The translations under genes were made by a program, and so were the position numbers. A DNA stretch of 64,000 nt from Planctomycetaceae bacterium (GTDB lineage: Bacteria; Planctomycetota; Phycisphaerae; Sedimentisphaerales; Anaerohalosphaeraceae), in the NCBI GenBank assembly GCA_021372945.1, contig JAJFTK010000024.1, positions 55,994 to 119,993 on the forward strand, given 5' to 3'. The notes under the pieces are model-generated. The model was not told where the DNA came from. It did no database searches and worked only from the letters and a program-made list of their open reading frames with translations. Shown in pieces: positions 1 through 64,000 of the stretch; position 1 is the first letter of the stretch, and each line of letters starts with the position of its first letter.

Positions 1-741
1 CCAATTCGTATCATACCAAGTAGATGGGGATTCTATCAGCGTGGGCAGATCGGCGGTCGAGACAAAAAGAATACTGCTCTGTATGTCAGTGTCACCGGTA
101 AAAACATATAAACCCTTGCCGTGAACATAGGTACCACCATGAAAATGCTTGATAGCGTCACAATTTGTATCAAATATTTTGTACCATGTGCCAGCATCAC
201 CTGCTTGTGAATCTACTGGCTGGGCAGAATACCAAATGTTGCCTCCAGCATCACCAGTGAGCCCGGAAGCGTATTCCACACACAGCAACATCCTGCGTTC
301 AACGTCGCCCAATGCATCGTCGGGGCTATTGATGGTATGTCTGCCGCAATCTATTAAGCAACGTGACAAAAGAGTGCGATGCACAGGCTCTAGGGCACAT
401 ACAGCTGTAAACGCTGTCGTCCCATCGGATTTGCACAGGTTGTTCGCCGTGGAACTCTCGACCTGAGCGAAGACGCCCACATCGTCAATGCCCCACATCT
501 GACAAACATTGTACCCCATCGGTGTTGCAGGTCCGAAATACGTATTAACGCCATCGTACACAGTGCAGCCGACCGCAGGATTGCTTATCTCGTCTTGCTG
601 ACCACTGAATAATTTTCCGCGAAACACACAACGCGGAGCGTCTGTTTTTGCGGCCATCGCGGAATCATTTTGCCACACTAGGCGACCGTGAGCAAGTTGA
701 AGTGATAGTGCGCAAAGGATAACAAGTAACAATTGTCTCAA
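1..741 (-). CDS. Secreted protein of unknown function, C-terminus outside window
   Basis: An uninterrupted minus-strand reading frame runs from position 741 off the left edge (247 codons seen). The start is a TTG preceded by GGGAG with 5-base spacing, which lies inside the end of the upstream gene (its stop is at 743-745). The first 20 residues (LRQLLLVILCALSLQLAHG) form a signal peptide. The mature part is rich in Gly, Thr, Asp and Cys and contains WYSAQP and WYKIFDTN stretches, suggesting a beta-rich extracellular or virion surface protein. I do not recognise the family. The position downstream of the early genes suggests that late genes of prophage 1 begin here. Confidence 0.7.
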   Translation of the reverse strand, partial: MRQLLLVILCALSLQLAHGRLVWQNDSAMAAKTDAPRCVFRGKLFSGQQDEISNPAVGCTVYDGVNTYFGPATPMGYNVCQMWGIDDVGVFAQVESSTANNLCKSDGTTAFTAVCALEPVHRTLLSRCLIDCGRHTINSPDDALGDVERRMLLCVEYASGLTGDAGGNIWYSAQPVDSQAGDAGTWYKIFDTNCDAIKHFHGGTYVHGKGLYVFTGDTDIQSSILFVSTADLPTLIESPSTWYDTNW

Positions 742-742
742 A

Positions 743-973
743 CTATCTCCCAAATACCTTTTTGTAGAACTTTTCAGAATCAACAGACCGCAGAATGGCA
801 GAACGAACCGAACGCGCTTCCAGGTGAGCCACCCAGGCCTCTTGGAAGAGGTCCTCGCGCATGTTCTCAGGCACCTCAAGCTCATCCAGCAATCGGTTGA
901 TCATGCGGTTTACTTGCTCGGTGGTTGCGGGTTTCTGTTGGTCCATTTGTTTTTGCTTTTCGCCTGAGGTCAC
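743..973 (-). CDS. Small helical protein resembling sigma-70 region 2
   Basis: A 76-residue acidic, helical protein. The segment MREDLFQEAWVAHLEA (about residues 38-53) resembles the core of sigma-70 region 2, where an 'EDL.QEG' pattern binds the RNA polymerase clamp. No region 4 HTH follows, so if real it would be a domain fragment. The start may be the GTG at 973 or the ATG at 946; neither has a strong ribosome-binding site. It is translationally coupled to the secreted-protein gene that follows at 741. Confidence 0.5.
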   Translation of the reverse strand: MTSGEKQKQMDQQKPATTEQVNRMINRLLDELEVPENMREDLFQEAWVAHLEARSVRSAILRSVDSEKFYKKVFGR

Positions 974-1079
974 GGTGAGAAGGTTGCCTCGGCTAATTCA
1001 CATGCACCAATCGGAGTTACGCCCCATGCGGCACATGATAAAGTTGATTATGTCCTTCCCTATATGGGAGCCTCATTAT

Positions 1080-1150
1080 AACCTTTTTTGGAGGCCAAAA
1101 TGCGTAAGTGCTTACGCCAAAAGGAATTAAAAAAATTTGCAAAGTTATGA
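1080..1150 (+). CDS. Tiny plus-strand ORF (16 aa) with strong RBS
   Basis: The ORF itself is 1,100-1,150; the leader begins at 1,080. The leader carries the 15-base string AACCTTTTTTGGAGG, placing a near-perfect Shine-Dalgarno 5 bases before an ATG that opens a 16-codon ORF (MRKCLRQKELKKFAKL, strongly basic). The same 15 bases precede another tiny ORF at 1,918. It is on the strand opposite to all neighbours. It may be a real basic micropeptide or only a leader element. Confidence 0.35.
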
Positions 1151-1169
1151 AGAATTTTTGCAAAAGTTA

Positions 1170-1520
1170 TCATTTCCGGCAAGCGTAGTCGCATTCTTCG
1201 TTATTACACCAATCATGGCGACTGGATGCGACAACCATTGAGCCGCATTTAGGGCATTGGTAATTGGCCAGCCAGCATGTTGTTACCATGTCCGGCAAGT
1301 CAGCCTTGGTGAAATAATGCTGTTCAAGGTGATGCAGAATATCCCCGGCGAATTGCTGGTTGTCCGCCTGGACCGATTCGGCGTATGCGCGAAATGCTTT
1401 GCGCGCGTGCGGGTCGGTATCAAGGCGAAGTACGAAGTAGTCGGCGTTTGGGTCTATGCGGGAACCATCTACCTTTTGAATGATATATTTATGGCGCAAT
1501 CCGCCATTTTTGTAGCTCAT
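1170..1520 (-). CDS. Phage protein of unknown function with C-terminal zinc ribbon
   Basis: A 116-residue protein starting at ATG 1520 after the strong site GGAGGGA. The N-terminal half carries a pattern common in small phage proteins (KYIIQKVDGS followed by FVLRLDTDPHARKAFRAY). The C-terminal half has CPKC at about residue 89 and CNNEECDYAC at the end, two cysteine pairs that would bind one zinc ion. The N-terminal pattern is seen next to replication or nucleotide-metabolism genes in other phages, but its role is not known to me. Confidence 0.65.
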   Translation of the reverse strand: MSYKNGGLRHKYIIQKVDGSRIDPNADYFVLRLDTDPHARKAFRAYAESVQADNQQFAGDILHHLEQHYFTKADLPDMVTTCWLANYQCPKCGSMVVASSRHDWCNNEECDYACRK

Positions 1521-1544
1521 GTGTATCCCTCCTAAGCGTCCCTT

Positions 1545-1787
1545 TTATTGTAACATGCGTTCGGCAAAATCTCCCGGCGCGTCACCTAGTCCCTTATCGG
1601 CTAACTCGCGGCGAATGTTCATAGGGAGAATGGCGTACAGGTCCGTAAGTCTCCATTGGGCTCTGTCAAGTGATTTTATAATTTGATTGATGCAGGTCCA
1701 GCAATCGTGTTGGTCTCCGGTTCCAGAAACACAGCAGTCTCGCATATCTATGAGGATGGATTTTATGGTTTTAGATTCGTCTGGCAT
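1545..1787 (-). CDS. Hypothetical small phage protein
   Basis: An 80-residue protein. The frame is open further upstream to 1919, but the ATG at 1787 follows AAGGA with good spacing and avoids overlap with the plus-strand micro-ORF at 1918. It contains four cysteines in the pattern RDCCVSGTGDQHDCWTCINQ, possibly a metal site, followed by a helical Arg/Leu-rich part. No family is recognised. Confidence 0.55.
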   Translation of the reverse strand: MPDESKTIKSILIDMRDCCVSGTGDQHDCWTCINQIIKSLDRAQWRLTDLYAILPMNIRRELADKGLGDAPGDFAERMLQ

Positions 1788-1896
1788 TTTGGTTTTCCTT
1801 GTAAAGCCTTTGTGGCAAATTGCCGATAATGTATGTAGGCGATTGGGTAATTCAGGAAGTCGCTTCACGAAAGGAGCACCGGGAACATCAACCGTT

Positions 1897-1977
1897 AACC
1901 TTTTTTGGAGGACTTTCATGCATGAACTAATTTGCCTGATAGGCTTATTGGTCGCGCTGTCTGTAGTGCGCCGATAA
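1897..1977 (+). CDS. Plus-strand hydrophobic micropeptide (19 aa)
   Basis: The leader 1,897-1,911 (AACCTTTTTTGGAGG) is identical over 15 bases to the one at 1,080. The ORF is 1,918-1,977, MHELICLIGLLVALSVVRR: a single hydrophobic helix ending in two arginines, suited to insertion in the membrane. A hairpin followed by a T run lies directly downstream. A start, a strong ribosome-binding site and a terminator on the antisense strand of an operon argue for a dedicated small transcript, in the style of type I toxins or small regulatory membrane peptides. The function is inferred only from its shape. Confidence 0.5.
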   Translation, partial: NLFWRTFMHELICLIGLLVALSVVRR

Positions 1978-1984
1978 ACCTTCG

Positions 1985-2018
1985 GCGGCCCCCGGCAAGC
2001 CCAGGGGCCGCTTTTGTT
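1985..2018 (+). terminator. Rho-independent terminator after the plus-strand micropeptide
   Basis: GCGGCCCCC at 1,985-1,993 pairs with GGGGCCGC at 2,004-2,011 and is followed by TTTTGTTT on the plus strand. It begins 8 bases after the micropeptide stop codon. Confidence 0.7.
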
Positions 2019-2025
2019 TCCCAGG

Positions 2026-2205
2026 CTACTCTGACTGCACCCTTAGTTCTGCAAAGAATGCATCCATGTAAGTTGCCTTCGTCTGCCCTTCTGTGCGAAA
2101 CTTGTTAAACGTTCGTGCCTCGAAGTAGGGTTGCGATAGGGCTGCTAGAAACAGTGCAATGATTCCAATTACAATAACAAGCAGTGATGTGTTTTCTTTT
2201 TCCAT
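2026..2205 (-). CDS. Small single-pass membrane protein
   Basis: 59 residues from ATG 2205 (site AAAAGGACC). The longer frame to 2277 overlaps the upstream gene and lacks a better site. Residues 6-26 (LLVIVIGIIALFLAALSQ) form one transmembrane helix, followed by a charged soluble tail. It could be a holin-like or inner membrane accessory protein; no family is recognised. Confidence 0.55.
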   Translation of the reverse strand: MEKENTSLLVIVIGIIALFLAALSQPYFEARTFNKFRTEGQTKATYMDAFFAELRVQSE

Positions 2206-2270
2206 AATGGTCCTTTTTGTTTGAGTGTGGGGAATGGGACCGCCTGCCTGAAAGCAAGCGGCCCCGGTGT

Positions 2271-2543
2271 TTACCATTTACGCCGCACTTTGGTCTCGTC
2301 GATTGATGCGAAATCCCAGGTGCGCGTATTGTTCAGGGTTGGAAGGTCGTCCGTTTCAAACAAATCTGGCCTAATGGCCTTGAGGCTGCGTAGAAGTTTG
2401 CATATCGCAGGCTGACTAATGCCCATTTCCGCGGCAGCTTCTTCCTGGGTGAGTCCGTGGATGTACGTGTGCCGATAAGCTTCGATCTGTTTCGGGGAGG
2501 GAAAGCCAATCCTGGTTTTGCATTGTGGGCATTCGAGTATCAT
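2271..2543 (-). CDS. Small DNA-binding protein with zinc knuckle and HTH
   Basis: A 90-residue protein. CPQCKTRIGFPS at the N-terminus could bind zinc with partners. Residues 27-53 (HTYIHGLTQEEAAAEMGISQ and on) form a clear helix-turn-helix of the type found in sigma region 4 and transposase-like regulators. The start codon at 2543 overlaps the metallophosphoesterase stop by four bases, indicating translational coupling. It probably regulates transcription of the element; the target is unknown. Confidence 0.65.
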   Translation of the reverse strand: MILECPQCKTRIGFPSPKQIEAYRHTYIHGLTQEEAAAEMGISQPAICKLLRSLKAIRPDLFETDDLPTLNNTRTWDFASIDETKVRRKW

Positions 2544-3319
2544 GCGGCCCTCATGCAGGGAAGGGAGGCAAGAATGGGCGTGATCGTAATATTGGGGCCC
2601 TTCTCGATGTCTAGCACCAAAAGGCCCACGTTGATCGTTGCCGAACAGCGCCTGGCGCCATACTTGCTTCCATAGCCCTGCAATGCGGGTGTGCTGAATG
2701 CCCGGACAATTTGCCCGCCGGTTTCACTGGCGCACTGAGCGAACTTGTGAACGTGCGAGCGGATAAGTATGTCAGCCCTGGGCTGTTCTCCCTTGTCGGC
2801 CCAAAGCTGATTGTAAAGGACCTCCTTGGCAAGGTTGGTATAGATGCCATAGGGGACCTGGGTTGCGCCAAGATGGTGTTTGCAATCAATGACCCAACCA
2901 TTGGCGTGAATCCATTCGTGCGAACCAATGGTTGCGTGAAAATGCTTGGCCACCTGGTCTTCGTAGTCTTCCTTGTCACCAGTGTGGTAAGCTGTGCCAT
3001 ACGTCATTGAATACCTCTTGGCATCAGTGATCTCGATGGCCTTGATGGCCATATTGACCTGCTCATTGCGGTCCACTTCGATTAACTCGGTGCCGCCTGA
3101 GCGGGTACCCGCGCCATCAATCGCATCGCCGTTGACGATCACGCGGTCAATGGGGCGAAGGGATTTGATGGTCTTGGCGTACCAGTCCCAAAGCTGGGAT
3201 TGAAATTCGGCAGCCTTGGAAAGGCGCCTGCGCCCTTTGACGGTCTGGCGCTGGTAATCAGGGTGGGTAAGGCCCACCAGGTGTCCGCAGTGAAGATCGG
3301 ACAGTACAACTATTCTCAT
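2540..3319 (-). CDS. Calcineurin-like metallophosphoesterase
   Basis: 259 residues. The metallophosphatase signature is complete: SDLHCGH (residues 7-13, D and H metal ligands), NGDAIDG (about 63-69), and SHVHKF near residue 190 (GxxH-type C-terminal ligands). Family members hydrolyse phosphodiesters or phosphomonoesters with two metal ions; phage homologues may act on nucleic acids or nucleotides. The start follows CCGGAGGAA. It sits among nucleotide-metabolism genes. Confidence 0.8.
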   Translation of the reverse strand: MRIVVLSDLHCGHLVGLTHPDYQRQTVKGRRRLSKAAEFQSQLWDWYAKTIKSLRPIDRVIVNGDAIDGAGTRSGGTELIEVDRNEQVNMAIKAIEITDAKRYSMTYGTAYHTGDKEDYEDQVAKHFHATIGSHEWIHANGWVIDCKHHLGATQVPYGIYTNLAKEVLYNQLWADKGEQPRADILIRSHVHKFAQCASETGGQIVRAFSTPALQGYGSKYGARRCSATINVGLLVLDIEKGPNITITPILASLPCMRAA

Positions 3320-3400
3320 TAGGTTCCTCCGGTGTGAGGTAAATGAGGCGGAGCCCTGGGCGGTATGGGTAAGCGCGTCAGGACCGCCGCCTCCGGTGTT

Positions 3401-3481
3401 TTACAGGGATACAGCGGCGATGGCTGCCAAAAGCAAGAGACTCAGCGCAAAGATGAGTTGTAGGGTATCATAGCGCGACAT
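3401..3481 (-). CDS. Micro membrane protein (26 aa), second of a pair
   Basis: The ATG at 3481 follows AGAGGACG. The product MSRYDTLQLIFALSLLLLAA (then IAAVSL) is almost wholly one hydrophobic helix. It begins 17 bases after the end of the 27-residue membrane peptide upstream. Confidence 0.5.
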   Translation of the reverse strand: MSRYDTLQLIFALSLLLLAAIAAVSL

Positions 3482-3498
3482 ATCGTCCTCTGTGTGAT

Positions 3499-3582
3499 TT
3501 ATTCATTGTAGGTAAACGCGCCCATTACGAGGGCAACGAGTATCCAGCAAACGAGGAATTGGAAAAGGTTGTCCGGTATCAT
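3499..3582 (-). CDS. Micro membrane protein (27 aa), first of a pair
   Basis: The ATG at 3582 overlaps the stop of the deoxyribosyltransferase-like gene by four bases (ATGA), which implies coupled translation. The product starts MIPDNLFQFLVCWILVALVM and has one transmembrane helix and a short polar tail. Together with the following 26-residue peptide it could form a holin-like or membrane-anchoring pair. Confidence 0.5.
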   Translation of the reverse strand: MIPDNLFQFLVCWILVALVMGAFTYNE

Positions 3583-4013
3583 GCTGCACTCCGTACTAGG
3601 GCTTGCAGGAGGTCCTCAAGCTGCTCCACCGAAAGAACAATATTTTCGGCGTGATAGGCAAGCCAGGGATGGTCTTGCTGGCCATTGGTGCAGCATAGGT
3701 AAACCGGAACGCCCAGGGTGTAGGCGTACGCGATTTCCATGATGGTTCCATAGCTGAGGTTGCCGTCCACGAAGGCTACTACGCCGTCACAGGAAGCCAG
3801 GGCCTCTAAGTCGCGAAGCACGATAGAGGCAGGGTCGCCGTGGTAGCGCTCGCGCTTTCCGGCGTCGATGGCGTCTATGTCGTCACGCACAAGGTCATAG
3901 AATGGATTGACCAGTTCGATGCCCAGGGTTTCTTCGGTTTCAAGCTCCCACTGCCGTCGGCTGAGGCGGGAATCAAACGGATGGGCTAGGTAGAAGCGGG
4001 GTCGCGCTTTCAT
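3579..4013 (-). CDS. Nucleoside 2-deoxyribosyltransferase-like protein
   Basis: 144 residues from ATG 4013 (strong site GGAGGAG). The pattern RFYLAHPFDSRLSR near the N-terminus and VAFVDGNLSYGTIMEIAYAY in the C-terminal half matches the nucleoside 2-deoxyribosyltransferase/blasticidin-M fold: a YLA..F start and a conserved Gly-Thr..E motif whose Glu is the catalytic nucleophile in this family. Such enzymes swap or remove bases of deoxynucleosides. The neighbouring dNTP diphosphohydrolase-like gene suggests joint control of the nucleotide pool. Confidence 0.7.
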   Translation of the reverse strand: MKARPRFYLAHPFDSRLSRRQWELETEETLGIELVNPFYDLVRDDIDAIDAGKRERYHGDPASIVLRDLEALASCDGVVAFVDGNLSYGTIMEIAYAYTLGVPVYLCCTNGQQDHPWLAYHAENIVLSVEQLEDLLQALVRSAA

Positions 4014-4368
4014 AACTCTCCTCCATAATGTTGAATGTTGCATTGCGAATGAATTGGTCCAGGGCCATGAGCGCGCGTGTGGCGTAATGCGCCAGTTCTT
4101 CAAACTGGACATTGCGGTCGGGCTCGTAGTCCTGGAAGGCCATGTAGCGAAACAGGTGGCGAAGGCTGTGGTCGATCTCGCTGTTGACTGAGATGCCGTG
4201 CCAGTTCTTGGAGCCGTATTTACCGGCGCCCTTGCCCATGACTTGCGCTATGGCAAGGAGGGCGTGGAATGGAAGTTCGGTGGGAAGTTCCTTAATTGAG
4301 GTTTGCTTGCCACCCTCCGGTGTTGTGGTAACGTCGTCGGTTTCCCGATAAAAATTTTGCAAATCCAT
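3973..4368 (-). CDS. dATP/dGTP diphosphohydrolase-like protein
   Basis: 131 residues from ATG 4368. The sequence GGKQ near residue 20, then GAGKYGSKNWHGIS, IDHSLRHLFRYMAF and FEELAHYATRALMAL, follows the all-alpha diphosphohydrolase pattern seen in many phages (the dATP/dGTP diphosphohydrolase N-terminal family). These enzymes hydrolyse dNTPs and in some phages support modified-base DNA; no PurZ is seen here. Its end overlaps the following deoxyribosyltransferase-like gene by 41 bases. Confidence 0.7.
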   Translation of the reverse strand: MDLQNFYRETDDVTTTPEGGKQTSIKELPTELPFHALLAIAQVMGKGAGKYGSKNWHGISVNSEIDHSLRHLFRYMAFQDYEPDRNVQFEELAHYATRALMALDQFIRNATFNIMEESYESATPLLPSPSV

Positions 4369-4370
4369 GG

Positions 4371-4868
4371 TTATATTGCATCCTTGAAGTAATGTTTGCA
4401 TTTTGCAAGGAATCTATTCAGCCTATGCTGAACCGCTTGATGGCTGATAGAGAGGCGGCTGGCTGTTTCCTCCAGCGTGTACCCCTCCCAGTATCTCAGG
4501 CGGAGTGCCTCGCTTACTTTGGGTGAGGGTTTTACGTGGGCTATGGCGGCGGTGATGTCGTGCTGCGCGTCAGCGGCCTCGAAGCAATCTGGTTGCCGCT
4601 TTGTGGGCTGTGGAAATTGCCAGACTTGCGACTTGTATGTAGCTTCCTTGCGGATGTGGTTTGTCATGCCCCACGAGTAGTTCCTTTCTCGGAAGCGGGG
4701 TTCGTTCTTTCCAAACCTCGCGTGCCAGAGCCATCCAGCGTTCATCAGGTCGTGAACACTAGTGTAGGTTCGCTGCCATGGGGGCAGGGTTGCCCATCTC
4801 TCGCGGGCAATGATCTCCAGCCTGCGCAGATCGTTGGCTTCTGCTGTATTGGCATTGTTGTTTAACAT
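4371..4868 (-). CDS. Sigma-70-like factor (regions 2 and 4)
   Basis: 165 residues. VHDLMNAGWLWHARF (about residues 43-57) resembles region 2; near the C-terminus EALRLRYWEGYTLEETASRL followed by SISHQAVQHRLNRFL is a typical region 4 helix-turn-helix. This suggests a small sigma-type factor that directs host RNA polymerase to phage promoters. The start is uncertain: the ATG at 4868 has no good ribosome-binding site and lies within the zinc-ribbon frame upstream. Confidence 0.7.
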   Translation of the reverse strand: MLNNNANTAEANDLRRLEIIARERWATLPPWQRTYTSVHDLMNAGWLWHARFGKNEPRFRERNYSWGMTNHIRKEATYKSQVWQFPQPTKRQPDCFEAADAQHDITAAIAHVKPSPKVSEALRLRYWEGYTLEETASRLSISHQAVQHRLNRFLAKCKHYFKDAI

Positions 4869-4980
4869 GTTCGGTCAGTAGGTTTGGGTTAACTTGGGTG
4901 TAATAGCATTCCCTGCATAACAATAATCCATCCATGTTGACGAATGCGTCCGCGCCGCATTCACAGCGGTACCTGCTCAT
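4759..4980 (-). CDS. Small zinc-ribbon protein
   Basis: 73 residues. CECG at residues 6-9 and CREC at about 22-25 form a compact zinc ribbon. The C-terminal 35 residues overlap the sigma-like gene by 110 bases in another frame and look less protein-like, so the functional part may be only the first 40 residues. It overlaps the end of ninG by 20 bases. Confidence 0.5.
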   Translation of the reverse strand: MSRYRCECGADAFVNMDGLLLCRECYYTQVNPNLLTEHVKQQCQYSRSQRSAQAGDHCPREMGNPAPMAANLH

Positions 4981-5413
4981 AATACGGGAGCCTCTTTAGT
5001 TTTTGGGCGAGGGCGTTGCAAAGCTCCTGCAATTCCTCCGGTGTGAACTGCTTGGGTTGCTTCGACAGGCGTTTAAGCTCGTCAATTACCTCTTGGCCAT
5101 ATTTCTTTTGCATGAACGGGTAATACTCGATCAGGTTGCCGTTGAGGAAAATGTTGCAACGGCGGCATTGGGCGTGCGCATTACGTTCGTCATACAGTAC
5201 GGAATTATGGCGACCCGGTACAAAGTGGCCGCATTCAAGCTGAGAATAAGGAAGCACTGCCCCACAGGAGCAGCACTTCCCGTATTCCCCGGTGTCTTCA
5301 TTTTCAAGGCAGTCACGGCGCCGGATATAATGCGAAAATATCGTGTTCGCCTTTCTCTTGAGCGCCGTGATTGAGGGTTTTTTCCTCTTGGCTGCCTTGC
5401 GTTTTTTAGCCAA
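4961..5413 (-). CDS. ninG: NinG-like HNH/recombination protein
   Basis: 150 residues if started at TTG 5413, which overlaps the stop of the preceding gene by 8 bases and follows GAGG; an in-frame ATG at 5512 would overlap it by over 100 bases. After a basic leader, LKRKANTIFSHYIRRRDCLE, then CCSCG, LECGHFVPGRHNSVLYDERN and CRRCNIFLNGN match NinG (Rap), a lambda-family structure-specific endonuclease that aids phage recombination. The zinc cysteine pairs and the CGHF histidine are visible. Confidence 0.85.
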   Translation of the reverse strand: MAKKRKAAKRKKPSITALKRKANTIFSHYIRRRDCLENEDTGEYGKCCSCGAVLPYSQLECGHFVPGRHNSVLYDERNAHAQCRRCNIFLNGNLIEYYPFMQKKYGQEVIDELKRLSKQPKQFTPEELQELCNALAQKLKRLPYYEQVPL

Positions 5414-5594
5414 ACGGGCCCGCTTCCTCGGAGTCCTGGCGTTTCTTGCGAGCGAAGACGTTGATGTCGCCAATGGCGAAGATCTGGCCCCACATCTTTT
5501 CGCCATCGACAAAGAGAACGCCGATGGGGTCCCAGTGGGTTTTGTCTGGGTCGTTGCGGTCGGGCCGCGGTTTTACAATGTCGTAAAGTTTCAT
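5406..5594 (-). CDS. Hypothetical small phage protein
   Basis: 62 residues with a good start (GGAGTAACT before ATG 5594). It is a soluble, charged protein with DKTHWDPIGVLFVDGEKMWG in the middle; the C-terminus is Arg/Lys/Glu rich. It is located between ninB and ninG, where lambda-like phages carry small nin genes. No family is recognised. Confidence 0.6.
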   Translation of the reverse strand: MKLYDIVKPRPDRNDPDKTHWDPIGVLFVDGEKMWGQIFAIGDINVFARKKRQDSEEAGPFG

Positions 5595-5615
5595 AGTTAC
5601 TCCATAGAGTTAGTG

Positions 5616-6035
5616 TTAGCCTGCATCTGCAAGCCGTTCAGGGTCCACCTCGTTCGGGTCGGGGATATATAGGCCGAATTCCTCAGCCGCCCAGCGTTTT
5701 ACTTCTTCGAGGAACAGGTTAAAGCGGCCTGTGCTAACCGTGGTTTTGCTATAGGTCTTGCGCAGTATCCTGTCCTGTACGTGGACGAAATCGGAAAGAA
5801 ACATGTCACGCAGGACGACATCCATTTCATCGCGCGTGAAGCCTGTATAGGCCGATAGAATTTGGAGGACGACTCCGTAATAATAGGCAAACTGCGGATT
5901 TGACGTAGTACGCTGCCAATTTTCCACAGTTACCGCCAGGAACGGACCCAACACCTCTGTGTGTTTGCGGAATCCTTCCGGGTCACACAGGGTAATGTGT
6001 CCGCCCTTGTTAATCGCTCGCCATCGTTTTTTCAT
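5616..6035 (-). CDS. ninB: NinB-like recombination protein
   Basis: 139 residues from ATG 6035, which follows GAGGGAGA; the ATG at 6056 would overlap the co-chaperonin gene further. The pattern RTTSNPQFAYYYGVVLQILS, then FTRDEMDVVLRDMFL, and C-terminal KRWAAEEFGLYIPDP is characteristic of the NinB/Orf family. Lambda Orf binds SSB and single-stranded DNA and supports RecA loading or replaces RecFOR. It pairs with ninG and the annealing-protein candidate in one recombination module. Confidence 0.85.
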   Translation of the reverse strand: MKKRWRAINKGGHITLCDPEGFRKHTEVLGPFLAVTVENWQRTTSNPQFAYYYGVVLQILSAYTGFTRDEMDVVLRDMFLSDFVHVQDRILRKTYSKTTVSTGRFNLFLEEVKRWAAEEFGLYIPDPNEVDPERLADAG

Positions 6036-6330
6036 CGGGGTCTCCCTCTGATTCAATGGCTAAGATTTCCGTTTCGGGCATCAGAAGCAGTTCTTGGCCT
6101 TGGTGTTCCACAGGAATGCCCGAGTAGCTGCTGAAATATACCGTATGGCCCGGCTTTACTGCCATTGGGCTGCGAGCGGGCGCATCGCCGATGGGCTTAC
6201 CTGGCCCAACGGCAACCACGGTGCCCTTGTCGGGGCGCTTTTGGTTTGGGAGTAAGATGCCTCCCGTTGAGAGCTTGTTTGGGTCGCAGCGTTCAATCGC
6301 GACCAGGTTGCTTAAAAGTTTCAGTGTCAT
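6010..6330 (-). CDS. GroES-like co-chaperonin
   Basis: 106 residues, close to the usual 95-100. LLSNLVAIERCDP at the start and the pattern STGGILLPNQKRPDKGTVVA then VGPGKP match Cpn10, including the start of the mobile loop (TGGILLP) that docks onto GroEL. A GroEL partner is not present in the window, so it would work with the host chaperonin, as T4 Gp31 does for capsid folding. Its start overlaps the stop of the upstream gene. Confidence 0.85.
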   Translation of the reverse strand: MTLKLLSNLVAIERCDPNKLSTGGILLPNQKRPDKGTVVAVGPGKPIGDAPARSPMAVKPGHTVYFSSYSGIPVEHQGQELLLMPETEILAIESEGDPDEKTMASD

Positions 6331-7040
6331 GCTGCTGCCTTTTCTATGGTGATTGTTTGCAGGATGGCCTTTTCGTCTTCGGGCGTTTCCGGCCAGTGTC
6401 CCAGGGTTGCATAGACCAGTTTAGCCAAAGAGGCAGTGGAAATATCTTTGCCGTTTGGCACGTTTTCACTGACCCAGTTGGCGATCAGGTTCATGCTCTT
6501 GACATTCGCCTTAGACATAGGCGGCAAGTCGCTGAGTGATGCCTCTTGGTGGGGGTGTGAGGGGGCCTGTTGGAGCGTCTTGGCTTCTTGTTCAGCAAAT
6601 TCCGCCTTCATCCTGGCCACGTAGCGATTGTCGTCGTAAAGGCCTTCAAATACGTCAGAACTGAAACCTAATTTAGATAAGCCCTTGGTGAGCGCGTCCG
6701 TGGCGACCTTCTTGACGAAATCTTCATCCACCTTAGCCTTCTCGGATACGAAGATGCTTGAATGGATGGGCAACATTCCCTTGCCGTCTGTGGCAGGGTA
6801 AAACAGAATGGCCCGGTAAATGCAAATGTTGTAGGCCTCGAAGATGGTAAAGTGTTCATCTTCGACGCCCCACGAGCTACCCATTGGGCCCCAGAGTTCG
6901 GTAGCTCGCTTGACGCGGGATTGGGCGCAGATGGCAGTGAAGCCTCCGCGCTGACTGACGTGCTTGGTGTGCTTTGGGTCTGTTTTACACACCTGTTCCC
7001 AAATACGCATATTGGGATTTGGTTCTGCCTTAGAAGACAT
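6327..7040 (-). CDS. Putative single-strand annealing protein
   Basis: 237 residues. The N-terminal part NMRIWEQVCKTDPKHTKHV followed by GGFTAICAQSRVKRATELWG and the central KVATDALTKGLSKLGFSSDV resemble ERF/Rad52-like annealing proteins of phages, where the late 'TDAL.KGLS.LGF' helix is typical. The Gln/Ala/Ser-rich stretch at 150-170 is a linker to a small C-terminal helical domain. The context (RecB-like nuclease upstream, NinB and NinG downstream) supports homologous recombination. The exact subfamily is not certain. Confidence 0.7.
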   Translation of the reverse strand: MSSKAEPNPNMRIWEQVCKTDPKHTKHVSQRGGFTAICAQSRVKRATELWGPMGSSWGVEDEHFTIFEAYNICIYRAILFYPATDGKGMLPIHSSIFVSEKAKVDEDFVKKVATDALTKGLSKLGFSSDVFEGLYDDNRYVARMKAEFAEQEAKTLQQAPSHPHQEASLSDLPPMSKANVKSMNLIANWVSENVPNGKDISTASLAKLVYATLGHWPETPEDEKAILQTITIEKAAA

Positions 7041-7079
7041 TAAACGTCCTTTCTTAGTATAAGAATGTCTGCGATTGCC

Positions 7080-7427
7080 TTAAAATGTTTCCGGGTCATT
7101 GGGTTCTCCCTGGAGTTCGGAAAGCGGTACGGGCTTCCAATAGAGATCGCGTTCAATTGGCAGCGCGTGTATGCCTGTGCAGCCCTGCTTGGCGGTTTCG
7201 AGTTCGCGCAGGGTGAAGTAACCGTACTCGAATTCAAAGCCATCCACGGCACCCCAGAACAGCCAGTCGCCGTCGGGTTGCTTCTCGCCTTCGGCCACGT
7301 ACCAGGTCCAACTTCCGGCAGGGTCAAAGAACTTGACTGTCGCAATAGGCGGCTGGTTGGTCTGTTCATAGTGGTAGAGGGGTGGGATGAGTGCTGCAAT
7401 TTCGGGGGTGAGTAATTGTGGGTTCAT
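7080..7427 (-). CDS. DUF2958-family protein
   Basis: 115 residues from ATG 7427 (site AAGGAAAA). LIPPLYHYEQ, VKFFDPAGSWTWYVAE, FWGAVDGFEFEYGYFTLREL and LPIERDLYWKPVPLSEL follow the DUF2958 pattern closely and over the full length. The family is widespread on plasmids and phages; its biochemical role is not known. Confidence 0.8.
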   Translation of the reverse strand: MNPQLLTPEIAALIPPLYHYEQTNQPPIATVKFFDPAGSWTWYVAEGEKQPDGDWLFWGAVDGFEFEYGYFTLRELETAKQGCTGIHALPIERDLYWKPVPLSELQGEPNDPETF

Positions 7428-7453
7428 GCGTTTTCCTTGTGTTGAGTTAGTGT

Positions 7454-7666
7454 TTATTGCTGCGTAACGTTGCATGGTCCCTTCCGGTTGGATTTAGTGA
7501 GAGCGTGCTTGACGGCGTTTCCGAGTACTTCCTTCGGAATGTGTACGCCGTAGTAGTAAGTGTCATAACAGTACTGGTTTAGTTCAGTCAGAAGTGAGTT
7601 GAGGAATGTCAAGTAACTGTTTATTGTGACCTTGTAGTCACCATCTGACAGTTTCTGGTAACTCAT
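7454..7666 (-). CDS. Hypothetical small phage protein
   Basis: 70 residues from ATG 7666 (strong site CAGGAGG), which overlaps the stop of the nuclease gene. It is a tyrosine-rich helical protein with SYLTFLNSLLTELNQYCYDT in the middle. No family is recognised. Confidence 0.55.
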   Translation of the reverse strand: MSYQKLSDGDYKVTINSYLTFLNSLLTELNQYCYDTYYYGVHIPKEVLGNAVKHALTKSNRKGPCNVTQQ

Positions 7667-8523
7667 GCGGCCTCCTGTTGCAGTTGCTTGGCGTAGGGGC
7701 AAAATTCTCGCACTATGCACCAATCGGCGCATCGTACGCATTCGCCTGGACGCAATTCAATGGAGTATTCTTTCCCCAAAGAAATGCCCTTCTCTCGCAT
7801 GTAAGCGAGAAGGGCGTTTCGTGAGTCTTCCACTTTAACAGCGGTCTTCCTGCCTACCTTTTTTAAGGCAAAGGTGGGTTCCTTGGCCCACTTTTCCTCT
7901 TGGGCACATTCGGTCGGCGGCTGCTGGTGTTGCTGCACACGGGCCCTGACATAGGCGTCCTGTTGCTCTGGCTTCCAGAGTGGTATGGGAACCGCGACAA
8001 GCCTGCGGCGCGGGTAGTCCTGGCTGCTCATCATTTTGTATTTGGACCAATCTTTGATGAATGCCCAGATCACTAATGATTTAACCGGGATGTTGTTTTG
8101 CCTGCATAGCCATGCGTAGGTGTTCATGCGGCATTCCCAGTCCTTGGTATCCCTTTGTAGTAGCTTGGTAGCCGAAATACTCTTATGGTCTTCCACTTGC
8201 TCAATGGGTTTCTGGTAAAGGTCCATTTGGCCGGTAACGTTGGTTCCGTCGCAAGTTGCCCAAAGGCGTTGTTCGGCCATATAAGTGTCTTGGTCTGTAT
8301 AGCTTTCCAGGAACCTATGCCAGGCGGTTCCCATGAGAGCGGGGATGGAGTTTTCGATGTCTTGGGAGCATTGGTCCCAATGTTTCATTGTGAGATATTT
8401 AATGAGGGGAGCATCTACCAGTTCGCTGACCCTTAAAATGTCGGGCTTGGGTTGGTATATTTGCTCATTAGCTGCTTTGATCAAGCAGGCTGGGTATCTT
8501 GAAGGTTGGGCGGAGATTTCCAC
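7663..8523 (-). CDS. PD-(D/E)XK nuclease (RecB/Cas4-like)
   Basis: About 286 residues from GTG 8523 (AAAGGACC upstream; ATG 8538 is the alternative). After a helical N-terminus, GTAWHRFLESY carries the RecB-type histidine, TGQMDLYQ the first acidic metal ligand, and VEDHKS the D/E-x-K motif. Near the C-terminus CVRCADWCIVREFC offers the cysteines for an iron-sulfur cluster as in Cas4 and AddB. Such phage nucleases resect DNA for the annealing protein encoded downstream. Confidence 0.8.
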   Translation of the reverse strand: MEISAQPSRYPACLIKAANEQIYQPKPDILRVSELVDAPLIKYLTMKHWDQCSQDIENSIPALMGTAWHRFLESYTDQDTYMAEQRLWATCDGTNVTGQMDLYQKPIEQVEDHKSISATKLLQRDTKDWECRMNTYAWLCRQNNIPVKSLVIWAFIKDWSKYKMMSSQDYPRRRLVAVPIPLWKPEQQDAYVRARVQQHQQPPTECAQEEKWAKEPTFALKKVGRKTAVKVEDSRNALLAYMREKGISLGKEYSIELRPGECVRCADWCIVREFCPYAKQLQQEAA

Positions 8524-9796
8524 TGTCGGTCCTTTCATAAGTTGGTTCTGTAAATAAAGTGTATTTGCCGAGGAACATCATTTGCGAAACTCCTGTTTCT
8601 CCGCGTCGATTTTTGCCCACGATCACATCGGTGTGGCCGTTTGCACCGCCATACATGTCCTTGCGGTGAATAAGGACCACGATGTCAGAGTCCTGTTCGA
8701 TGCTGCCTGAGTCCCTAAGGTCGCTGACCCTGGGTTGGCCGCCATCGCGTCCTTCTGGCATTCTGTTTAGCTGTGCTGCACAGACTACCGGAATGCGAAA
8801 CTCCAGGCCTACCTGCTTGATCGCCTGGGAAATGTCCGTGGCGCGTTCATTTAGCGAGGAACCGCGTTCGGAAGTCATTAGCTGTAGGTAATCAATGAAA
8901 ATAGCCTGAACCCCATACCGTGCGACAAGCTGCATGGTTTTGAAGCGCAGGTCAGTGGGTGTGAGCCTGGGCGTGTCGTCGATATAGATAGGGTGGCGCT
9001 TGAGCCATTGGCGGGCAAATTCAATCGCCTGTTCCTGTTTTTCGTTCAGGTTGTTTTGTAGGGCTGCCTTGAGGTCAACGCGGGCCAGTGAGCATAGCAT
9101 TCGCTGCTGTAGCTGGTCGCGAGGCATTTCCAGGCTAAAGATCGCTACGGGGATCTCGCGGCTGGCGATATTAACAGCGATATTGTTGAGTAGGCAGCTT
9201 TTCCCCGATGCTGGGCGTCCGGCAATGGTGATCATGTCACCGGCTCCCATGCCGTAAAAGTAGGAATCCAGGGACTGAAAACCCGTCGAGAGATAGGTCT
9301 GCTTGGCAAATGAAACACTGTCAATGTAGTCGGCTACGCAAATTACATCCTGTTTGGTGCATTTGCTGGTGATGTAATGCAGTTCGGTTTCCGTTTGGAG
9401 AATCTTGTCGTCCGCGGTGGCCGGTCCTGCCACAATGTCGCGAATCTTGCGGGAGTAGGTCAATAGCTCCCGTTCACGCCATTTATCAAAAACGATGGCG
9501 CAGTAGGCGTTAATGTTGGAAGATGTGGGTACACTTTCAGTGATGTGCGTTATCTTCTGCATTCCGCCTGCCGTATCGAGGCTGTCTGTGCGTTTCAGTT
9601 CGTCGCGTAAGGTGATGGCGCATGGGGTACAGTTGTTTTTGGCGATTTTCTTTATGGCATGGAACAATAGCTTGTGCTCAGTGGCATAAAAGTAGTCGTC
9701 TTGCACCTTTTCGATCACTTCGGGGATACATTGTGGGTACAAGAGCATGGCCCCGAGAATGGCTGCTTCGGCCTCTGGGGATACGTGCTTGTCCAA
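8468..9796 (-). CDS. dnaB: Replicative DNA helicase, DnaB family
   Basis: 442 residues, the normal DnaB length, from TTG 9796 with GGAGG 7 bases upstream. The N-terminal helical domain begins VSPEAEAAILGAMLLYP, and the RecA-like C-terminal domain has Walker A GRPASGKS (about 205-212), Walker B IFIDYLQLM, and the arginine-finger region near the C-terminus (SGSIEQDSDIVVLIHR). It unwinds DNA at the replication fork. A phage primase or helicase loader is not evident nearby, so host proteins may supply these. Confidence 0.95.
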   Translation of the reverse strand: MDKHVSPEAEAAILGAMLLYPQCIPEVIEKVQDDYFYATEHKLLFHAIKKIAKNNCTPCAITLRDELKRTDSLDTAGGMQKITHITESVPTSSNINAYCAIVFDKWRERELLTYSRKIRDIVAGPATADDKILQTETELHYITSKCTKQDVICVADYIDSVSFAKQTYLSTGFQSLDSYFYGMGAGDMITIAGRPASGKSCLLNNIAVNIASREIPVAIFSLEMPRDQLQQRMLCSLARVDLKAALQNNLNEKQEQAIEFARQWLKRHPIYIDDTPRLTPTDLRFKTMQLVARYGVQAIFIDYLQLMTSERGSSLNERATDISQAIKQVGLEFRIPVVCAAQLNRMPEGRDGGQPRVSDLRDSGSIEQDSDIVVLIHRKDMYGGANGHTDVIVGKNRRGETGVSQMMFLGKYTLFTEPTYERTDSGNLRPTFKIPSLLDQSS

Positions 9797-10081
9797 TTAT
9801 AGGCCTCCAACGATTACAGCGCCCTTAATAACCCCTTCGGTTACTTTTCCGGCGATTTCTGGGGTGTTGGGGTCGGGCCTTTGACTGATAAGGCCAATGG
9901 ACATGCGGCTGTAGGGAGTGGTCTTATGGATGTTTTTGTTTGTGGTATAATACAAAAACAGGGTTTGACTGGTAAGCGACTCAAATACGAGGCCGTTTGG
10001 GTCGTGTATCTGCGTACGGTCCATGTTCCAGGCGCAACCGCCGAGCATGGCAATAATCAAGAAGGCGGCGAGTTTAGACAT
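9797..10081 (-). CDS. Small lipoprotein
   Basis: 94 residues from ATG 10081. MSKLAAFLIIAMLGGCAWNM has a signal peptide with lipobox LGGC, so the protein should be lipidated at Cys16. The remainder is polar and ends in a Gly/Val-rich segment (GVIKGAVIVGGL) that may sit in a membrane. The stop is directly followed by the dnaB start codon. A surface-exclusion or lysis role is possible but not shown. Confidence 0.6.
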   Translation of the reverse strand: MSKLAAFLIIAMLGGCAWNMDRTQIHDPNGLVFESLTSQTLFLYYTTNKNIHKTTPYSRMSIGLISQRPDPNTPEIAGKVTEGVIKGAVIVGGL

Positions 10082-10499
10082 AGCAGGCCTCCATGGCGGC
10101 GCATTCGTGTTCCAGTAAAGCAATAGCGCGGTGGATGAATTGTTTTTGCTCTTCACTGTGCCAGGAATAGTCGCCTCCCCAATCGTGGCGATTGAAATAT
10201 TCAAGTGCTTCGCGCGGGGAATCGAACCATATAACGCTGTCGCGTAATTCTTTGATAAGGTTATCGAGTCCTTGGACCGTGAAAACGGCTTGCAGGGCGT
10301 CGCAGCCCGAGCAGGAGCCCCAGCCGAATTGCAGGTAGCCAATCCGGTGGGCGTCTTGGTAGAGAACTCGTGAGTCGCCCTGGTAATCATCGTCGTCAAC
10401 TTGTAGCAGTATGGTGCCAAAAGATTCCAGCATGGGCTGGTAATCGCGTGGTCCATACCCGCCGTCATAGTCAGGGTATAAATCTTTTGCTGTAAGCAT
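10074..10499 (-). CDS. Conserved phage protein of unknown function
   Basis: 141 residues, start after CCGGAGGAA. It contains DYDGGYGPRDYQPMLESFG, DDDDYQGDSRVLYQDAHRIG and YLQFGWGSCSGCDALQA, a string of motifs that I recognise from many tailed-phage small proteins with no assigned role. The CSGCDAL motif may be a metal or cofactor site. Confidence 0.65.
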   Translation of the reverse strand: MLTAKDLYPDYDGGYGPRDYQPMLESFGTILLQVDDDDYQGDSRVLYQDAHRIGYLQFGWGSCSGCDALQAVFTVQGLDNLIKELRDSVIWFDSPREALEYFNRHDWGGDYSWHSEEQKQFIHRAIALLEHECAAMEACYV

Positions 10500-10956
10500 T
10501 TGTTCCTCCGGTATATGCTCTGCCTGCTTGTTGCAGAGCTTTGTTGAATTGGCGGCCCAGGCTGTATCGGGATTGTCCCCTGTGGGCCGCTATGGTCTGT
10601 AATTGCGCGTCGTGATAGAAGATCAATACGGCAATTGCGCGCATGGTTGCGGAAAGTTTCCGCAAAAAAGTTTCAGCCTCGTCCCTATCATCCACTGCTT
10701 GCAAGAGCGGGTCGGGCTCAAAGCGGAAGTTGGAGCACTTGCATTGCTTGTATGCCTCCAGTTTGGCTTCGGCGTCGAGTTCCTTTTGCCGCATTTCAAT
10801 CAGGTCTAACCAGGCTCGCCGTTTGATTATGCCGGGCGGAGCACTGGGGTCGATGTTCTGGCGGAAATAGATATAGCCAACCAGGTCTTCTAATTCATGT
10901 GGAAGCCTGAATTTGCTTTTGAACTTGCGAGCAGTGTTGGTGATAAGGGAGATCAT
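10471..10956 (-). CDS. Sigma-70-like factor
   Basis: 161 residues from ATG 10956, whose ATGA overlaps the upstream stop. RLPHELEDLVGYIYFRQN resembles region 2.1-2.2 and the C-terminal AVLIFYHDAQLQTIAAHRGQ then SRYSLGRQFNKALQQAG looks like a region 4 helix-turn-helix. Size and layout match small extracytoplasmic-type or phage sigma factors. This is the second strong sigma-like gene in this element. Confidence 0.6.
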   Translation of the reverse strand: MISLITNTARKFKSKFRLPHELEDLVGYIYFRQNIDPSAPPGIIKRRAWLDLIEMRQKELDAEAKLEAYKQCKCSNFRFEPDPLLQAVDDRDEAETFLRKLSATMRAIAVLIFYHDAQLQTIAAHRGQSRYSLGRQFNKALQQAGRAYTGGTNAYSKRFIP

Positions 10957-11633
10957 GGCGCGGCGCCTATTGGTTCTGTGATGCGAGTTTTGTCCTTTGG
11001 GTTGACGCATGTTTCGGTGTCAAGGTCTAAAGGAATGTATCCCTGGGCATAAATGCGTAGGGATAGTTTGACTGGCTCTGGGACCTTGTTGTCTCCGAAT
11101 GGCAATCCTGCCTGTGCGGCCCAGTTGCTGGTAAATTCCGAGCAGATCATACGGGGCGTGTTGATTCGCCATGGTAAAAAGAATGATGCGATCTCGGCCA
11201 GGCCATAGCCGGGGTTGTTAAGAACTAGCTTGTTGGCCCAGGTATTGGCTGTTGCAAGGGCCTGCGTGGTGATTTCGGTTTCATAGAAATACCAGCGGTT
11301 CGGGTGCTGGTCCAGGATTGCGTGGGCTGGGCGTACAACGACGCCATTGCCTTTCCTGTTCATGCCGCCGATCGCCCCCATTGTGGATGTGTAGCAGCGG
11401 CCAATAAAGCGGCGGTCTTTCATCCAAGGTTGAATGTGTCCATGCTTGAGCTTGTATTCGGCCACAGTAAAGCAATCGTCGTAGGGCTGCCATACCTCAG
11501 CATGGCTGCTACGGAGGAATGGCTTGAACCAAACGCCTGGATTCCAGATTGTGGTCCACAGGTTGATGCCGTCGTCAATGGCGTGGCCGTCGCCCATTTT
11601 TGCACGGTGAAACAAAAAACGTACTCGTTGCAT
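10953..11633 (-). CDS. Permuted papain-like (NlpC/P60-type) hydrolase
   Basis: 226 residues from ATG 11633. SSHAEVWQP (about residue 45) provides a catalytic histidine before, and MICSEFTSNWAAQAG (about residue 170) a catalytic cysteine after, the central part: the circularly permuted order seen in YiiX-like enzymes. These cleave peptide or amide bonds, often in peptidoglycan or lipids. No signal peptide is seen. Its neighbours are replication genes rather than lysis genes, so the substrate is open. Confidence 0.65.
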   Translation of the reverse strand: MQRVRFLFHRAKMGDGHAIDDGINLWTTIWNPGVWFKPFLRSSHAEVWQPYDDCFTVAEYKLKHGHIQPWMKDRRFIGRCYTSTMGAIGGMNRKGNGVVVRPAHAILDQHPNRWYFYETEITTQALATANTWANKLVLNNPGYGLAEIASFFLPWRINTPRMICSEFTSNWAAQAGLPFGDNKVPEPVKLSLRIYAQGYIPLDLDTETCVNPKDKTRITEPIGAAP

Positions 11634-11659
11634 ACTTCTTCTCCGGGTTAGTATGGTGT

Positions 11660-12037
11660 TTAGGCCGCCTGGACCCAAGATAGGTCCACCGGCGTGTAAG
11701 TGTCAGGCTTGAGGACCTTGCCGCCTGCGTTGCGATGGACGGTTCCATCGGGCCAAACCTTGGTTATATTGGAGGCGTGAACCTCGGTGAATGCACGGTC
11801 GATGTCGAGGCCCATTTGGACCGCAAGGCCAAAGGTGACATAGAGCAGGTCGGCGATTCCGTCGGCTATGCCCACAATGTCGTGCTTTTGCATGGCATCG
11901 CTGAGTTCGCCAAGCTCTGAGTTAATGAGCGTGAGGCGCAGTAGCTGCTCGTCTGGCGGCAGAAGGGTTGGCTTGCTGCGAACGGGAACCCCAAAAGTTC
12001 CGTGAAATTGTTTTAGCATTTGTGCGTAATGTGTCAT
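11660..12037 (-). CDS. MazG-like nucleotide pyrophosphohydrolase
   Basis: 125 residues from ATG 12037 (GAGAGCA upstream). LINSELGELSDAMQKHDIVG then IADGIADLLYVTFGLAVQMG reproduces the MazG signature ExxE(12-28)ExxD, here ELGE and DGIAD. The enzyme removes pyrophosphate from NTPs or dNTPs. In phages, MazG proteins adjust the nucleotide or alarmone pool during infection. It works beside the other two nucleotide enzymes at 3.6-4.4 kb. Confidence 0.8.
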   Translation of the reverse strand: MTHYAQMLKQFHGTFGVPVRSKPTLLPPDEQLLRLTLINSELGELSDAMQKHDIVGIADGIADLLYVTFGLAVQMGLDIDRAFTEVHASNITKVWPDGTVHRNAGGKVLKPDTYTPVDLSWVQAA

Positions 12038-12093
12038 TGCTCTCTCGGTTAAAAATTGGCCGGTACTTACATTCCCGGCCCTGCTACATGTTG

Positions 12094-12663
12094 TTATTTT
12101 GCGTTTGTGCCTTCGATGCCACGGGCGCGGCGGTCTGCGGTGCGCTTGTCGAGCCATGACAGGGCTGACTTGCAGGCGAGGAGGGCATTGTGGTTTTCTT
12201 GGCAGGCGTGTGAGCCAGACTGGAAGCCTTCTAGGCGGTCGATCAGAACTGCCAAAAGGTCTTCGTTTTGGATTCCATCCACACCCTGAGAGACTGGGCC
12301 GTACTGGAAGTATAAATCTTGAGAAACGTTACAGTGTTCGTCCCGTATGGTGTAATGGTGGCAGGCACCGCCCGGACCGGGTTCGTCTAAACAGGCCACT
12401 TCGATTCTATCGCATCTAACAGGGCGAAGTCTTGCTGTTCCAGGTCGCATAAACGGTACGCGTGCTGTGTATGGCAAGTATGCTGATTCAAAGGCATCCT
12501 TAGGGGACCAGGATTCGTAGCCATCCTCGTACCGAACGAGGTAGCCGTCGTCGTATTCGTTTTCATTTTCTGGCATCTGCCAACTACGGTAGCGATTGTA
12601 GTCACTGCGGGTCATGGGTTGAAATTTAATTAACTTTACTCCGATTGCTTCTTGTGTCAGTTC
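12094..12663 (-). CDS. Protein with C-terminal Acb2/Tad1-type hairpin domain (probable anti-defence sponge)
   Basis: 189 residues from ATG 12663. Residues 1-60 (LIKFQPMTRSDYNRYRSW and VRYEDGYESWSPKDAFESAY) are a common phage N-terminal domain of unknown role. Residues about 95-189, beginning GPGGACHHYTIR and including VDGIQNEDLLAVLIDRLEGF, ENHNALLACKSALSWLDKRT and the RRARGIEGT ending, match the pattern of Acb2/Tad1 hairpin proteins. Acb2 binds cyclic nucleotide signals of CBASS; Tad1 binds the Thoeris signal. Which signal this one binds cannot be read from the sequence. Confidence 0.7.
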   Translation of the reverse strand, partial: ELTQEAIGVKLIKFQPMTRSDYNRYRSWQMPENENEYDDGYLVRYEDGYESWSPKDAFESAYLPYTARVPFMRPGTARLRPVRCDRIEVACLDEPGPGGACHHYTIRDEHCNVSQDLYFQYGPVSQGVDGIQNEDLLAVLIDRLEGFQSGSHACQENHNALLACKSALSWLDKRTADRRARGIEGTNAK

Positions 12664-12884
12664 CATTCTCTTGTTTCCTGAATTAGCATTGGGTTTGCAC
12701 AACGGGGTGGCAGTACGAACCACGAGTTGTCTTTTTTGGCGTCATAGCCGCAGGGATGGTCTGGTTTTGCGGGTTTATAGCAGACACATGTGCGTTTGCA
12801 TGTGTCGCCGATAAGTGGGCAGAATATGCGCGATGGTTCCGCGTTAAGCTGCGCAGCTTGTTCCGTTGCTTGTTCCAGCATCAT
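12657..12884 (-). CDS. Cysteine-rich small protein
   Basis: 75 residues, overlapping the genes on both sides by 7 and 41 bases. Four cysteines lie in CPLIGDTCKRTCVC, with two more in HPCGYD and PRCANP, enough for one or two metal sites. No family is recognised. It lies between the RNA ligase and the Acb2/Tad1-type gene. Confidence 0.55.
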   Translation of the reverse strand: MMLEQATEQAAQLNAEPSRIFCPLIGDTCKRTCVCYKPAKPDHPCGYDAKKDNSWFVLPPRCANPMLIQETREWN

Positions 12885-13782
12885 TTGTGAAAATCTCCGG
12901 TTTGAGTTCTTTGATTCGCTTGGTCAGGGCGCGGTTAAGGGTTCGGAAGTCAATGGTTGGGTTTTTGAGCTTCCTGAGTATTTCCCAGATCTCCTCGGTG
13001 ACAAAGTCATGCCATACGCGGCCCAGGAGTTGGGGGATTTGCTGGTTGGTCCATCCGTGGGTAACGTGGATGTTTGCCTTCACTTTTTCGATCAGGCTTA
13101 CATCCAGGAAATCGTTGGCGATTGCATCCTCAATGGCTGTTTTGCTGTTAAGTAGCGGTGTTCCCATGGCAATGAGCGCCTTGGCTTTGAAATCATTGGT
13201 GACGATCTTGGCCCAAGTTCTGCGCCCGTAGCGGTTGCTGTATTGGTAGTTCTTGAGAACGATGCCTTTGCCAATGCCCCTTCCGTCCTGGATAAGGAAT
13301 GTGTTGCTGTCTAAGAGGCGTGCCGCTTGTTCCGGGGTTGGGTTTTTGATCACAGCAAGCGCGGGAATGAGGTCGATGCCATAGGTGTTCAGGATGGGCA
13401 TGTATTCATCGTAAGGCAGGTAATCCCCTTCGATGCCTGTGGCTGGCCTGGTAACGTCGAAGACCCAGAAGGTGTGCCATGCTTCTTGGCAATACGTTTT
13501 GAGTGTGTGTGGTACTAGCCATTCACCATAAAGGCGCAGGTGCGGGTAATCGGCAAAGAACGCCTCCAGAGCCTTGCAGTTGTGCATAGTAGCCTTGAAG
13601 CCATGATTGTCGTTGTTTTCGCCAAGATAGTGATTACGGCTTCCGAAGCGAATTTGGCCGTCTTCGTACCAAATGGAACCGTTGGCGCCGTCGAGCTTGG
13701 GGAATATATAGACCATTCCGTCCAATATTCCGTCAGTTTCGGCGGTTCCGAGTTTTTCAATGTGTTGGTATTTTACAAACAT
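12844..13782 (-). CDS. RNA ligase (nucleotidyltransferase family)
   Basis: 312 residues, start after GGAGAAG. Nucleotidyltransferase motifs are in order: motif I KLDGANGSIW (Lys accepts AMP), RFGSRN, motif III RLYGEWLVP, motif IV GIGKGIVLK, and motif V TWAKIV. The order and length fit T4 Rnl2-like RNA ligases. Such phage ligases repair tRNAs or other RNAs nicked by host defence nucleases. This is the first gene at the right end of prophage 1, so probably an early gene. Confidence 0.85.
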   Translation of the reverse strand: MFVKYQHIEKLGTAETDGILDGMVYIFPKLDGANGSIWYEDGQIRFGSRNHYLGENNDNHGFKATMHNCKALEAFFADYPHLRLYGEWLVPHTLKTYCQEAWHTFWVFDVTRPATGIEGDYLPYDEYMPILNTYGIDLIPALAVIKNPTPEQAARLLDSNTFLIQDGRGIGKGIVLKNYQYSNRYGRRTWAKIVTNDFKAKALIAMGTPLLNSKTAIEDAIANDFLDVSLIEKVKANIHVTHGWTNQQIPQLLGRVWHDFVTEEIWEILRKLKNPTIDFRTLNRALTKRIKELKPEIFTNDAGTSNGTSCAA

Positions 13783-14095
13783 ATCTTCTCCTTGGTTTAA
13801 GTAACGGCAGCATTGCTGGACGATTAACCCTTTTCCCGTAATCGGTACTTGACCAGCCGAGAGCGTGGGTGACGTAAATGCTGCCGATGTTTACAATGGG
13901 AGGGGCAGGCGAGCGGTCCCGCCCTTCCCCAAACGAGGTATTGCTGGCCTACAGTTCTGCGCGACAGCCAGCCCGCTGGCGTGTAAAGAGGTAGATCATT
14001 CCCCTACGCAGATTCGGCCTCGTTTTGTTTTGGTGCGGCAGGCCATGCCTTTTATTGACACCTAGCGCGCGTAACGTTTAGGCAACTGCCGCAAT
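13783..14095. other. Right-end non-coding stretch of prophage 1
   Basis: No convincing gene is seen in either strand. Overlapping short frames lack ribosome-binding sites and recognisable sequence. The stretch should hold the leftward promoter for the early genes, but I cannot assign one with confidence. Confidence 0.4.
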
Positions 14096-14117
14096 TTTCA
14101 GTGTACTTTCAGTGTAC
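14096..14117. repeat. 11-bp perfect tandem repeat next to att
   Basis: TTTCAGTGTAC occurs twice back to back, ending 7 bases before the -35 box of the promoter and 94 bases left of the att fragment. It may be an arm-type site for the integrase of prophage 1 or an operator of the promoter. Confidence 0.5.
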
Positions 14118-14124
14118 TATAGGC

Positions 14125-14152
14125 TTGACAATATGAAAAAACGTGGTACAAT
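14125..14152 (+). promoter_or_regulatory. Promoter reading toward att and integrase
   Basis: TTGACA (14,125-14,130) and TACAAT (14,147-14,152) are spaced by 16 bases. Transcription would run rightwards through the att fragment into the integrase gene of prophage 2. In the excised circle of prophage 1 it would instead read into its own left end. Confidence 0.6.
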
Positions 14153-14210
14153 TTGTAACAGTTTGTAATGGAAGTGGCTTTTTTGGCAGAAAAACACGCA
14201 TCAGACATAT

Positions 14211-14251
14211 CTTCCAAGCTGGTCATGACGGTTCGATTCCGTTCGCCCGCT
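14211..14251 (+). other. Attachment site: 3' fragment of tRNA-Gly(TCC)
   Basis: 41 bases starting in the anticodon loop (CTTCCAA) and ending with acceptor strand CGCCCGC plus T73. The T arm GACGG/TTCGATT/CCGTT folds correctly. Bases to the left do not form the 5' half of a tRNA. It differs from the copy at 56,177 only at the 50:64 pair (A-T here, T-A there). Confidence 0.8.
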
Positions 14252-14256
14252 GTAGC

Positions 14257-14289
14257 ACCGTAACTCAGGCTGCAACCTGCAATTACGGT
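14257..14289. other. Imperfect hairpin beside att
   Basis: ACCGTAA pairs with TTACGGT, and inside it CAGG pairs with CCTG. It lies 5 bases after the tRNA fragment and before the integrase. It could be a binding site for recombination proteins or attenuate read-through into the integrase; there is no T run. Confidence 0.4.
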
Positions 14290-14330
14290 ACTCAGCCACA
14301 ACGGACGTCTTTGGTCGTATACCAACGTAT

Positions 14331-14350
14331 ACCCAAATTTTTACCCAAAT
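14331..14350 (+). repeat. Arm-type site, left end of prophage 2
   Basis: ACCCAAATTTTTACCCAAAT contains two direct ACCCAAA units. A copy identical at 18 of 20 positions lies just inside the right end at 56,043. Paired short repeats flanking the core are typical binding sites for the integrase N-terminal domain. Confidence 0.6.
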
Positions 14351-14378
14351 ACTTTTGGGCAGAAAGGAGACGTCCAAG

Positions 14379-15461
14379 ATGGCATCGGTGAGATTTCGCG
14401 ACAAAGAACAGTACTGGGAAATTCGAAAGTACGTCACAGACCCCAAAACCCGAAAACCCCAAACCTTTACTGAGATCCTGCCGGCAAGCGCTACACGCGT
14501 CGATGTCGCCAAGGTCGCTGACCGGCTGGACCAGCAAGCCCAGGCCATCCGGACCGGCAAGTGGCGGCTGCCTGATTCGCCGCAGCGAGCCTATAACGAA
14601 TGGCTCCGCTACATCGCCAACAAGCCCGTCGGCCGCAAACGCAAGATGCTCACCGCCGGTACCCAAAGCCATTACAAACGTGTCGTCGATGAATTCCTAA
14701 GCAGCCTGCCCGGCCGGATCAAACGCATTACCCAGCTGACGCCAAACCATGTCGAAGCCTACAATAACAAGCTGCTTGATCGCGGCCTCTGTGCCCGCAC
14801 GGTCAACGCCAACCTGACGGCCATCAAGAGCTGGGCCTGGTGGCTCAACAGCATCTACGGCATTGAGAATTTCGCCGCTGAAGTCCTGATGTATACCGAA
14901 AATGAGCCCGACCAGCGATTCCTGACCGATGAAGAATACCCGGTCATCCTGGCCGCCGGCAGCGAAGTCTTTCGCCAGCGTTTTGAGTTCATCGGCAATA
15001 CGGGCGTGCGTGCGACGGAATTCTGTCAGCTCCGGTGGAAGGATATCACACCGGACCGCCAGTCCATCAAGGTACACGGCAAGGGCAACAAGACCCGCTA
15101 CGTCCCGCTCAATTCCATCTGCCTGCGGATCCTGGAGACCATCAAAAAGCAAACGCCTCCATTGGGTGCTAATCAAACTATATTCTTGTCAAAGAGCAAT
15201 TCACACGGCAACCTGGGCGGGCCCATCGAACGGCGGGTGCTGCACCTGCAGTGCCAGCACGTCAATGAGACGCTCCACCTGGAGCCGTTCGGACCCCACG
15301 CCTTTCGCCATTACTTTGCAACGATGCTGCTGGTCAAAGGCGTCCCGGTCGCTCATGTGTCAAAGATCCTTGGGCATTCATCGATCAAGACGACTGAAAC
15401 GATCTATGCCCACATCCTGCCCAGGCACCTGGCCGAAGTCACCGAATGCCTGTGCGGTTAA
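14379..15461 (+). CDS. int: Tyrosine integrase
   Basis: 360 residues from ATG 14379 (AAAGGAGA upstream; the frame is open to TTG 14355). The SAM-like N-terminal core-binding domain spans about residues 85-165. Catalytic residues are visible: Arg in NTGVRATEFCQLRW, Lys in HGKGNKTRYVPL, His-x-x-Arg in PHAFRHYFATMLL, His in LGHSSIKTTE and Tyr in TIYAHIL. It recombines phage and host att sites in the tRNA-Gly gene. It is the only integrase in the window and lies 128 bases from the att core. Confidence 0.95.
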   Translation: MASVRFRDKEQYWEIRKYVTDPKTRKPQTFTEILPASATRVDVAKVADRLDQQAQAIRTGKWRLPDSPQRAYNEWLRYIANKPVGRKRKMLTAGTQSHYKRVVDEFLSSLPGRIKRITQLTPNHVEAYNNKLLDRGLCARTVNANLTAIKSWAWWLNSIYGIENFAAEVLMYTENEPDQRFLTDEEYPVILAAGSEVFRQRFEFIGNTGVRATEFCQLRWKDITPDRQSIKVHGKGNKTRYVPLNSICLRILETIKKQTPPLGANQTIFLSKSNSHGNLGGPIERRVLHLQCQHVNETLHLEPFGPHAFRHYFATMLLVKGVPVAHVSKILGHSSIKTTETIYAHILPRHLAEVTECLCG

Positions 15462-15474
15462 TCACTGCTTCAAA

Positions 15475-15504
15475 ATGCCGTGCCCGTCCTAACGGGCACG
15501 GCAT
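15475..15504. terminator. Strong hairpin after integrase
   Basis: ATGCCGTGCCCGT and ACGGGCACGGCAT form a perfect 13-bp stem with a 4-base loop, 14 bases after the integrase stop. No T run follows, so termination would be weak or factor dependent; the position favours a terminator role. Confidence 0.55.
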
Positions 15505-15869
15505 CGGGTCTTTGCCCGCGTCAGCTCGATGATGCTCGTTACCCCGCTTGCGGCCTCTGGGCGTTTGAGGGCCTAACATCGAGCAGCCCACGCTATGCGT
15601 TTATGTCGATGCGGCGGTCCAGCTCCAACGGGATTATTTTTAATGGGCACCGCCGGCGAACAACCTTGAAACCCTATCCGCCGATTATTTGTGAAGCCGC
15701 GCTGCCCGCCGCATTTATTCAGTTTTCAAATATGGCTGTCTCTCCAGCCTGCCACAGTTTTTAGTGTCACTTTCGGGGGCTGTCTAAAACGGGGAAACTC
15801 GCCGTTTAGTTAGCCCTCCCCGAAATCCGCCGCCGTCAAAAGGGGTGACGAGCCCCGCGGCTTCACTAA
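15505..15869. other. Non-coding stretch between integrase and tRNA
   Basis: No gene with a credible start and composition is seen on either strand. GC-rich short inverted repeats are present but none is clearly functional. Confidence 0.4.
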
Positions 15870-15942
15870 TGGCAGGGGCCGGACTCGAACCGGCAACCTC
15901 GTGGTTATGAGCCACGCGAGCAGCCAATTGCTCTTCCCTGCT
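15870..15942 (-). tRNA. tRNA-Met(CAT), phage-borne
   Basis: 73 bases fold as a cloverleaf: acceptor AGCAGGG/CCCTGCC (6 pairs plus A1-C72 mismatch), D stem GAGC/GCTC, anticodon stem CGTGG/CCACG with loop CTCATAA, and T arm GCCGG-TTCGAGT-CCGGC. Anticodon CAT means elongator Met, or Ile if the C is modified to lysidine. CCA is not encoded. It is located between the integrase and the structural genes, so it is cargo of the prophage. Confidence 0.85.
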
Positions 15943-16041
15943 ATATAGACCATGCGGACCGGCAGAAGGAGGAGGAAGCGAAGGAGGACGCTTCCCAGGG
16001 CTATCCAGCCCGTATGGCAGAAGGAGCTATTAAATTTTCAA

Positions 16042-16635
16042 TCAGCAGTTGTAATGCACTTTGATAAACCAGTCACGGATCGGGTACATCATGTCACCTT
16101 GGAAGCTGTCGCCGGTGATCCCGCCGCCGTTCTGGCTGCAATACTCATACTCAAACAACTCGGAGTCGCAGGGCTGCTTTTGAAAGCCATCCAGATCCGC
16201 CTCCGATTGCTTGACAAGTTCGGGATAAAACAGAAAAGTGCCGTCCTTGGCGGCCAGCCGTCCGATCTCTTGTAACGCCGCGATCAGTTCGTCGAAAACT
16301 CCGGACTGCTGCCCTTGATTTTCTTTAGGCCTCGGAATGCTTGCGGCTTCGTCGGACGGATCCTTGCCCTTGTAACACGTACCCATACATGTCGGCTCGC
16401 CGCACTCGCAAAGAGGTGACTCATTGTCAACGTCCGGTTCCTGATGAGATTTTTCCGCAACCTCGTAAGCCCAGTTGTGTACGGTCTGGTATTCCTTTTC
16501 GGGGGTCTCCATTACCACACCGCAGGCCAGACATCTCCGCCGCTCCCACCGGCAATCGTGCGTTTCCCATCTGTGTTCAACGGTCGTTTCGCCGGTGCAT
16601 TCACTCGTTACCACATGACAATGTAAGTACTTCAT
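16042..16635 (-). CDS. Cysteine-rich protein of unknown function
   Basis: 197 residues, starting after AAGGAGG. CLACG at about residue 35 with further Cys/His earlier (HCHVVTSEC, HDCRWERRRC), and CECGEPTCMGTC near residue 76, suggest two zinc-binding parts; the C-terminal half is acidic and helical with aromatic residues. I do not recognise the family. It is the last minus-strand gene before the integrase region. Confidence 0.6.
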   Translation of the reverse strand: MKYLHCHVVTSECTGETTVEHRWETHDCRWERRRCLACGVVMETPEKEYQTVHNWAYEVAEKSHQEPDVDNESPLCECGEPTCMGTCYKGKDPSDEAASIPRPKENQGQQSGVFDELIAALQEIGRLAAKDGTFLFYPELVKQSEADLDGFQKQPCDSELFEYEYCSQNGGGITGDSFQGDMMYPIRDWFIKVHYNC

Positions 16636-16662
16636 TATTACTGCCTCCTTAAACTAAACCGA

Positions 16663-16905
16663 TTATCCCAACGCCGCCTGCATCCCTTGCATCTGAACAT
16701 CGCGGCGGGCTTTTTCCATCAGCCACATGACAAAATATTCGCGGCTCCAGCCTGGCCGCTGACTGTTGAGGTTGCTCTGCAACGGCGGCAAATGCCCGTC
16801 CTGGATCCGCCTTAAAACGGTGATGCGGCACATGCCGTATTGTTCTTCGAGGTCCTTGGGCGTGATATAGGGGGGATAGCCGCTGATGTCCAATTTCAAG
16901 TCCAT
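16663..16905 (-). CDS. Excisionase/AlpA-like HTH protein
   Basis: 80 residues. YITPKDLEEQYGMCRITVLR then IQDGHLPPL and the aromatic 'REYFVMWLME' helix fit the winged MerR-like HTH of AlpA and phage excisionases, which bend att DNA or activate integrase. Start follows AAGGATATAAAACAA. It is near the integrase and divergent to the plus-strand island at 17.1 kb, as expected of a lysis-lysogeny switch component. Confidence 0.7.
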   Translation of the reverse strand: MDLKLDISGYPPYITPKDLEEQYGMCRITVLRRIQDGHLPPLQSNLNSQRPGWSREYFVMWLMEKARRDVQMQGMQAALG

Positions 16906-16918
16906 TTGTTTTATATCC

Positions 16919-16946
16919 TTGACAAATCCAGAAATTACCGTATAAT
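16919..16946 (+). promoter_or_regulatory. Strong rightward promoter
   Basis: TTGACA at 16,919-16,924 and TATAAT at 16,941-16,946 are both full consensus, with a 16-base spacer. It reads into the plus-strand island. It overlaps the 5' untranslated region of the excisionase-like gene, so the two transcripts would interfere. Confidence 0.7.
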
Positions 16947-17120
16947 TTCAATCCTAATCGACCACAGGAGGGTCATCTCACTTACGCCAATCTTCTTCGC
17001 TGAGGGTTCTTCTTTTGCTGTTATTGGCGTCCTCGCCGCATGTGCTACTGATATATCGGTAGTTAAAACGGATTGCAAGAGTAAATTTTACCCAAGATAG
17101 CTATTTTTTACACTATTAAG

Positions 17121-17573
17121 ATGGAAAATACACTAAGTGTTTATGAATTAAAGACTTGCGAAACGCTTAATTTTTCGCAGAATAATGAAATAATGATAGG
17201 GAAAAATTACAAGCTTACCTTTACTGATACAGCCCACAAGCTCGTGTGCAAGCTCATTGGTCACGGCTTCAACATACGCGATATATTAAATGCCGGCGTA
17301 GTTTTATTTGATAAGTCGCCCCTGGAACAACGGGGTACAGCTATCGCGGAAGCGAAAACAAACCGCGCACAAGAATTCGAAGACGCCCTTAGTGTAATCC
17401 TTAAATCCAACACCGAATTGCTGAGCCCACGAAAAGCTGAATTGGCCAAAGCAATTATAAATCTTGTTCATGACAACGCCGCACAATCCGCAGCTGCGGC
17501 TGATGAGGCCGGACATGCCGCTCAACGTGCTGCCGAAGAACAGAAAGATAAACGAAATCATCGCACTGCATAA
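17121..17573 (+). CDS. Possible ribbon-helix-helix regulator of the plus-strand island
   Basis: 150 residues from ATG 17121, or 126 from ATG 17193. KNYKLTFTDTAHKLVCKLIG followed by HGFNIRDILNAGVVLFDK could form the strand-helix-helix of a CopG/Arc-type DNA-binding domain. The rest is helical, ending in an Ala/Glu/Lys-rich tail that looks like a coiled coil. It is one of only two phage genes on the plus strand besides the integrase, and lies downstream of a strong promoter. A repressor role is plausible but based on shape only. Confidence 0.45.
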   Translation: MENTLSVYELKTCETLNFSQNNEIMIGKNYKLTFTDTAHKLVCKLIGHGFNIRDILNAGVVLFDKSPLEQRGTAIAEAKTNRAQEFEDALSVILKSNTELLSPRKAELAKAIINLVHDNAAQSAAAADEAGHAAQRAAEEQKDKRNHRTA

Positions 17574-17692
17574 TTAGTTCGATGAGATGGAATTTAATAG
17601 TGTTAATGCCCGGGTCTGGTGGATCACTATGCTTGCTTTTCATCAGAGCACCCCTATAAATTATAACAACTGAACCGCCGAAGGAGAAAACA

Positions 17693-17968
17693 ATGCACAG
17701 AATTTGTACTAATTGCGGGTCGATGGGGAAACCCAAAAAGGTTACTCGCGGCAGCTTCTTTATTGAAATCCTTTTATGGTTATTTTTTCTTTTGCCCGGG
17801 TTGATTTACAGCATTTGGCGACTCAGTTCCAGGAGCGTTGTTTGCCGCTCCTGCGGTTCACCTAATCTCGTCCCTCTTGATTCCCCCGTTGGGATGCAGC
17901 TTGTCAAGCAGCACTACAATCCATCGGATGAACAACTCAAAGAGCTTCGATCCGCATGTGCCAAATAA
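17693..17968 (+). CDS. Zinc-ribbon membrane protein
   Basis: 91 residues, start after GAAGGAGAAAA. CTNCGSMGKPKKVTRGSFFI then a transmembrane helix (EILLWLFFLLPGLIYSIWRL) and CRSCGSPNLVPLDSPVG: two cysteine pairs flank one membrane segment. This layout occurs in small cytoplasmic-membrane proteins of many bacteria, so this may be a host-derived lysogenic cargo gene. Expression in the lysogen is suggested by its strand. Confidence 0.65.
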   Translation: MHRICTNCGSMGKPKKVTRGSFFIEILLWLFFLLPGLIYSIWRLSSRSVVCRSCGSPNLVPLDSPVGMQLVKQHYNPSDEQLKELRSACAK

Positions 17969-17972
17969 TAAA

Positions 17973-18003
17973 CCCTGACCGGGGCGGCGACCTCCGGCCA
18001 GGG
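17973..18003 (-). terminator. Terminator of the late operon, with a lambda-cos-like loop
   Basis: CCCTGACCGG pairs with CCGGCCAGGG (9 of 10). On the minus strand it is followed by TTTATTATTT, so it probably ends the leftward late transcript; it may also stop the plus-strand gene ending at 17,968. Between the arms lies GGGCGGCGACCT (17,982-17,993), identical to the 12-base lambda cohesive end. Confidence 0.55.
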
Positions 18004-18044
18004 CGGTGAGGAAAGATGGAATCGCGAGATCCATCTTTAGAGGC

Positions 18045-18449
18045 TTAAACGGCAATGAGCCTGCCGAACACGTCGACCTTGCAATTGCCCGTTCCCTGCG
18101 TGGTGATCTCTATCGCGAGCTGCTCGACTGCATCGAGGATGACGGACGCCGCCGGCGTGGCGCTCGGGATCGGCTGCAGGATGGCCGCCTGATCGGCGAA
18201 CGATGCCGTGATGTTGCTGAGCGTCTGGTTGCCCAAAAACTCATCACAGTTGCCGCCGGCCTTGCCCAGCGTTACCACCGCAGCGCCCGGATCTTCGCTC
18301 CAGCCCCGCATCACTGCCATGAGAGGGATGAACTGATATCCGCTCGGCACCGTGTACAGGACGGTCTCGGTATCGGCCGCCGCGGTTAAATCCACTGCTA
18401 CACCTTCAGCCACACAGGCTATCGCTAATTGTTCCAACAGATCTGACAT
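18045..18449 (-). CDS. Putative virion protein, end of late operon
   Basis: 134 residues, start after AAGGAATC. A beta-rich sequence (TETVLYTVPSGYQFIPLMAV and VTLGKAGGNCDEFLGNQTLS) like small receptor-binding or decoration proteins. It lies directly downstream of the tip attachment gene, where tail accessory or fibre genes are usual. No family is recognised. Confidence 0.55.
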   Translation of the reverse strand: MSDLLEQLAIACVAEGVAVDLTAAADTETVLYTVPSGYQFIPLMAVMRGWSEDPGAAVVTLGKAGGNCDEFLGNQTLSNITASFADQAAILQPIPSATPAASVILDAVEQLAIEITTQGTGNCKVDVFGRLIAV

Positions 18450-18461
18450 CGCTTGATTCCT

Positions 18462-18662
18462 TTATAATGAACTGTGTCTTAAAACGATTTCTTGCGTCCG
18501 CTTGCTGACGACCACCTGGCCGTTGTGCACCACCGGGTGCATGGCCCGCCAAAGCAACTGATCCAGATCGGTGACGATCCCATTAAAGACCGCCCCGGCG
18601 TTTTCGGCGCCATCGTTCAAAAGCGGAAATTGAAAATTGGTTGTTGCGCTAATCTCTGACAT
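18462..18662 (-). CDS. Hypothetical tail accessory protein
   Basis: 66 residues; site GGAGAA before ATG 18662. FQFPLLNDGAENAGAVFNGI and the C-terminal VVVSKRTQEIVLRHSSL suggest a small folded protein. It is between the tip attachment gene and the last late gene. No family is recognised. Confidence 0.55.
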   Translation of the reverse strand: MSEISATTNFQFPLLNDGAENAGAVFNGIVTDLDQLLWRAMHPVVHNGQVVVSKRTQEIVLRHSSL

Positions 18663-18665
18663 TTG

Positions 18666-21600
18666 CTATTCTCCTGTAACCCGCAGCGCCGCTGCCGCGG
18701 CCGCCCGGTAAGACCGGCGGGGATAGACCTTGATCACCGCCTGACTATTATTGTTCAAATCATCGGCCTTGCTGATCACCGCCGAATCGGCATCGGCGGC
18801 AACTGACCGCTGGCCGATCTGCACGCCGGCGGCGGTCTCAAAGACCAGGTCCACCGCCTGCAGTTCGCCGTCCGCCAGGTAGTGCCCAAACGCCGCTCCA
18901 TCGCCTCCGGTAAGCTCTGATTCTGGATCGCCCCAGCGCCAGAGCGGATAGTCCGGATTGAGGTCAAAGCCGCCCTGATTAAAGCCCGTGCCGCGGGCCC
19001 CCGGGCGGTTCCAGTACAATGTAAACGAGCCGCCGGTGTAAACAGCCGGGGCGATATCTGATTCGGCCTGCTGGAGCCGTACAAGCGATGCGGCAAACGG
19101 CCGCTGCCACAGCCCCTGCACCTTGACGCTGGATGCGGATACCGCTGAGACGCTTTGCACCTTGCTGCCGTAAAAGCTGATCACCTTAAAGTACAGCGTC
19201 TTGCCGATATCGCCCTCGGTTAGCGTATAGGTGAAATCCGTGTCCAGTGTCTGGAACACCTCGCCGGCGGCGTGGGCGGCCGGGATGGTCCCGAACAAAC
19301 CCCGGATGAGATTCGACAGACGCCACGTGCCCGCCGTGGCGGTTTCGACACAATCGCGGTAGGCGATGATCTCGCTTCCCACACGGGCCAGCTTTCGATT
19401 ATTGAAGAACGCCTCGTCGGTGACGGCCGTGTCCAGGTCCGTGACCGTGCCGATAGAGACATTGAATCCCTCATCCTTGCGGTGCATGACGGCCGTATAG
19501 GCCGGCAGGCGGCTTTGAAGCGTGCCGCTGCTGTTGGCAGCCCCGCCGGTCACCTGGTCAATCGTACAGCGCCCCACGAGGTCATAGCTGATATTGTCAT
19601 AAGACCTGTAAATATACCAGCCGTTGGTCTGCGCGCCGCCGGGCGTGATCGACAGCAGCAGCTTTGCCTCCTGCGTGCTTTCGCGGAATGCCACGGTGCC
19701 ATTGGTCAGCGTTACCGCCGGATCCGGCTGCCGCAGCGAACGCTGCGTCGTATAAGCCAGCGTCGGGTACAGCGACGCGATATCCTCCACCGCCTCGATC
19801 TGGATGTGCTTGCCGTGCATCGACAGGTCGATCTTGGTAATCAGCACCTTCTGATTAGTGACAAGATGGCCATCGGAAAGCGTCACGCGGTCCCCAACCT
19901 CCAGCCCGAGGTGCTTGAATCCCACCTTGAAACTGTAGGTTTTGAACCGGTACATCACATTTATGAAATTTAGCCAGGCCATCCGGGCGGCCAGGTCCGG
20001 ATCATGAAAGCCTTTGATATCGACTACTTTGTGGCGGAGCAATCCCGATACCCGCTGATCAACCTCATCGAATGCCGGCACGGGGGTTTCCCGGTAGCGA
20101 TTCTGGCGGTCGCTCCAAACGGATTCGACGCGGTTAAAGGTCTCGGAATACTGGCGGGGCGTAATTCGCACGGGCGGTTCTTCCGATTCGCGGACCAGAT
20201 CATCCTGCGTGATCGTCGCGACTGCGTCCACCTGTCGAAGCATCGAGCCGATGCATATTTTGCCATTGGATTCATAGAGAAACCCCATAAAATGCGAGCA
20301 GATATATTGCAACCAATCGGCTATTGGCTGCTGACGGGTCAGTGCCACGCTCATCTTTATATTTTGTTCCTCACAATATGCCCTCGCCTCATCGAAAGTG
20401 CCGAGATTTAAAAGCGTCAATGGCAGTCCAATGCCTTTACGTTGGTCGGTCAGAAGTGCCTTTATGATGTCCGGAGGATACTCATCGTGCGCATCGGAGG
20501 AAAACGCGACGTTCGTCGCATATTCATGACGGTTTAAATTGCTCCCGGTAATGTACGCGAGCTTGCCTATTTTCCTCGTGTGTACCAGGGATAAGTCACG
20601 CCAGTCATAAATATATAATGTGTCATCATTAATGGGGATGCTCGGATAACTGTTTTTTGCCGCCCAAATATTCCCGTCAGGCCCCGGCCAAAAACAAGCA
20701 CCGTATGGAACATGCGCAACCTGCTCAAGCTTGAGAGCCGCCTCACCAGTTTTTTCAAAATCTTCAAGAACGCTGAATTTCCAAATGCGACAGGGACCGC
20801 CATTGTTGTAGGTTGCGTGATAACCCCATGCGTACAGATATCCCCTGTGCCAGAAGACGTCATTGATTGCAAATCCGTTGTCTGCACTGGTTTCGCTAGG
20901 TGCCCACCAATCAAGCAAGCGACCTTCCATAGTCCAAAGCGCCAACGGATAACTAAACATAGAAGCCCCGGTATACTGAGTTTGGGAACCCGCCATTAGC
21001 CCCTTTTCGCCTGTCACTGGGTTCTCAAAATCCTCCCACAAAGCCAGACCTAAAGTGCCTGGCAATTCAGCATAGGTGGTAAAAGGCACGCGTACATCGT
21101 AAACTAAATCAATGGCATCACCGCTTGCGGTAATGCGGCTGATTCGGTAATACGATATAGAGAAATAGGGGTCGGGACGAACGGCACCACGGTAGATGCG
21201 TCCGTGACTATCAACCGCTATTTGATAGGCGGGGCTGCGCGCGCCTCCGGGTAAGAATTTCCAGACTAAAGCGCCGTCACTGATGCGGTATTTATATAAC
21301 CAGTGTTCAGCCGCCACAATCAGGTGCGTCTTGTCCTTCGTGATCGCCATGGCCAGCGCCACGGCTGTAGGTACAGGATTAGGAATTTCAAAAAAATTCG
21401 CATCGCGAACCCCGGTCTGCAGATTGATACGGGTAAGCTGGGGATGGCCACTAGGGAATTGCCCGGCGATGTACATATATTTCCCAACTATGATGGGGTG
21501 TGCCTGTGTATCAGCATCCGTTATCCTCCAACTGGCGTGCGCATATTCCTGACCCGTAAAGGTTGCCACCGAAAAAGCAGACTTACGAATAATCACATGA

Positions 21601-22403
21601 GACGCTGTGATCTCTTCGATGGGGTATCCGTAGCTTAATGTATAAGCATGGCCCGGACCTCCGATGCATAGGTATTGTCCCACCTTAAAAGGGGCGCCCA
21701 CAATTGGAATACCAACGCGGCGATACCCTGGAACCGCCGATGCTTCCAAGTCTACTGCCGGACCAGGTGACACAGACGTGCCGCTGCCGTAGATCATGCG
21801 AATGTTGCCTTCTTCGGCGGTGACTGAAAATATACCAGTCGGCGTACTGCCGACTTCAAAAACAAAGTTTGGGATCGCCGGCGAGTTTCCCAGTTCGTAA
21901 TCCTCAAACCAGGCGCAGCACACGTTTTTATAATCGGTCCAGTCATCACCGATCAAATCCGCCAGGCCTACATTGCCGTCACCGCTAAAGGAAGTAAATT
22001 CGGTCAAGCTGATCTCATCCTTGCCTTTGAAACACCTGCCGATTGTCGCCGGCCCCTCGCAGATCGCGATCAGGAAGCTGCGGCGGTACCGGGCCTCATA
22101 GCTGGTGGATGTGTCACCGCCGCCTTTGCCGCCGGTTTCGTGCTTGACGTGATACGGCTGGGATGGTCCCAGCCAAATGATGTTGCCGGCCAGTTCCTTG
22201 GTTCCGAACACAATCGGCACCGGCTGGCCTTTGGTCGATGACTGCAGGGGATAGTCGCTAAACTCCGGCCGCTCGCCCTCAAACTTCATGGGATAGATGG
22301 CGCTGGCCACAGCATACGCTGCTATCGCGCCGATCGGTCCGCCAAAGTAGCTGCCTACAATCATCGCACCCGTGCGGAACAACGTGGCTCCCAGATTACT
22401 CAC
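18666..22403 (-). CDS. Tail tip attachment protein with inserted propeller-like domain
   Basis: 1,245 residues from GTG 22403 (GGGAGGA upstream; overlaps the NlpC gene stop). Residues 1-40 are hydrophobic and glycine rich; PVPIVFGTKELAGNIIWLG (about 61-79) is typical of J-like and GTA-like tip proteins. The tail-hub domain resumes at about 640 (DIIKALLTDQRKGIGLPLTL) and continues to beta and Fn3-like domains that reach the C-terminus. Between residues about 187 and 638 an extra 450 residues of repeated strand pattern is inserted. It should form the baseplate hub and bind the host. Confidence 0.8.
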   Translation of the reverse strand: MSNLGATLFRTGAMIVGSYFGGPIGAIAAYAVASAIYPMKFEGERPEFSDYPLQSSTKGQPVPIVFGTKELAGNIIWLGPSQPYHVKHETGGKGGGDTSTSYEARYRRSFLIAICEGPATIGRCFKGKDEISLTEFTSFSGDGNVGLADLIGDDWTDYKNVCCAWFEDYELGNSPAIPNFVFEVGSTPTGIFSVTAEEGNIRMIYGSGTSVSPGPAVDLEASAVPGYRRVGIPIVGAPFKVGQYLCIGGPGHAYTLSYGYPIEEITASHVIIRKSAFSVATFTGQEYAHASWRITDADTQAHPIIVGKYMYIAGQFPSGHPQLTRINLQTGVRDANFFEIPNPVPTAVALAMAITKDKTHLIVAAEHWLYKYRISDGALVWKFLPGGARSPAYQIAVDSHGRIYRGAVRPDPYFSISYYRISRITASGDAIDLVYDVRVPFTTYAELPGTLGLALWEDFENPVTGEKGLMAGSQTQYTGASMFSYPLALWTMEGRLLDWWAPSETSADNGFAINDVFWHRGYLYAWGYHATYNNGGPCRIWKFSVLEDFEKTGEAALKLEQVAHVPYGACFWPGPDGNIWAAKNSYPSIPINDDTLYIYDWRDLSLVHTRKIGKLAYITGSNLNRHEYATNVAFSSDAHDEYPPDIIKALLTDQRKGIGLPLTLLNLGTFDEARAYCEEQNIKMSVALTRQQPIADWLQYICSHFMGFLYESNGKICIGSMLRQVDAVATITQDDLVRESEEPPVRITPRQYSETFNRVESVWSDRQNRYRETPVPAFDEVDQRVSGLLRHKVVDIKGFHDPDLAARMAWLNFINVMYRFKTYSFKVGFKHLGLEVGDRVTLSDGHLVTNQKVLITKIDLSMHGKHIQIEAVEDIASLYPTLAYTTQRSLRQPDPAVTLTNGTVAFRESTQEAKLLLSITPGGAQTNGWYIYRSYDNISYDLVGRCTIDQVTGGAANSSGTLQSRLPAYTAVMHRKDEGFNVSIGTVTDLDTAVTDEAFFNNRKLARVGSEIIAYRDCVETATAGTWRLSNLIRGLFGTIPAAHAAGEVFQTLDTDFTYTLTEGDIGKTLYFKVISFYGSKVQSVSAVSASSVKVQGLWQRPFAASLVRLQQAESDIAPAVYTGGSFTLYWNRPGARGTGFNQGGFDLNPDYPLWRWGDPESELTGGDGAAFGHYLADGELQAVDLVFETAAGVQIGQRSVAADADSAVISKADDLNNNSQAVIKVYPRRSYRAAAAAALRVTGE

Positions 22404-22834
22404 AGCGCATCCTCCCTGATCTCATAAAAGCCGGCCAGCCGCTTTGTCCATGGCGAGTTATAAAGGCTGCTAATGCCGCAAGCGCCTGCATTAATGTGGC
22501 TGTGGATAAAGGTTCCTTTCCCAAGCACAATCCCGACGTGTGCGATGCACCGGCCGAATCGAAATAAGGCGATATCGCCAGGCTGCGGCAACGTGACGGG
22601 GGCGGCAAATTTTGACAGTTCGTCGACGATGTAGTTGCCCGCTCCGGCGTGCAGGTTCCAATCCATCGGATACTTACGCAACTGGTAGTCCCGGACAAAA
22701 CCTAATTCCTGGAGGATACCGATGAGCAGGCCCGTGCAGTCGCAGCCGCCGCGGGTGTACCCACGGTGCTGATAGACGACGCCTTTCCATGTGACGGCGT
22801 TTTCAGCTATAGATTTCTTCAACGCCTGGGACAT
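22400..22834 (-). CDS. NlpC/P60 cell-wall peptidase of the tail tip
   Basis: 144 residues from ATG 22834. RGGCDCTGLLIGILQELG holds the catalytic cysteine (DCTGL) and RCIAHVGIVLGKGTFIHSH the histidine (AHVGI), the two hallmarks of NlpC/P60 endopeptidases. In siphophages this enzyme (as lambda gpK) opens peptidoglycan during DNA entry. It lies between the DUF2163-like and tip attachment genes, the order seen in gene transfer agents and related phages. Confidence 0.9.
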   Translation of the reverse strand: MSQALKKSIAENAVTWKGVVYQHRGYTRGGCDCTGLLIGILQELGFVRDYQLRKYPMDWNLHAGAGNYIVDELSKFAAPVTLPQPGDIALFRFGRCIAHVGIVLGKGTFIHSHINAGACGISSLYNSPWTKRLAGFYEIREDAL

Positions 22835-23861
22835 ACAGGAATCCTCTAAAGTTGCCGTTGCCAAGCCGATTGACACAGGTGTCCGGCCGCTTGTCGCAGC
22901 CGGGGTACAGTAAATAGGTGTCTCCGGTTGCGACCGCCTCTGGGAACGGCCATGCTACCGTAATCGTGCCCTCCGATTCCAGGACGATCTGCCGCCGCTG
23001 GCCGGCGTTGGCTCCGGAGGTCATCTTGATTTCGCCCATTTCGTAGAAAGTCGAATCCGCCGCCGGCGTCCCGTTGACCGTGACCGTTTTGCCGGCCGCC
23101 GTCAGCACCTCATCGTTCACGAAATTGGCACTGTTGGAGATCTGCACATAATAAATCAGCCCGGTCGACGCGGTCAGGTAAACGACCTGCACCACCTTGG
23201 CGGTATAGCCATTGACGCCGCCGGTGATGGTGCCGCCGCGGGCGATGGGGTTTGCGCTGTCACCGCCGTCGAATTCGGCCAGGAAAACCGACCCGCGATT
23301 GGTATCGATGACCGTAGTCTGTGTGCCATCGGCGGCAGTCCCGCTGAACGCAAAATCCGCCTGCAGGAGACCGCATTCGGAATCAAACAGACTCCAGTTG
23401 CACGGTTCCTCATAGACGTATTTTGGCATCTGCATGGTGAGCATGCTGATCTGTGACCGCACGGACAATTCCAGCGTCTTGCGGTCAAAGTCTATATCTA
23501 CAAACCCGCTGTAGATGATGAACTGCTCATCGGCGGTATAGGCGGTATTCCAGCGAATCAGCCGGATCTCAAGCGTGGCGCCTTCGAGCACATTGGCGTG
23601 CAGCTTACTGTAAACATCCAGGGCGGCCGCGGCCAGTGAGACCCCGACGCCGCTGGATTCAAAGTTTGTCGTAAACACTACTACATCGCGCGATATCGGG
23701 ATGGCCTTATATGTATTGCCGGCAGCGTCCCAGACGATATCGGCGGCATGTGACGTGTAGCGATACACCGTGCCGTCGGTCAGCGTCAGCGTGTACAGCT
23801 CGGCGATATAGACCTGATGGGCCTGAAGGGCGGCCAGGAATGCGGCGGAAAGGGTTCGCAT
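22803..23861 (-). CDS. DUF2163/BR0599-family tail protein
   Basis: 352 residues, start after GAGGAGTTG. N-terminal MRTLSAAFLAALQAHQVYIA and a C-terminal GCDKRPDTCVNRLGNGNFRG motif with two conserved cysteines match the baseplate-hub family that sits before NlpC/P60 in gene transfer agents. The central FDSECG-like motif (SLFDSECGLLQADF) is also present. It should be part of the distal tail hub. Confidence 0.85.
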   Translation of the reverse strand: MRTLSAAFLAALQAHQVYIAELYTLTLTDGTVYRYTSHAADIVWDAAGNTYKAIPISRDVVVFTTNFESSGVGVSLAAAALDVYSKLHANVLEGATLEIRLIRWNTAYTADEQFIIYSGFVDIDFDRKTLELSVRSQISMLTMQMPKYVYEEPCNWSLFDSECGLLQADFAFSGTAADGTQTTVIDTNRGSVFLAEFDGGDSANPIARGGTITGGVNGYTAKVVQVVYLTASTGLIYYVQISNSANFVNDEVLTAAGKTVTVNGTPAADSTFYEMGEIKMTSGANAGQRRQIVLESEGTITVAWPFPEAVATGDTYLLYPGCDKRPDTCVNRLGNGNFRGFLYVPGVEEIYS

Positions 23862-23863
23862 CG

Positions 23864-24493
23864 CTACAACTCCTCAACCAAGTGCAGCTCGCCCGGCCGG
23901 TACCAGTCAATCGTATGATTGATATCCTCGTAGGTATCTTCGGCGAAGTATGCCTCAAAATAAAACTTGTAATCGGCCGTCAGCACCTGGCCCGTGGTCG
24001 GGGCAAAGCCCGTCCAGGTGATCATACCGGTGTCGTCATTGAGCGTGAAATCAACGCCTTCGACCTTGGCGGCGCCGTTGACCTTGATCGTCGGCGCGTA
24101 AACCGTGGACGGCTGGATCTTGGTTTTGTTTTCGGTCCAGGCCTCCGCCGTACCGGCGTAATAGGTCTTTTTTAGCTGCGTTGTCGCTTCACCGGTTGTA
24201 AGCACGTGGCTCCAGTCAGTGTAGGTGCAGGCATAGTCCCAAACACATTCATAGAGGAAATTAGACGTTTTGCCCCGTGCCCGGTTGAACAGCTCAATCA
24301 GCTTGTCCCTGGCGGCGGCATTTAGCCAGAGCCAGTTGATCCACCAGTGCCGCCGCGGGCGGGCAAGGATCTGATTGGCCTGGCGTTTGCCAGTGTCGTA
24401 GGTCACCTCATCGGAAAACCACTCAAACATTCGGCGGCGGCCTCCGATCTGCTCGCCGCCGGCATTCACAAAGTCGCGTATTTCGATAATCAT
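23864..24493 (-). CDS. DUF2460-like distal tail protein
   Basis: 209 residues, start after AGGAGGGG and overlapping the tape measure stop by four bases. GKRQANQILARPRRHWWINW and the later segment TDWSHVLTTGEATTQLKKTY fit the distal-tail proteins that precede the DUF2163 family. It probably forms the ring joining tail tube to hub. Confidence 0.75.
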   Translation of the reverse strand: MIIEIRDFVNAGGEQIGGRRRMFEWFSDEVTYDTGKRQANQILARPRRHWWINWLWLNAAARDKLIELFNRARGKTSNFLYECVWDYACTYTDWSHVLTTGEATTQLKKTYYAGTAEAWTENKTKIQPSTVYAPTIKVNGAAKVEGVDFTLNDDTGMITWTGFAPTTGQVLTADYKFYFEAYFAEDTYEDINHTIDWYRPGELHLVEEL

Positions 24494-26496
24494 CCGCCCC
24501 TCCTGATCCGGTGGTTGCGGCGCATCTGGCTGTACATTTGATTAGCAATGGGCCTGGCCATCTTGCCCACAAACTGCATCCCGCTTTGCGTGTCGATGGC
24601 CTGGACCGTTACGTTCATATTGAAGTTGTCGCCGCCACGTCCCAGCGCGGCCATTTGTTCGGGCGTGAAGACACCCTCGTCTCTTCTGAGCACCGCCGGC
24701 ACCTCGTCCGGCATAAACCCCTTGTGATAGCGAGGGGCGTTCAGGAACGCCGATGCCGGAACGAACCGGCTAAGCCCCAGGATGCCAGCAATCCCGCCGC
24801 CGTGCATGACCGGGGCGGCCATCCATTGTTCGCCCATGGCGGCCGCTGAGTTTAGGCTGGGCGTGGCACTGGCCGCGGCAGTGCCGGCACCGCCAGCTTT
24901 TCCGAAAAGACCTGAGAAAAATGCACCGCTGCCGCCGCCGGCAATCATGTCATCAATGCCGTTGGCAATTGGGGCCAGAATCAGCCGATTGGCAAAGATG
25001 CGCATTAGGTCCTCGGCTAAAGCTTGCAGGACGTTGGAGAGTTTTTCGCCTTCGATGATCGCGTCCCCAAAGGCCGAAGCGAACGTATCTCCGACCCTCA
25101 AGCCCTCCCGGCTGAGCTTGTCTGCCTTTTTGGAGGCGTTTTCCATGTCCTCGGCCGCCGCTTTAACTCCGCGATTGTAAGTGTCCAGCGTAATCAAATT
25201 GGCCTTCAGGGCCTCGTCCAGCTTTTCAACCTCTTCACGATATTTCTCCAGGGGTGTGCGGGTTTTATTGTAGACGCTTTCGGCGAACCGGCCCAACTCC
25301 TCAAGATGTGACTTCTGCTGCTCCAGCGCCTCAAAGTCAATCGGTACCGTGTTCTTCGATTGCTCTTGGATCTCAACCTGCCGCTGATCGACCTCGTTAA
25401 AGAACTCGGTCATTTCCTGGCGGAGTTTGCCAACGCTTTGTATCTGTTCGGCGGCTTGCTCCAGGTTCTTGCCGCCCGCATCGTACATCTCTTTGCCGAT
25501 GGCATCAATGTCGGCACTGATTTGTTTGGCCAGATCTGCCGTTTCTTCCATGTGCAGCTTTTCCGCCAGATTCCCAAATTTGGCCACAATCTCGGCGGGG
25601 ATAGCCGTTGAAACCGCCATGAGCCGCTGCACGGATCCAATGATGCCATTGACAACAGCCCGAACCACTTGAAAGGCATCCACCAGGTAGGTCGCTGCAA
25701 TCGCCGCTCCCTGAACATGTTTTTTGATCGTCTCCATACTGTTGTAACCGGACGTCAAATCCGTTGCGCGGTCGGCGATCACCTCAAGCGCCGGAGCCAA
25801 GCCTATGGAAATAGAGTTCGCCACTCCGATAGCTGATGCACGGGTCCGCTCCATCGCGTCATTGGCCGCTTCCACCTTGGACGCGTCCACTCTGCTAAAC
25901 GCAATCCCGAGCCGCTCGGCCTCAGCGATAACGCCGTCCAGGTCCTCTTCCATAAGATTGAGCATCTTGGATCCGGATCGCCCGAAGAGGTAATAAGCCG
26001 CCGCGGCCTTTTGTGATTGCGTATCCAATAGCTTGATCCGCTCGGCAATGAGCTTGAAGGCCTCATCCGGTTTTTTGTTGATCAAATCATTGATCGACAA
26101 ATCCAGCATCTCCATGCCTGTCTTCGCTTCGCCGCTGCCCTGTACAACTTCTCCCAGCCGGCGGACAAATATCTCGATGCCTTTATTGAATTCCTCGCTT
26201 GAAAGCCCGGCCAGTTGGGCAGCGTGCTGATAGGCGGACAGGGATTCAGTCGACATGCCGACGCGGTCCGCCAGCTTGGCCGTGGCATCAATGGCCTCCA
26301 TCTGGCTTTTGACCATGCGGGCCATGCCGTAAACGGCAACGCCGGCGGCAGCGACTCCCATCGTTGTCAGGATACCGGCCAGCCGGTTGACCGATGTATG
26401 CAGCCGCTTCAGATAGCCGTCCGCCTGAGAGGTCGCACGGTTCAGGCTGTCGGCGTTGCCTGTTATCTTTATCGCGATGGTTGAGATTGTTGACAT
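24490..26496 (-). CDS. Tail tape measure protein
   Basis: 668 residues. It starts directly at the stop of the upstream frame T (TAAATG). Long helical and coiled-coil stretches run from residue 20 to 430, then a Gly/Ala-rich hydrophobic part (about 510-560) and a C-terminal DNMNVTVQAID-type ending seen in lambda gpH and relatives. Such proteins set tail length; 668 residues predict a tail of roughly 100 nm by the usual 0.15 nm per residue. Confidence 0.85.
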   Translation of the reverse strand: MSTISTIAIKITGNADSLNRATSQADGYLKRLHTSVNRLAGILTTMGVAAAGVAVYGMARMVKSQMEAIDATAKLADRVGMSTESLSAYQHAAQLAGLSSEEFNKGIEIFVRRLGEVVQGSGEAKTGMEMLDLSINDLINKKPDEAFKLIAERIKLLDTQSQKAAAAYYLFGRSGSKMLNLMEEDLDGVIAEAERLGIAFSRVDASKVEAANDAMERTRASAIGVANSISIGLAPALEVIADRATDLTSGYNSMETIKKHVQGAAIAATYLVDAFQVVRAVVNGIIGSVQRLMAVSTAIPAEIVAKFGNLAEKLHMEETADLAKQISADIDAIGKEMYDAGGKNLEQAAEQIQSVGKLRQEMTEFFNEVDQRQVEIQEQSKNTVPIDFEALEQQKSHLEELGRFAESVYNKTRTPLEKYREEVEKLDEALKANLITLDTYNRGVKAAAEDMENASKKADKLSREGLRVGDTFASAFGDAIIEGEKLSNVLQALAEDLMRIFANRLILAPIANGIDDMIAGGGSGAFFSGLFGKAGGAGTAAASATPSLNSAAAMGEQWMAAPVMHGGGIAGILGLSRFVPASAFLNAPRYHKGFMPDEVPAVLRRDEGVFTPEQMAALGRGGDNFNMNVTVQAIDTQSGMQFVGKMARPIANQMYSQMRRNHRIRRGG

Positions 26497-27182
26497 TTAT
26501 TCCACTTTTCTAAAGAACGGGTTGCTGGCCAGGGCCGCGTTCATCTGGCTGCTTTCCATCGGCTCGGGCGGATCCGTCTTTACCAAAAATTCACTGACCG
26601 CCAAAGGTTCTGCGCCTATAAGCCCGCGAATCGTGTTGACAATCATACATCCTATTTTTGCCAACTGCAGCGATTCGGCGAACTCTCCAAACGGTTCGAT
26701 CTCTGACCATGCCATCCACTCGGACAGTTCCGACGATGGAAGCCGCTGATTCAACTCTGCAACCGTGTACCCCAGACGTGCGGCTAATCGGAACCGGAAC
26801 TGTCTGTCTGGGGACTGACGGAGTTTTTTGCCAGCTCCTCAACGTCGGCTTTTGACAGACCGTTTAGCCGCTGACAGGCGCTGAACAGCTTGTCAATCTT
26901 CGAGGCCGGCAACTGTCCCACAATCACGGCGTCGTCATCCGTAAACAGCCGCACCTTCTTTTGCGCGTCGATGACACACCGCACAATCAGCTTGGCTCGG
27001 AGATTTTGAAAATTCGTTTCGTAATTCTTGCCGTTCTTCTGGAGCTGGCTGGCCTCAAAAGAATCACGCTCGGCCGCGGTCATTTCCTGGATCATGACCT
27101 TGCCGCCCAACTCGGGCACGTCCACCGTGTCTGTTTTCAGTGCCGACGCCGCCAGGATCTGCTCTCTGTTCAAAAATTCCAT
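26497..27182 (-). CDS. Tail assembly chaperone G-T fusion by -1 frameshift
   Basis: The zero-frame gene G ends at 26,784. A slip at 26,823-26,829 continues translation in the -1 frame, through RLAARLGYTVAELNQRLPSS and SELSEWMAWSEIEPFG, to 26,497. That downstream part matches the gpT-like family (DUF4035 type). Lambda makes gpG and gpG-T in the same way, in a fixed ratio needed for tail assembly. The tape measure starts right after its stop. Confidence 0.8.
26784..27182 (-). CDS. Tail assembly chaperone G (zero-frame product)
   Basis: 132 residues. MEFLNREQILAASALKTDTV, VMIQEMTAAERDSFEASQL and IVRCVIDAQKKVRLFTDDD are the pattern of gpG-like chaperones that coat the tape measure. The main product ends KNSVSPQTDSSGSD; a minority is expected to shift at KN into the T frame. 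Confidence 0.8.
   Translation of the reverse strand: MEFLNREQILAASALKTDTVDVPELGGKVMIQEMTAAERDSFEASQLQKNGKNYETNFQNLRAKLIVRCVIDAQKKVRLFTDDDAVIVGQLPASKIDKLFSACQRLNGLSKADVEELAKNSVSPQTDSSGSD
26823..26829 (-). other. Programmed -1 frameshift site A AAA AAC
   Basis: On the minus strand the zero frame reads GCA AAA AAC, containing the classical heptamer A AAA AAC. A one-base backward slip joins G to the open T frame without any stop. It lies about 13 codons before the G stop, as in other siphophages. Confidence 0.8.
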
Positions 27183-27221
27183 CTTTGTTCTTCCTTAAAA
27201 AACCGTTACTGTTTTAACCCT

Positions 27222-27644
27222 CTATGATTTCGCCGCGTGGGTTACAGCCCCGCTGAGGGTCAGGGTGATATTCTGGATGATCTTGGCGCCGGCCGCTCCC
27301 CATTGCGTTCCGAGCTTGCTGACAAAGCCGTTGGCCTGGTACTTGGACCCGGTGATCGTGCCGTCATCGACCGTGATTGTGATGACTTCGGTCTCCTGGG
27401 CGTTGAACTTGCCCTGCAGCACCACTGCTTCGCCTGTTGTGGCCGTGGCGTCATATTCAATGACAACCGGAAGATCGCCGGCATCCTTGAGCGTGGCCAG
27501 CTTTTCCTTGAACTTGTTGGGCGAATCGTACGTGGTGATGTCTTCGATATCCGTCACCTGGGACAACTCCCCAATCGATATGATCCGCCCGATTGTGTTC
27601 GAGCCGATCTTTAATGTGGTTCCGTGTGAAATTGGGACCGTCAT
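27222..27644 (-). CDS. Major tail tube protein
   Basis: 140 residues, start after AAAGGATAAAG. ISHGTTLKIGSNTIGRIISI and DITTYDSPNKFKEKLATLKD, then beta strands ending in ITLTLSG, fit the tail tube fold of siphophages (lambda gpV N-terminal type). Position just before the chaperone genes agrees. The tube is built of hexamer rings of this protein. Confidence 0.8.
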   Translation of the reverse strand: MTVPISHGTTLKIGSNTIGRIISIGELSQVTDIEDITTYDSPNKFKEKLATLKDAGDLPVVIEYDATATTGEAVVLQGKFNAQETEVITITVDDGTITGSKYQANGFVSKLGTQWGAAGAKIIQNITLTLSGAVTHAAKS

Positions 27645-27703
27645 GGCTTTATCCTTTCAAACTGTGCGATTTCTGTTTTCTACGTGTTCACGCTACGGCG
27701 TTA

Positions 27704-28201
27704 TTAATCTACGCCGATAACGACAATGTCATAGGTCAGGGCATCGTCGCCGGTCCCGTCATGAGCAATGAGCAGGTCGGCGTTCGTGGTGATATCGATG
27801 CCGGCCGCGCCCGGGGCCGTGAGCAGGAATTCGCCGCCGGGCGGCAATTTCAGAATATCTGACGCATCGGCAAACAAACCCATAGCATTGGCCAGGGCTC
27901 CGCCGACGAGCAGACCGGCCGCGGCGGAATTGTTCTTGATGTAAATCGCCTTCAGTTCATCGATGGTCACCGGCGTGCCGAAGGCGTCGCTTAGTGTGCC
28001 GTCATGAAAATCCAGCGTTTCATCGGCTCCATCGGCTAGCGTCCGTGTGTCGTGGAAAAGCGTATCCGCCTGGTTGGCGCCGGTGCCGTTTTCGAGGGTG
28101 ACCCCTCGCGACAGATTCAGCTTATCCTGCAGCGTGTTCAGATCCAGCGACTTGGTGTGCATCAGATCCAGCGTTAACGAGATAATTGACTTGAGTCCCA
28201 T
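27704..28201 (-). CDS. Tail-associated virion protein of unknown role
   Basis: 165 residues, start after AAAGGGA. It has a beta-rich sequence with DTRTLADGADETLDFHDGT in the middle and FLLTAPGAAGIDITTNADL later. It lies between the tail terminator and tube genes, so it is likely a virion protein, perhaps a decoration of the tube. No family is recognised. Confidence 0.6.
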   Translation of the reverse strand: MGLKSIISLTLDLMHTKSLDLNTLQDKLNLSRGVTLENGTGANQADTLFHDTRTLADGADETLDFHDGTLSDAFGTPVTIDELKAIYIKNNSAAAGLLVGGALANAMGLFADASDILKLPPGGEFLLTAPGAAGIDITTNADLLIAHDGTGDDALTYDIVVIGVD

Positions 28202-28228
28202 TTGTATCCCTTTCCCTAAAAATGTTAG

Positions 28229-28693
28229 CTATACACTCATGTATGGATTGCCCGCGGCCGTTCCATACTGCACCATGACCGGCACCGCGATGCCGGTAAA
28301 ACCCTTGCCGTCATCAAACTTGCGGCTGGGCAGATTCAGATTCATCCCGCTGACTAATCCGCCGCACTTACGGTCGGCGGCCAGCTTCTTGCGGATATCC
28401 CACTTCACGTGATTTAAGAGCGTATCCAACGACTGTGTCGCTTCGTCTGCTCCCAGGACAATGCCCATCAAGATAAACGGCTGCATCCATCCATCGGCCC
28501 CGTAGGTCGGCTCCCCGGCCTCCTCGTCGGCCTGCCAGATCACAACCACGCCGTTTGCGGGCACCACGTCCGAAAACTCATTGTTCTTTGGGCGAATGGC
28601 CGTCAGATTCTGGTGAAATCCGTTGGCAATGGTAATTTCGTTGACCCGGTCCTTCAGATATTCTGCAATCTGTTCGTCGATGCCTTCGGCCAT
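28229..28693 (-). CDS. Tail terminator-like protein
   Basis: 154 residues. Helical start (IDEQIAEYLKDRVNEITIAN), then strands with VVIWQADEEAGEP and a second half containing LDTLLNHVKWDIRKKLAADR, similar in layout to gpU-like tail terminators that cap the tube. Gene order (after minor tail Z, before tube) supports it. Confidence 0.65.
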   Translation of the reverse strand: MAEGIDEQIAEYLKDRVNEITIANGFHQNLTAIRPKNNEFSDVVPANGVVVIWQADEEAGEPTYGADGWMQPFILMGIVLGADEATQSLDTLLNHVKWDIRKKLAADRKCGGLVSGMNLNLPSRKFDDGKGFTGIAVPVMVQYGTAAGNPYMSV

Positions 28694-29278
28694 TTATGCG
28701 GCTTTCGCTTTCCTGAATTTATCGAGCATCAGCTCGATCTGTGTCTCGATATTTTTATTGAGCTGCGTTTCGGCACTGGCGTAGGTCTGCTGCACCAGCC
28801 AGGCAGCCCGTTTGAACACTTCGCCGATGCTGGGCCCCTGGAGCCGGACAATAGGCAGCCGCGGTACCAGCGTGCCGTCTGCATCCGTTTCGCGGACCCA
28901 GACATTTTCGGCGCCTTTGGCCGTAGCGATAAACGCGTGTTCGATTGCCTTTCGGCCATGGGCCTTGTCGATTTTATAGCTGACGCCCCTGGCGGTTTGG
29001 CGGGCGCCAAAATTAATGAGGCCGATCCGCTTGCGGCTGATGTTGATCGTTGCCGCCCATTTTGTCCAATTCGCTTGGGAGATCGTCAGGGCCTCGCGGA
29101 TCCGCTTTTGTGACAAGTTGACTTCGGCAGCGATCTTGCGGACCACCTCGGCCCGAACCGACACGGCGGTTTTGTTGATGCCGCGACTCATCACCGTTGC
29201 CATGCCCCGCGGGATCTCCCGCAGCATGAGCTGAACCTCCCTGAGCCGCTGCTCATCAAGTTTAATTTGAATATCCAT
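28694..29278 (-). CDS. Minor tail protein Z-like (neck/tail completion)
   Basis: 194 residues; start overlaps the previous stop (TAATG). RGMATVMSRGINKTAVSVRA, EVNLSQKRIREALTI and the C-terminal amphipathic helices match the minor tail protein Z family (HK97 gp10-like), which sits at the head-tail interface. Confidence 0.8.
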   Translation of the reverse strand: MDIQIKLDEQRLREVQLMLREIPRGMATVMSRGINKTAVSVRAEVVRKIAAEVNLSQKRIREALTISQANWTKWAATINISRKRIGLINFGARQTARGVSYKIDKAHGRKAIEHAFIATAKGAENVWVRETDADGTLVPRLPIVRLQGPSIGEVFKRAAWLVQQTYASAETQLNKNIETQIELMLDKFRKAKAA

Positions 29279-29613
29279 TACCGCACCTCATAGGTCACCA
29301 TGCCCGCGTCCTGGTGGATGATGTCGATGATCTTGGCTTCTGCCGGAGTTGCACCTTTTCGCTTTGGCAGTCGACAGGTCGCTTTGGTCTTATCAAACTC
29401 CGCGGCAGATAGGCCTGTGCTGCTGTCATTATCAACCTTGATTGTGATCTGGTCACAATGCCCCTGCGGCAGGCCAGGAACAGAACTGATGCCGTGGTGC
29501 TTGATCACGGCCACAATCGTACGTTCCGTCACGCCGTCCGGTCGAACGATGATTTCGGTTCCGAACGTGGCTTTCGCCGCTGCTCTTCGGTTGATCATGG
29601 CCTGGTCAAACAT
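29278..29613 (-). CDS. Probable head-tail connector protein
   Basis: 111 residues from ATG 29613, just after the preceding stop. MFDQAMINRRAAAKATFGTE followed by a strand-rich core (ERTIVAVIKHHGISSVPG). Size and position between head genes and gpZ-like protein are those of a connector or head completion protein; sequence similarity is not clear. Confidence 0.6.
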   Translation of the reverse strand: MFDQAMINRRAAAKATFGTEIIVRPDGVTERTIVAVIKHHGISSVPGLPQGHCDQITIKVDNDSSTGLSAAEFDKTKATCRLPKRKGATPAEAKIIDIIHQDAGMVTYEVR

Positions 29614-29614
29614 C

Positions 29615-30076
29615 TTAAAACCTGCCAAATACGTCCGACTTGCCAATTTTCAAGCCGTTGGTTTTGTTCCACGAGATTGTCATCACCGTGATCCGCTTAT
29701 CCGTTTTTGCCTCCGCACCGGCCTGCCCGTTACAGACAAAGCCCAGGTAATCGCCGTCCGGCTGCGTCGCCGGGATTGTCGCGTACCACTGGCCAGTGAC
29801 CGCATTCTGTGCGAACCGGACCGATGCCTCACCATACGTCGTTGTCACTGCTCCGGTCGATGCGTTGTACACGGCCAGATCGCCTTGGCCATCACCCCAT
29901 CGCTGCAGGACTACATACGGCGCCTCGCTGCCTTCCAATACGCCCGCTGCGGTAATCGCCTCCGGAGACAGTGGGATCCTGTTTTCGTTCGTCGCCTGGC
30001 CCAGAAGTCCGGCACCCATGCACAGAAGGGCCGTCGCACAAATCACCGCAGCAGTTATTAAAGATCGTTTCTTCAT
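29615..30076 (-). CDS. Secreted virion-cluster protein 4
   Basis: 153 residues from ATG 30076 (AGGAGACTT). MKKRSLITAAVICATALLCM plus GAGLLGQA is a signal peptide; the mature part has beta strands including APYVVLQRWGDGQGDLAVYN. A head or tail gene would not need export, so this may instead be a periplasmic or surface protein. It is the last of four adjacent genes with signal peptides. Confidence 0.6.
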   Translation of the reverse strand: MKKRSLITAAVICATALLCMGAGLLGQATNENRIPLSPEAITAAGVLEGSEAPYVVLQRWGDGQGDLAVYNASTGAVTTTYGEASVRFAQNAVTGQWYATIPATQPDGDYLGFVCNGQAGAEAKTDKRITVMTISWNKTNGLKIGKSDVFGRF

Positions 30077-30092
30077 TGTTAAGTCTCCTGAT

Positions 30093-31748
30093 TTACTTGC
30101 GTTTCCTAAAGTCCGGCAGCATGCCGTTTCCATCTACTCCCCGAAGCCGGCTCCTCTGCATCGCCCGCTGATCGAGCGGGGCGTCCGCCGTTGCCCAGTT
30201 GATTTTATAGTGATTGCTCAACGTGGCAGTGGCAGCTTCAATCTCATCGGTCAGCGTGTCACCGGTGCCTTCATTCATCAAAAACCGCCGATGATAGACG
30301 GGCGAGAACATGTTCAGCACCCCTTGGCGAGTTTCGATCAACGCCCCTGCCAGCGTTAGAATACTGGCACTGCCGCTTGCGGAATTTCCTACATAATCGA
30401 CCGCCCCGTAAAACATCCCGTTGTTGTAGGATCCCAGTACCAGAGGGGCGGTGTTGGTCAAGTCCAGCCCGGCAGCAGTTGCACTAACATAGACACCGTT
30501 GTTATTGCCGGTTACCTCGCCATTCACGTATATCTCGATATTATCCGTTAGGGCGGTCGTAATACTGATCCCAAAGAAATACCACTGCCCGTCATCAACG
30601 CGCCATTCCCCCAGCACCTTGTACTCGGTCCCGTCCTGATCGCACAGCAGGACCGCTACGTAGCCGTCCTCAATCGTAACTACCAGCCCAGGACCGCCGG
30701 CAGGGTCACGTTTGCTCAACAACGTTCCCCATCTCCATGTCGTGCGAAACCAGCAGGTCAGGATCGAGGAGTTTGTCAAGACGACATTCCCGCCGTCGGC
30801 GATCTCGATGGTCGCCCGTCCGTCATATTTGACGTTATCCAACACCTGCGGAATGATCGTAATTGTGACGGTTGCCGTGTTGCTCTCCAGCCGCCCGTCG
30901 GAGACCACATATTGAAACGTGTCTTGACCGACGCTGTCCTGATACGCGCGGTACCGATACACGCCGCCGCCCAGGCTGATCAGCACCCCCTTGGTCGGCG
31001 ATTGCGTAATCAGATAAGTCAAATCGTCTCCCTCCATGTCCGTGACGTCGAGGGCAAACTGAACCGCCGAACCGACCATAACCGTCTCGCTCTGGTCCGT
31101 CGCAACCGGGGCATGATTGACCGAACCCAGGCCCCACTGTGCCGACAGCACGATATAGTCGGCAAAGTTAACAACTCCGTCCGAATTATGGTCGCATGCT
31201 GCCGTGACAATGTTTGGGTCCTCTGCCAGCCAGTCTGCCGAAAATAACAACAGATCGCTTACATCCACCGTCTCATCAGCATTGTAATCGGCCGTCAATT
31301 CCACCGCTATCACCCATCGCACAGAGACGTTATCGACTACGCAGGTGCTACCCTCCGACATGTAGGCAACAAACTCGATGACCTTTGGGCCGCTGAAGAC
31401 GATCTGCTCTGTGAACGTCCCCGGCAGCAGTTGCAGGTTACCGGCCGTACCTCCAAAATAATATTGCAGGTATCCGACACCTACGGTGTCCATCGCGGCA
31501 ATCGTATAGGTAATCTCATAGACATTACCTTCGACCAGAGACGGCAGGCTCTGCGTGAGCGTATCAACGCCAAAGCCGGTGCTGACCAGGTTGGCCGTAC
31601 CGCCGCTGATGGTCCAGCCAGTGGGCTTTACCCAGATAGAATCAACAAAAAAATCGCCATTTAAGACCTGCTCCGTACCCAGCGTGGCAAATGCCAGGCC
31701 GCTTAGCACCAATAGGCAACCTACAATGATCAATTTACAATGTCTCAT
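30093..31748 (-). CDS. Secreted multidomain protein with dockerin-like and LamG domains
   Basis: 551 residues. Signal peptide 1-21; CBM-like beta domain about 25-150; two calcium-binding dockerin-type repeats (DYNADETVDVSDLLLFSADW and DHNSDGVVNFADYIVLSAQW) at about 152-205; an Ig/cadherin-like domain (VNHAPVATDQSETVMVGSAV) at 208-305; a LamG-like domain (WFRTTWRWGTLLSKRDP, WYFFGISI) to about 480. This architecture is typical of planctomycete surface proteins, not of phage virions. It is firmly inside the late operon, overlapping its neighbour's stop by four bases. Confidence 0.75.
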   Translation of the reverse strand: MRHCKLIIVGCLLVLSGLAFATLGTEQVLNGDFFVDSIWVKPTGWTISGGTANLVSTGFGVDTLTQSLPSLVEGNVYEITYTIAAMDTVGVGYLQYYFGGTAGNLQLLPGTFTEQIVFSGPKVIEFVAYMSEGSTCVVDNVSVRWVIAVELTADYNADETVDVSDLLLFSADWLAEDPNIVTAACDHNSDGVVNFADYIVLSAQWGLGSVNHAPVATDQSETVMVGSAVQFALDVTDMEGDDLTYLITQSPTKGVLISLGGGVYRYRAYQDSVGQDTFQYVVSDGRLESNTATVTITIIPQVLDNVKYDGRATIEIADGGNVVLTNSSILTCWFRTTWRWGTLLSKRDPAGGPGLVVTIEDGYVAVLLCDQDGTEYKVLGEWRVDDGQWYFFGISITTALTDNIEIYVNGEVTGNNNGVYVSATAAGLDLTNTAPLVLGSYNNGMFYGAVDYVGNSASGSASILTLAGALIETRQGVLNMFSPVYHRRFLMNEGTGDTLTDEIEAATATLSNHYKINWATADAPLDQRAMQRSRLRGVDGNGMLPDFRKRK

Positions 31749-32251
31749 ATCCCGCCTTCCCCCTCAACGATCTCGATGCAGGCCGCCCGAAGAGACTCAA
31801 GTCTCTCCATCTCGTCCACATAGTTTGGGTCCGTTTCCGGCGGCAGATTATTGGGGTCGCTGACAATCTCTTCGATCACCTGTAGGAACTGCCCATTATT
31901 TTGTTTTTTAACAAAGGTCGGCTCTTTGCCGCGGTCAGCGATGACCTGAGACATATAGTCCTTAATGGTCAGTTTTTGCGGATTATTGGGATCCGTCAGT
32001 TCGATCCCCTCCAGCGCCGCCGATTTAGCCAGTGCGACGTTAGAGGTTATTTCATTCACGTCGGCGATCCGCTCAGCCAATACCTGGGCCCAGGTCCCGG
32101 CGTATTGTTTTGTTTCCAACGCCACACGTTTCTGGATCGCGGTATCCAGGTGCTGGACGGCTTTGTCCTTCAGTTCCGCCGCCGTGACGGCCATCACACA
32201 AACCGCAACCAGGAATACGAACATCATGCTGAACACAAATATCTTTTTCAT
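31745..32251 (-). CDS. Secreted helical protein
   Basis: 168 residues, start after GGGGAAC. Signal peptide MKKIFVFSMMFVFLVAVCVM then AVTA; mature part is a long helical, charged protein (LDTAIQKRVALETKQYAGTW and on) with DPNNPQK-like turns. No family is recognised. It is coupled to the dockerin-bearing gene after it. Confidence 0.6.
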   Translation of the reverse strand: MKKIFVFSMMFVFLVAVCVMAVTAAELKDKAVQHLDTAIQKRVALETKQYAGTWAQVLAERIADVNEITSNVALAKSAALEGIELTDPNNPQKLTIKDYMSQVIADRGKEPTFVKKQNNGQFLQVIEEIVSDPNNLPPETDPNYVDEMERLESLRAACIEIVEGEGGI

Positions 32252-32254
32252 GGT

Positions 32255-32815
32255 TTAGTTCCCCACAATCTCAAGGTATGCAGCATTGGTTACCGTCACC
32301 GGCACAATGCCTATTTTCCTGGCCCACAGCCGGTCACACCAATACATCGCGCAATAATTGGCGGTCGGGCTTTTCGTCACGCCGGAAACCAGGTACTCCA
32401 CCGCAACCAGCGTATCGGCATACTCCGATCCCGTTTTATTGCTGCTGGCCAGCGTGCCAGTCGTAAAGGTCAATTTGAATGCCGGCAGATAATCGCCCCC
32501 ATCTGAAAAGTAGACGACATACTCCGTCGTATCGGCCTCAGTCGTCGAACTGTTTCTGAAATAAATATACGTCCATAAGGCCGGTACCGTGAACGTCTGA
32601 AAGTTCGCCTCAAAATAAGCCGCATCACATTCGACGCTATTCGGCTCGGTTGCGGCCTCCGCGAATACGCCGGCACTCGTGCCGCTTCCGCAGGATCTCC
32701 AGGCATATTGAGCTGTCTGCGAACTGGTCTTCCCGCCGTCATCCAGCAGCGCCGCCGATAAAGAATAGCAGCAGACCGATACGATTATCAGAATTGTTGC
32801 GACATATTTTTTCAT
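32255..32815 (-). CDS. Secreted beta-rich protein
   Basis: 186 residues, start after GAGGCAG. Signal peptide MKKYVATILIIVSVCCYSLS; mature part with paired cysteines (WRSCGS...VECDAA and CAMYWCDRLW) and many beta strands. It resembles a small surface or fibre-like protein. First of the four signal-peptide genes in transcription order after the capsid. Confidence 0.6.
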   Translation of the reverse strand: MKKYVATILIIVSVCCYSLSAALLDDGGKTSSQTAQYAWRSCGSGTSAGVFAEAATEPNSVECDAAYFEANFQTFTVPALWTYIYFRNSSTTEADTTEYVVYFSDGGDYLPAFKLTFTTGTLASSNKTGSEYADTLVAVEYLVSGVTKSPTANYCAMYWCDRLWARKIGIVPVTVTNAAYLEIVGN

Positions 32816-32964
32816 TTTTCTGCCTCTGTTGTATTTGGTTTTGCGTCCGTCAGCCGCTCAAGTTTCGCGTGTTCAATGACCAGCCGATGCTGGGCCGCGG
32901 CCGCATCCTGCATCGCCTGGTTTACCGCTGCCTGCTGGAGCCTGATCTCATCGCGGCCGGACAT
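32812..32964 (-). CDS. Small coiled-coil protein
   Basis: 50 residues from ATG 32964, overlapping the upstream gene by 17 bases. Nearly all is one Ala/Gln-rich helix (EIRLQQAAVNQAMQDAAAAQ). No family is recognised. Confidence 0.5.
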   Translation of the reverse strand: MSGRDEIRLQQAAVNQAMQDAAAAQHRLVIEHAKLERLTDAKPNTTEAEK

Positions 32965-33331
32965 CGGTAACCTGCGTTTTTGTTTCACTGCCGCCGGCGG
33001 TGTCCGCCTTGGCATCCGGGCGGCCGAACACGTAAGCCATCGCCGCCGCTACGACAATCGCCGTCACTACCGGGGTCACCAGTTTGTCGCGGACAAAGCC
33101 GATCACGCTGCTCTTGCAGTCCTTCAATCCTTTGACGTCGGTCTTAAGCTGCCGGACATCCGCTTTAACCCCCGGCAGCTGGTCGGTTCCATCGCCGTAG
33201 AATTCGCGTTTAATGTTGTTGATCGAGCATTCCGCGAAGTGCTCCTTGACGACCGCTCGGGCGGTCTCCTGGCTGGTGGTCTGAATCACCAGCTGCAAAT
33301 ATGGATCCAGTTCTTTTTTTTCCGGCGGCAT
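32948..33331 (-). CDS. Membrane protein with helical N-terminus, possible holin-associated
   Basis: 127 residues from ATG 33331 (GGGAG upstream; open to TTG 33358). An amphipathic helical region (PYLQLVIQTTSQETARAVVK, then GVKADVRQLKTDVKGLKD) leads to one transmembrane helix VTPVVTAIVVAAAMAYVFG and a short polar tail. Head-proximal location and shape resemble small lysis-associated or injection-related membrane proteins; the role is not certain. Confidence 0.5.
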   Translation of the reverse strand: MPPEKKELDPYLQLVIQTTSQETARAVVKEHFAECSINNIKREFYGDGTDQLPGVKADVRQLKTDVKGLKDCKSSVIGFVRDKLVTPVVTAIVVAAAMAYVFGRPDAKADTAGGSETKTQVTDVRPR

Positions 33332-33421
33332 AGCCCTGACATCTCCCAATGTTAGCAACTCTTGTTAAATAAGCCGGGCGGCATGGCCGCCCGGCGTAAC
33401 TCATCTACTCAAGAGAGCCGC

Positions 33422-34387
33422 TTAGCTAAATGTCGCCAGGGCTGCCTGCTGCCACATGCCGTAACCGACGTTGCGGGCAAAATCGATACCGAACAAGTAT
33501 TCCTTGTTCTTGAACGCATGCTCGGAGCCTTCGCCGAGGGCCTGGGCGTTGACACCCTGTTCCTCCTGGCGAATAAACGGCTTCGTGGCGGCGTCCGTGC
33601 GGAACACGGCAAACTGCGTGGTCCAGGTCAGCCGCGGATTGATCGACAGGCCGATCTCAAAACTTTCGCCATCGATCTTGAGATTACCCAAGACGTTGTC
33701 CACCACGCTGGCGCCTGTCGAAACAAACTGGCTGCCGAGCGCCTTGGCAAACGGGCCCATGAGGTAGGGCGTCGTCTGAACCAGGAACTTATGGGCGCCC
33801 GCGTTGCACAACTGGCCCTGATCGTCCTTGTAGGTCAGCATGTAGGCGATCACGCCCATGAGCGCGTCGACGACTTCAGAGGCTGTGGGGGCCGTTGCCG
33901 TGGTCACGTCAAGCTGAGCGACTTCGGCGTTGGTCAACAGGTTCTTCTGAATGCCGCTTGATCCTTCGGCGTGGTCGGTGTCGAAGAAGTACTGGCCATC
34001 ATAACACACGCCCAGCGTCGAGCCGGTACCGGCGGCGATGAGGGCGCTGAGCAGGATGCTCCAGTGCTCGGCGGCACGCATGGCCAGCTCATCGATGCGG
34101 ATGAGCGTCTGGCCGGATTTGTCGCGCATGAAGTCACGCCGCTTGAACTTGAGCGTGTCTTCAAATTCTTTGTTTTCGATCCGCAGACCGGCCTCGCGCA
34201 GGCCCTTGGCCAGGCGTTCGCCTTTCCACTCGCGGACGGCAGGGGTCGCTCCCAGCCAGTAGTAATCTTCATACGGCTGATCGCTTTCAAAGTACATCGA
34301 GATCATGTTGACGTATCCCTTGCCCAGGTACGCCTCCAGCCGGTTAAAGAACCGGGCGATCACGGAACGCATCGTTAACATTTCCAT
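33422..34387 (-). CDS. Major capsid protein, Mu gpT-like
   Basis: 321 residues, start after AAGGGATAG. DQPYEDYYWLGATPAVREWK followed by GERLAKGLREAGLRIENKEF and FKRRDFMRDKSGQTLIRIDE match the Mu-like prophage major head subunit gpT family over the N-terminal half; the rest has HK97-fold strand pattern. It forms the icosahedral shell. Its partner protease/scaffold lies upstream at 36-37 kb. Confidence 0.85.
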   Translation of the reverse strand: MEMLTMRSVIARFFNRLEAYLGKGYVNMISMYFESDQPYEDYYWLGATPAVREWKGERLAKGLREAGLRIENKEFEDTLKFKRRDFMRDKSGQTLIRIDELAMRAAEHWSILLSALIAAGTGSTLGVCYDGQYFFDTDHAEGSSGIQKNLLTNAEVAQLDVTTATAPTASEVVDALMGVIAYMLTYKDDQGQLCNAGAHKFLVQTTPYLMGPFAKALGSQFVSTGASVVDNVLGNLKIDGESFEIGLSINPRLTWTTQFAVFRTDAATKPFIRQEEQGVNAQALGEGSEHAFKNKEYLFGIDFARNVGYGMWQQAALATFS

Positions 34388-34444
34388 TGTTTCTATCCCT
34401 TAATCAAAGGTTATTCTGTCAGTTTCTAAACGTTTTTGCCCGAT

Positions 34445-35347
34445 TTACGCCTGCGGGGCGGGCAGATACTCGGCGGTCAACTGCACGACACGGGCCTTGT
34501 TGTTGGCGTTCGAGCCGTTGTACTGGCCCGTCAGCTTGATAGGAATTGCCGCGCCTCGCAAGTCTTCTGTCGCCTCGGCCTTGACAACTGGGTTGACGGC
34601 GACGGTCGTATTCAGCTTGGTCACCGTCAGAACCGTGGCGGCGATCTTGCCCACCTGGATGCCGGCGGTGTTAAAGACGATCACTGCGTCAATCACTGCC
34701 TGATCGTTCTGGGCCGCGATGGTCAGGGCACCCGTCGAGACGATTTCCTCGGTCCCGACCAGCAGTTTGATCGTCAACGTCGCGCCCGTCTGGCTGCCCG
34801 AATGCGCGATGACCGCACGCACCTTCAGGACGTCCCCGGCGCGGATGCGGGCGCCGTCCAGCACGCCGGCGGGGTCAAAATCGAACACGTCCGTGCTCGA
34901 TGCGCCCAGCTCAGTCCCCAGTGCAACGTTCGACACAAGAAGCGCTGTCGTCTGGGCGCCGGTGTCGAATTCGACCAGCGCCGTATTGGCCGCTACGTAC
35001 CGTACCACACGCCCCACAAGCGTTCCGCCCGGCGTCAGCGTGTGCGTGGCGTCATCGGTCGCATAGACCGCCTTGCCGGCATCGGTGATCGCCACGCCCG
35101 TCAGGGTCACTTCCAGCTTGTAACGGCCGTGCAGGATGTCAATGTCCTTTTCGCCGGCCACAGCGCCGTTGACCACTTTCTTGATCGCGTGGCCGCGGAA
35201 CCGATCCCCGCTAACCAGGGGCCGGCCATACCCGGCCGAATCGCCAATCATGGCGCCTTCGTAAACGGTCACATTGGCGGCAGCCGGAACCGAGCTGCGG
35301 TTTTGGCTGACATCCTGGACCACCGGAGTGTCTTTCGTTAAACTCAT
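34445..35347 (-). CDS. Capsid decoration/cement-like protein
   Basis: 300 residues, start after GAGAGGATA. VTVYEGAMIGDSAGYGRPLV followed by SGDRFRGHAIKKVVN and VYATDDATHTLTP are features of DUF2190-like decoration proteins; a second beta domain fills residues 150-300 and may be an added Ig-like surface knob. Located right before the capsid gene, the usual place for a stabilising protein. Confidence 0.7.
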   Translation of the reverse strand: MSLTKDTPVVQDVSQNRSSVPAAANVTVYEGAMIGDSAGYGRPLVSGDRFRGHAIKKVVNGAVAGEKDIDILHGRYKLEVTLTGVAITDAGKAVYATDDATHTLTPGGTLVGRVVRYVAANTALVEFDTGAQTTALLVSNVALGTELGASSTDVFDFDPAGVLDGARIRAGDVLKVRAVIAHSGSQTGATLTIKLLVGTEEIVSTGALTIAAQNDQAVIDAVIVFNTAGIQVGKIAATVLTVTKLNTTVAVNPVVKAEATEDLRGAAIPIKLTGQYNGSNANNKARVVQLTAEYLPAPQA

Positions 35348-35415
35348 GTTCGTATCCTCTCAAATTCTCAATTTTGCGTTTCGGTTAATCCCTGCTTAAA
35401 CGCTCAGGGCCTTTA

Positions 35416-35892
35416 TCATTTGGGGGCCACGAATTTGTCCATGACCTTGCGGACGGCGGCAACACGTTCGGTGTCGCCGGCGGCGTCTGCACGGATCCCG
35501 TAACTGATGATGGCCTTGGTGCCGTTGGGATCCTTGTACGGCAGCGTAAACGGCAGATACGGCGGCTGCTTGCACTTGCCGTCGCACAGGTTCAGATAAT
35601 GCTTCATCGTGCCCTGGGCGAAAGGGTCACCGGGCATCAGGACAAAGCCGTCGACCTTGGCGGCCGGCTGCGTGGTGTCCTGGGCGGTCTTAAGCAGTTT
35701 GATTTCGCCGGCCTGCCGGGCGACAAGTTCGTTGGCCTTGGCCAGGTTCTCATCGATGGTGATGATATCCTCGTTGAGCTTGTCGTTTCCCGCCTGCAGT
35801 TTCGCCAGCATCTGCTGCAGGTCCGCAATCATTTTGCCGCGGCCTTCCATGTCATCCGGGATGGTGACGGCGTTGCCTTTTTCTTTTCCCAT
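35416..35892 (-). CDS. Coiled-coil protein of head module
   Basis: 158 residues. Residues 20-65 are a coiled coil (MIADLQQMLAKLQAGNDKLN), followed by an unrelated globular part with DGKCKQPPYLPFTLPYKDPN. It lies between protease/scaffold and decoration genes. Possibly a minor head or assembly protein; no family is recognised. Confidence 0.6.
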   Translation of the reverse strand: MGKEKGNAVTIPDDMEGRGKMIADLQQMLAKLQAGNDKLNEDIITIDENLAKANELVARQAGEIKLLKTAQDTTQPAAKVDGFVLMPGDPFAQGTMKHYLNLCDGKCKQPPYLPFTLPYKDPNGTKAIISYGIRADAAGDTERVAAVRKVMDKFVAPK

Positions 35893-35959
35893 TTGTAAAA
35901 CCTCGATTTTAAGTTTTGTTTTAACCGGTTAGCATCAGCATAACTGCCTGAGGCGACGA

Positions 35960-37087
35960 TTATTTTTTGACTTCGAAGATATCGACCTTACCGGCCTTCT
36001 GCGCCTTGACGAACGCCACGAAGTCGCCGACCTCCAGGAACTCCGCCTGCAGCTGGCCCGACTTTTCGTACTGCTCCTTGAGCTGCGCTTCGGTCATGGC
36101 TGAAAAGTCCGTGCCGCTCTTTGTGCCTGGCTTCTTGCCGGCGTTCTTGTTTTTGTTGACGTCGTCGGAAAACTCGCTCTCGGCCGTTTTGACGCCTTCC
36201 TGGCCGACTGCGGAGTTGTCGCCATCGGTGTTCTGGGTGGTGGCGTTTTTCTTTGCCTGCAGTTCGGCGATCTTCTCATCGCGGTTTTTGAGTTCGGCCG
36301 CCTGCTTGTCACATCGCATCTTCAGCGCCTCGGCCGTGGACTTATTGCCCGAAAACGCCTGCACGGTCAGTGCCGTGTCATCGCCGCAAGCCTCGGCGAT
36401 ATCCGCAAACTGCTGGCGGGTTTGTTTGCGGCCGTCTTCTGCGCCCGCGTCGAACACCTGCTTGTACAGCTCCGGATGCTGTTGTTTCAGTTCCTCAATG
36501 GTCATGATCTGCTTCCTTTCCAATTCTTCCGGGCGTTCGGCGAACGCTTCCGTCTTACAATTATTTAATGCACCGAAGACACACACGCTGCCTTCTTTGA
36601 CGACTGTATTTGTAAATACCGTTCCCGGGCCGGCCAGCGTCTTACTGTTAACCGCTGTCTTTTCACCGTCACGGACAAATCGGTATTTGCTCTTAAACTG
36701 ATCGAACTTCAAAGATGCCTCAAACGGAAATCCCTGGTCGGCATCCTGCAGCACCTTCTGCGCGTCAGCGTTTTCCAGTGCATAGCCTTCGAGAATGAAC
36801 GCTCCATCGAACGATGCCTTGTCCGCCACGCCGATGCGAACCGCAGTGTCATGACCGTAGAGAATCGGGATCCGTGCTTTTTCCAGCTTCATCCCCGCCA
36901 GGTCAAATGCCAGTTGGCCCCAGTACCAGTGTTGGGACACTCCGCCGTCATAAAGCTTTAACTTAAAGCGGCGGGGCTGGCCGTCCTTTTTTTCGGCGAA
37001 TTCTAAAACGTCTTCGCCGGATTGAAACTCGAACGCACCGGCCGGGGCCTTGATATGCAGCCTGTCGCCTGTCAATGTTTTATTCAT
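35960..37087 (-). CDS. Prohead protease with C-terminal scaffold
   Basis: 375 residues, start after CAGGAGG. N-terminal half: IPILYGHDTAVRIGVADKAS gives a conserved histidine and FPFEASLKFDQFKS a conserved serine, as in the herpes-type phage maturation proteases. From about residue 240 a long charged coiled coil (KQAAELKNRDEKIAELQAKK) followed by an acidic tail resembles a scaffold, as in Mu gpI/gpZ and lambda gpC/gpNu3. It overlaps the portal stop by four bases. Confidence 0.75.
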   Translation of the reverse strand: MNKTLTGDRLHIKAPAGAFEFQSGEDVLEFAEKKDGQPRRFKLKLYDGGVSQHWYWGQLAFDLAGMKLEKARIPILYGHDTAVRIGVADKASFDGAFILEGYALENADAQKVLQDADQGFPFEASLKFDQFKSKYRFVRDGEKTAVNSKTLAGPGTVFTNTVVKEGSVCVFGALNNCKTEAFAERPEELERKQIMTIEELKQQHPELYKQVFDAGAEDGRKQTRQQFADIAEACGDDTALTVQAFSGNKSTAEALKMRCDKQAAELKNRDEKIAELQAKKNATTQNTDGDNSAVGQEGVKTAESEFSDDVNKNKNAGKKPGTKSGTDFSAMTEAQLKEQYEKSGQLQAEFLEVGDFVAFVKAQKAGKVDIFEVKK

Positions 37088-38565
37088 GCAGCCTCCTGCT
37101 TGGGCTTTGCCGGCGGATTCTTTTTCTCCGGCGAGTTTACGATTTCGGCTTCCTCGGCCTGACGGTTCTTTTCCACGTCCTCAAACCGCACGCCTTTGGC
37201 CGCACATATCTGATGGCGGTTATGGGTGCGGTTTTCAAGCATCAGCGATTCGGCCTGTGCTTCACGGAATGGATCCACATACGGCCAGCGATTGCAATTC
37301 ACTGAGATACTGTATTTGTCGGGATGATCGGTCAGGTTCCCCAGTGCGATCTGGCGATTTACCCACCACCGCCAGGTACGCCACACGAAGGGCTTGAGCA
37401 CCCGCTCCTGCTCGGCCATCCAAAGTTTTTGGACCTGCTGCAGGGCAATGCGGGCGTTCATGAACGTGGCACCGCTAAAATCCAGGGTGATCAGCATTAA
37501 GGGCATCGATAACGGCCGGCCGCACAAACTCATCAAGAGCTTGACGAACATCTCAAACTGCTGACCCGGCCGGCTCTGGCCGATCCCCGTGGCGGTCTCA
37601 TCCTGCTCGCCATACAGAATCTGCCCTGGTTCGAGCGCCTCCTGGCGATAACCGGTCCGCTCATCGACGGGAGCCGCTGAGCCCGACCGCTCGTACAGCG
37701 TCGGCGGAGCGATTTCGCCATAGGGATTCTTTTTGGCAATGAACATCGTAAAGCACGCGTTCACGCGGGCTGCCACGATCTCAGCGTCCAGATATCCATC
37801 CAGCATGTCCAGCCATTTGAGACTGCTCGTCAGTGCCGGTTCGCCGCGGCTGCTGCTGATGCGTTCGGGGTTAAAGATGTGGTGGACGTGCTCAGCACGG
37901 TACGCCTTCCAGCTGGTCGCATCGATGATGCCCCACTTATTGGGTTTGCCGATGTAATAACCCAGGCGGCGGCGTTTCTCATTGTACGCGATGCCGTTAA
38001 CGATGAGCAGCTTGTCGGGTGTTTTGCCCAACGGCGTCCCCACCTGTTCGCCCTCGATCATCTGCAGCCCATCATCCGAGAAAACCGTGAACGCATCGCC
38101 GTCGCGGCGATAGCTCTTGTAATACGTGCTGACATAGGTCGGCCAGGCATGCACGCCCATGTTGTCACATGCCTCTTCGATCATCGTCTGACGCCAGAGC
38201 ACCGCGGCCTTCTTGCCCCAGTCGCCTGCAACCTCCACCTCAATCGAGGGACCGGCGGCGCCGACAACGTCGTTTGTTTCATCCCCGAGCATGCCGGAAA
38301 CAATGCTGTTATTGCGTGACAGGTCGCGGGCCGTCTCGCGCAGATCGTTCTGCACGGCCTCGGTTAAAATCGCGTCCCCTGTGGATTTGTGTTTTTTGCG
38401 GTCCTTGCGGAGCCGGCTGCCGTCAAGCACCTCATAGGCGAACCGGTACTGCTTACGGCGGAAAGCCCTCTCCGGGTCGAGGATGCCGACCAGCGAATCG
38501 AGCTGGCGGCTCAGCCACCAGTTCATCCCGCTCGGTTCTCGATATGTATTGCGCGTCTCTCTCAT
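37084..38565 (-). CDS. Portal protein, lambda gpB family
   Basis: 493 residues. NSIVSGMLGDETNDVVGAAG, WKAYRAEHVHHIFNPERISS and LDFSGATFMNARIALQQVQK are the signature motifs of lambda-type portal proteins; the arginine- and tryptophan-rich wing near residue 415 (WRTWRWWVNRQIALGNL) is also typical. It forms the 12-part ring for DNA passage. Its neighbours are gpW-like and protease genes, as in lambda. Confidence 0.9.
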   Translation of the reverse strand: MRETRNTYREPSGMNWWLSRQLDSLVGILDPERAFRRKQYRFAYEVLDGSRLRKDRKKHKSTGDAILTEAVQNDLRETARDLSRNNSIVSGMLGDETNDVVGAAGPSIEVEVAGDWGKKAAVLWRQTMIEEACDNMGVHAWPTYVSTYYKSYRRDGDAFTVFSDDGLQMIEGEQVGTPLGKTPDKLLIVNGIAYNEKRRRLGYYIGKPNKWGIIDATSWKAYRAEHVHHIFNPERISSSRGEPALTSSLKWLDMLDGYLDAEIVAARVNACFTMFIAKKNPYGEIAPPTLYERSGSAAPVDERTGYRQEALEPGQILYGEQDETATGIGQSRPGQQFEMFVKLLMSLCGRPLSMPLMLITLDFSGATFMNARIALQQVQKLWMAEQERVLKPFVWRTWRWWVNRQIALGNLTDHPDKYSISVNCNRWPYVDPFREAQAESLMLENRTHNRHQICAAKGVRFEDVEKNRQAEEAEIVNSPEKKNPPAKPKQEAA

Positions 38566-38568
38566 GAG

Positions 38569-38787
38569 CTAAAACGCCGCCACAGTGCGGTCCATACGAT
38601 GAGCGCTGGTCTGGGCATTGATCCGGCTGACCAGTTCGGCTCGGTGTGCCCTGAGCTGTACCAGGTCAGCCCGGCGGTAAACGCTGTCGCCTTCCTGATT
38701 GCTCTGGCCATACTGCAGCACGTCCGAGATTGCCTGCTGGACCTGTGCCAGCTCTGCCTGTAACTGGGCCAATGTTTCCGCTGCCAT
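38569..38787 (-). CDS. gpW-like head-tail joining protein
   Basis: 72 residues from ATG 38787 (site AGGAGCG). LAQLQAELAQVQQAISDVLQ then SVYRRADLVQLRAHRAELVS: two helices with a beta hairpin between, as in lambda gpW, which has 68 residues and lies at the same place between terminase and portal. Confidence 0.75.
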   Translation of the reverse strand: MAAETLAQLQAELAQVQQAISDVLQYGQSNQEGDSVYRRADLVQLRAHRAELVSRINAQTSAHRMDRTVAAF

Positions 38788-38934
38788 AACGCTCCTATAC
38801 AAAATCCAGTGTTTATACAGGAGCATCATCGACGATGTAGGGGGTTTTGCACAACAGGGCGCGTACCAATGATTAGTACGTAGTTGAAAATTATTTTCAA
38901 AATCGCCCTTTACGGGGGTAAAAACGGGGGGTTT

Positions 38935-39204
38935 TTAGATGTCACTTAGTAGACGGAAATAGTCGTGTATGGTCGAATTGGTGCCTTTTTCGCCGTCCAT
39001 GTGACACTGAAGGCACTCGGCCATCGACCAGATATCCTCCTGGCTGGAGGCCTCCACCACGTGCTGGCGGTCCTTGCCGTCCGGGTTGTGGATGGTCACC
39101 GTGATGAACTCATTGCCGGGCGTGCGATGGACGGTCGCGGTTGCGATTGGCATCCCGGTTTCCTTGTCAATACGGCCGGCCAGCTTGATTTCAAAAATCT
39201 GCAT
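38935..39204 (-). CDS. Hypothetical protein
   Basis: 89 residues, start after AAAAAGGAATA. A strand-rich N-terminus (GRIDKETGMPIATATVHRTP) followed by an acidic helical part (SSQEDIWSMAECLQCHMDGE). No family is recognised. It is in a string of four small genes between terminase and portal. Confidence 0.55.
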   Translation of the reverse strand: MQIFEIKLAGRIDKETGMPIATATVHRTPGNEFITVTIHNPDGKDRQHVVEASSQEDIWSMAECLQCHMDGEKGTNSTIHDYFRLLSDI

Positions 39205-39216
39205 CGTTATTCCTTT

Positions 39217-39363
39217 TTAGTTTTTAATGTAATTAAACGGGATTGAGTGATAGTGGCGGTTGATGCGGATATCGTATTTTTTGTCCATCACGTACACACC
39301 AACAATACGCCCAGTTTTTCCTCTATGAATGCCTTTGGTAATTTTTACTTTTGCGTTAAGCAT
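39217..39363 (-). CDS. KOW/SH3-like small protein
   Basis: 48 residues from ATG 39363 (ATAAGGGATC). MLNAKVKITKGIHRGKTGRI continues VGVYVMDKKYDIRI: a KOW motif with the conserved glycine, found in ribosomal L24 and NusG-type proteins, usually binding RNA or protein. Only the minimal barrel is present. Confidence 0.6.
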   Translation of the reverse strand: MLNAKVKITKGIHRGKTGRIVGVYVMDKKYDIRINRHYHSIPFNYIKN

Positions 39364-39376
39364 TTGTTTTGATCCC

Positions 39377-39625
39377 TTATGCGTTCTGGTAAACATCGGC
39401 ATCAATGCGGGTTTCCTCAAGCGTCTCTTTGATCGCACTTGTCTCAAACCCGCTCAACACGCTCAAGGTTTCAATCAGCCCCTGGCGAACACGGTTCATA
39501 TCTCCAACGTGCGCCCAATTAACATCCTGGCGATCCTTGCCCATTTCACATTCGAAGAACCCCAGCAGATTGGCGATGTCCTTCCTGGCCGCTGCGTACG
39601 CTGTTTTTGCATCTTGATTTGACAT
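39377..39625 (-). CDS. Hypothetical helical protein
   Basis: 82 residues, start after AAAGGGAAAAA. MSNQDAKTAYAAARKDIANL and DMNRVRQGLIETLSVLSGFE form long helices. No family is recognised. Confidence 0.55.
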   Translation of the reverse strand: MSNQDAKTAYAAARKDIANLLGFFECEMGKDRQDVNWAHVGDMNRVRQGLIETLSVLSGFETSAIKETLEETRIDADVYQNA

Positions 39626-39758
39626 CGTTTTTCCCTTTCATAAACCATTGATCACAGGACCATGTAACCTCTTTTGACGCGCTGGTTCAAGGCCTTTCTG
39701 CCGTATTTGCCAACAATCTCAAGTATTATTTGGCGTTCCAATTGTCGCGTTTGGCCGC

Positions 39759-39998
39759 TTAATTCTGCACAATTTTTTCAATGCTCTTGAACGTTTTCCC
39801 GCAAGTGTCACAAATGTGATGCCGGACGCCGCCGCCTTTGGTACTGTATACATGATGATTGATCGATCCGCAGTGCGGGCACCGGTTGATATAAAAAATA
39901 ACGCAGGGCAGAGACTCATCATCCACCGCTGGCGGCAGCGGCCGGCGTTTTCGCCGCCGTGGGCCTGCAGGATACAAGTCTTCCAGAAAATCCGCCAT
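39759..39998 (-). CDS. Zinc-ribbon protein
   Basis: 79 residues. After a basic Arg/Pro-rich stretch, CPHCGSINHHVYSTKGGGVR and HHICDTCGKTFKSIEKI give two cysteine pairs of a zinc ribbon of the transposase/regulator type. It starts 11 bases after the terminase stop. Possibly DNA binding. Confidence 0.65.
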   Translation of the reverse strand: MADFLEDLYPAGPRRRKRRPLPPAVDDESLPCVIFYINRCPHCGSINHHVYSTKGGGVRHHICDTCGKTFKSIEKIVQN

Positions 39999-40009
39999 GC
40001 GAGTCCATT

Positions 40010-42049
40010 CTATAATTTGCGATAGCCGTCCAGCCAGCCGCCGCCCGTTGGGCGCCGCCGCACGGGGGCCCTGCGTACCGGCTGCGTTCGCTCTGCCATT
40101 GCTTGTTCAATCCGCTGCAGTTCCGCCTCGCTTACAAACGAATCGACGTTCTTAAAATACCCCGCCGCCGTCGCATACACGCTCACATCAAGTCCGTGCG
40201 TGCCCAGCCCGTCATCCTTCACCCACCAGCCCCACTGGCCCTTGTCGTTACGGCCCTTGTATTCGTTGGTCAGCTCTTTGAAAAACTCGGGCGGCATCTC
40301 GCGATTATAGCGCGTGCTGGCCGGCGCATCGAACGGCGCCTCGGCCCAGTCCGCAACCAGATCCTTGAATTGATCCACAGCCAAGTCAATCAGTTCCATA
40401 CCCCGGTACTGTGACGCCATGCGGCCGCGGTAGTGTCGCTTCTCGGCCGCCTCCACCACCTTGTCCAGCGGACGGCTGTAGAATCGCTCCACCAGGTCCG
40501 AGCGTCCGCGAATCGGGTACCAAATCCGCAGCCTCCAATAGTTCTTACAGAACTTGTAGACCTCATCGATAACGCCCCTGGCCCGTTGATCCGGCTGATA
40601 GCCGGAGTCCACGAATCCGCAGGCCAGCATCAACTCCGGCCGGCCGCAATCCTGGGCCCAGGGGAACGATTGAGAGGTTGTCACACGAAACATCTCCTCC
40701 AGCGACGCGGCATGACCGAAAAGAATATCATCGCTGCGCAGATCATCGCTCCAGGCTTTGACGATGTAGTCCACGCGGATGTTGCCCATCGCGTCTTTGT
40801 GGAAATCCGCTCCAGCCGTCAGCAGCTTGGCCGTCACCGGGACAACGCCAGCCGGCAGATCGTTTTTCTTTTCATCGAGCGCATGCCCGCTGATCACGCG
40901 GACCTCTTCCTTCCAGGGAAGATTTCGCTGGTTGAGTTGCCAGTTTTTTAGCTTCTTCTTTTTGCCCTTACGCAGATCCTCATCCGCTTCGACATATTGA
41001 GCGGCCAGCGAACCGACCTTGGCGAATTCGGGCCAGAGCATCATCGCATGCACGTTGAATGAGAATTTATCTGCCTCGCCTGGTTCGCCTATGATTTTGC
41101 CGTTCGGGTCCATCTCTTGACCCTTGGGTACCCAAAGCCCTTCTTTATTGCTGCGCCAGCGATCCGCCTCCGACCAGCCCTGTTTGCACTGGGGACAAAC
41201 ATACCGGCTGTGTTTACCGCTCTTGTATCGGCTGTGATGATAATACTGGCCGCCCTCTGTATCGAGAACGATGTACTGCTCGCCTTTCGGGTCAACGTAC
41301 GTCTGCAGCTTATGCCAGCGGCCGCACAGCATACACGGCACATACCATTGTTCATCGCTGCCGCTGCGGACCTGTGAATCAAACAGGTCCCCGGCATTCT
41401 GCGGACTGGATACCCCCAGCTCCCGCATGATAGCGCTGTAGGTCCTTTGGCGGTTGCGCCCCAGCTCAATGGGATCCTCGTCGGTGGTGGTGATGATATC
41501 GAACTTTCCCACCTCGTCGTAAATCATGTTCTGGATCGTCGAATCCGCCAGCTTGGCGGCGCTCGTTGCCCAGATTAGATACAGCAGCATGTCGCCCAAA
41601 TCGGTCTCTTCGCCGATGTTGAGGTTGCGGACGTCACGCCCGATCTTTTCATACAATACTGGATTGGCCGCAAACAGCGGACGGATCTTGGTGCGGATGC
41701 GTTTCTTCGCGTCGCCTTCCTGCGGCATGACAATACCGGTCGGTCCCGGATCGATCGCGCAGATGTACGCCAGGAGCAATTGAACCAGCGTTGTCTTTAC
41801 CCCCTGTGTGCAGGCCGATATCCATACGCTGACCGGCGGCCGCTCCAGGAGCTGCATCGGCCGGCGGATAAATGGCGTGTACTCATCATTCCACTGGCCG
41901 GATATTTTCGACGTCTTGGCGGGCAGACAGAAGTTTTCACGGGCCCACTCCAGCATCGGCGGCTTTGGAGGCGGGTTCAAAATGTTCCGTTCCAATTCCG
42001 TAATCGGCATCGGCTCGGGCCACTCGTATGTTAATACTGGAGTTGTCAT
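40010..42049 (-). CDS. Terminase large subunit, lambda gpA family
   Basis: 679 residues. MLEWARENFCLPAKTSKISG then WNDEYTPFIRRPMQLLERPP and SACTQGVKTTL (a Walker A-like loop of this family, about residue 84) are typical of gpA-like ATPases; the C-terminal nuclease has VDSGYQ and further acidic residues. Zinc cysteines CMLCG and CPQCKQG sit at about 240-290. It cuts concatemers and pumps DNA into the head. Start ATG 42049 has only a weak ribosome-binding site. Confidence 0.9.
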   Translation of the reverse strand: MTTPVLTYEWPEPMPITELERNILNPPPKPPMLEWARENFCLPAKTSKISGQWNDEYTPFIRRPMQLLERPPVSVWISACTQGVKTTLVQLLLAYICAIDPGPTGIVMPQEGDAKKRIRTKIRPLFAANPVLYEKIGRDVRNLNIGEETDLGDMLLYLIWATSAAKLADSTIQNMIYDEVGKFDIITTTDEDPIELGRNRQRTYSAIMRELGVSSPQNAGDLFDSQVRSGSDEQWYVPCMLCGRWHKLQTYVDPKGEQYIVLDTEGGQYYHHSRYKSGKHSRYVCPQCKQGWSEADRWRSNKEGLWVPKGQEMDPNGKIIGEPGEADKFSFNVHAMMLWPEFAKVGSLAAQYVEADEDLRKGKKKKLKNWQLNQRNLPWKEEVRVISGHALDEKKNDLPAGVVPVTAKLLTAGADFHKDAMGNIRVDYIVKAWSDDLRSDDILFGHAASLEEMFRVTTSQSFPWAQDCGRPELMLACGFVDSGYQPDQRARGVIDEVYKFCKNYWRLRIWYPIRGRSDLVERFYSRPLDKVVEAAEKRHYRGRMASQYRGMELIDLAVDQFKDLVADWAEAPFDAPASTRYNREMPPEFFKELTNEYKGRNDKGQWGWWVKDDGLGTHGLDVSVYATAAGYFKNVDSFVSEAELQRIEQAMAERTQPVRRAPVRRRPTGGGWLDGYRKL

Positions 42050-42131
42050 CGTTGTTAATATTTCCGCCGATTATTTCCATTTTGTTAAAAGAGTATCCCG
42101 CCCATCCGTTCAGAATGGGCGGGATTTGAAT

Positions 42132-42449
42132 TCACGCCTGGCGTGCCATGGCAAGCCCAATCAGCAGCAGATCGCGGACCATTGCCCGCTGCGCGTCCAT
42201 CGACTGAGCATTCTCCTTGTTGAGGGCGGCAAGCCCTGAATTGATACGGTCGCTCTCGGCGGCCAGGTCTTCGTTGGACATTTCTGCCAGCATCATGCGG
42301 TAGGCAAACTCCCAGTCGCCGGCGGCCATGTGTTCGCTGAGGATCTCGATTTCCTCTAAGCTTCGATTCAGCCAGAAATCAATGAGCCGCCCGGCAACCG
42401 GCTGCAGCCGCTCGGGCAGTTTTGCGATTAAATCATCATTCCAGCTCAT
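42132..42449 (-). CDS. Hypothetical helical protein
   Basis: 105 residues; start after GGTAAGCA and overlapping the stop of the holin-like gene. A fully helical acidic protein (LPERLQPVAGRLIDFWLNRS). It lies between the holin-like protein and terminase. No family is recognised. Confidence 0.55.
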   Translation of the reverse strand: MSWNDDLIAKLPERLQPVAGRLIDFWLNRSLEEIEILSEHMAAGDWEFAYRMMLAEMSNEDLAAESDRINSGLAALNKENAQSMDAQRAMVRDLLLIGLAMARQA

Positions 42450-42921
42450 TGCTTACCCCGTCCATTGCATCGACCAGCAGCCGCAGCGATTCAGACGATT
42501 TGGCAAGGCCCATGCGGCAGGCCTCATCGTCTCCGTTCTGGCAGCGATTATTCCATTCGGCTGCCTGGTACGCCGCCATACGCGTCCGCTGGGCATACTC
42601 GGTGCTCATGTTAACCCGCGAGCATCCCGTCAGCAGCACGGCCGGCAGCACAATTAAAAACAACAGCAATTCCGCCCGGATATCCTTGGTCCAGTCATAG
42701 ACCTTGTTACATGCGGCCCCGGTGAGAATTCCCACGAGCAGCCACTGCGGCAGTGCCAGAAAGTACGCCACAGTTACCGCGGCCGCGATGCACAGCAACG
42801 GGCAGACCCATCCCTTGTTCGATTCGATCCAGGGGATTTTCTTGAGGCCCTGCATGATTAGCGGCAGCACCGCTAACAACGCAATCTGAATAACCGCATT
42901 TGCTTCAACCGCTTCCATCAT
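42436..42921 (-). CDS. Holin-like protein joined to a lipoprotein-like segment
   Basis: 161 residues from ATG 42921 or 42918 (AAGGAACAAA). Residues 10-30 and 40-72 hold two to three transmembrane helices (VIQIALLAVLPLIMQGLKKI; CPLLCIAAAVTVAYFLALPQ), like class I or II holins. A second signal-like segment LLLFLIVLPAVLLTGCS (about 86-102) contains a lipobox LTGC and leads to a helical tail. This looks like a holin followed by an o-spanin-type protein in one chain. Confidence 0.6.
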   Translation of the reverse strand: MMEAVEANAVIQIALLAVLPLIMQGLKKIPWIESNKGWVCPLLCIAAAVTVAYFLALPQWLLVGILTGAACNKVYDWTKDIRAELLLFLIVLPAVLLTGCSRVNMSTEYAQRTRMAAYQAAEWNNRCQNGDDEACRMGLAKSSESLRLLVDAMDGVSNELE

Positions 42922-42944
42922 TTGTTCCTTTCAAAAAATGACAA

Positions 42945-44159
42945 CTATTTACCTTCTTCCTGACGCCAGGAAGATGCTTCCGCAGGATTGGCCGTCAGGG
43001 CGGCCAGCCGCCCCATGAGCTCAACGAAATCCGCTGCGACTGATTCCGGCAGGATCTCCGGATAATTAGCCGGCAGCGAGCAGCTCGCCTGGCGAATCCC
43101 CTCGTTGTACTCGGCCAGCTTTTGCTTGATCGCCTCCTCATCGAGCCCAGCGATGTTTAGATACAGATTGTCTCCGTTGGCGGCGATGAATTTGTCAATC
43201 GCCGCGGCCCTGGCCAGGAATCCCGCCAGCGACCGCTCCACCGGTACCAGCAGCCGGTCCATCTCGGCAATCTGGCGCCGGACCTTTTCATTTTTGAGCC
43301 ACTCGGAGTCGTTTTGTTTCCCAACTGAAAACTTGCCGGGCTGAGCGACAATCTTGTCCAGCAGCATTCGCTCAAACCAGCAGGGGATTTTCTCGCGTGT
43401 GCCGTCCTCTTTTTCACGCCAGGACTGCTGCAGGCAGGCCCGCAGGTTATAGCTGCCGTCGGCGTTAAACGGCATGCCGCGGTTTTTCTTCCAGTCAATC
43501 AGCGTCTGGCGGCTGACCCCGAACAGATCCTCCATCACAGCCGTCGGCACCTTTTCGAAGTCTACGTCCTTGCGTACGATCTGCATGCGGAGGAATGTCT
43601 CCAGCTGCCGAAGCGTGGTGGGGGTGAGCTTCTTATCCTCTGACAGATCCACGATGGCCTTACGCACCTTCATGATCGTGGCAAACCGGGCGCTATTGAA
43701 TACCTCCCTCGCCTCGTCATCCTTCTCTAAGAGCGGCTCCAGCGTACCGTCTGCCATCCGCAGATCGTGCTCCACCTCTTCCAGACTGGCGTTGCCCTTA
43801 CCCGCCTCGCCCAATTTCCGCAGGAACTGACCCCGCTCCCAGGCGCCCTTGAGACACTTGATCTGCATCAGCGAATTAATCGAAACGCCCAATCCCTCGC
43901 CGGCTTCGCAATCGGCCATCGTCTCATACTTGATCGCCCAGTTCTTGAGCTGCACCGCATTTGGCCGCTTGACGCCTGCCTGCGGCTTCGGCGGCTGCTT
44001 GACCGCCTTCTTTTTTGTTTTCTTCCTGGCCATTGCCTCTTCGTATTCCTTCAGCTCGCGCAACTCGCCGGCGGTCAAGGCCTGATTCTTTTTGACCTTT
44101 TCAAGCAGCAGTACATGCCGCTGCTTGGCCGCGATTTCCACCATTGACAGCGAGTCCAA
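42945..44159 (-). CDS. Terminase small subunit-like (Nu1-type HTH) protein
   Basis: 404 residues from TTG 44159 (GGGA upstream) or 399 from ATG 44144. TAVMEDLFGVSRQTLIDWKK then NRGMPFNADGSYNLRACLQQ (about 205-245) is a winged HTH like that of lambda Nu1, which binds cosB. The N-terminus is basic and low in complexity (AMARKKTKKKAVKQPPKPQA), and the C-terminal half is helical. It is more than twice the Nu1 length (181), so further domains are attached. Confidence 0.7.
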   Translation of the reverse strand: MDSLSMVEIAAKQRHVLLLEKVKKNQALTAGELRELKEYEEAMARKKTKKKAVKQPPKPQAGVKRPNAVQLKNWAIKYETMADCEAGEGLGVSINSLMQIKCLKGAWERGQFLRKLGEAGKGNASLEEVEHDLRMADGTLEPLLEKDDEAREVFNSARFATIMKVRKAIVDLSEDKKLTPTTLRQLETFLRMQIVRKDVDFEKVPTAVMEDLFGVSRQTLIDWKKNRGMPFNADGSYNLRACLQQSWREKEDGTREKIPCWFERMLLDKIVAQPGKFSVGKQNDSEWLKNEKVRRQIAEMDRLLVPVERSLAGFLARAAAIDKFIAANGDNLYLNIAGLDEEAIKQKLAEYNEGIRQASCSLPANYPEILPESVAADFVELMGRLAALTANPAEASSWRQEEGK

Positions 44160-44267
44160 ATTTCACGTTCCCTTTCTCCCAAGTCGTTTTTTATTTTGTA
44201 AATTTTATTAGGGCCGCCGTGACAAAATGCAGATACGGGGGCAACCGTTGCTGCAGGCGGTAACCCC

Positions 44268-44279
44268 AAGTCACCGCCC
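44268..44279 (-). other. Candidate cos cleavage site
   Basis: The minus strand reads GGGCGGTGACTT, 10 of 12 bases identical to the lambda cohesive end GGGCGGCGACCT. It lies 109 bases upstream of the Nu1-like start, next to an AT-rich segment (AATAAAATTTACAAAATAAA at about 44,196), the arrangement of lambda cosN and cosB. The only other match in the window is within the hairpin at 17,973. Confidence 0.4.
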
Positions 44280-44290
44280 GCGTCGGCTCT

Positions 44291-45016
44291 TTAATGTTTC
44301 ACGTTTCGCCTTTTCACCCGTCCAGGCCTCCCAGCGTCCTTGCCGCCTTTTTTGCCTTCGGACTTTGGCCGATCCGCTCCGGTGTAATCCACACAATACG
44401 GCGGATCCGTCGAAAACAATGATGCCTTATGGCCATCCATCAGGCGTTCGTAACTGGCGGGGTCCGTCGAATCGCCGCACAGCAGCCGGTGATTTCCCAG
44501 AATCCACAAATCGCCCGGGCGCGTCACAACGTTCTCGGGCGCCGGCGGCACCTCATCATCGCCTATCTTGCCTTCCGACTGCTGCCCCTCAATCTCGCCT
44601 CGCAAAAGATTGATCTTCAAATCCAGCAGCAGCTTATCCCCCACGTCCTCGGACAGATTATCGATATACTCCCCGATAGCCTCAATAAACTGGCCCTGAA
44701 TCTCCGGGTTATTGAGCGACAGATTCAGCACCTTCTCCTGCTTTTCGTCCAGGTCTACGACCACACACAGGCACTCATCGACGCCGTGAGCTGCCAGGAC
44801 CTTGCGGCGCTGATGGCCGCCGATGATAATATTGCGGCCGTCCCGGACGTTGACGATGATCGGCTCGACACAGCCGAACTGCTGAATTGAAAAGGACAGT
44901 CCCTCCAATGCCCCGTCGCTGATCACACGTGGGTTATAGGGCGCCTCGTGAATATCGGCCAGCTTAAAGGTCTGAACCTTGGGGGTCGCATCGATTGCGT
45001 GTTTCTTCTTTGCCAT
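44291..45016 (-). CDS. ParB-domain protein with truncated DNA methylase
   Basis: 241 residues from ATG 45016 (AAAGGTG). VQTFKLADIHEAPYNPRVIS then GGHQRRKVLAAHGVDECLCV is a ParB/Srx nuclease-like domain (GHQRR). From about residue 170, RPGDLWILGNHRLLCGDSTD and SLFSTDPPYCVDYTG are the first two motifs of phage ParB-methylase fusions (DPPY catalytic motif). The chain then stops about 25 residues later, so the rest of the methyltransferase is missing. Confidence 0.75.
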   Translation of the reverse strand: MAKKKHAIDATPKVQTFKLADIHEAPYNPRVISDGALEGLSFSIQQFGCVEPIIVNVRDGRNIIIGGHQRRKVLAAHGVDECLCVVVDLDEKQEKVLNLSLNNPEIQGQFIEAIGEYIDNLSEDVGDKLLLDLKINLLRGEIEGQQSEGKIGDDEVPPAPENVVTRPGDLWILGNHRLLCGDSTDPASYERLMDGHKASLFSTDPPYCVDYTGADRPKSEGKKGGKDAGRPGRVKRRNVKH

Positions 45017-45182
45017 CCGTAGCACCTTTCAATGAAGTCCATTCTTTTGTGATTACTTTTGCTGCATCCCACAATTTCCATAGATCCCGCAAACACGGAT
45101 AGGAGAAAGTAATCGAGTACCGGTCATCCATTTCGTTGACCACTTTCAGAAGCTGGTCCAGCAGTTCCTGCTCCTTAGCCAC
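44964..45182 (-). CDS. Hypothetical helical protein
   Basis: 72 residues from GTG 45182 (GGGAGG upstream), overlapping the radical-SAM gene end and the next start. LLDQLLKVVNEMDDRYSITF and LRDLWKLWDAAKVITKEW are helical. No family is recognised. Confidence 0.5.
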   Translation of the reverse strand: MAKEQELLDQLLKVVNEMDDRYSITFSYPCLRDLWKLWDAAKVITKEWTSLKGATDGKEETRNRCDPQGSDL

Positions 45183-45930
45183 TGGGTACCTCCCGCCAAT
45201 CCGTATTCTCATACTCATGCGGTTCCAATAATGACGCCAGTGACGATTTGAGGTAATACATCGCTCCGACCTTATGGCATTCGTCCACCACCCGGCGGGC
45301 GAAATCCTTCCAATCCACGCTCGATGCCGCATGATTGAGCTTGCCGATCTTGTAATGGTCCACAAACGGGTTTGTGTACCGGATCACCTTGATCGCCTCG
45401 TCGGCATCGATGACAGGTTCCAATGAAACCCACGTCGTAATCCCCAGGCTCTTGGCCTTGATCAGTGCTCCGCAGCGGTCCAGGTACGGCGCCGCATGTG
45501 GTTCGTGAGTCGATACCCATTCGGAATTCGTGGTTGTCAGCGTGCAGCCAAACAGATCGTTGCACCCGTATAATTCAAAATCCCTGCACGCCCGAGTTCC
45601 CCCTTTGGTCAGAATCTGCATCGGGATATTATGCGCCCTTAGCGCCATGATCACCGCCCGCGTCAGGGCAATCCGGTCATCGTGGGGTTGATAGGGATCG
45701 GTCGAAAAACACAACTGCACCCGCTTCTTTGTGCCTTCGTATTTTGCGACGGACTTTATTTTCTGCCAGGCGCCGTCCTTGACCCGCGGCTGATCGAACG
45801 GCGGATCCATCTTCTTTTGCTCGAACATTCGCCGCATATAGCAGTAATCACAGCCATGCGCACAGCCCGTGTAATGATTGATCGCCAGGTACGCGTACTC
45901 CTGCGCCTCGCCCTTGGGTTCGTAGATCAT
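45175..45930 (-). CDS. Radical SAM protein, phage Gp37/Gp68-like
   Basis: 251 residues, start after GGAGGGTG. CAHGCDYCYMRRMFEQKKMD contains the CxxxCxxC motif for the 4Fe-4S cluster of radical S-adenosylmethionine enzymes. STDPYQPHDDRIALTRAVI, ILTKGG and TWVSLEPVIDADEA follow the barrel strands as in spore-photoproduct-lyase-like phage proteins. The reaction is not known; DNA repair or nucleotide modification is possible. Confidence 0.85.
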   Translation of the reverse strand: MIYEPKGEAQEYAYLAINHYTGCAHGCDYCYMRRMFEQKKMDPPFDQPRVKDGAWQKIKSVAKYEGTKKRVQLCFSTDPYQPHDDRIALTRAVIMALRAHNIPMQILTKGGTRACRDFELYGCNDLFGCTLTTTNSEWVSTHEPHAAPYLDRCGALIKAKSLGITTWVSLEPVIDADEAIKVIRYTNPFVDHYKIGKLNHAASSVDWKDFARRVVDECHKVGAMYYLKSSLASLLEPHEYENTDWREVPSG

Positions 45931-46172
45931 TGTGACACCCTCCGTTTCCCCTTGCCTTCAAACCAATGGTGTTGGCCGTTCGAAACATGTCCGACAAAAT
46001 ATCGCTGCCGGCACGGATTGATTCTTCGCCGCGGTTTATGCGGCTTCCGGTCCATCCGGCGCGTGCGTTCCACTTCCAGCGTTTCGCTGCTGCCGCGGCG
46101 GAATACTTTGAATAGCACCAGCACGCAGTTATTGATCACCCGCAATGTTCTGCCGTTCCAGAACTCTCTCAT
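45927..46172 (-). CDS. Basic hypothetical protein
   Basis: 81 residues, coupled to the radical SAM gene by a four-base overlap; site AAGGATGAAGCG. Very basic (LEVERTRRMDRKPHKPRRRI), with cysteine and histidine residues that could bind nucleic acid. No family is recognised. Confidence 0.5.
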   Translation of the reverse strand: MREFWNGRTLRVINNCVLVLFKVFRRGSSETLEVERTRRMDRKPHKPRRRINPCRQRYFVGHVSNGQHHWFEGKGKRRVSQ

Positions 46173-46212
46173 CGCTTCATCCTTTTTTTGATATTTTGAT
46201 AGGATTTATATA

Positions 46213-46428
46213 TTAGAATTTAGGGTCTTCCTTCTGGATGTACCGGTACATGCCCTCTGCGTCGGCCGTATGCCCGATCACACCTTCGACCTGCATGTTC
46301 TGCATCAGGATCGACGCCTGGATATATGTGACCCTCAGGCATGTCTGCAGGAGCGCAATCCCAACCCGGCCATTCACCCTGGCGATCTCCACCGCCTTCT
46401 CGTAATTTTCATTTTCCATCCGTGTCAT
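46213..46428 (-). CDS. Winged-helix protein like the FtsK gamma domain
   Basis: 71 residues. NYEKAVEIARVNGRVGIALL then QTCLRVTYIQASILMQNMQV and EGVIGHTADAEGMYRYI: the 'LLQ..LR..Y..A..L...M...GVIG' pattern is that of the FtsK gamma winged helix, which binds the KOPS octamers that orient chromosome segregation. The motor part is absent. The host recognises such sites during division, so this could alter segregation or replication of the element. Confidence 0.6.
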   Translation of the reverse strand: MTRMENENYEKAVEIARVNGRVGIALLQTCLRVTYIQASILMQNMQVEGVIGHTADAEGMYRYIQKEDPKF

Positions 46429-46488
46429 TCCGTGGTTTCCGTGGTTAAGGTTTTACCCCTGCGTTTTCTGTGTTCTCTGCGGCAAAAA

Positions 46489-47241
46489 TCATTTCATCGC
46501 AAACAGCGTCGGTTCCGCCCCGACCAGCTCGTCACAGAAGTCCTTCAAGTCGCTCTTCCAGGCCCCATGCCGCGACACCACGCCCGTGAATTCCTCCACG
46601 TCATGCTTGCGGACGCACCAGACGTAATCGCGGCCGTCCCGCTTATAGAATCGCACCAGCACGTTGCCGTCTTCGTCGGTGATATCCTGGCGCACGTCAA
46701 TCAGGTCCTCGCCCAGGTCCTTCTTCTGCAGGGGGATGTTATCCGGCGCAATGAACTTGCCGACGATCCTGGCCCCGCAGTGGCTCAGCTCGTGGTCGAT
46801 CAGCGCCACGGCCTGCCTTCGCGGCTGATCGGCGTCGAACAGCCAGCCGCCTTTTTCATCGCGGACCAGGATCCCGATGTGCTCCAGCCAGCCGGCGTTC
46901 AGCCACATCACAAAATCCGCCGGCGGCGTTTTGCCCTGGCGGCTCAGCATCCGGGCCATCGGGTTGGCCTTGCCCGCCTTGCCCAGGTGGATCCGCCCGC
47001 CGGTCTTGAAGGCGTTTTCGTCCTTCTCGGCGTACCGCGTCAAGAGCAGGATCTTTGCCTGCCGCAGGTGCCGGTGCGCATCGACCGCGTCGATCACGCC
47101 CTGCGCCATCCGCACCAGCTCATCGCAGGCGCCTTGCCAGACGACGGCCCCCGCTTTGAGCGGCTCCGCCGACGCCGGAACCATGACATTTCTGACCTGC
47201 ACCTCATCCAGCTCAAACACGTATTCATTTTCCTGCCACAT
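46489..47241 (-). CDS. Putative phage metallopeptidase
   Basis: 250 residues, start after AAAGGGAAAAA. ALIDHELSHCGARIVGKFIA carries the HELxH zinc motif (HELSH). DFVMWLNAGWLEHIGILVRD precedes it. The family is annotated as a putative phage metallopeptidase; its substrate is unknown. Confidence 0.75.
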   Translation of the reverse strand: MWQENEYVFELDEVQVRNVMVPASAEPLKAGAVVWQGACDELVRMAQGVIDAVDAHRHLRQAKILLLTRYAEKDENAFKTGGRIHLGKAGKANPMARMLSRQGKTPPADFVMWLNAGWLEHIGILVRDEKGGWLFDADQPRRQAVALIDHELSHCGARIVGKFIAPDNIPLQKKDLGEDLIDVRQDITDEDGNVLVRFYKRDGRDYVWCVRKHDVEEFTGVVSRHGAWKSDLKDFCDELVGAEPTLFAMK

Positions 47242-47280
47242 CGTTTTTCCCTTTTTGCTTTTTGTCCCGTTGTTTTATTT

Positions 47281-47592
47281 TTAATCTTGAATATAACCCA
47301 GGCACCGTTCCAGAAACCGCCCGCTGTGAATATTCAACACCCCGGGCGCCTCCCGCAGATCCACCGGTCCGCTCGGCATCACGGCTGCCGCCGTCTCGGG
47401 CATCGGCCTGTCGTGCATATGTGCTGCGGCGATCTGTTCGAAACGACGCTCGCCGATTTTAGCGACGAGCAATTTTCGGATCGTCCATTTCGACCCCCCA
47501 AACTGGCCGACCAGGTCATCTACCGACGCGCCATGTTCGAACGCGTGAACGAGCTGCTGGATATGCTCTAAAATCTCCCTGGTCGCTCCCAT
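47281..47592 (-). CDS. HTH protein
   Basis: 103 residues from ATG 47592, coupled to the DnaJ-like gene. MGATREILEHIQQLVHAFEH then GASVDDLVGQFGGSKWTIRK suggest a helix-turn-helix, with a proline-rich, less ordered second half. A regulator role is possible. Confidence 0.5.
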   Translation of the reverse strand: MGATREILEHIQQLVHAFEHGASVDDLVGQFGGSKWTIRKLLVAKIGERRFEQIAAAHMHDRPMPETAAAVMPSGPVDLREAPGVLNIHSGRFLERCLGYIQD

Positions 47593-48227
47593 CACGCGCC
47601 TCCCGCCTTTCGCTGCACTTCCGCCAGGACGATATCGCGGGCGATCGTCAAAATCCTGAACTGTTCCGCGTCGCCACCCTTGTCCGGGTGCAGGTTGAGC
47701 GCAGCGCGGCGGTAGGCACTCTGAACGTTATCCTCGTTCATCTCGACCCAGGCCGCCACCTGGCCGCTGTGCTCGCAAATAAATGCCAGCGCCGCGGCAT
47801 AGTCCCGCACGGGCGAACCCACCTCCGGCAGCTGCTTCCACCCCGTGTACTGCTGGCCCTTCTTGGTGATGCCGTACCGGTCCACCTGCCGCAGGGCCTC
47901 CAGGCCCAGCGCGATCGCCCGCAGGTTATCCTGCCACTTGTCAAACACGTCCGTCGCGTACCGCAGGGGCCCATACTTCGATTCAAAGTGCAGGCTGATC
48001 GCCGCCGACGCCGGCCTGGCATCCGCCCGCGGCAGCCCGTCGTTTCGGATCATGCTCTCCGGCATGTCCAGCCCGATCACCGCCCGCCGTACCCCGAGCA
48101 TGCCCAGTTCGCGATTCAAGAGCTCCAGCGTATTCGAATAGCTGCTCTTAAACTGTGACCGCTTCGGATGCCGCGTCCGCTCCTGGCCCCAATCGCCTAA
48201 TGGCCGAAATATAAATTCACACTTCAT
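47592..48227 (-). CDS. DnaJ-domain protein
   Basis: 211 residues. The C-terminal 45 residues contain a J-domain: NEDNVQSAYRRAALNLHPDK with HPD (residues about 182-184) and GGDAEQFRILTIARDIVLAE. J-domain proteins recruit the host DnaK to substrates. The N-terminal 140 residues are unrelated to DnaJ and have a DUF1064/RusA-like look (RAVIGLDMPESMIRNDGLPR), but I cannot place them surely. Confidence 0.8.
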   Translation of the reverse strand: MKCEFIFRPLGDWGQERTRHPKRSQFKSSYSNTLELLNRELGMLGVRRAVIGLDMPESMIRNDGLPRADARPASAAISLHFESKYGPLRYATDVFDKWQDNLRAIALGLEALRQVDRYGITKKGQQYTGWKQLPEVGSPVRDYAAALAFICEHSGQVAAWVEMNEDNVQSAYRRAALNLHPDKGGDAEQFRILTIARDIVLAEVQRKAGGA

Positions 48228-48752
48228 TCATTCCGCCTTTCTCAGTATCGATTCGTTTACCCTGAACAGCCGCTGGCGGCCGCGCACAGGAAATGCCATC
48301 ACGGGCTTGATGCTCTTTTTATCAAACACCCAGCTAAACCGCCCGGCGGCGTAGCCTTCGAATCGCACCATTGACAGCTCTTCATCTCGCTTCTCATGCG
48401 CCCGGCAGTCGACCAGGTTCGCCACGCAGAGCGCATGCCCGAGCACGCAGCACGGTTCCTGGATATCATCAACGTCGGGCCTCGATGTGACCTTGACCCA
48501 GTCCTCATCTGACTTCTGCGCAGAGCAGATCAGCACTGGTCCCCGATATCGCGTGTACCAGAATCGCGTCTCGACCGGTTTGAGCTTCATCGCAACAAAG
48601 CCGGCCCAGGGCTGCCACAGCGTCAGTCCCCTGCATTCCATCGCGCACGCCGAACACAGATCGGGACCAAACCACCAGCACGGCTCTCCCGTTTTTTCCA
48701 CGCATTGCCTACAATCGTAATCCGTACACCCACACACCCCACACTTAGCCAT
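48228..48752 (-). CDS. ASCH-domain protein with N-terminal zinc finger
   Basis: 174 residues from ATG 48752, overlapping the upstream stop by one base, with AAGGAG. An N-terminal cysteine cluster (CGVCGCTDYDCRQCVE and CSACAMEC) leads to LTLWQPWAGFVAMKLKPVET then RFWYTRYRGPVLICSAQK: the ASCH fold (GLTLWQPWA, KPVETR, YRGP) found in RNA-binding or nucleobase-modifying proteins. Common in phages near metabolic genes. Confidence 0.8.
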   Translation of the reverse strand: MAKCGVCGCTDYDCRQCVEKTGEPCWWFGPDLCSACAMECRGLTLWQPWAGFVAMKLKPVETRFWYTRYRGPVLICSAQKSDEDWVKVTSRPDVDDIQEPCCVLGHALCVANLVDCRAHEKRDEELSMVRFEGYAAGRFSWVFDKKSIKPVMAFPVRGRQRLFRVNESILRKAE

Positions 48753-49255
48753 CATATTCTCCTTGGAACTGCAAAGCCGATAATGTCGCCGAGATCCTCC
48801 CGCGGCTGCGGCGCCGGGAAAAAATCCGCAGGATTGACTTGCGGCTCGAAGCACGTCGGCAGCAGCTCATTAAATTCAGCCTGGCCGATCAGCGTCGTCG
48901 CCTTGTCATAAAAGTTTCTGGCCAGCACAATTTGCATTTCCTCCCAGAACGCCGGCGGCATCTTGGAGATGTATTTGTAATCGAAGACGCCGGGCCTGTG
49001 CTCGCCGTCATCGTCCGAAGAATCAAACACGGAAAACAGAAACTCCGTGATCACTTCTTTAACCTTGTTGCGTTCATCGATATCGATCTTGCCGGTGATG
49101 GGGATACAGCAGCGGTCCAGGAAAGTCTTGAGCTGTCTGGCCAGCTCCGTCATTCCATCGCAGAACTGCTTTTGACCGGCATCCAGGATTGCATCATCCA
49201 GTGCACTCAGATTCGGCCGGTCTTTGGCAGATAGTTTTTTAACCCGCTTGGCCAT
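48752..49255 (-). CDS. Hypothetical protein
   Basis: 167 residues. A basic start (MAKRVKKLSAKDRPNLSALD), helical core with LDRCCIPITGKIDIDERNKV, and an acidic C-terminus with FFPAPQPREDLGDII. Possibly DNA-interacting through the basic N-terminus. No family is recognised. Confidence 0.55.
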   Translation of the reverse strand: MAKRVKKLSAKDRPNLSALDDAILDAGQKQFCDGMTELARQLKTFLDRCCIPITGKIDIDERNKVKEVITEFLFSVFDSSDDDGEHRPGVFDYKYISKMPPAFWEEMQIVLARNFYDKATTLIGQAEFNELLPTCFEPQVNPADFFPAPQPREDLGDIIGFAVPRRI

Positions 49256-49528
49256 TTACTTGCCCTCCGGCGTTGCGTAGGTTTTCAGGGCTACAGCCAA
49301 GGCTTTCAAAACGAGATGGAATGGGCTGAGCGTTCGCTTGTGATTTAAGAGCCGGCCCGATTTCCAAACCCCTGGACGGCCGAAGAACTTGCCGCTATGC
49401 GATAGCGCTACATTGTAATTGCCGTGATCCTTGGTGCCTGTTCCATCGTTGGCAATCTTGCAAACGCCGATAGTTTTGCTTTTACTCTCGTCACCCATCG
49501 GCCATAGTTGAATCTTTACGACAACCAT
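49256..49528 (-). CDS. Hypothetical protein
   Basis: 90 residues from ATG 49528 (GGAGGTGAG). MVVVKIQLWPMGDESKSKTI and CKIANDGTGTKDHGNYNVAL, a strand-rich domain seen in other phage small proteins (GNY.V..S). No role is known to me. Confidence 0.6.
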   Translation of the reverse strand: MVVVKIQLWPMGDESKSKTIGVCKIANDGTGTKDHGNYNVALSHSGKFFGRPGVWKSGRLLNHKRTLSPFHLVLKALAVALKTYATPEGK

Positions 49529-49791
49529 CAGCACTCACCTCCTCGGACCAATCGATACAACCGCCGCGGAATCTCATCTGGCTCACACTGAAGCGCAAAT
49601 GCAAGTTTCCACCGCTGCCCCAGGCTCAAGCATCGAACGTGTTCAATATAGCCGTGAAACGTCCGGCACACCGGCACCGCAGCATGTGTCCGCACCAAAT
49701 TTGCGTTCCGGTGTAAAGCACCTTTGTTGACCGGCGTTTTTAAGCCGCTAACGCTGATTTTGTTGTTTTGTGCCATTTTTGAAACCGCCAT
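49528..49791 (-). CDS. Hypothetical basic protein
   Basis: 87 residues from ATG 49791. NVNKGALHRNANL-like segment and CRTFHGYIEHVRCLSLGQRW, basic with several cysteines. It ends with LVRGGEC overlapping the next start. It is the last gene before the intergenic stretch. No family is recognised. Confidence 0.5.
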   Translation of the reverse strand: MAVSKMAQNNKISVSGLKTPVNKGALHRNANLVRTHAAVPVCRTFHGYIEHVRCLSLGQRWKLAFALQCEPDEIPRRLYRLVRGGEC

Positions 49792-49834
49792 AAACCCTTG
49801 CAAAATAAAAACTTATTGTCTGTAAAGTACCTCA

Positions 49835-49866
49835 AAAAAAATTTACAAGTAGCCCGAGCGCGGGCT
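49835..49866 (-). terminator. Possible terminator after the replication-protein gene
   Basis: On the minus strand AGCCCG-CGCT-CGGGCT forms a 6-bp hairpin and is followed, after 9 bases, by eight T residues. It would end the transcript from the genes at 50-53 kb. The surrounding 49,792-50,019 has no gene but repeats of GTAAAGTACCTC/TTTACACCTC type. Confidence 0.4.
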
Positions 49867-50019
49867 GCTCCTGAACCGCATTGGCGCCGATTCCTGGGGA
49901 GGACCCGCGATAACTCACGCTAAAACAACGACTTATAACACTTAATTCTGCCATGTTCGCACCGCTAAAAACTCAACTGAAACACCCTAAATCATTACTT
50001 GACAGCACTTTACACCTCA

Positions 50020-51330
50020 TTAAGTTCCCGCTTTCTTGCCGTTCTTGAATGGATTGTGCCCTGCAAGACGCTGATTGAACTCGTACATCCAGACCGCCTC
50101 GGGCCCATTGCGATAGCGCTTTCCCCTGGCACGTTGCCGCCCAAAGAACTCAGCACGCTTGATGCTCTTGTCAAACAGTTCGTTCAACTCGGTTGGCTTG
50201 CGGCCAGATCGCAACGCCCTTTGCCATGCCGAAGCAAAGGCCTCAATCTCAGAGCGGCCAGCCGGTGAGTCCTGCGAATGCGGAACACCAATCGCACGGA
50301 ACACACGGTCGGCAAAGATGTAGCCAGTGCGGTCATACAGTTCATCGAGATAGCTAACGATGTTGATGTTGGGTGCGGTCTTATTCCCAGCCCCACCCCC
50401 GTCGGTTCCTGTCAGGTCTCCCGTCAGGTTCAGAGGGGCGGTGGTCGGGGAAGAGGGGGCGTAGCCCTGTGGTTGGCTTTCTCGCTGGCCGTTGCGTTTC
50501 TGCTGCACTTCACGTCCTGCCTGCTGTTCAGGTTCAGCTTCAGCCTCAGATTCAGCTTCCCTTTGATTTGGGCCTGCCTGGGCCGCGATAGCGGCCCCTT
50601 GCCCCTGTGCTTGGCCTTTAGCCTCAGCGGCCCGCGCAGCGGGCCCTTGCCCTTCAGCAGCCGAAGGCTGATCTTCAGTTTTCTTTTCACCTTTACCCGA
50701 AGCCGAAGGCTGAGGATTCACTTCACTTTCATCTTCACCTTTTTTAAAGGTGTCCGGAAATTTCCGCCCTTGGGCGGAATTCTTCTTTCTCGCCGCTTTC
50801 GACCCCTTAGCGGCGGTTTTTTTCCGGGTCGGCTTTTCTCGCCCTGCTGGCGGTTCGTCCGCTGCCGGCGGCGTACTGCCAGGATCGTCCCCATCATCAA
50901 CAAACTCCGGCAGCGGCACACGCTCGATCAATCCAGCCTTTTCGAGCCCCTCCAGAACGCCCGCTGTCAAATCCGCACCCAGTCCCAGCCACATCGCGAT
51001 CTTGCCCGCCGTAGCGGGCTGATACCGCTCATCGAGAAGATAGCCACGGTAGACCCGGCTGCGGTTAGCGGCCATTTTAGCCAGTCGCCAAAAGCACCCC
51101 TCCAGCAGGATCTCGGGCATATCCTCCGATGCCATGCACCGCAGACTGGCCAGTTGCTCAGCCAGGTTGATCGACTCATCATCCGACGGCGATACCACGT
51201 ACTTAAGAAAAAGAAGAGCTCCCTTACGGCATTTTCGCATATCCTCCGGGAGCTCGAATCGCTGTTCAAAATTCAATACGTGCCAGGCTTTCGCCGTTCG
51301 CCGCTGTACCGTCTTCGCTGTCTTTGCCAT
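50020..51330 (-). CDS. Probable replication protein with long low-complexity linker
   Basis: 436 residues. N-terminal part (RGALLF-like KGALLFLKYVVSPSD; MWLGLGADLTAGVLEGLEKA GLIERV, about 110-140) has a winged-helix look. Residues about 150-310 are a Lys/Glu/Gln/Ala-rich linker. The C-terminal part, TGYIFADRVFRAIGVPHSQD and FFGRQRARGKRYRNGPEAVW, is basic and folded. The two-domain plan and position next to a ParB-like gene suit an initiator or DnaD/O-like helicase loader; the call is weak. Confidence 0.45.
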   Translation of the reverse strand: MAKTAKTVQRRTAKAWHVLNFEQRFELPEDMRKCRKGALLFLKYVVSPSDDESINLAEQLASLRCMASEDMPEILLEGCFWRLAKMAANRSRVYRGYLLDERYQPATAGKIAMWLGLGADLTAGVLEGLEKAGLIERVPLPEFVDDGDDPGSTPPAADEPPAGREKPTRKKTAAKGSKAARKKNSAQGRKFPDTFKKGEDESEVNPQPSASGKGEKKTEDQPSAAEGQGPAARAAEAKGQAQGQGAAIAAQAGPNQREAESEAEAEPEQQAGREVQQKRNGQRESQPQGYAPSSPTTAPLNLTGDLTGTDGGGAGNKTAPNINIVSYLDELYDRTGYIFADRVFRAIGVPHSQDSPAGRSEIEAFASAWQRALRSGRKPTELNELFDKSIKRAEFFGRQRARGKRYRNGPEAVWMYEFNQRLAGHNPFKNGKKAGT

Positions 51331-51375
51331 GCACTCATCCCTAAGTTACAACACACCAATAAACCGTTTTCCCCC

Positions 51376-53004
51376 TTACGCCTTGGCTTTCTGCGGCGCA
51401 GGCTTTGACCAGCTCTTCGGTTCGGCATTATCCTTGCAGGCCTTCTCAAATAGCGTATCAACGTCGATCCCCAGCAGTTTGCCCACCTGGCCGGCAGCAG
51501 TGATCTTTTCATCCGGCAGGCCAGTGATCGTGCCGTTATACGAAATGTGCTGCAGTATCTGCGGCCGCACCCCTTGTTCCCATAACTCGCCAATCGCTTC
51601 CATCATCATGGCCTGGTCGCGGATGTTAGTCAGGGCCATGGCGTTTTGGATCTCATCGAGATCGTTGTCGGAGTGCCCGCCGCCATAATAGGTGCTGCCG
51701 TAACTGGAGCATGTGCCAAACTGCCAGACCAGCAGCATCATCGCCGCCAGTTTGTCCTGATACGTAATCGCCTCAATCTTGCACTTCGCGACTTCCTTGT
51801 GCAGATCCCCAAGCACCTGTACCCACCGCTTCTTGCCGAGTTCGGCGCGTTTTTCCTTGAGCGATTTCTCCTTGGGCTTAGCCGCTGACCGCGATGAACC
51901 GCTGGATCCGCCGGATCCGCCGCTGGACTGCCTGGCGGGTGTATCGGCCGCCTTCTTCCAGACGATCTTGCCGGCGGACTTGCCCGCCACAACCATACAT
52001 GGAAAACTCTTGGGATCCGTTTTTTTACCGGCCTCGAAATTGCCCGGGTCGCAAAGGCCATCATATTGCTCTTTGAGATCCCGTTTTTCGTTCCAGTCCA
52101 GATTCTCGTTCTTTGCGCCCACGATCAACAGTTTCAAGTTGGGGTGCTGCGCCTTGGCCTCGTCGATGCGTTTGCGGACGGCGGCGTGTTTCTTCGCCTC
52201 AAAGCACGTTGCGTCCAGGCACCGCTCCTGGTCCGGATCCGTCTCAAATTCCCACAGCAGCTTTTCCTGCCCGCTGCGGCGAGGGCATTCCGAACACTGG
52301 CACAGTACCTCTCCCTGTTTATCCGCCAGGATCTCATCCAACGCCCAGGGCACGTTCTTCAACAATCTCAGTTGCTCATTGCACCATTTCTCCAGATCCT
52401 TGACCGTTTCTGTTCGCCAGGGCGATATATCTTCCAACAGCCGCTTTTGCGTTTCTCGGTCGAAGCGAGCAATCAGTTCCAGGTGACTGATCGTCCACTT
52501 GCTCCAGTCGCCGTCGTCATTCTCTTCGACCTCTTTGATCCAGTCGCGGATGAGGTTTTCAAACACGTTGGCTCGCAACCTGACCCAGCGCTCCGTCTGG
52601 CCCAGTTTGTCAGCAACCACTTTTGTATCGCCGCCGCATTTTTCCAGATACAGAGCAACCGCTTTAGCCTCTTCGATGGGCGCCAGGTCTTCGCGGCCGA
52701 AAAACGGCACGAACGTCAGCTCAAACGCCTCTTCATCCGTCATGTTGTCATACACCAGCGCCGGGATCGCCTTCAGACCCGCAAGCTCCGCGGCCCTGTG
52801 ACGGCGGGCGCCGTCGCGCAGGTCGTACTTGCCTTTCTTCTCCGGATGCGGCCGCACGCGGACCGGCTCCAGCACGCCCTCGGCCTTGATGCTGGCCGCC
52901 AGCAGCTTAAACTTTTCCGACTCTTCATTCACCAGCCGGGGGTTATCCCCCGTGGGGATGCAGTCAGAAATTTTGAGTTCCATAAACTTCGCTTGATCCA
53001 TCAT
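51376..53004 (-). CDS. ParB-like nuclease-domain protein
   Basis: 542 residues from ATG 53004 (AAGGAG). LKISDCIPTGDNPRLVNEES then GVLEPVRVRPHPEKKGKYDL and DGARRHRAAELAGLKAIPAL is a full ParB N-terminal domain (GARRHRAA is the CTPase motif). EEAKAVALYLEKCGGDTKVV and LGQTERWVRLRANVF form the HTH that binds parS-like sites. A Ser/Gly-rich linker at about 405-420 is followed by a new C-terminal domain. Possible roles are partition, or regulation as in KorB. Confidence 0.8.
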   Translation of the reverse strand: MMDQAKFMELKISDCIPTGDNPRLVNEESEKFKLLAASIKAEGVLEPVRVRPHPEKKGKYDLRDGARRHRAAELAGLKAIPALVYDNMTDEEAFELTFVPFFGREDLAPIEEAKAVALYLEKCGGDTKVVADKLGQTERWVRLRANVFENLIRDWIKEVEENDDGDWSKWTISHLELIARFDRETQKRLLEDISPWRTETVKDLEKWCNEQLRLLKNVPWALDEILADKQGEVLCQCSECPRRSGQEKLLWEFETDPDQERCLDATCFEAKKHAAVRKRIDEAKAQHPNLKLLIVGAKNENLDWNEKRDLKEQYDGLCDPGNFEAGKKTDPKSFPCMVVAGKSAGKIVWKKAADTPARQSSGGSGGSSGSSRSAAKPKEKSLKEKRAELGKKRWVQVLGDLHKEVAKCKIEAITYQDKLAAMMLLVWQFGTCSSYGSTYYGGGHSDNDLDEIQNAMALTNIRDQAMMMEAIGELWEQGVRPQILQHISYNGTITGLPDEKITAAGQVGKLLGIDVDTLFEKACKDNAEPKSWSKPAPQKAKA

Positions 53005-53029
53005 TTTCAACTCCTTGATCCTGAATTCC

Positions 53030-53314
53030 TTAAACTGATTTCCACTTTCCATTTTTGAGCCAGCCGTGCCATCCACATCCAAAGCTGTGATGCACGCTTG
53101 GCGTTAACGTCACTTCATCCGGCCAGCCGGACATCTCCCAGGAATTGGGGTTGCCCGGGTCCTGATGCGGCCTGATCTGCAGACCGCTGACCTGGCCGCA
53201 GCCAGGACATTTCATCATCAGGCTGCTAATCTGATCTCCGCGGTATGCCGGCAGGATCGCCCCCGCTGGCGCTGCCTCGAAATCCTGATAAACCTTGCAA
53301 ACAGTCGCTTTCAT
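53030..53314 (-). CDS. DUF6527-like zinc protein
   Basis: 94 residues. MKCPGCGQVSGLQIRPHQDP then SWEMSGWPDEVTLTPSVHHS and FGCGWHGWLKNGKW match the DUF6527 pattern (CPGCG, 'W...P.LTPSV', C..H), which may bind zinc. The family is common in phages and of unknown function. Confidence 0.7.
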   Translation of the reverse strand: MKATVCKVYQDFEAAPAGAILPAYRGDQISSLMMKCPGCGQVSGLQIRPHQDPGNPNSWEMSGWPDEVTLTPSVHHSFGCGWHGWLKNGKWKSV

Positions 53315-53963
53315 AAAGTATGGTTCTTCAAAGGATCATTGGCGGCCGGCTCGAATACGGTCCCGCCGCATTTGGAACACTTCACCGGATGGCCACCGTG
53401 TTCCTTGTATGTGTACTTCCATCGCATATCTGTGTATCCGCACCCTTTGCATTCGTAATCGATCCGCTTGCTGGATACCTCGGCGGACGGATCCTGCTTG
53501 GGGGGGGCGGGTTGCTGCGGTGTCGCTGGCGGCGCTGGCGGTATCGGCGGCGTTTTGGGTTTGCGCTGGCAGCTTCGCCGCTGAAGCTGCTCATCGGTGA
53601 ATTTCAGATACAATGCCTTCTCCTGCGGCTCGACGCTCAATACCCGCCATTGTTTATCCTGGAGCTTAAACCGCTTGAGAAAACCGGACACGCCGATGCG
53701 TGCCGATTCGCCTTTGTGCTGCTGCACACAGAGCGTTTCGCGGCTTTCCTCCGCTTCCGGCCATAGCCCGATGATGCCCCCCCCTTAACGTCATACCCCA
53801 ATTTGACGTGGCTGATGTTTTTGAGCTTCATCGACTTGGCCAATGGGACAAAATATTTATCGATGGCCAGTTGATTGAAATTCAGCTGATTGCTGGTCAG
53901 CGTGACCCGCGGTTCCGTGCAGGCGCCCGCACCGTTCATCTTTTGATACATTTCAAAAGCCAT
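53311..53963 (-). pseudogene. Frameshifted zinc-ribbon protein gene (run of eight G)
   Basis: The first part (MAFEMYQKMNGAGACTEPRV to VKLGYDVKGG) and the second part (IIGLWPEAEESRETLCVQQH to the end) read as one protein but lie in different frames. The switch is at a run of eight C on the plus strand (53,777-53,784). With seven or ten bases shifted by one or two the frame would be restored. The C-terminus has a zinc ribbon (CKGCGYTDMRWKYTYKEHGG, CSKCGG). It may be a sequencing error, a phase-variable gene, or a true mutation. Confidence 0.65.
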
Positions 53964-53975
53964 TGTGACATCCTT

Positions 53976-54383
53976 TCAGAATTGAATTTCAATTTCAATT
54001 CGATGGCGCTCACAGTAATCCATCGCCACAGGGTTTCCCCTTTCGGCCAAATCAATCATCAACTGCCGGTACTGTTCGTCCGTGATCACCTCAACGTCCT
54101 GGGGCGGCTGGACCTTTTTGCGTTCGGCCGCCTGAAGTACCGCCAGCTTCTCAAAAAAGTCCTTTTCCGGCAGTGTCTTCTTTCCGGGCGCGTAACTTTC
54201 CAGCAGGGCCTGCTCGGCCAGAGCGACCGGATACCGGCGGAGCCGTTCCAGGACCGCTTTGTGCTGCACCGCGTTGGGCCTCCACCGCGGGTACATCTGT
54301 ACGATCCTGTTGTCCGCAAACCACTGTGCCTCGAGTTCCATCATCATCATAAAAATCCGGTCCAAACCGTTTGAGAAATTCAT
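53976..54383 (-). CDS. Hypothetical protein
   Basis: 135 residues from ATG 54383, or about 124 from the ATG repeats further in. QWFADNRIVQMYPRWRPNAV then LERLRRYPVALAEQALLESY: a helical, charged protein seen as a 'JAB'-like or replication-associated small protein in phages, but I cannot name it. The repeat (ATG)4 near its start lies in the overlap with the next frame. Confidence 0.5.
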   Translation of the reverse strand: MNFSNGLDRIFMMMMELEAQWFADNRIVQMYPRWRPNAVQHKAVLERLRRYPVALAEQALLESYAPGKKTLPEKDFFEKLAVLQAAERKKVQPPQDVEVITDEQYRQLMIDLAERGNPVAMDYCERHRIEIEIQF

Positions 54384-54486
54384 CTCTTCCCAAATAACAT
54401 TCCCAGCACGGATATCTGCCGCCCTTGTCCACGACTCCGTCGCGCCCTGGGTGCACGCTGCAGCGATAACTGGACTGATTAACCAT
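54151..54486 (-). CDS. Small zinc-binding protein, overlapping frame
   Basis: Up to 111 residues, but only the first 55 look natural: SSYRCSVHPGRDGVVDKGGR and YPCWECYLGRDEFLKRFGPD. The rest overlaps the 53,976 gene by 233 bases and looks like its shadow. The stop codon may have been lost by mutation near 54,320. The N-terminus has four cysteines suitable for a zinc site. Confidence 0.4.
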   Translation of the reverse strand: MVNQSSYRCSVHPGRDGVVDKGGRYPCWECYLGRDEFLKRFGPDFYDDDGTRGTVVCGQQDRTDVPAVEAQRGAAQSGPGTAPPVSGRSGRAGPAGKLRARKEDTAGKGLF

Positions 54487-54684
54487 TCAGCAGCTCATGT
54501 CGTAAAGGCACACGCCGGGCAAACAGACGCGGTTCAACCCGTCCCAGCCCGTACAGGGCGTTCCCACCATGGGGCAGACCACGTCATGATCATTGCCGGC
54601 CGTGGGCGGCAGTGTGTCGTCGGTCCCGAACAGCTGATCGGCCGTCAGTCCCGGAGCCTCTGGGATTTCTACATACTCGTTCAT
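54487..54684 (-). CDS. Cysteine-containing small protein
   Basis: 65 residues, start after TTAGGAC. A polar N-terminal half and VVCPMVGTPCTGWDGLNRVC plus LPGVCLYDMSC at the end: five cysteines may bind metal. No family is recognised. Confidence 0.5.
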   Translation of the reverse strand: MNEYVEIPEAPGLTADQLFGTDDTLPPTAGNDHDVVCPMVGTPCTGWDGLNRVCLPGVCLYDMSC

Positions 54685-54687
54685 GTC

Positions 54688-54960
54688 CTAACCCTTCGAG
54701 GCAGCCCGAGCCGCCGCATTGGCTTTGACCCGGTCCTGAATCTGCTCGTTGCGTTTCAAAAAATCCCGCTGTAACGCAGGTACCAGAGGCGCCGGCCTTT
54801 CCCATGGGGGTAAAAGATGCATCTTCATCAACAGGCTGCCTTGGGCGGCCTCATTGATAAGGTACGGACGCTTGACTGCCCGTCCAGCCATATAATCGTT
54901 AAGGGCCGTTCGAGTGGCTTTGCATCTGGGACATGAAAAATCACTGCAGCAATTACTCAT
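54688..54960 (-). CDS. Small zinc-finger-like protein
   Basis: 90 residues. MSNCCSDFSCPRCKATRTAL gives an N-terminal cysteine cluster and the C-terminus is basic and helical (LKRNEQIQDRVKANAAARAA). Possibly DNA or RNA binding. No family is recognised. Confidence 0.5.
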   Translation of the reverse strand: MSNCCSDFSCPRCKATRTALNDYMAGRAVKRPYLINEAAQGSLLMKMHLLPPWERPAPLVPALQRDFLKRNEQIQDRVKANAAARAASKG

Positions 54961-54987
54961 TGAAACCTCCTTGTCAGTTTTGAATTC

Positions 54988-55206
54988 TTAGTTGTAGCTC
55001 GTGATGCCCATCCGCCGATGCAACTCCCGCTGCTTCATCTTGGCCCGATCCACCAGGCTATGACTCCACAGCGCCAACAATGCCATGGCGTAGATGAACA
55101 ACAGGGGTACGGCGTACCGGCCTGGCTGATGTTTCATCAGTTCCAGCATGAACATCACCAGCACGATCACATTGACAAAAACCGTCGCAAAAATACCTTT
55201 CCACAT
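54988..55206 (-). CDS. Two-span membrane protein
   Basis: 72 residues from ATG 55206 (AAGGAGTAATC). Two transmembrane helices, GIFATVFVNVIVLVMFMLEL and YAVPLLFIYAMALLALWSHS, separated by a short loop and followed by a basic tail. It could be an early membrane protein such as a superinfection exclusion factor; the role is unknown. Confidence 0.55.
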   Translation of the reverse strand: MWKGIFATVFVNVIVLVMFMLELMKHQPGRYAVPLLFIYAMALLALWSHSLVDRAKMKQRELHRRMGITSYN

Positions 55207-55400
55207 TTGATTACTCCTTAATTGAATTACCGTTATCATTAAATCCAACGTTCGGCGGCGGGCAGAACTAAATCTGCATCTCACGGAGCAACCTACTTTC
55301 CTCTTTGCATTTGGGAATGAGGCATAGTGTTCGTTTGCGCCGCTTTATACTGATGGTCCCAAATCCATCAGCCGCCGCCGCCCGTCAGTTCCTGTCACAA

Positions 55401-55703
55401 TCAGCCCGCCTTGTTCATTTGGCGTTCAATCGGTTCGAGCATTTCGCGCCGGCCGGTCAGCCCATCCAGTAAAACTATCCCGAAGAACTGTTCCAGTTCC
55501 ATGTGCCCTTCGGCATCGAGATGTTTTCTTGCCGCTTCGTTACGCAGGTACATCCGCCGGAGAGATTCAGCCATCAACGGCTGCAGATTCGGCTCCAGTT
55601 CCCGCCAGAACCGACGGTCCTCTTCCGTCGTGGTCTGCTGCCAGGCGTTTTCGTCAATCGGTTCAACCACTGCGTCCTGTTTTTTTGCTTCATCCTGAGC
55701 CAT
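55401..55703 (-). CDS. Hypothetical acidic protein, first early gene
   Basis: 100 residues. Acidic and helical (WRELEPNLQPLMAESLRRMY). It is the first gene at the right end of prophage 2, so it should be transcribed early in leftward direction. No family is recognised. Confidence 0.55.
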   Translation of the reverse strand: MAQDEAKKQDAVVEPIDENAWQQTTTEEDRRFWRELEPNLQPLMAESLRRMYLRNEAARKHLDAEGHMELEQFFGIVLLDGLTGRREMLEPIERQMNKAG

Positions 55704-55731
55704 GTTTTCTCCAATTCGCTAAGGTTTCAAA

Positions 55732-55760
55732 GGCGGGCGGATCGTACGGACCCGCCCGCT
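55732..55760 (-). terminator. Hairpin between leader and first early gene
   Basis: Minus strand GCGGGCGGGTCC / GGATCCGCCCGC-type arms form a stem of about 11 bp with loop GTAC and are followed by CTTTGAAA. It lies upstream of the first early gene and may act as an attenuator. Confidence 0.45.
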
Positions 55761-55775
55761 GCCGGTTTTTGCCGA

Positions 55776-55797
55776 CTATTTCATCTTGACCTCCTTT
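55776..55797 (-). other. Strong ribosome-binding site with two-codon ORF
   Basis: AAAGGAGGT, a 9-base Shine-Dalgarno match, is followed after 4 bases by ATG AAA TAG. The hairpin at 55,732 comes 16 bases later. It may be a leader that couples translation to the hairpin, or the remnant of a gene. Confidence 0.4.
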
Positions 55798-56042
55798 CCG
55801 CGGTTGCGAAATCCAGTGATCAAGTCGCTCCATATAAACGGCGGGCGAAGGAGGGGGCGCCCGCCGTCGTGCCATTGGCGGCCTTTCAGCGCAAAGCCGC
55901 GGCAACGACTGTCTAAAAGGCGGCGCACAGGACGGCCAAATAGGTGGGGAATACAAGATGTGTCCGGGTGCACCGCCTGGTACCGATATACAAAGGCCCT
56001 ATTCCTTCAGAGCCGTACCGGTACCCCGGCCGATTGGTTAGC

Positions 56043-56062
56043 ACCCAAATTTCTACCCAAAA
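56043..56062 (+). repeat. Arm-type site, right end of prophage 2
   Basis: ACCCAAATTTCTACCCAAAA matches the left-end copy at 14,331 in 18 of 20 bases, same orientation. It lies 115 bases inside the att core. Confidence 0.6.
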
Positions 56063-56067
56063 TGAAC

Positions 56068-56096
56068 TTGATTGCGGTGTGTTACGGGTATATGAT
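56068..56096 (+). promoter_or_regulatory. Promoter reading toward right att
   Basis: TTGATT (56,068-56,073) and TATGAT (56,091-56,096) with 17-base spacer. In the integrated state it reads into host DNA; after circularisation it would read across attP into the integrase. Confidence 0.5.
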
Positions 56097-56176
56097 GGAT
56101 TACTGTGAAATGTAAAATATACGGCTAAAGCCCCAGAAACGTGAACCCACTGACCCAAAAACAGCGTTGAGCAAAA

Positions 56177-56217
56177 CTTCCAAGCTGGTCATGTCGGTTC
56201 GATTCCGATCGCCCGCT
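56177..56217 (+). other. Attachment site: 3' fragment of tRNA-Gly(TCC)
   Basis: Same 41-base tRNA 3' part as at 14,211 with two differences forming one swapped base pair (T50-A64). CTTCCAA anticodon loop, T arm GTCGG-TTCGATT-CCGAT, acceptor strand CGCCCGC plus T73, followed by TTTT. The 5' half is absent. It is the original host 3' end displaced by integration. Confidence 0.8.
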
Positions 56218-56570
56218 TTTTGCATCTGCATGACAGCACGTGTCAGCAGTTGTCTAAACTCCGCTTTGTCAAAACGTTACGCAACTTTTTCGAGGTTTCA
56301 GGCATCGCAAATTTTCCTCCGGATTGCCAGCAAGTGACTACATGTGTCTCCAACAGTACAGATTTTTTACCAATTTACTGCAAGCGCCACTGCAAGCGCA
56401 AATATGTTTTCTTTGTTGAACGCCGCAGCCAATATAAAAACTTGCGAACTCATGACCGCTTGCATGCCATGCCAATTTGGGCCACGCACCCAAATTTAGT
56501 TGCAACCCTTATAGGGAAATGATCTATGCATCGCCAAGTAGTGACTACTTTTCACGCATAAGCACTAACA
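56218..56570. other. Non-coding stretch right of prophage 2
   Basis: No convincing gene. It contains a 12-base tandem repeat (ACTGCAAGCGC-C/A at 56,377-56,400) and another ACCCAAATTT at 56,488-56,497, the same motif as the arm sites. These may be remnants of an older element or of host att. Confidence 0.35.
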
Positions 56571-59525
56571 TCAAACGTCCTGCAGCCACCTGGCCGCTAA
56601 TTCTGCAAAATCCGCCAAATCGACTTGCTTATTTCCATCCAGGTCTGCACCGCCGCAGGTCGGAACATCGGTACATTCAAAGGAAAGCCACCAGGCGGTG
56701 AGCCCTGCCAAGTCTTCAATACCGCGCACACCTGAATAAACGCCGGCCACGTTAATCACTAATTCGACGATATTGAAAAATCCGACCGAATCAGTAACCT
56801 GAACCGTAAACATATTCTCGCCAACATCCGGATCTGATGGTGTCCCTGAAAGCGTTCCTTCCGCGGAGACTGCAAGCCAGGCTGGCCCTGCTTCTTTCGA
56901 GAACGTCAGCGCATCGCACGCATCCGGATCAAATACATCATAAGACAGCGTGTCTGAATAAGGACAATTTTCCACAGCCAGGGATTTCGACAATGAGTTG
57001 TTCAGAAACATTGGCGCCGAAGCCGGCGCCGTCTCCCCGTAGGCATACAAAGCCATCTCTGATAATTGAATGTCGTCATCACCGTTGTTAGCCGTTATAT
57101 TTAATCGATAGTACTGATAAGACGCCGGAACTGCCACTGAGTACTGTTTAGTAAAATAGCGAGAGGCCCAGGACTGACCTGTCTGCGTATCCAAGACAAC
57201 CCAGTTCGTTCCATCGTTGGAGCCCTGGAACTGCCAGTCGCGCGGGTCACGCGCCGGTACATCATTGGCGCTTGACAGATCATAGCGCGTAACAACCCAC
57301 TTTTTGCACGCCCCAAAATCGTACTGAAGCCAGCCTGTATTGCCGGACCCACTGCCGCTGAACCATTTCGTGGACACGTTTCCATCAAAGGCCTTATCTA
57401 CAGCCTCATTCGGACTCCAAGCGGCATTGTCGGAACTTGCTGACGGAATGCCCCCCGAGGCTCGGTTTAAAAACACTGCACTTGGTATGGCAGCAACAGG
57501 CCGGCAGTCAGCGCTCTCGAGAGAATCTTTAACAGCGGAGACGCGATAGTAATAGCTCGTCCCATTGGATACATTCGCATCCGTAAACGTAGTCCCCGCC
57601 GGCGTGGCAATGGTCACATAAGGCCCGCTCACGGCTACCGAACGCTTAACATTGTAACTGACGGCCCCCAAAGAGGGTGACCAACTCAACCAGACTTTCA
57701 CATTGTCCGGCGTTGCCGACAAACCCGTGGGTACTGGCGGTGGTCCAATTTTTGTTACAGCAGATATTTCCGTAGAGTTGTCACTTTGCCCCATGTCATT
57801 AGCTGACGCCACAACATAGTAGTAAGCGATGCCGCCGGCCAGACCGGTATCGCTGTAATTTGTCGTAGTGAGATTATCGGCTATGCTTTCGTAAGGCCCG
57901 CCGCTGATTGTCGCGCGCTTTACCAGGTAATGCTGTGATCCCGTGCTGGGCGTCCATGAAAGGTCTATGCGATCAGAGGAAATAGCCACTACCGTAAGGC
58001 CGGTTGGAACCTGAGGAAGCATGGCGTTTACTTTATAGTAACCATTCACCTGCGTATCAAACCTGGTAATACCTTCACTGAAAGTCGCGGCAACAGGCGT
58101 TCCATCCGGCAGAAAGACCCGGTAAGTACCTCTGAGTTCGCAGGGCACACCTTTGGTCGATTTGATCACCGCCTGTGTTAATTGCGAATTGGCCCATTCA
58201 ATTTCAACCTCAAATCCGCTAGTGGCCCTGAGACCTGTGACATGACCGGCCGGCCAGACATCAGGCAGTGCCGGGAGCAATTGAATCGGTCCCAAATGAC
58301 TTTGCAGCAGCATTTCGGCAATCCCGGCTGTGCCGCCAAAGTTGCCGTCGATCTGGTATGGCGGATGAGCATCCAGAAGGTTCTCATAGCCCCCCCCGCC
58401 GTCGCTCATGTCCAGACCCGTATTGTAGGTCACCCGCAGTGCATTCTTCACGAGCGTATGGGCATGATTGCCGTCCAGCAGCCTGGCCCAGGTGCAAATC
58501 TTCCAGGCACGGCTCCAGCCGGTACCGCCGTCACCCCGGGCATTCAGCGATACTTTCGCCGCATCCGAATATTGACTGTCAACTAAAGGAGAAATTTGTT
58601 TGCCCGGATATAGACAGATCAAATGGGAAATGTGCCGGTGCGTATTGGTAGAACTATCATCAGTATATTTCCACTCGCGCAGTTGGCCCCAACTGCCAAT
58701 ATGAACGCCCGTATCCAGTTGTGCCAGCTTGCTTTGCAGTGTGGTTCTGAAATCGGCATCCACGTTTAGACTCTCGGCGGCCTCCAGTGTATTCGTGAAT
58801 AAATCCCAGATGAGCTGCTGAGCATAGGAAACGCCCGCCTCCCACGGTCCCTGTTCCGGTGACCATTCATTCGGGGCGGCGAGTTTGCCATCCGTATCCA
58901 CGAGCAGCCGGTCGATCCAGAATTCACACGCTTTTTTCATCACGGGATACGCCTTTGTTGATAGATAGTCGGAATCCAGCGTATACGCATAATGCTGCCA
59001 GAGGTGCATGCAATACCACGCGTTGGCCGGTCGGTTCCAATTCCAGTCCGAATACGCGAAAATATTATTCTGCGTTTTCATCGTCCAGCCTCTGCACCCA
59101 AGGGATGAAGCCATACTGGACCAAGAGGTCTGCACCATCGCCTCGTTGTACACGTAATCGGTGAATACCTGGTGGCATTCAGATAAGTTGGTTGTCTCAG
59201 CCGGCCAATAGTTCATTTGAATATTGATATTGGAATGTATGTCGCACTGCCATGGCGGATTGTTCGAATTATTCCAAAGACCTTGCAGATTACTGGGCAA
59301 AGCCATGCCGCGAACAGCCGATCATTAAGTAGCGGCCAAATTGGAAATAAAGTACATCCAGGGCCGGATCATAATTACCCGCATTGTAACTGGCCAGCAG
59401 TTCATTGGTTGGAAGTGTTGGTTTTGTATCTTCAAGGCTTAAGGATACGCGGTTAAAAAGAAGCTGGTGATCGGCAATATGATCTAATCTTAGCTGGGTA
59501 TAGTTGTGATGAGCTTCTTTTTGCC
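56571..59525 (-). pseudogene. GH95 fucosidase-type gene, truncated and frameshifted
   Basis: From 59,306 leftwards: [51 protein letters not shown] and [20 protein letters not shown] are the catalytic-domain motifs of GH95 (alpha-L-fucosidase or galactosidase). Then two Fn3 domains, an F5/8 type C domain (residues about 615-760), an Ig-like domain and a dockerin-like end ([20 protein letters not shown]). Upstream, HIADHQLLFNRVSLSLEDTK and DPALDVLYFQFGRYLM belong to the same domain in another frame, and the N-terminal part is missing. Confidence 0.85.
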
Positions 59526-59567
59526 AGGCGAATCGATTCCAGCAGCAACGTTATCTGGCGAGGAGAA

Positions 59568-60197
59568 ATGCTGCCGGGCAGAGGTGTCTATATCGGCCAA
59601 AGCGATCTGGCTGATGCTCCGTACCACAAAGATAATGGCAGGCAAGTGATGATGTATTCCGATGGAGATGTCTGGAATGAGGCGGATCGCTGCTATTATT
59701 ACTATGTACCCCTAAAGGGTGATGGCCAGATGTGCTGCCGTATCATTGAATTGACGAATCAGTGGATAAACCCGCAAGATCATGAACTCAGACCGGACTT
59801 GTGGACAAAGGCCGGGTTAATGATTCGCCAGTCACTGGAGCCGCAATCCGCACAGTTTGATATCAATATTACGCCCATGATGAACCCGGACGGAACACCC
59901 GGGCTTGGCCAATTCCAACTCCAATGTCGGCCGTCAATAGGCAATCCCAGCTATATGGTGGTCCAGAATGAAACAGGGGTTGACGTGGGGAAAAACACGT
60001 GGCTGAAGATCACAAAGCGCGGCAACAGTTTGCGCGGTTATCGTTCCTTCGATGGAGGAACGACGTGGACTGAATTCGGTTCCGTTGAACTGAAATTGTC
60101 AGAGGAAGCATACATTGGTTTGTTCCTGGCTGGCGCACCGGGTATGTCTGCAAATGCGATTTTTGATAACGTAGCGTTTTCAAATAGTATTGATTGA
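59568..60197 (+). pseudogene. DUF1349/concanavalin-like fragment
   Basis: 209 residues of a beta-sandwich with SDGDVWNEADRCYYYYVPLK, WTKAGLMIRQSLEPQSAQFD and GNSLRGYRSFDGGTTWTEFG. These motifs are usual in the C-terminal domain of larger secreted planctomycete enzymes. The N-terminal part seems missing: the frame is open upstream into sequence that is also the antisense of the GH95 remnant. Probably a fusion scar at about 59,510. Confidence 0.6.
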
Positions 60198-60267
60198 TTG
60201 TTGGACCTCACTTTGAGGTTGAGATAAGCGAATCCGAATGAGTAGTCTTTTGAAAGGAGAAGAGCAG

Positions 60268-62487
60268 ATGAGAAGTTTTAGTATTTTGTGGATGGTGGCC
60301 TGTTTGTCAGTAATGACATGGGCCACGGTCACCGTTGACGATCATTTCAGTGATGCCGCGATTGGGACAAACACGGACGGTATTGGAACGGGATTTAACG
60401 GTAATGGAATTTGGGGCGGCACGGTAACTGAATCAGAAACAACCGTAACCCTGGCCAGTCCCACCGCGGGCTGGGAACGAGCCAATATTGCATCCAAAGA
60501 AGCCGTTGCCATTTCGACACCCGCCCGTTATGAGTTCTTGGGAGTAAAGTTTGCCAAAAATACAAGCAGTTGGGGTACAGGAACCACGGACCGGCTGTAT
60601 TTGGGCGTTAGAGCCAGCAACAGTACCGGAGACGGCAGTCTTGGCGATGGGCAGAGTAATCCAGATACAGGTTTCTGGATTCAGATGGAAAGCGACAGTG
60701 TGCCTGCAGGCGCGGGCGATGGTTCTTCCTGGACAGGAACATCTTGCCTGTTCTATGAATCTGCCAGTAACGTCCGTACCGTGTTGGCTTCCTGGACGTT
60801 TGATACGCTGAACTGGGACGATAATAATGCCGGCACAATGAACTTCACGCCGGTACTGGATATAACCCTCCAACTCAGCGCCACTGGTTACTCACTGACC
60901 ATCGCAGGCGATACGATCAGCAACGTAACAGGCTCGCTAACTGGTACCTACGCAGCCGCCGGAATAACTAATGAATTAACCACCGGCTATGCCGCGGCTT
61001 TCGTCCAGGGAGAAGCGCCCTCTGTCAATACTTCGATTGACCGAATTATTGTGACAGAAAATGCCGTTCCGTCAAAGATCGACATTGATCAGCCGGAAAC
61101 TGGCGAAGTTCATGTTCCTGTCGATCAAATTCTAAGCTGGCTTGTCGTTGATTCCGACGTAACTTTAATTGACTTTTATTTGGGGACAGACCCGAATCTT
61201 ACCGTGAGCGCCAGAAAACTGTTCAATGTGCCGGCAACCACTACATCTTATACGCCGTCACCCGCTCTGGCTAATACGACAACATACTATTGGCGTGTGG
61301 ATGCTTACGAACCCAACCAGGCTCCAGGTGCAACGGATTTGATCATGACCAAAGGCGATGTATGGCATTTTACAACCGCTGGTCTGGCGGCCGAGGTCTC
61401 TCCCGTAAGCCCTGCCATTACAGCGGTAAACGCCGGCGAGCCGAGCATTGTACTTTCAGTAACGGGCTATAATGCCACTGCTTATCAATGGTATAAACAA
61501 GATGTTGGTGTGCTGTCCAATGGTTCAGAGTACTCCGGCGTTACTACGAACACACTGACAATTTACGATGTTCAACTGGCGGATGAAGGAAATTACTACT
61601 GCCAGGTTGACAATGATAGTCCTGGAACAGAGCCGGTCGATAGTGTCCCAGGGCTTGTAATGACCAAACGTGTGATTATTCATTATCCGCTGGATACCGT
61701 TGTTGACGGTGTCACGCCGGACGTTGTTGGCGGTGACGATATGACACTGGTTAATAACGTGATCGGCAATCCTCTGCCGTCACTGGTCACGGGAGTTCCC
61801 GAACTGGGTGGTTCCGGACTTTTGTTCAACAATACTGACTCGTCCGATCCGAATTATTCAGGACAGTACGCTACAGCCGGCGACGTGGACGTTGAAGTTA
61901 TGGGTACCGGGTTGACGGTCGAGGCCTGGATTAAATGGGCCGGCACAAATGGCGTCTACCAGGGCGTTGTTACCCGCAAGACTACTTGGGCCGGTAATCA
62001 AATGATGTGGCAGTTGGAGCAGGATATGAACACGGCGGGAGTCAGTTTTACACGCTCCGGTTCCAGCAGTACTGACCGGGCGCCGCTGACAGTTGATCAA
62101 TGGGCTTATATCGTGGCTACGTACGATTCCGCAACCGGAACCATTCGGATCTACAAAGATGGTGAACTATACGCTACGGCCACCGGTTTCACCTATGGCA
62201 CCGGGACCGATGCTCCTTTGAAACTGGGCTGCAACGATTTGGTCGAAGGTGTAGCAAGCGGCTTCTTCAACGGAACATTGGATGATGTTAAGATCTACAA
62301 TTATGCCCGCAGCTCCAGCGAAATTGCCCAGAGCTATGCAGATATCATGAACGTATCGGTCTGCAACAGGGAAGGAACGGCGGCAATGGAGTTCGACGTC
62401 AATGATGACTGCAAAGTGGATCTTCTCGATTTTGCGGAATTTGCCGCAGATTGGCTGAACGACAACCGGGTTTACCCGCAGCCGTAA
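60268..62487 (+). CDS. Secreted multidomain protein with dockerin-like end
   Basis: 739 residues from ATG 60268 (AAGGAGAAGAG). Signal peptide; N-terminal beta domain (residues about 20-265, shared with the next gene); Fn3-like segment with TYYWRVDAYEPNQAP; Ig-like domain with YYCQVDNDSP; LamG-like domain (LTVEAWIKWAGTNGVYQGVV); and dockerin-like end MEFDVNDDCKVDLLDFAEFA. Probably anchored to or held by cell-surface cohesin-like partners, and involved in carbohydrate or surface interactions. It is in the same direction as the PEP-CTERM gene 163 bases away. Confidence 0.85.
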   Translation: MRSFSILWMVACLSVMTWATVTVDDHFSDAAIGTNTDGIGTGFNGNGIWGGTVTESETTVTLASPTAGWERANIASKEAVAISTPARYEFLGVKFAKNTSSWGTGTTDRLYLGVRASNSTGDGSLGDGQSNPDTGFWIQMESDSVPAGAGDGSSWTGTSCLFYESASNVRTVLASWTFDTLNWDDNNAGTMNFTPVLDITLQLSATGYSLTIAGDTISNVTGSLTGTYAAAGITNELTTGYAAAFVQGEAPSVNTSIDRIIVTENAVPSKIDIDQPETGEVHVPVDQILSWLVVDSDVTLIDFYLGTDPNLTVSARKLFNVPATTTSYTPSPALANTTTYYWRVDAYEPNQAPGATDLIMTKGDVWHFTTAGLAAEVSPVSPAITAVNAGEPSIVLSVTGYNATAYQWYKQDVGVLSNGSEYSGVTTNTLTIYDVQLADEGNYYCQVDNDSPGTEPVDSVPGLVMTKRVIIHYPLDTVVDGVTPDVVGGDDMTLVNNVIGNPLPSLVTGVPELGGSGLLFNNTDSSDPNYSGQYATAGDVDVEVMGTGLTVEAWIKWAGTNGVYQGVVTRKTTWAGNQMMWQLEQDMNTAGVSFTRSGSSSTDRAPLTVDQWAYIVATYDSATGTIRIYKDGELYATATGFTYGTGTDAPLKLGCNDLVEGVASGFFNGTLDDVKIYNYARSSSEIAQSYADIMNVSVCNREGTAAMEFDVNDDCKVDLLDFAEFAADWLNDNRVYPQP

Positions 62488-62507
62488 TGTCATCGGAGGT
62501 AACCAGG

Positions 62508-62536
62508 TTTGAGGGCATCCTCGTGGTGCCCTCAAA
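62508..62536 (+). terminator. Hairpin between the two secreted-protein genes
   Basis: TTTGAGGGCA and TGCCCTCAAA form a perfect 10-bp stem with 9-base loop, 20 bases after the stop. No T run, so possibly only a weak terminator. Confidence 0.45.
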
Positions 62537-62649
62537 TCGGATTGAAAGATAAGTCGCGAAAGTGAGATGTATGTGAATCGTGTGCGGACAGAATTAGCTG
62601 TACAAGCATATGATTGAAAAATGTAAATTTGTTTTGGAGGATCGGAAAG

Positions 62650-63510
62650 ATGAAGAATGTAATTGTAGTTGCAGTATTAGCAGGAATGTTGTCTTCTGGC
62701 GCCTTGGGCGCAATGATCATTGTGGATGATCACTTCAATGACGGTGTGATCGGGACAAACACCGGCGGGATCGGAACGGGATTCAACGGAGACGGAATTT
62801 GGGGCGGTACAGTGACTGAATCAGGAACCTCTGTAACATTAGCCAGTGGAGCTGCCGGCTGGGAACGGGCAAACATTGCATCCAAAGAAGGCGCCCTCAT
62901 CGGGGCTACAGCACGTTACGAGTTTTTGGGTGTAAGCTTTGCCAAAAATGCGACCAGTTGGGGCGGCGGAAGCACGGACCGGCTCTATTTCGGTGTCAGG
63001 GGCAGCAATAGTACCGGGGACGGCAGTCTTGGAGATGGGCAGGATAATCCCGATACAGGTTTCTGGATTCAGATGGAAAGCGACAGTGTCCCTATGGGTA
63101 CCGGTAATGGCTCCTGGACAGGAACATCTTGCCTGTTCTATGAATCTGCTAGCAACGTCCGCACGGTATTGGCTTCCTGGACGTTTGACACGCTGAACTG
63201 GGACGATAATAATGCTGGCACAATGAACTTCACGCCGGTACTGGACGTTACGCTCGATCTCGACGCCACCGGTTACTCGCTGACCATTGCTGGAGATACG
63301 ATCAGCAACGTGACCGGTTTGTTGGCCAATACCTACGCAGCGGCCGGGATCACGAACGAATTAACGATGGGCTATGCCGCTTCTTTTTTCCAGGGAGAAG
63401 CGCCCTCTGTCGATACCTCGATTGACCGCATTGTTATTAGCACCGTTCCGGAACCGGCAACCATGGTTCTGTTGGGACTAGGTTCCATTGTACTTCGCAG
63501 AAAAAAATAA
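62650..63510 (+). CDS. PEP-CTERM surface protein
   Basis: 286 residues from ATG 62650 (TTTTGGAGGA). Signal peptide MKNVIVVAVLAGMLSSGALG; one beta domain about 240 residues long; and the sorting signal VPEPATMVLLGLGSIVLRRK, which matches PEP-CTERM (PEP, membrane helix, Arg cluster) and is processed by exosortase. The beta domain is closely related to that of the upstream gene, so the pair arose by duplication. Confidence 0.9.
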   Translation: MKNVIVVAVLAGMLSSGALGAMIIVDDHFNDGVIGTNTGGIGTGFNGDGIWGGTVTESGTSVTLASGAAGWERANIASKEGALIGATARYEFLGVSFAKNATSWGGGSTDRLYFGVRGSNSTGDGSLGDGQDNPDTGFWIQMESDSVPMGTGNGSWTGTSCLFYESASNVRTVLASWTFDTLNWDDNNAGTMNFTPVLDVTLDLDATGYSLTIAGDTISNVTGLLANTYAAAGITNELTMGYAASFFQGEAPSVDTSIDRIVISTVPEPATMVLLGLGSIVLRRKK

Positions 63511-63554
63511 ACGGAGAGTTGCATTAGGTGTATGAAATAATAATGATGGCAGAG

Positions 63555-63590
63555 GATTTGGCTGGCTGACAACCGGCCAAATCTTTCTGT
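63555..63590 (+). terminator. Rho-independent terminator after the PEP-CTERM gene
   Basis: GATTTGGCTGG pairs with CCGGCCAAATC (one G-U), followed by TTTCTGTGTTT. It lies 45 bases after the stop codon. Confidence 0.6.
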
Positions 63591-63696
63591 GTTTACAATT
63601 CTCAGAATACTGAAGAACATCAATGTTCATAATACAACCTAAGATCAAAGACAAATTGCGTTGGAACGAATTCAGAGATAAAAGGAGAGGTCAACA

Positions 63697-63738
63697 ATGA
63701 CAAAACGTGCATTTACGTTACTCAAACTGACCGATTGA
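63697..63738 (+). pseudogene. Start of a prepilin-type gene cut by an IS
   Basis: AAAGGAGAG then ATG opens MTKRAFTLLKLTD. MTKRAFTLL is the start of a type IV prepilin-like leader (K/R, then FTL.EL) so common in planctomycetes. The conserved EL and hydrophobic helix do not follow; instead the frame stops after 13 codons, where the IS end is expected (about 63,724). Confidence 0.65.
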
Positions 63739-64000
63739 AAGATTTTTGATGATAGCAGTGATTCAACAAAAACAGCCTCAAATGCCGATAAGTCTTGTGT
63801 TGAGCATTACTTATTCGCACGGAGGCTGCATGATTACTATCGGCAAAATTCCTCAAAAAGTCAAAACTTTTTTCAAGCCGGTCAACACCACTGTCTCGGC
63901 TCACGTTTATGCATATTATTGCCGCCTTGTGCTTGCGGTTTGCATCAGTCATGGCAGCACAATTGAACGGCTTGTCAGTCTGCTCAGAGGCAGTCCTCAC
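63724..64000 (+). mobile_element. Insertion sequence, left end
   Basis: It begins about where the prepilin leader is cut, and runs off the window. It has an untranslated leader of about 100 bases and the transposase start. The right end and the terminal repeats cannot be seen, so the family is not assigned. Confidence 0.55.
63830..64000 (+). CDS. Transposase N-terminus, partial
   Basis: 57 codons seen, open to the right edge. ATG 63830 follows GGAGG at 63,821. MITIGKIPQKVKTFFKPVNT, then AHVYAYYCRLVLAVCISHGS: a helical N-terminus of the DDE transposase type with an 'H..Y...L...VC..HG.T' start seen in IS4- and IS701-like proteins. The catalytic residues lie beyond the window. Confidence 0.6.
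   Translation, partial: MITIGKIPQKVKTFFKPVNTTVSAHVYAYYCRLVLAVCISHGSTIERLVSLLRGSPH

Follow-up and report, generated by a model that had tools for sequence, protein, structure and literature searches.

Two prophages in tandem at a planctomycete tRNA-Gly(TCC) gene and a paired T-stem difference between their attachment cores

Organization of the locus

The window, a stretch of 64,000 nucleotides, lies within contig C58, which is 120 kb long and comes from a planctomycete genome. Along the contig the order is an intact tRNA-Gly(TCC) gene, a 54.5-kb prophage, a 41-base tRNA 3' fragment, a 42.0-kb prophage and a second 41-base 3' fragment. The fragments are at C58:70204 and C58:112170, both on the plus strand and 3' of the intact gene. 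The host assembly, probably a short-read MAG, consists of 146 contigs. Among its 41 ARAGORN tRNAs there is a single tRNA-Gly(TCC) gene; as completeness is 95.86%, the assembly may lack a further TCC gene. The main features are as follows (window positions unless prefixed C58).

C58:15716-15786, plus strand: intact tRNA-Gly(TCC), 40 kb left of the window, with an integrase next to it
C58:15746 to 70203: 54.5-kb prophage, whole element, the left 40 kb of which lie outside the window
1..14251, no strand assigned: right-hand part of the 54.5-kb prophage and its right att core (features of the element are the tRNA and integrase on the left, head, portal and terminase matches, and end repeats)
7663..8538, minus strand: exonuclease of the 54-kb phage (phrog_2139, E 1.7e-30)
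8468..9796, minus strand: DnaB-like replicative helicase of the 54-kb phage (phrog_19, E 7.2e-88)
12844..13782, minus strand: RNA ligase of the 54-kb phage, near the att site (phrog_548, E 5.1e-37; PF09414, E 3e-19)
14099..14118, plus strand: direct-repeat pair, CAGTGTACT twice, in the right-hand arm of the 54-kb phage (absent from all 50 mononucleotide shuffles)
14211..14251, plus strand: middle att core, tRNA-Gly(TCC) 3' half with A50-T64, attributed to the 42-kb phage
14331..14350, plus strand: direct-repeat pair, ACCCAAAT twice, in the left arm of the 42-kb phage
14379..15461, plus strand: integrase of the 42-kb phage (ATG start, frame open from TTG at 14355; PF00589, E 5.2e-30)
18666..22403, minus strand: tail tip or fibre protein (J-like) of the 42-kb phage (phrog_1101, E 3.2e-59; phrog_31, E 8.3e-21)
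24490..26496, minus strand: tape measure protein of the 42-kb phage (phrog_9483, E 3.5e-50)
33422..34387, minus strand: major head protein of the 42-kb phage (phrog_371, E 2.3e-47)
35960..37087, minus strand: head maturation protease of the 42-kb phage (phrog_3244, E 3.1e-20)
37084..38565, minus strand: portal protein of the 42-kb phage (phrog_21, E 1.4e-55)
40010..42049, minus strand: large terminase of the 42-kb phage (phrog_15, E 8.1e-78)
56043..56061, plus strand: direct-repeat pair, ACCCAAA twice, in the right arm of the 42-kb phage
56177..56217, plus strand: right att core, tRNA-Gly(TCC) 3' half with T50-A64, resident before the 42-kb phage
56218..56401, plus strand: sequence right of the last core, resembling the DNA after the host tRNA-Gly(CCC), probably an older element's arm

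Both elements have the genes of tailed phages. The 42-kb element encodes a large terminase, portal, major head protein and tape measure, and only one of its ten proteins compared with phrog profiles had no match. In the 54-kb element, of which the block at 1-14 kb is the replication end, matches to the major head protein (phrog_14242), portal (phrog_156) and large terminase (phrog_2, a profile matched in part only) are located at C58:46.9-53.7 kb, and five of ten proteins compared were without a match. Judged by the definition of tandem tRNA-targeting islands in PMC4383910, the locus has an intact tRNA gene at one end, a same-strand tRNA fragment 3' of the gene for each element, a tyrosine integrase (PF00589) in both elements, and element sizes (54.5 and 42.0 kb) within the range of 2-200 kb. 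By these sequence features, the locus is an arrangement of two distinct predicted temperate phages integrated in tandem at the host tRNA-Gly(TCC). The preliminary description, which covered the window, had placed an intact tRNA-Gly(TCC) and a second integrase to the left of it; both are there, and the integrase adjoins the tRNA rather than being absent from its side.

That description had also taken the block at 1-14 kb to be a second element at the same insertion site, and its separate integrase, structural genes and end repeats agree with this. The opposite reading, in which this block and the 42-kb block make up a single large phage with the middle fragment as a duplicate inside it, draws on the adjacency of the blocks and on the homology of the integrases (39% identical) and on nothing further; with two integrases, two sets of head, portal and terminase genes, and end repeats peculiar to each element, it is extremely improbable, and the two blocks are best regarded as different phages. 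The end repeats also bear on the assembly. CAGTGTA pairs occur in the contig only at C58:15883 (15883-15903) and 70092, which are the two ends of the 54-kb element; ACCCAAA pairs are likewise confined to positions 70324 and 112036, the two ends of the 42-kb phage (0 in 50 mononucleotide shuffles). Separate lysogens or contigs could have been joined at the 41-base repeat, given that the assembly is in 146 contigs and that the tRNA and right-hand cores are an exact repeat of this length. Such a misjoin is improbable because the end repeats tie together both ends of each element, each bounded by its own pair, and all of this is contained in one 120-kb contig.

The attachment cores

As had been described, two 41-base tRNA 3' halves bracket the 42-kb prophage, and both lack the 5' half; 100 dinucleotide shuffles yielded no match to them. 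The only two bases that distinguish the middle half from the right one are those at standard positions 50 and 64 (A/T versus T/A); the other 39 are identical. Comparison of positions bears out the earlier statement that the two differing bases pair with each other. A third 41-base copy, inside the intact tRNA, is identical to the right-hand fragment, and the identity of the three cores starts at base 32, in the anticodon loop.

Each version was said to keep a good T stem, and RNAfold predicts the same cloverleaf for both when the whole tRNA is folded (-28.3 and -28.0 kcal/mol). When the T arm is folded alone, the one-base intermediates have energies of -2.4 and -2.0 kcal/mol versus -4.7 and -4.4 for the paired versions, with the loss of two outer pairs; in the whole-tRNA fold the remaining stems survive in one intermediate, and the second intermediate refolds. 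It could be supposed that both fragments are dead copies and that the paired difference is chance drift, as decayed tRNA 3' fragments are known elsewhere in this genome (for example, C135:10608-10689). Against this, the probability that two substitutions placed at random in the 41 bases would fall on a single T-stem pair and leave it Watson-Crick is ~0.002, a figure from simple arithmetic in which all changes are equally likely, the 39 other positions are identical, and the same pair is found in the intact tRNA of a congener. Drift, which the preliminary description had already found hard to accept, is thus very improbable, and the paired change suggests that the phage-borne half has been under selection at the RNA level.

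Right flank and host setting

Sequence to the right of the last core is 74% identical over 222 bases, part of the core included, to the DNA that follows the host tRNA-Gly(CCC). With the core removed, the local score is 165, and none of 200 mononucleotide shuffles scored above 28. Judging from this resemblance, the stretch beyond the last fragment probably belongs to an older element as one of its arms, and plain host DNA is a less likely identity for it. The arm motif is absent from loci L004 and L007-L011, the host genome's other integrase matches. Genes further to the right look like ordinary host genes; of two that were compared, one had no match and one had a PEP-CTERM match. A dehydrogenase gene that follows this tRNA in several relatives is on a different contig in the host, and the 500 bases preceding it hold no tRNA fragment.

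The A50-T64 pair and phage scars in related genomes

The A50-T64 pair is rare. It occurs in 2 of 37 copies from the 32 of 398 class genomes that have the core, an estimate that rests on those 32 genomes since the remaining 366 gave no match to the core pattern. At the level of the order it was found in 2 of 25 copies (21 of 162 genomes), and in genome_contigs, where the host's own records may be left out, in 1 of 22 stretches. Viral contigs with the core (three stretches, four copies) all have T50-A64 with G51-C63. The only intact tRNA with A50-T64 is the tRNA-Gly(TCC) of congener G007, which adjoins a proA-like gene and precedes a dehydrogenase gene, a setting common to relatives.

The preliminary description had proposed that the two cores come from different functional tRNA-Gly genes, one carried from another host lineage and one original to this host. 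Comparison with related genomes supplied a functional-looking tRNA-Gly(TCC) with A50-T64 in G007, and by this shared rare variant supports a possible origin of the half in another host lineage, while being compatible with transfer either way. The word original fared less well. It is weakened because the right flank resembles an older arm and the dehydrogenase gene is on another contig, and the right-hand half is better described only as resident before the 42-kb phage.

Alternatively, A50-T64 could have arisen in the lineage of the 42-kb phage by mutation and compensation, the match in G007 being due to convergence or later receipt. Phage-derived halves do appear to be retained in host tRNAs: in congener G010 an intact T50-A64 tRNA precedes a 42-type left arm, which has an ACCCAAA pair (local score 58, against no more than 24 in any of 1000 mononucleotide shuffles), and a dehydrogenase gene comes next, and G033 and G036 have 54-type CAGTGTA pairs after the tRNA, with neither integrase matched within 12 kb downstream. 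However, few copies have this precise double change (2 of 37) and the one-base intermediates weaken the T arm, so two independent origins of A50-T64 are unlikely, and the G007 tRNA has neither a 42- nor a 54-type phage arm alongside. An origin within the phage lineage is therefore rather unlikely. In G007 neither of the integrases (E <= 1e-30) nor the 42-kb terminase (E <= 1e-50) found a match, and thus the shared rare base pair is the sole indication of contact between its lineage and the phage. The G010 scar, associated with T50-A64, implies that 42-type phages are not bound to a single stem version, and suggests that phage-derived tRNA halves may become permanent.

Relatives of the phages themselves are distant. 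Among 199 genomes, homologues of the two integrases (E <= 1e-30) were found in 11 and 13, the host's own included in both, with 30-43% identity outside it. Apart from the host, a tRNA-Gly with the core motif flanked such a locus only in G096, where the 5' end of the tRNA is towards the integrase, and the flanks were of no use for placing attP. Thirty loci in viral contigs match only 36 residues around the conserved C-terminal motif of the integrase and were left unused; a second search of the viral contigs for close integrase relatives found none. Relatives of the 42-kb terminase occur in 8 of the 199 genomes, the host's included (29-36% identity outside it), and none of these is elsewhere in the genus. 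Phage records gave 398 matches to this terminase and 5 to the 54-kb portal, all below 60% identity, and hence no close relative of either protein.

Proposed exchange of tRNA halves

It is very likely that the two phages integrated in tandem by exchange of 3' halves at the tRNA-Gly(TCC) gene and that the A50-T64 half was brought by the 42-kb phage. Each phage would carry the tRNA 3' half in its attP, and integration would rebuild a working tRNA while displacing the previous half to the far side of the element. Strand exchange would take place in the anticodon loop, as the shared left boundary at base 32 suggests. If so, the bases 3' of the exchange, 50 and 64 included, remain with the phage to the right; since these positions travel with the phage, the A50-T64 half would be that of the 42-kb phage regardless of which element integrated first. 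The matched base swap thereby indicates which half belongs to which phage. The A50-T64 pair would have been kept because this half is the working 3' end in a lysogen of the 42-kb phage alone, where it matters because no second copy of the tRNA was found. With less certainty, the half may have come from a different lineage within the genus, one with A50-T64 in its own tRNA-Gly(TCC) as in G007, or be common to that lineage and the phage.

A wider reading is that attP halves carry alleles of tRNA genes, such that lysogeny gives a tRNA that is single-copy and presumably essential a phage-borne 3' half, decayed prophages leave the phage version behind permanently, and compensated T-stem variants move between species. 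This is put forward tentatively, as a possibility that falls short of being probable. If true, the evolution of this tRNA would proceed partly by horizontal exchange of half-genes under a pairing constraint. The locus allows two phage halves of one tRNA to be separated cleanly by a paired change, and the congener scars offer a way to test whether host tRNA genes are rewritten by lysogeny on an evolutionary timescale.

Comparison with known systems

Tandem prophages in tRNA genes, including those with unequal cores, are already published, and tandem accretion of integrative elements has been reported as well. In Mycobacterium abscessus T36, T38 and T48, prophages prophiT36-2a and prophiT36-2b are in tandem at tRNA-Thr (PMC9934374). 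According to the portions of that report covered here, these are likewise two unlike phages with their own integrases at one tRNA, with non-identical cores of ~40 bp, and phage-borne bases alter the rebuilt tRNA; the core overlaps a repressor gene. The core changes there leave two unpaired positions in the acceptor stem, which the authors speculate are complemented by a phage-borne tRNA-Thr, whereas the T-stem changes described here pair. A partial tRNA copy opposite an intact gene is also a feature of the tRNA-fragment islands in PMC9897764, one of which differs by 1 bp in a 44-bp repeat; the sections covered describe single islands and no paired change. The literature searched, in which few subscription papers were covered, holds no report of a paired swap between att cores.

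The Islander database lists 125 tandems of two or more for 2168 genomes (PMC4383910). As far as the covered part of that source goes, its tandems resemble the present locus in having an intact tRNA, same-strand fragments, and one integrase and one fragment per island, and an anticodon-centred attP is among its classes; they differ in that paired fragment changes are not mentioned there, and in that the host here is an uncultured planctomycete. The tandem arrangement is thus a known one, to which this locus adds the detail of a matched swap, the rare variant of which is intact in one congener.

Two prophages in tandem at one tRNA-Gly gene

The genome that holds the window (G000; 3.58 Mb in 146 contigs, completeness 95.86%) possesses a single tRNA-Gly(TCC) gene among its 41 ARAGORN-called tRNA genes, which also include one Gly(GCC) and one Gly(CCC) gene; the calls come from 42 Rfam matches, the weakest of which was uncalled. 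The preliminary description predicted an intact tRNA-Gly(TCC) with an integrase beside it to the left of the window, and both are found there on contig C58, of which the window covers positions 55994-119993, up to the contig's right end. The last 41 bases of the intact gene are identical to the right copy of the core, and the middle and right copies differ from each other solely at positions 50 and 64, which pair with each other in the T stem, confirming what had been noted from the sequence. No core copy beyond these three occurs in the genome at three or fewer mismatches.

Core copies and end repeats of the two elements
C58:15716-15786, intact tRNA-Gly(TCC), 40 kb left of the window
window 14211-14251, middle tRNA-Gly(TCC) 3' half, 41 bases, A50-T64
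window 56177-56217, right tRNA-Gly(TCC) 3' half, 41 bases, T50-A64
C58:15883 and 70092, CAGTGTACT direct-repeat pairs near the left element ends
C58:70324 and 112036, ACCCAAA direct-repeat pairs near the right element ends

The left element (54,458 bp) extends from the core of the intact tRNA as far as the middle copy, and the right element (41,966 bp) spans the interval between the middle and right copies. The first and second core copies are each followed by an integrase gene on the same strand as the core, and the 39% identity of the two integrases fits with a common target. Ten proteins of each element were scanned with profiles. Five from the left element lack a match, the remainder including one match each to a major head protein, a portal and part of a large terminase, and the part of this element within the window carries helicase, exonuclease and RNA ligase genes. 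One of the ten from the right element lacks a match, and the rest include a large terminase, portal, protease, major head protein, tape measure and J-like tail protein. The direct-repeat pairs near the element ends speak strongly against reading the two blocks as a single composite phage. Both pairs are absent elsewhere in the 120-kb contig on either strand, neither arose in 50 mononucleotide shuffles (one strand), and they are probably arm-type integrase sites. The repeats link the far left end of the 54-kb element with window 14.1 kb and, for the 42-kb element, one end with the other, which bears out the view that the block at 1-14 kb is an element separate from the 42-kb prophage.

In the 54-kb phage, the large terminase is seemingly split over two adjacent frames (L014 12046-13697, which is C58:52046-53697), with a phrog_2 match on the ATPase side and, on the nuclease side, a weak PF17289 match below the Pfam cut-off. 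The RNA ligase gene of this phage (window 12844-13782) lies near the att site; RNA ligases of this kind can mend cut tRNAs, which makes the enzyme of interest in a phage that resides in a tRNA gene. A phage-borne tRNA-Met(CAT) is located just past the integrase of the 42-kb phage (window 15869-15943, minus strand).

Proposed assignment of the tRNA halves to the phages

Identity among the three core copies starts at base 32, which opens the anticodon loop, and to the left of this base the sequence differs copy by copy. In the relative G036, a displaced fragment stands before a dehydrogenase gene, the one found after the tRNA in other relatives, and departs from that genome's own tRNA at base 32 only; this places the exchange within or to the right of the anticodon loop. 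According to PMC4383910, crossover subsites known in tRNA genes include the anticodon loop. With an exchange there, whatever tRNA half lies right of an exchange point would move with the DNA on its right. The T50-A64 half of the intact tRNA would then belong to the 54-kb phage, A50-T64 would belong to the 42-kb phage, and the right copy would be the resident before the 42-kb phage arrived. Given loop exchange, this assignment is independent of the order of integration.

Phage-derived halves appear to have been left behind in related genomes. In G010, about 100 bp matching the left arm of the 42-kb phage, ACCCAAA pair included, lie behind an intact T50-A64 tRNA (local score 58; 1000 mononucleotide shuffles gave 24 at most), and a dehydrogenase gene lies directly after the arm, where the integrase would be expected to start. 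The CAGTGTA pair of the 54-kb phage follows the tRNA in G033 and G036, where a search limited to the two integrases found neither within 12 kb downstream. Either repeat code occurs at four of 30 intact-tRNA loci (31 copies; G000, G010, G033 and G036), two of the 30 (L033 and L045) being uninformative because they stop no more than 60 bases from the tRNA. These arm remnants indicate that phage-derived 3' halves apparently persist in host tRNA genes once the phage has gone. The T50-A64 stem beside a 42-type arm in G010 shows that this kind of phage, as recognized from its putative arm, carries both stem versions.

An intact gene plus a separate fragment (three or fewer mismatches) is present in five of 40 family genomes (G000, G005, G020, G034 and G036); the difference between them is a paired one in the T stem in two, a single one outside the T stem in two, and absent in one. 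The second paired difference is that of G020, with G51-C63 in the intact tRNA and C51-G63 in a fragment on another contig, an arrangement that does not establish membership in one element.

Distribution and source of the A50-T64 stem

A core pattern left open at positions 50, 51, 63 and 64, among a few others, recovered 37 copies in 32 of 398 genomes of the class, with A-T at 50:64 in two and T-A in 35; the other 366 have a different core or none assembled and are uninformative on the stem. Within the order there are 25 copies in 21 of 162 genomes (A-T in two). The genome_contigs collection yielded 22 stretches (A-T in one, T-A in 19, and G-C and C-G in two distant ones), 20 of them named as Planctomycetota MAGs (Phycisphaerae, Phycisphaerales, Sedimentisphaerales or phylum only). 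The sole A-T copy outside the window in these searches is the intact tRNA of a congener, G007, so that the A50-T64 gene predicted for another lineage does exist.

The G007 tRNA lies beside a proA-like gene and ahead of a putative zinc-type alcohol dehydrogenase gene, both named from their translations. Both neighbours recur in G001, the dehydrogenase side in G010, G035 and G036 (there behind the displaced fragment), and the proA side in G005 as well as in other genera. The G007 tRNA adjoins no phage arm of either repeat code, and G007 has no match, at the limits used, to either integrase or to the 42-kb terminase. The A50-T64 stem is common to the window and another species of the genus, and transfer could have run in either direction. 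The dehydrogenase gene of G000 itself is located on contig C13, and the 500 bases preceding it contain no tRNA fragment. A decayed tRNA-Gly 3' fragment of G000 at C135:10608-10689 (L218 1609-1690; L218 is C135:9000-12500) aligns with A-T at 50:64 and several other changes, and its trailing sequence resembles that right of window 56217.

The right flank and other tRNA-borne elements

Core included, the stretch that starts with the right copy shares 74% identity over 222 bases with the sequence at tRNA-Gly(CCC), C3:24147, also in G000; leaving the core out gives a local score of 165 (200 mononucleotide shuffles reached no more than 28). Shorter similar stretches lie behind tRNA-Gly(TCC) copies in other genera, and such stretches hold repeats resembling arm sites. 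They probably represent the arm of an older element of a third kind, and the right copy therefore need not be native. Of the proposal that the right copy is original to the host, what stands is residence before the 42-kb phage, if exchange occurred in the loop. Within such limits, the earlier interpretation of the two halves is supported.

At the CCC locus (L217, C3:22000-26500), positions 2115-4499 hold, in this order, the tRNA, an arm of the right-flank type and a gene for a Cas3-like helicase; this may be a second family of elements in tRNA-Gly genes, one with CRISPR-Cas as cargo. tRNA-Gly(TCC) fragments with similar left flanks occur in three genera (G005:C102, G034:C267 and G020:C167; L138, L149 and L150), those of G005 and G034 extending further 5' into the anticodon stem, and may belong to another integrative element family. 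In L187 (IMGVR_UViG_3300024262_006205), 9.4 kb separate an intact tRNA-Gly(TCC) from a 3' fragment; this small element with the same target is perhaps a satellite. G000 has six other integrase-family matches, and five of these (on C139, C94, C47, C34 and C17, one of them under the Pfam cut-off) have a tRNA gene no more than 300 bases away; the genome has many tRNA-borne elements.

Comparison with known systems

Tandem islands in tRNA genes are established, with 125 tandems listed for 2168 genomes in PMC4383910. A literature search, with most subscription papers outside its coverage, found no published report of unequal att-core bases that pair with each other. The closest known match is M. abscessus T36 (PMC9934374), where two unlike prophages reside at tRNA-Thr and the unequal cores probably impair the rebuilt tRNA; here, in contrast, the unequal bases pair with each other. 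The arrangement is of a known kind with an instructive detail, and what is added is that the unequal core bases are mutually pairing and that a related species has the rare version in its intact gene.
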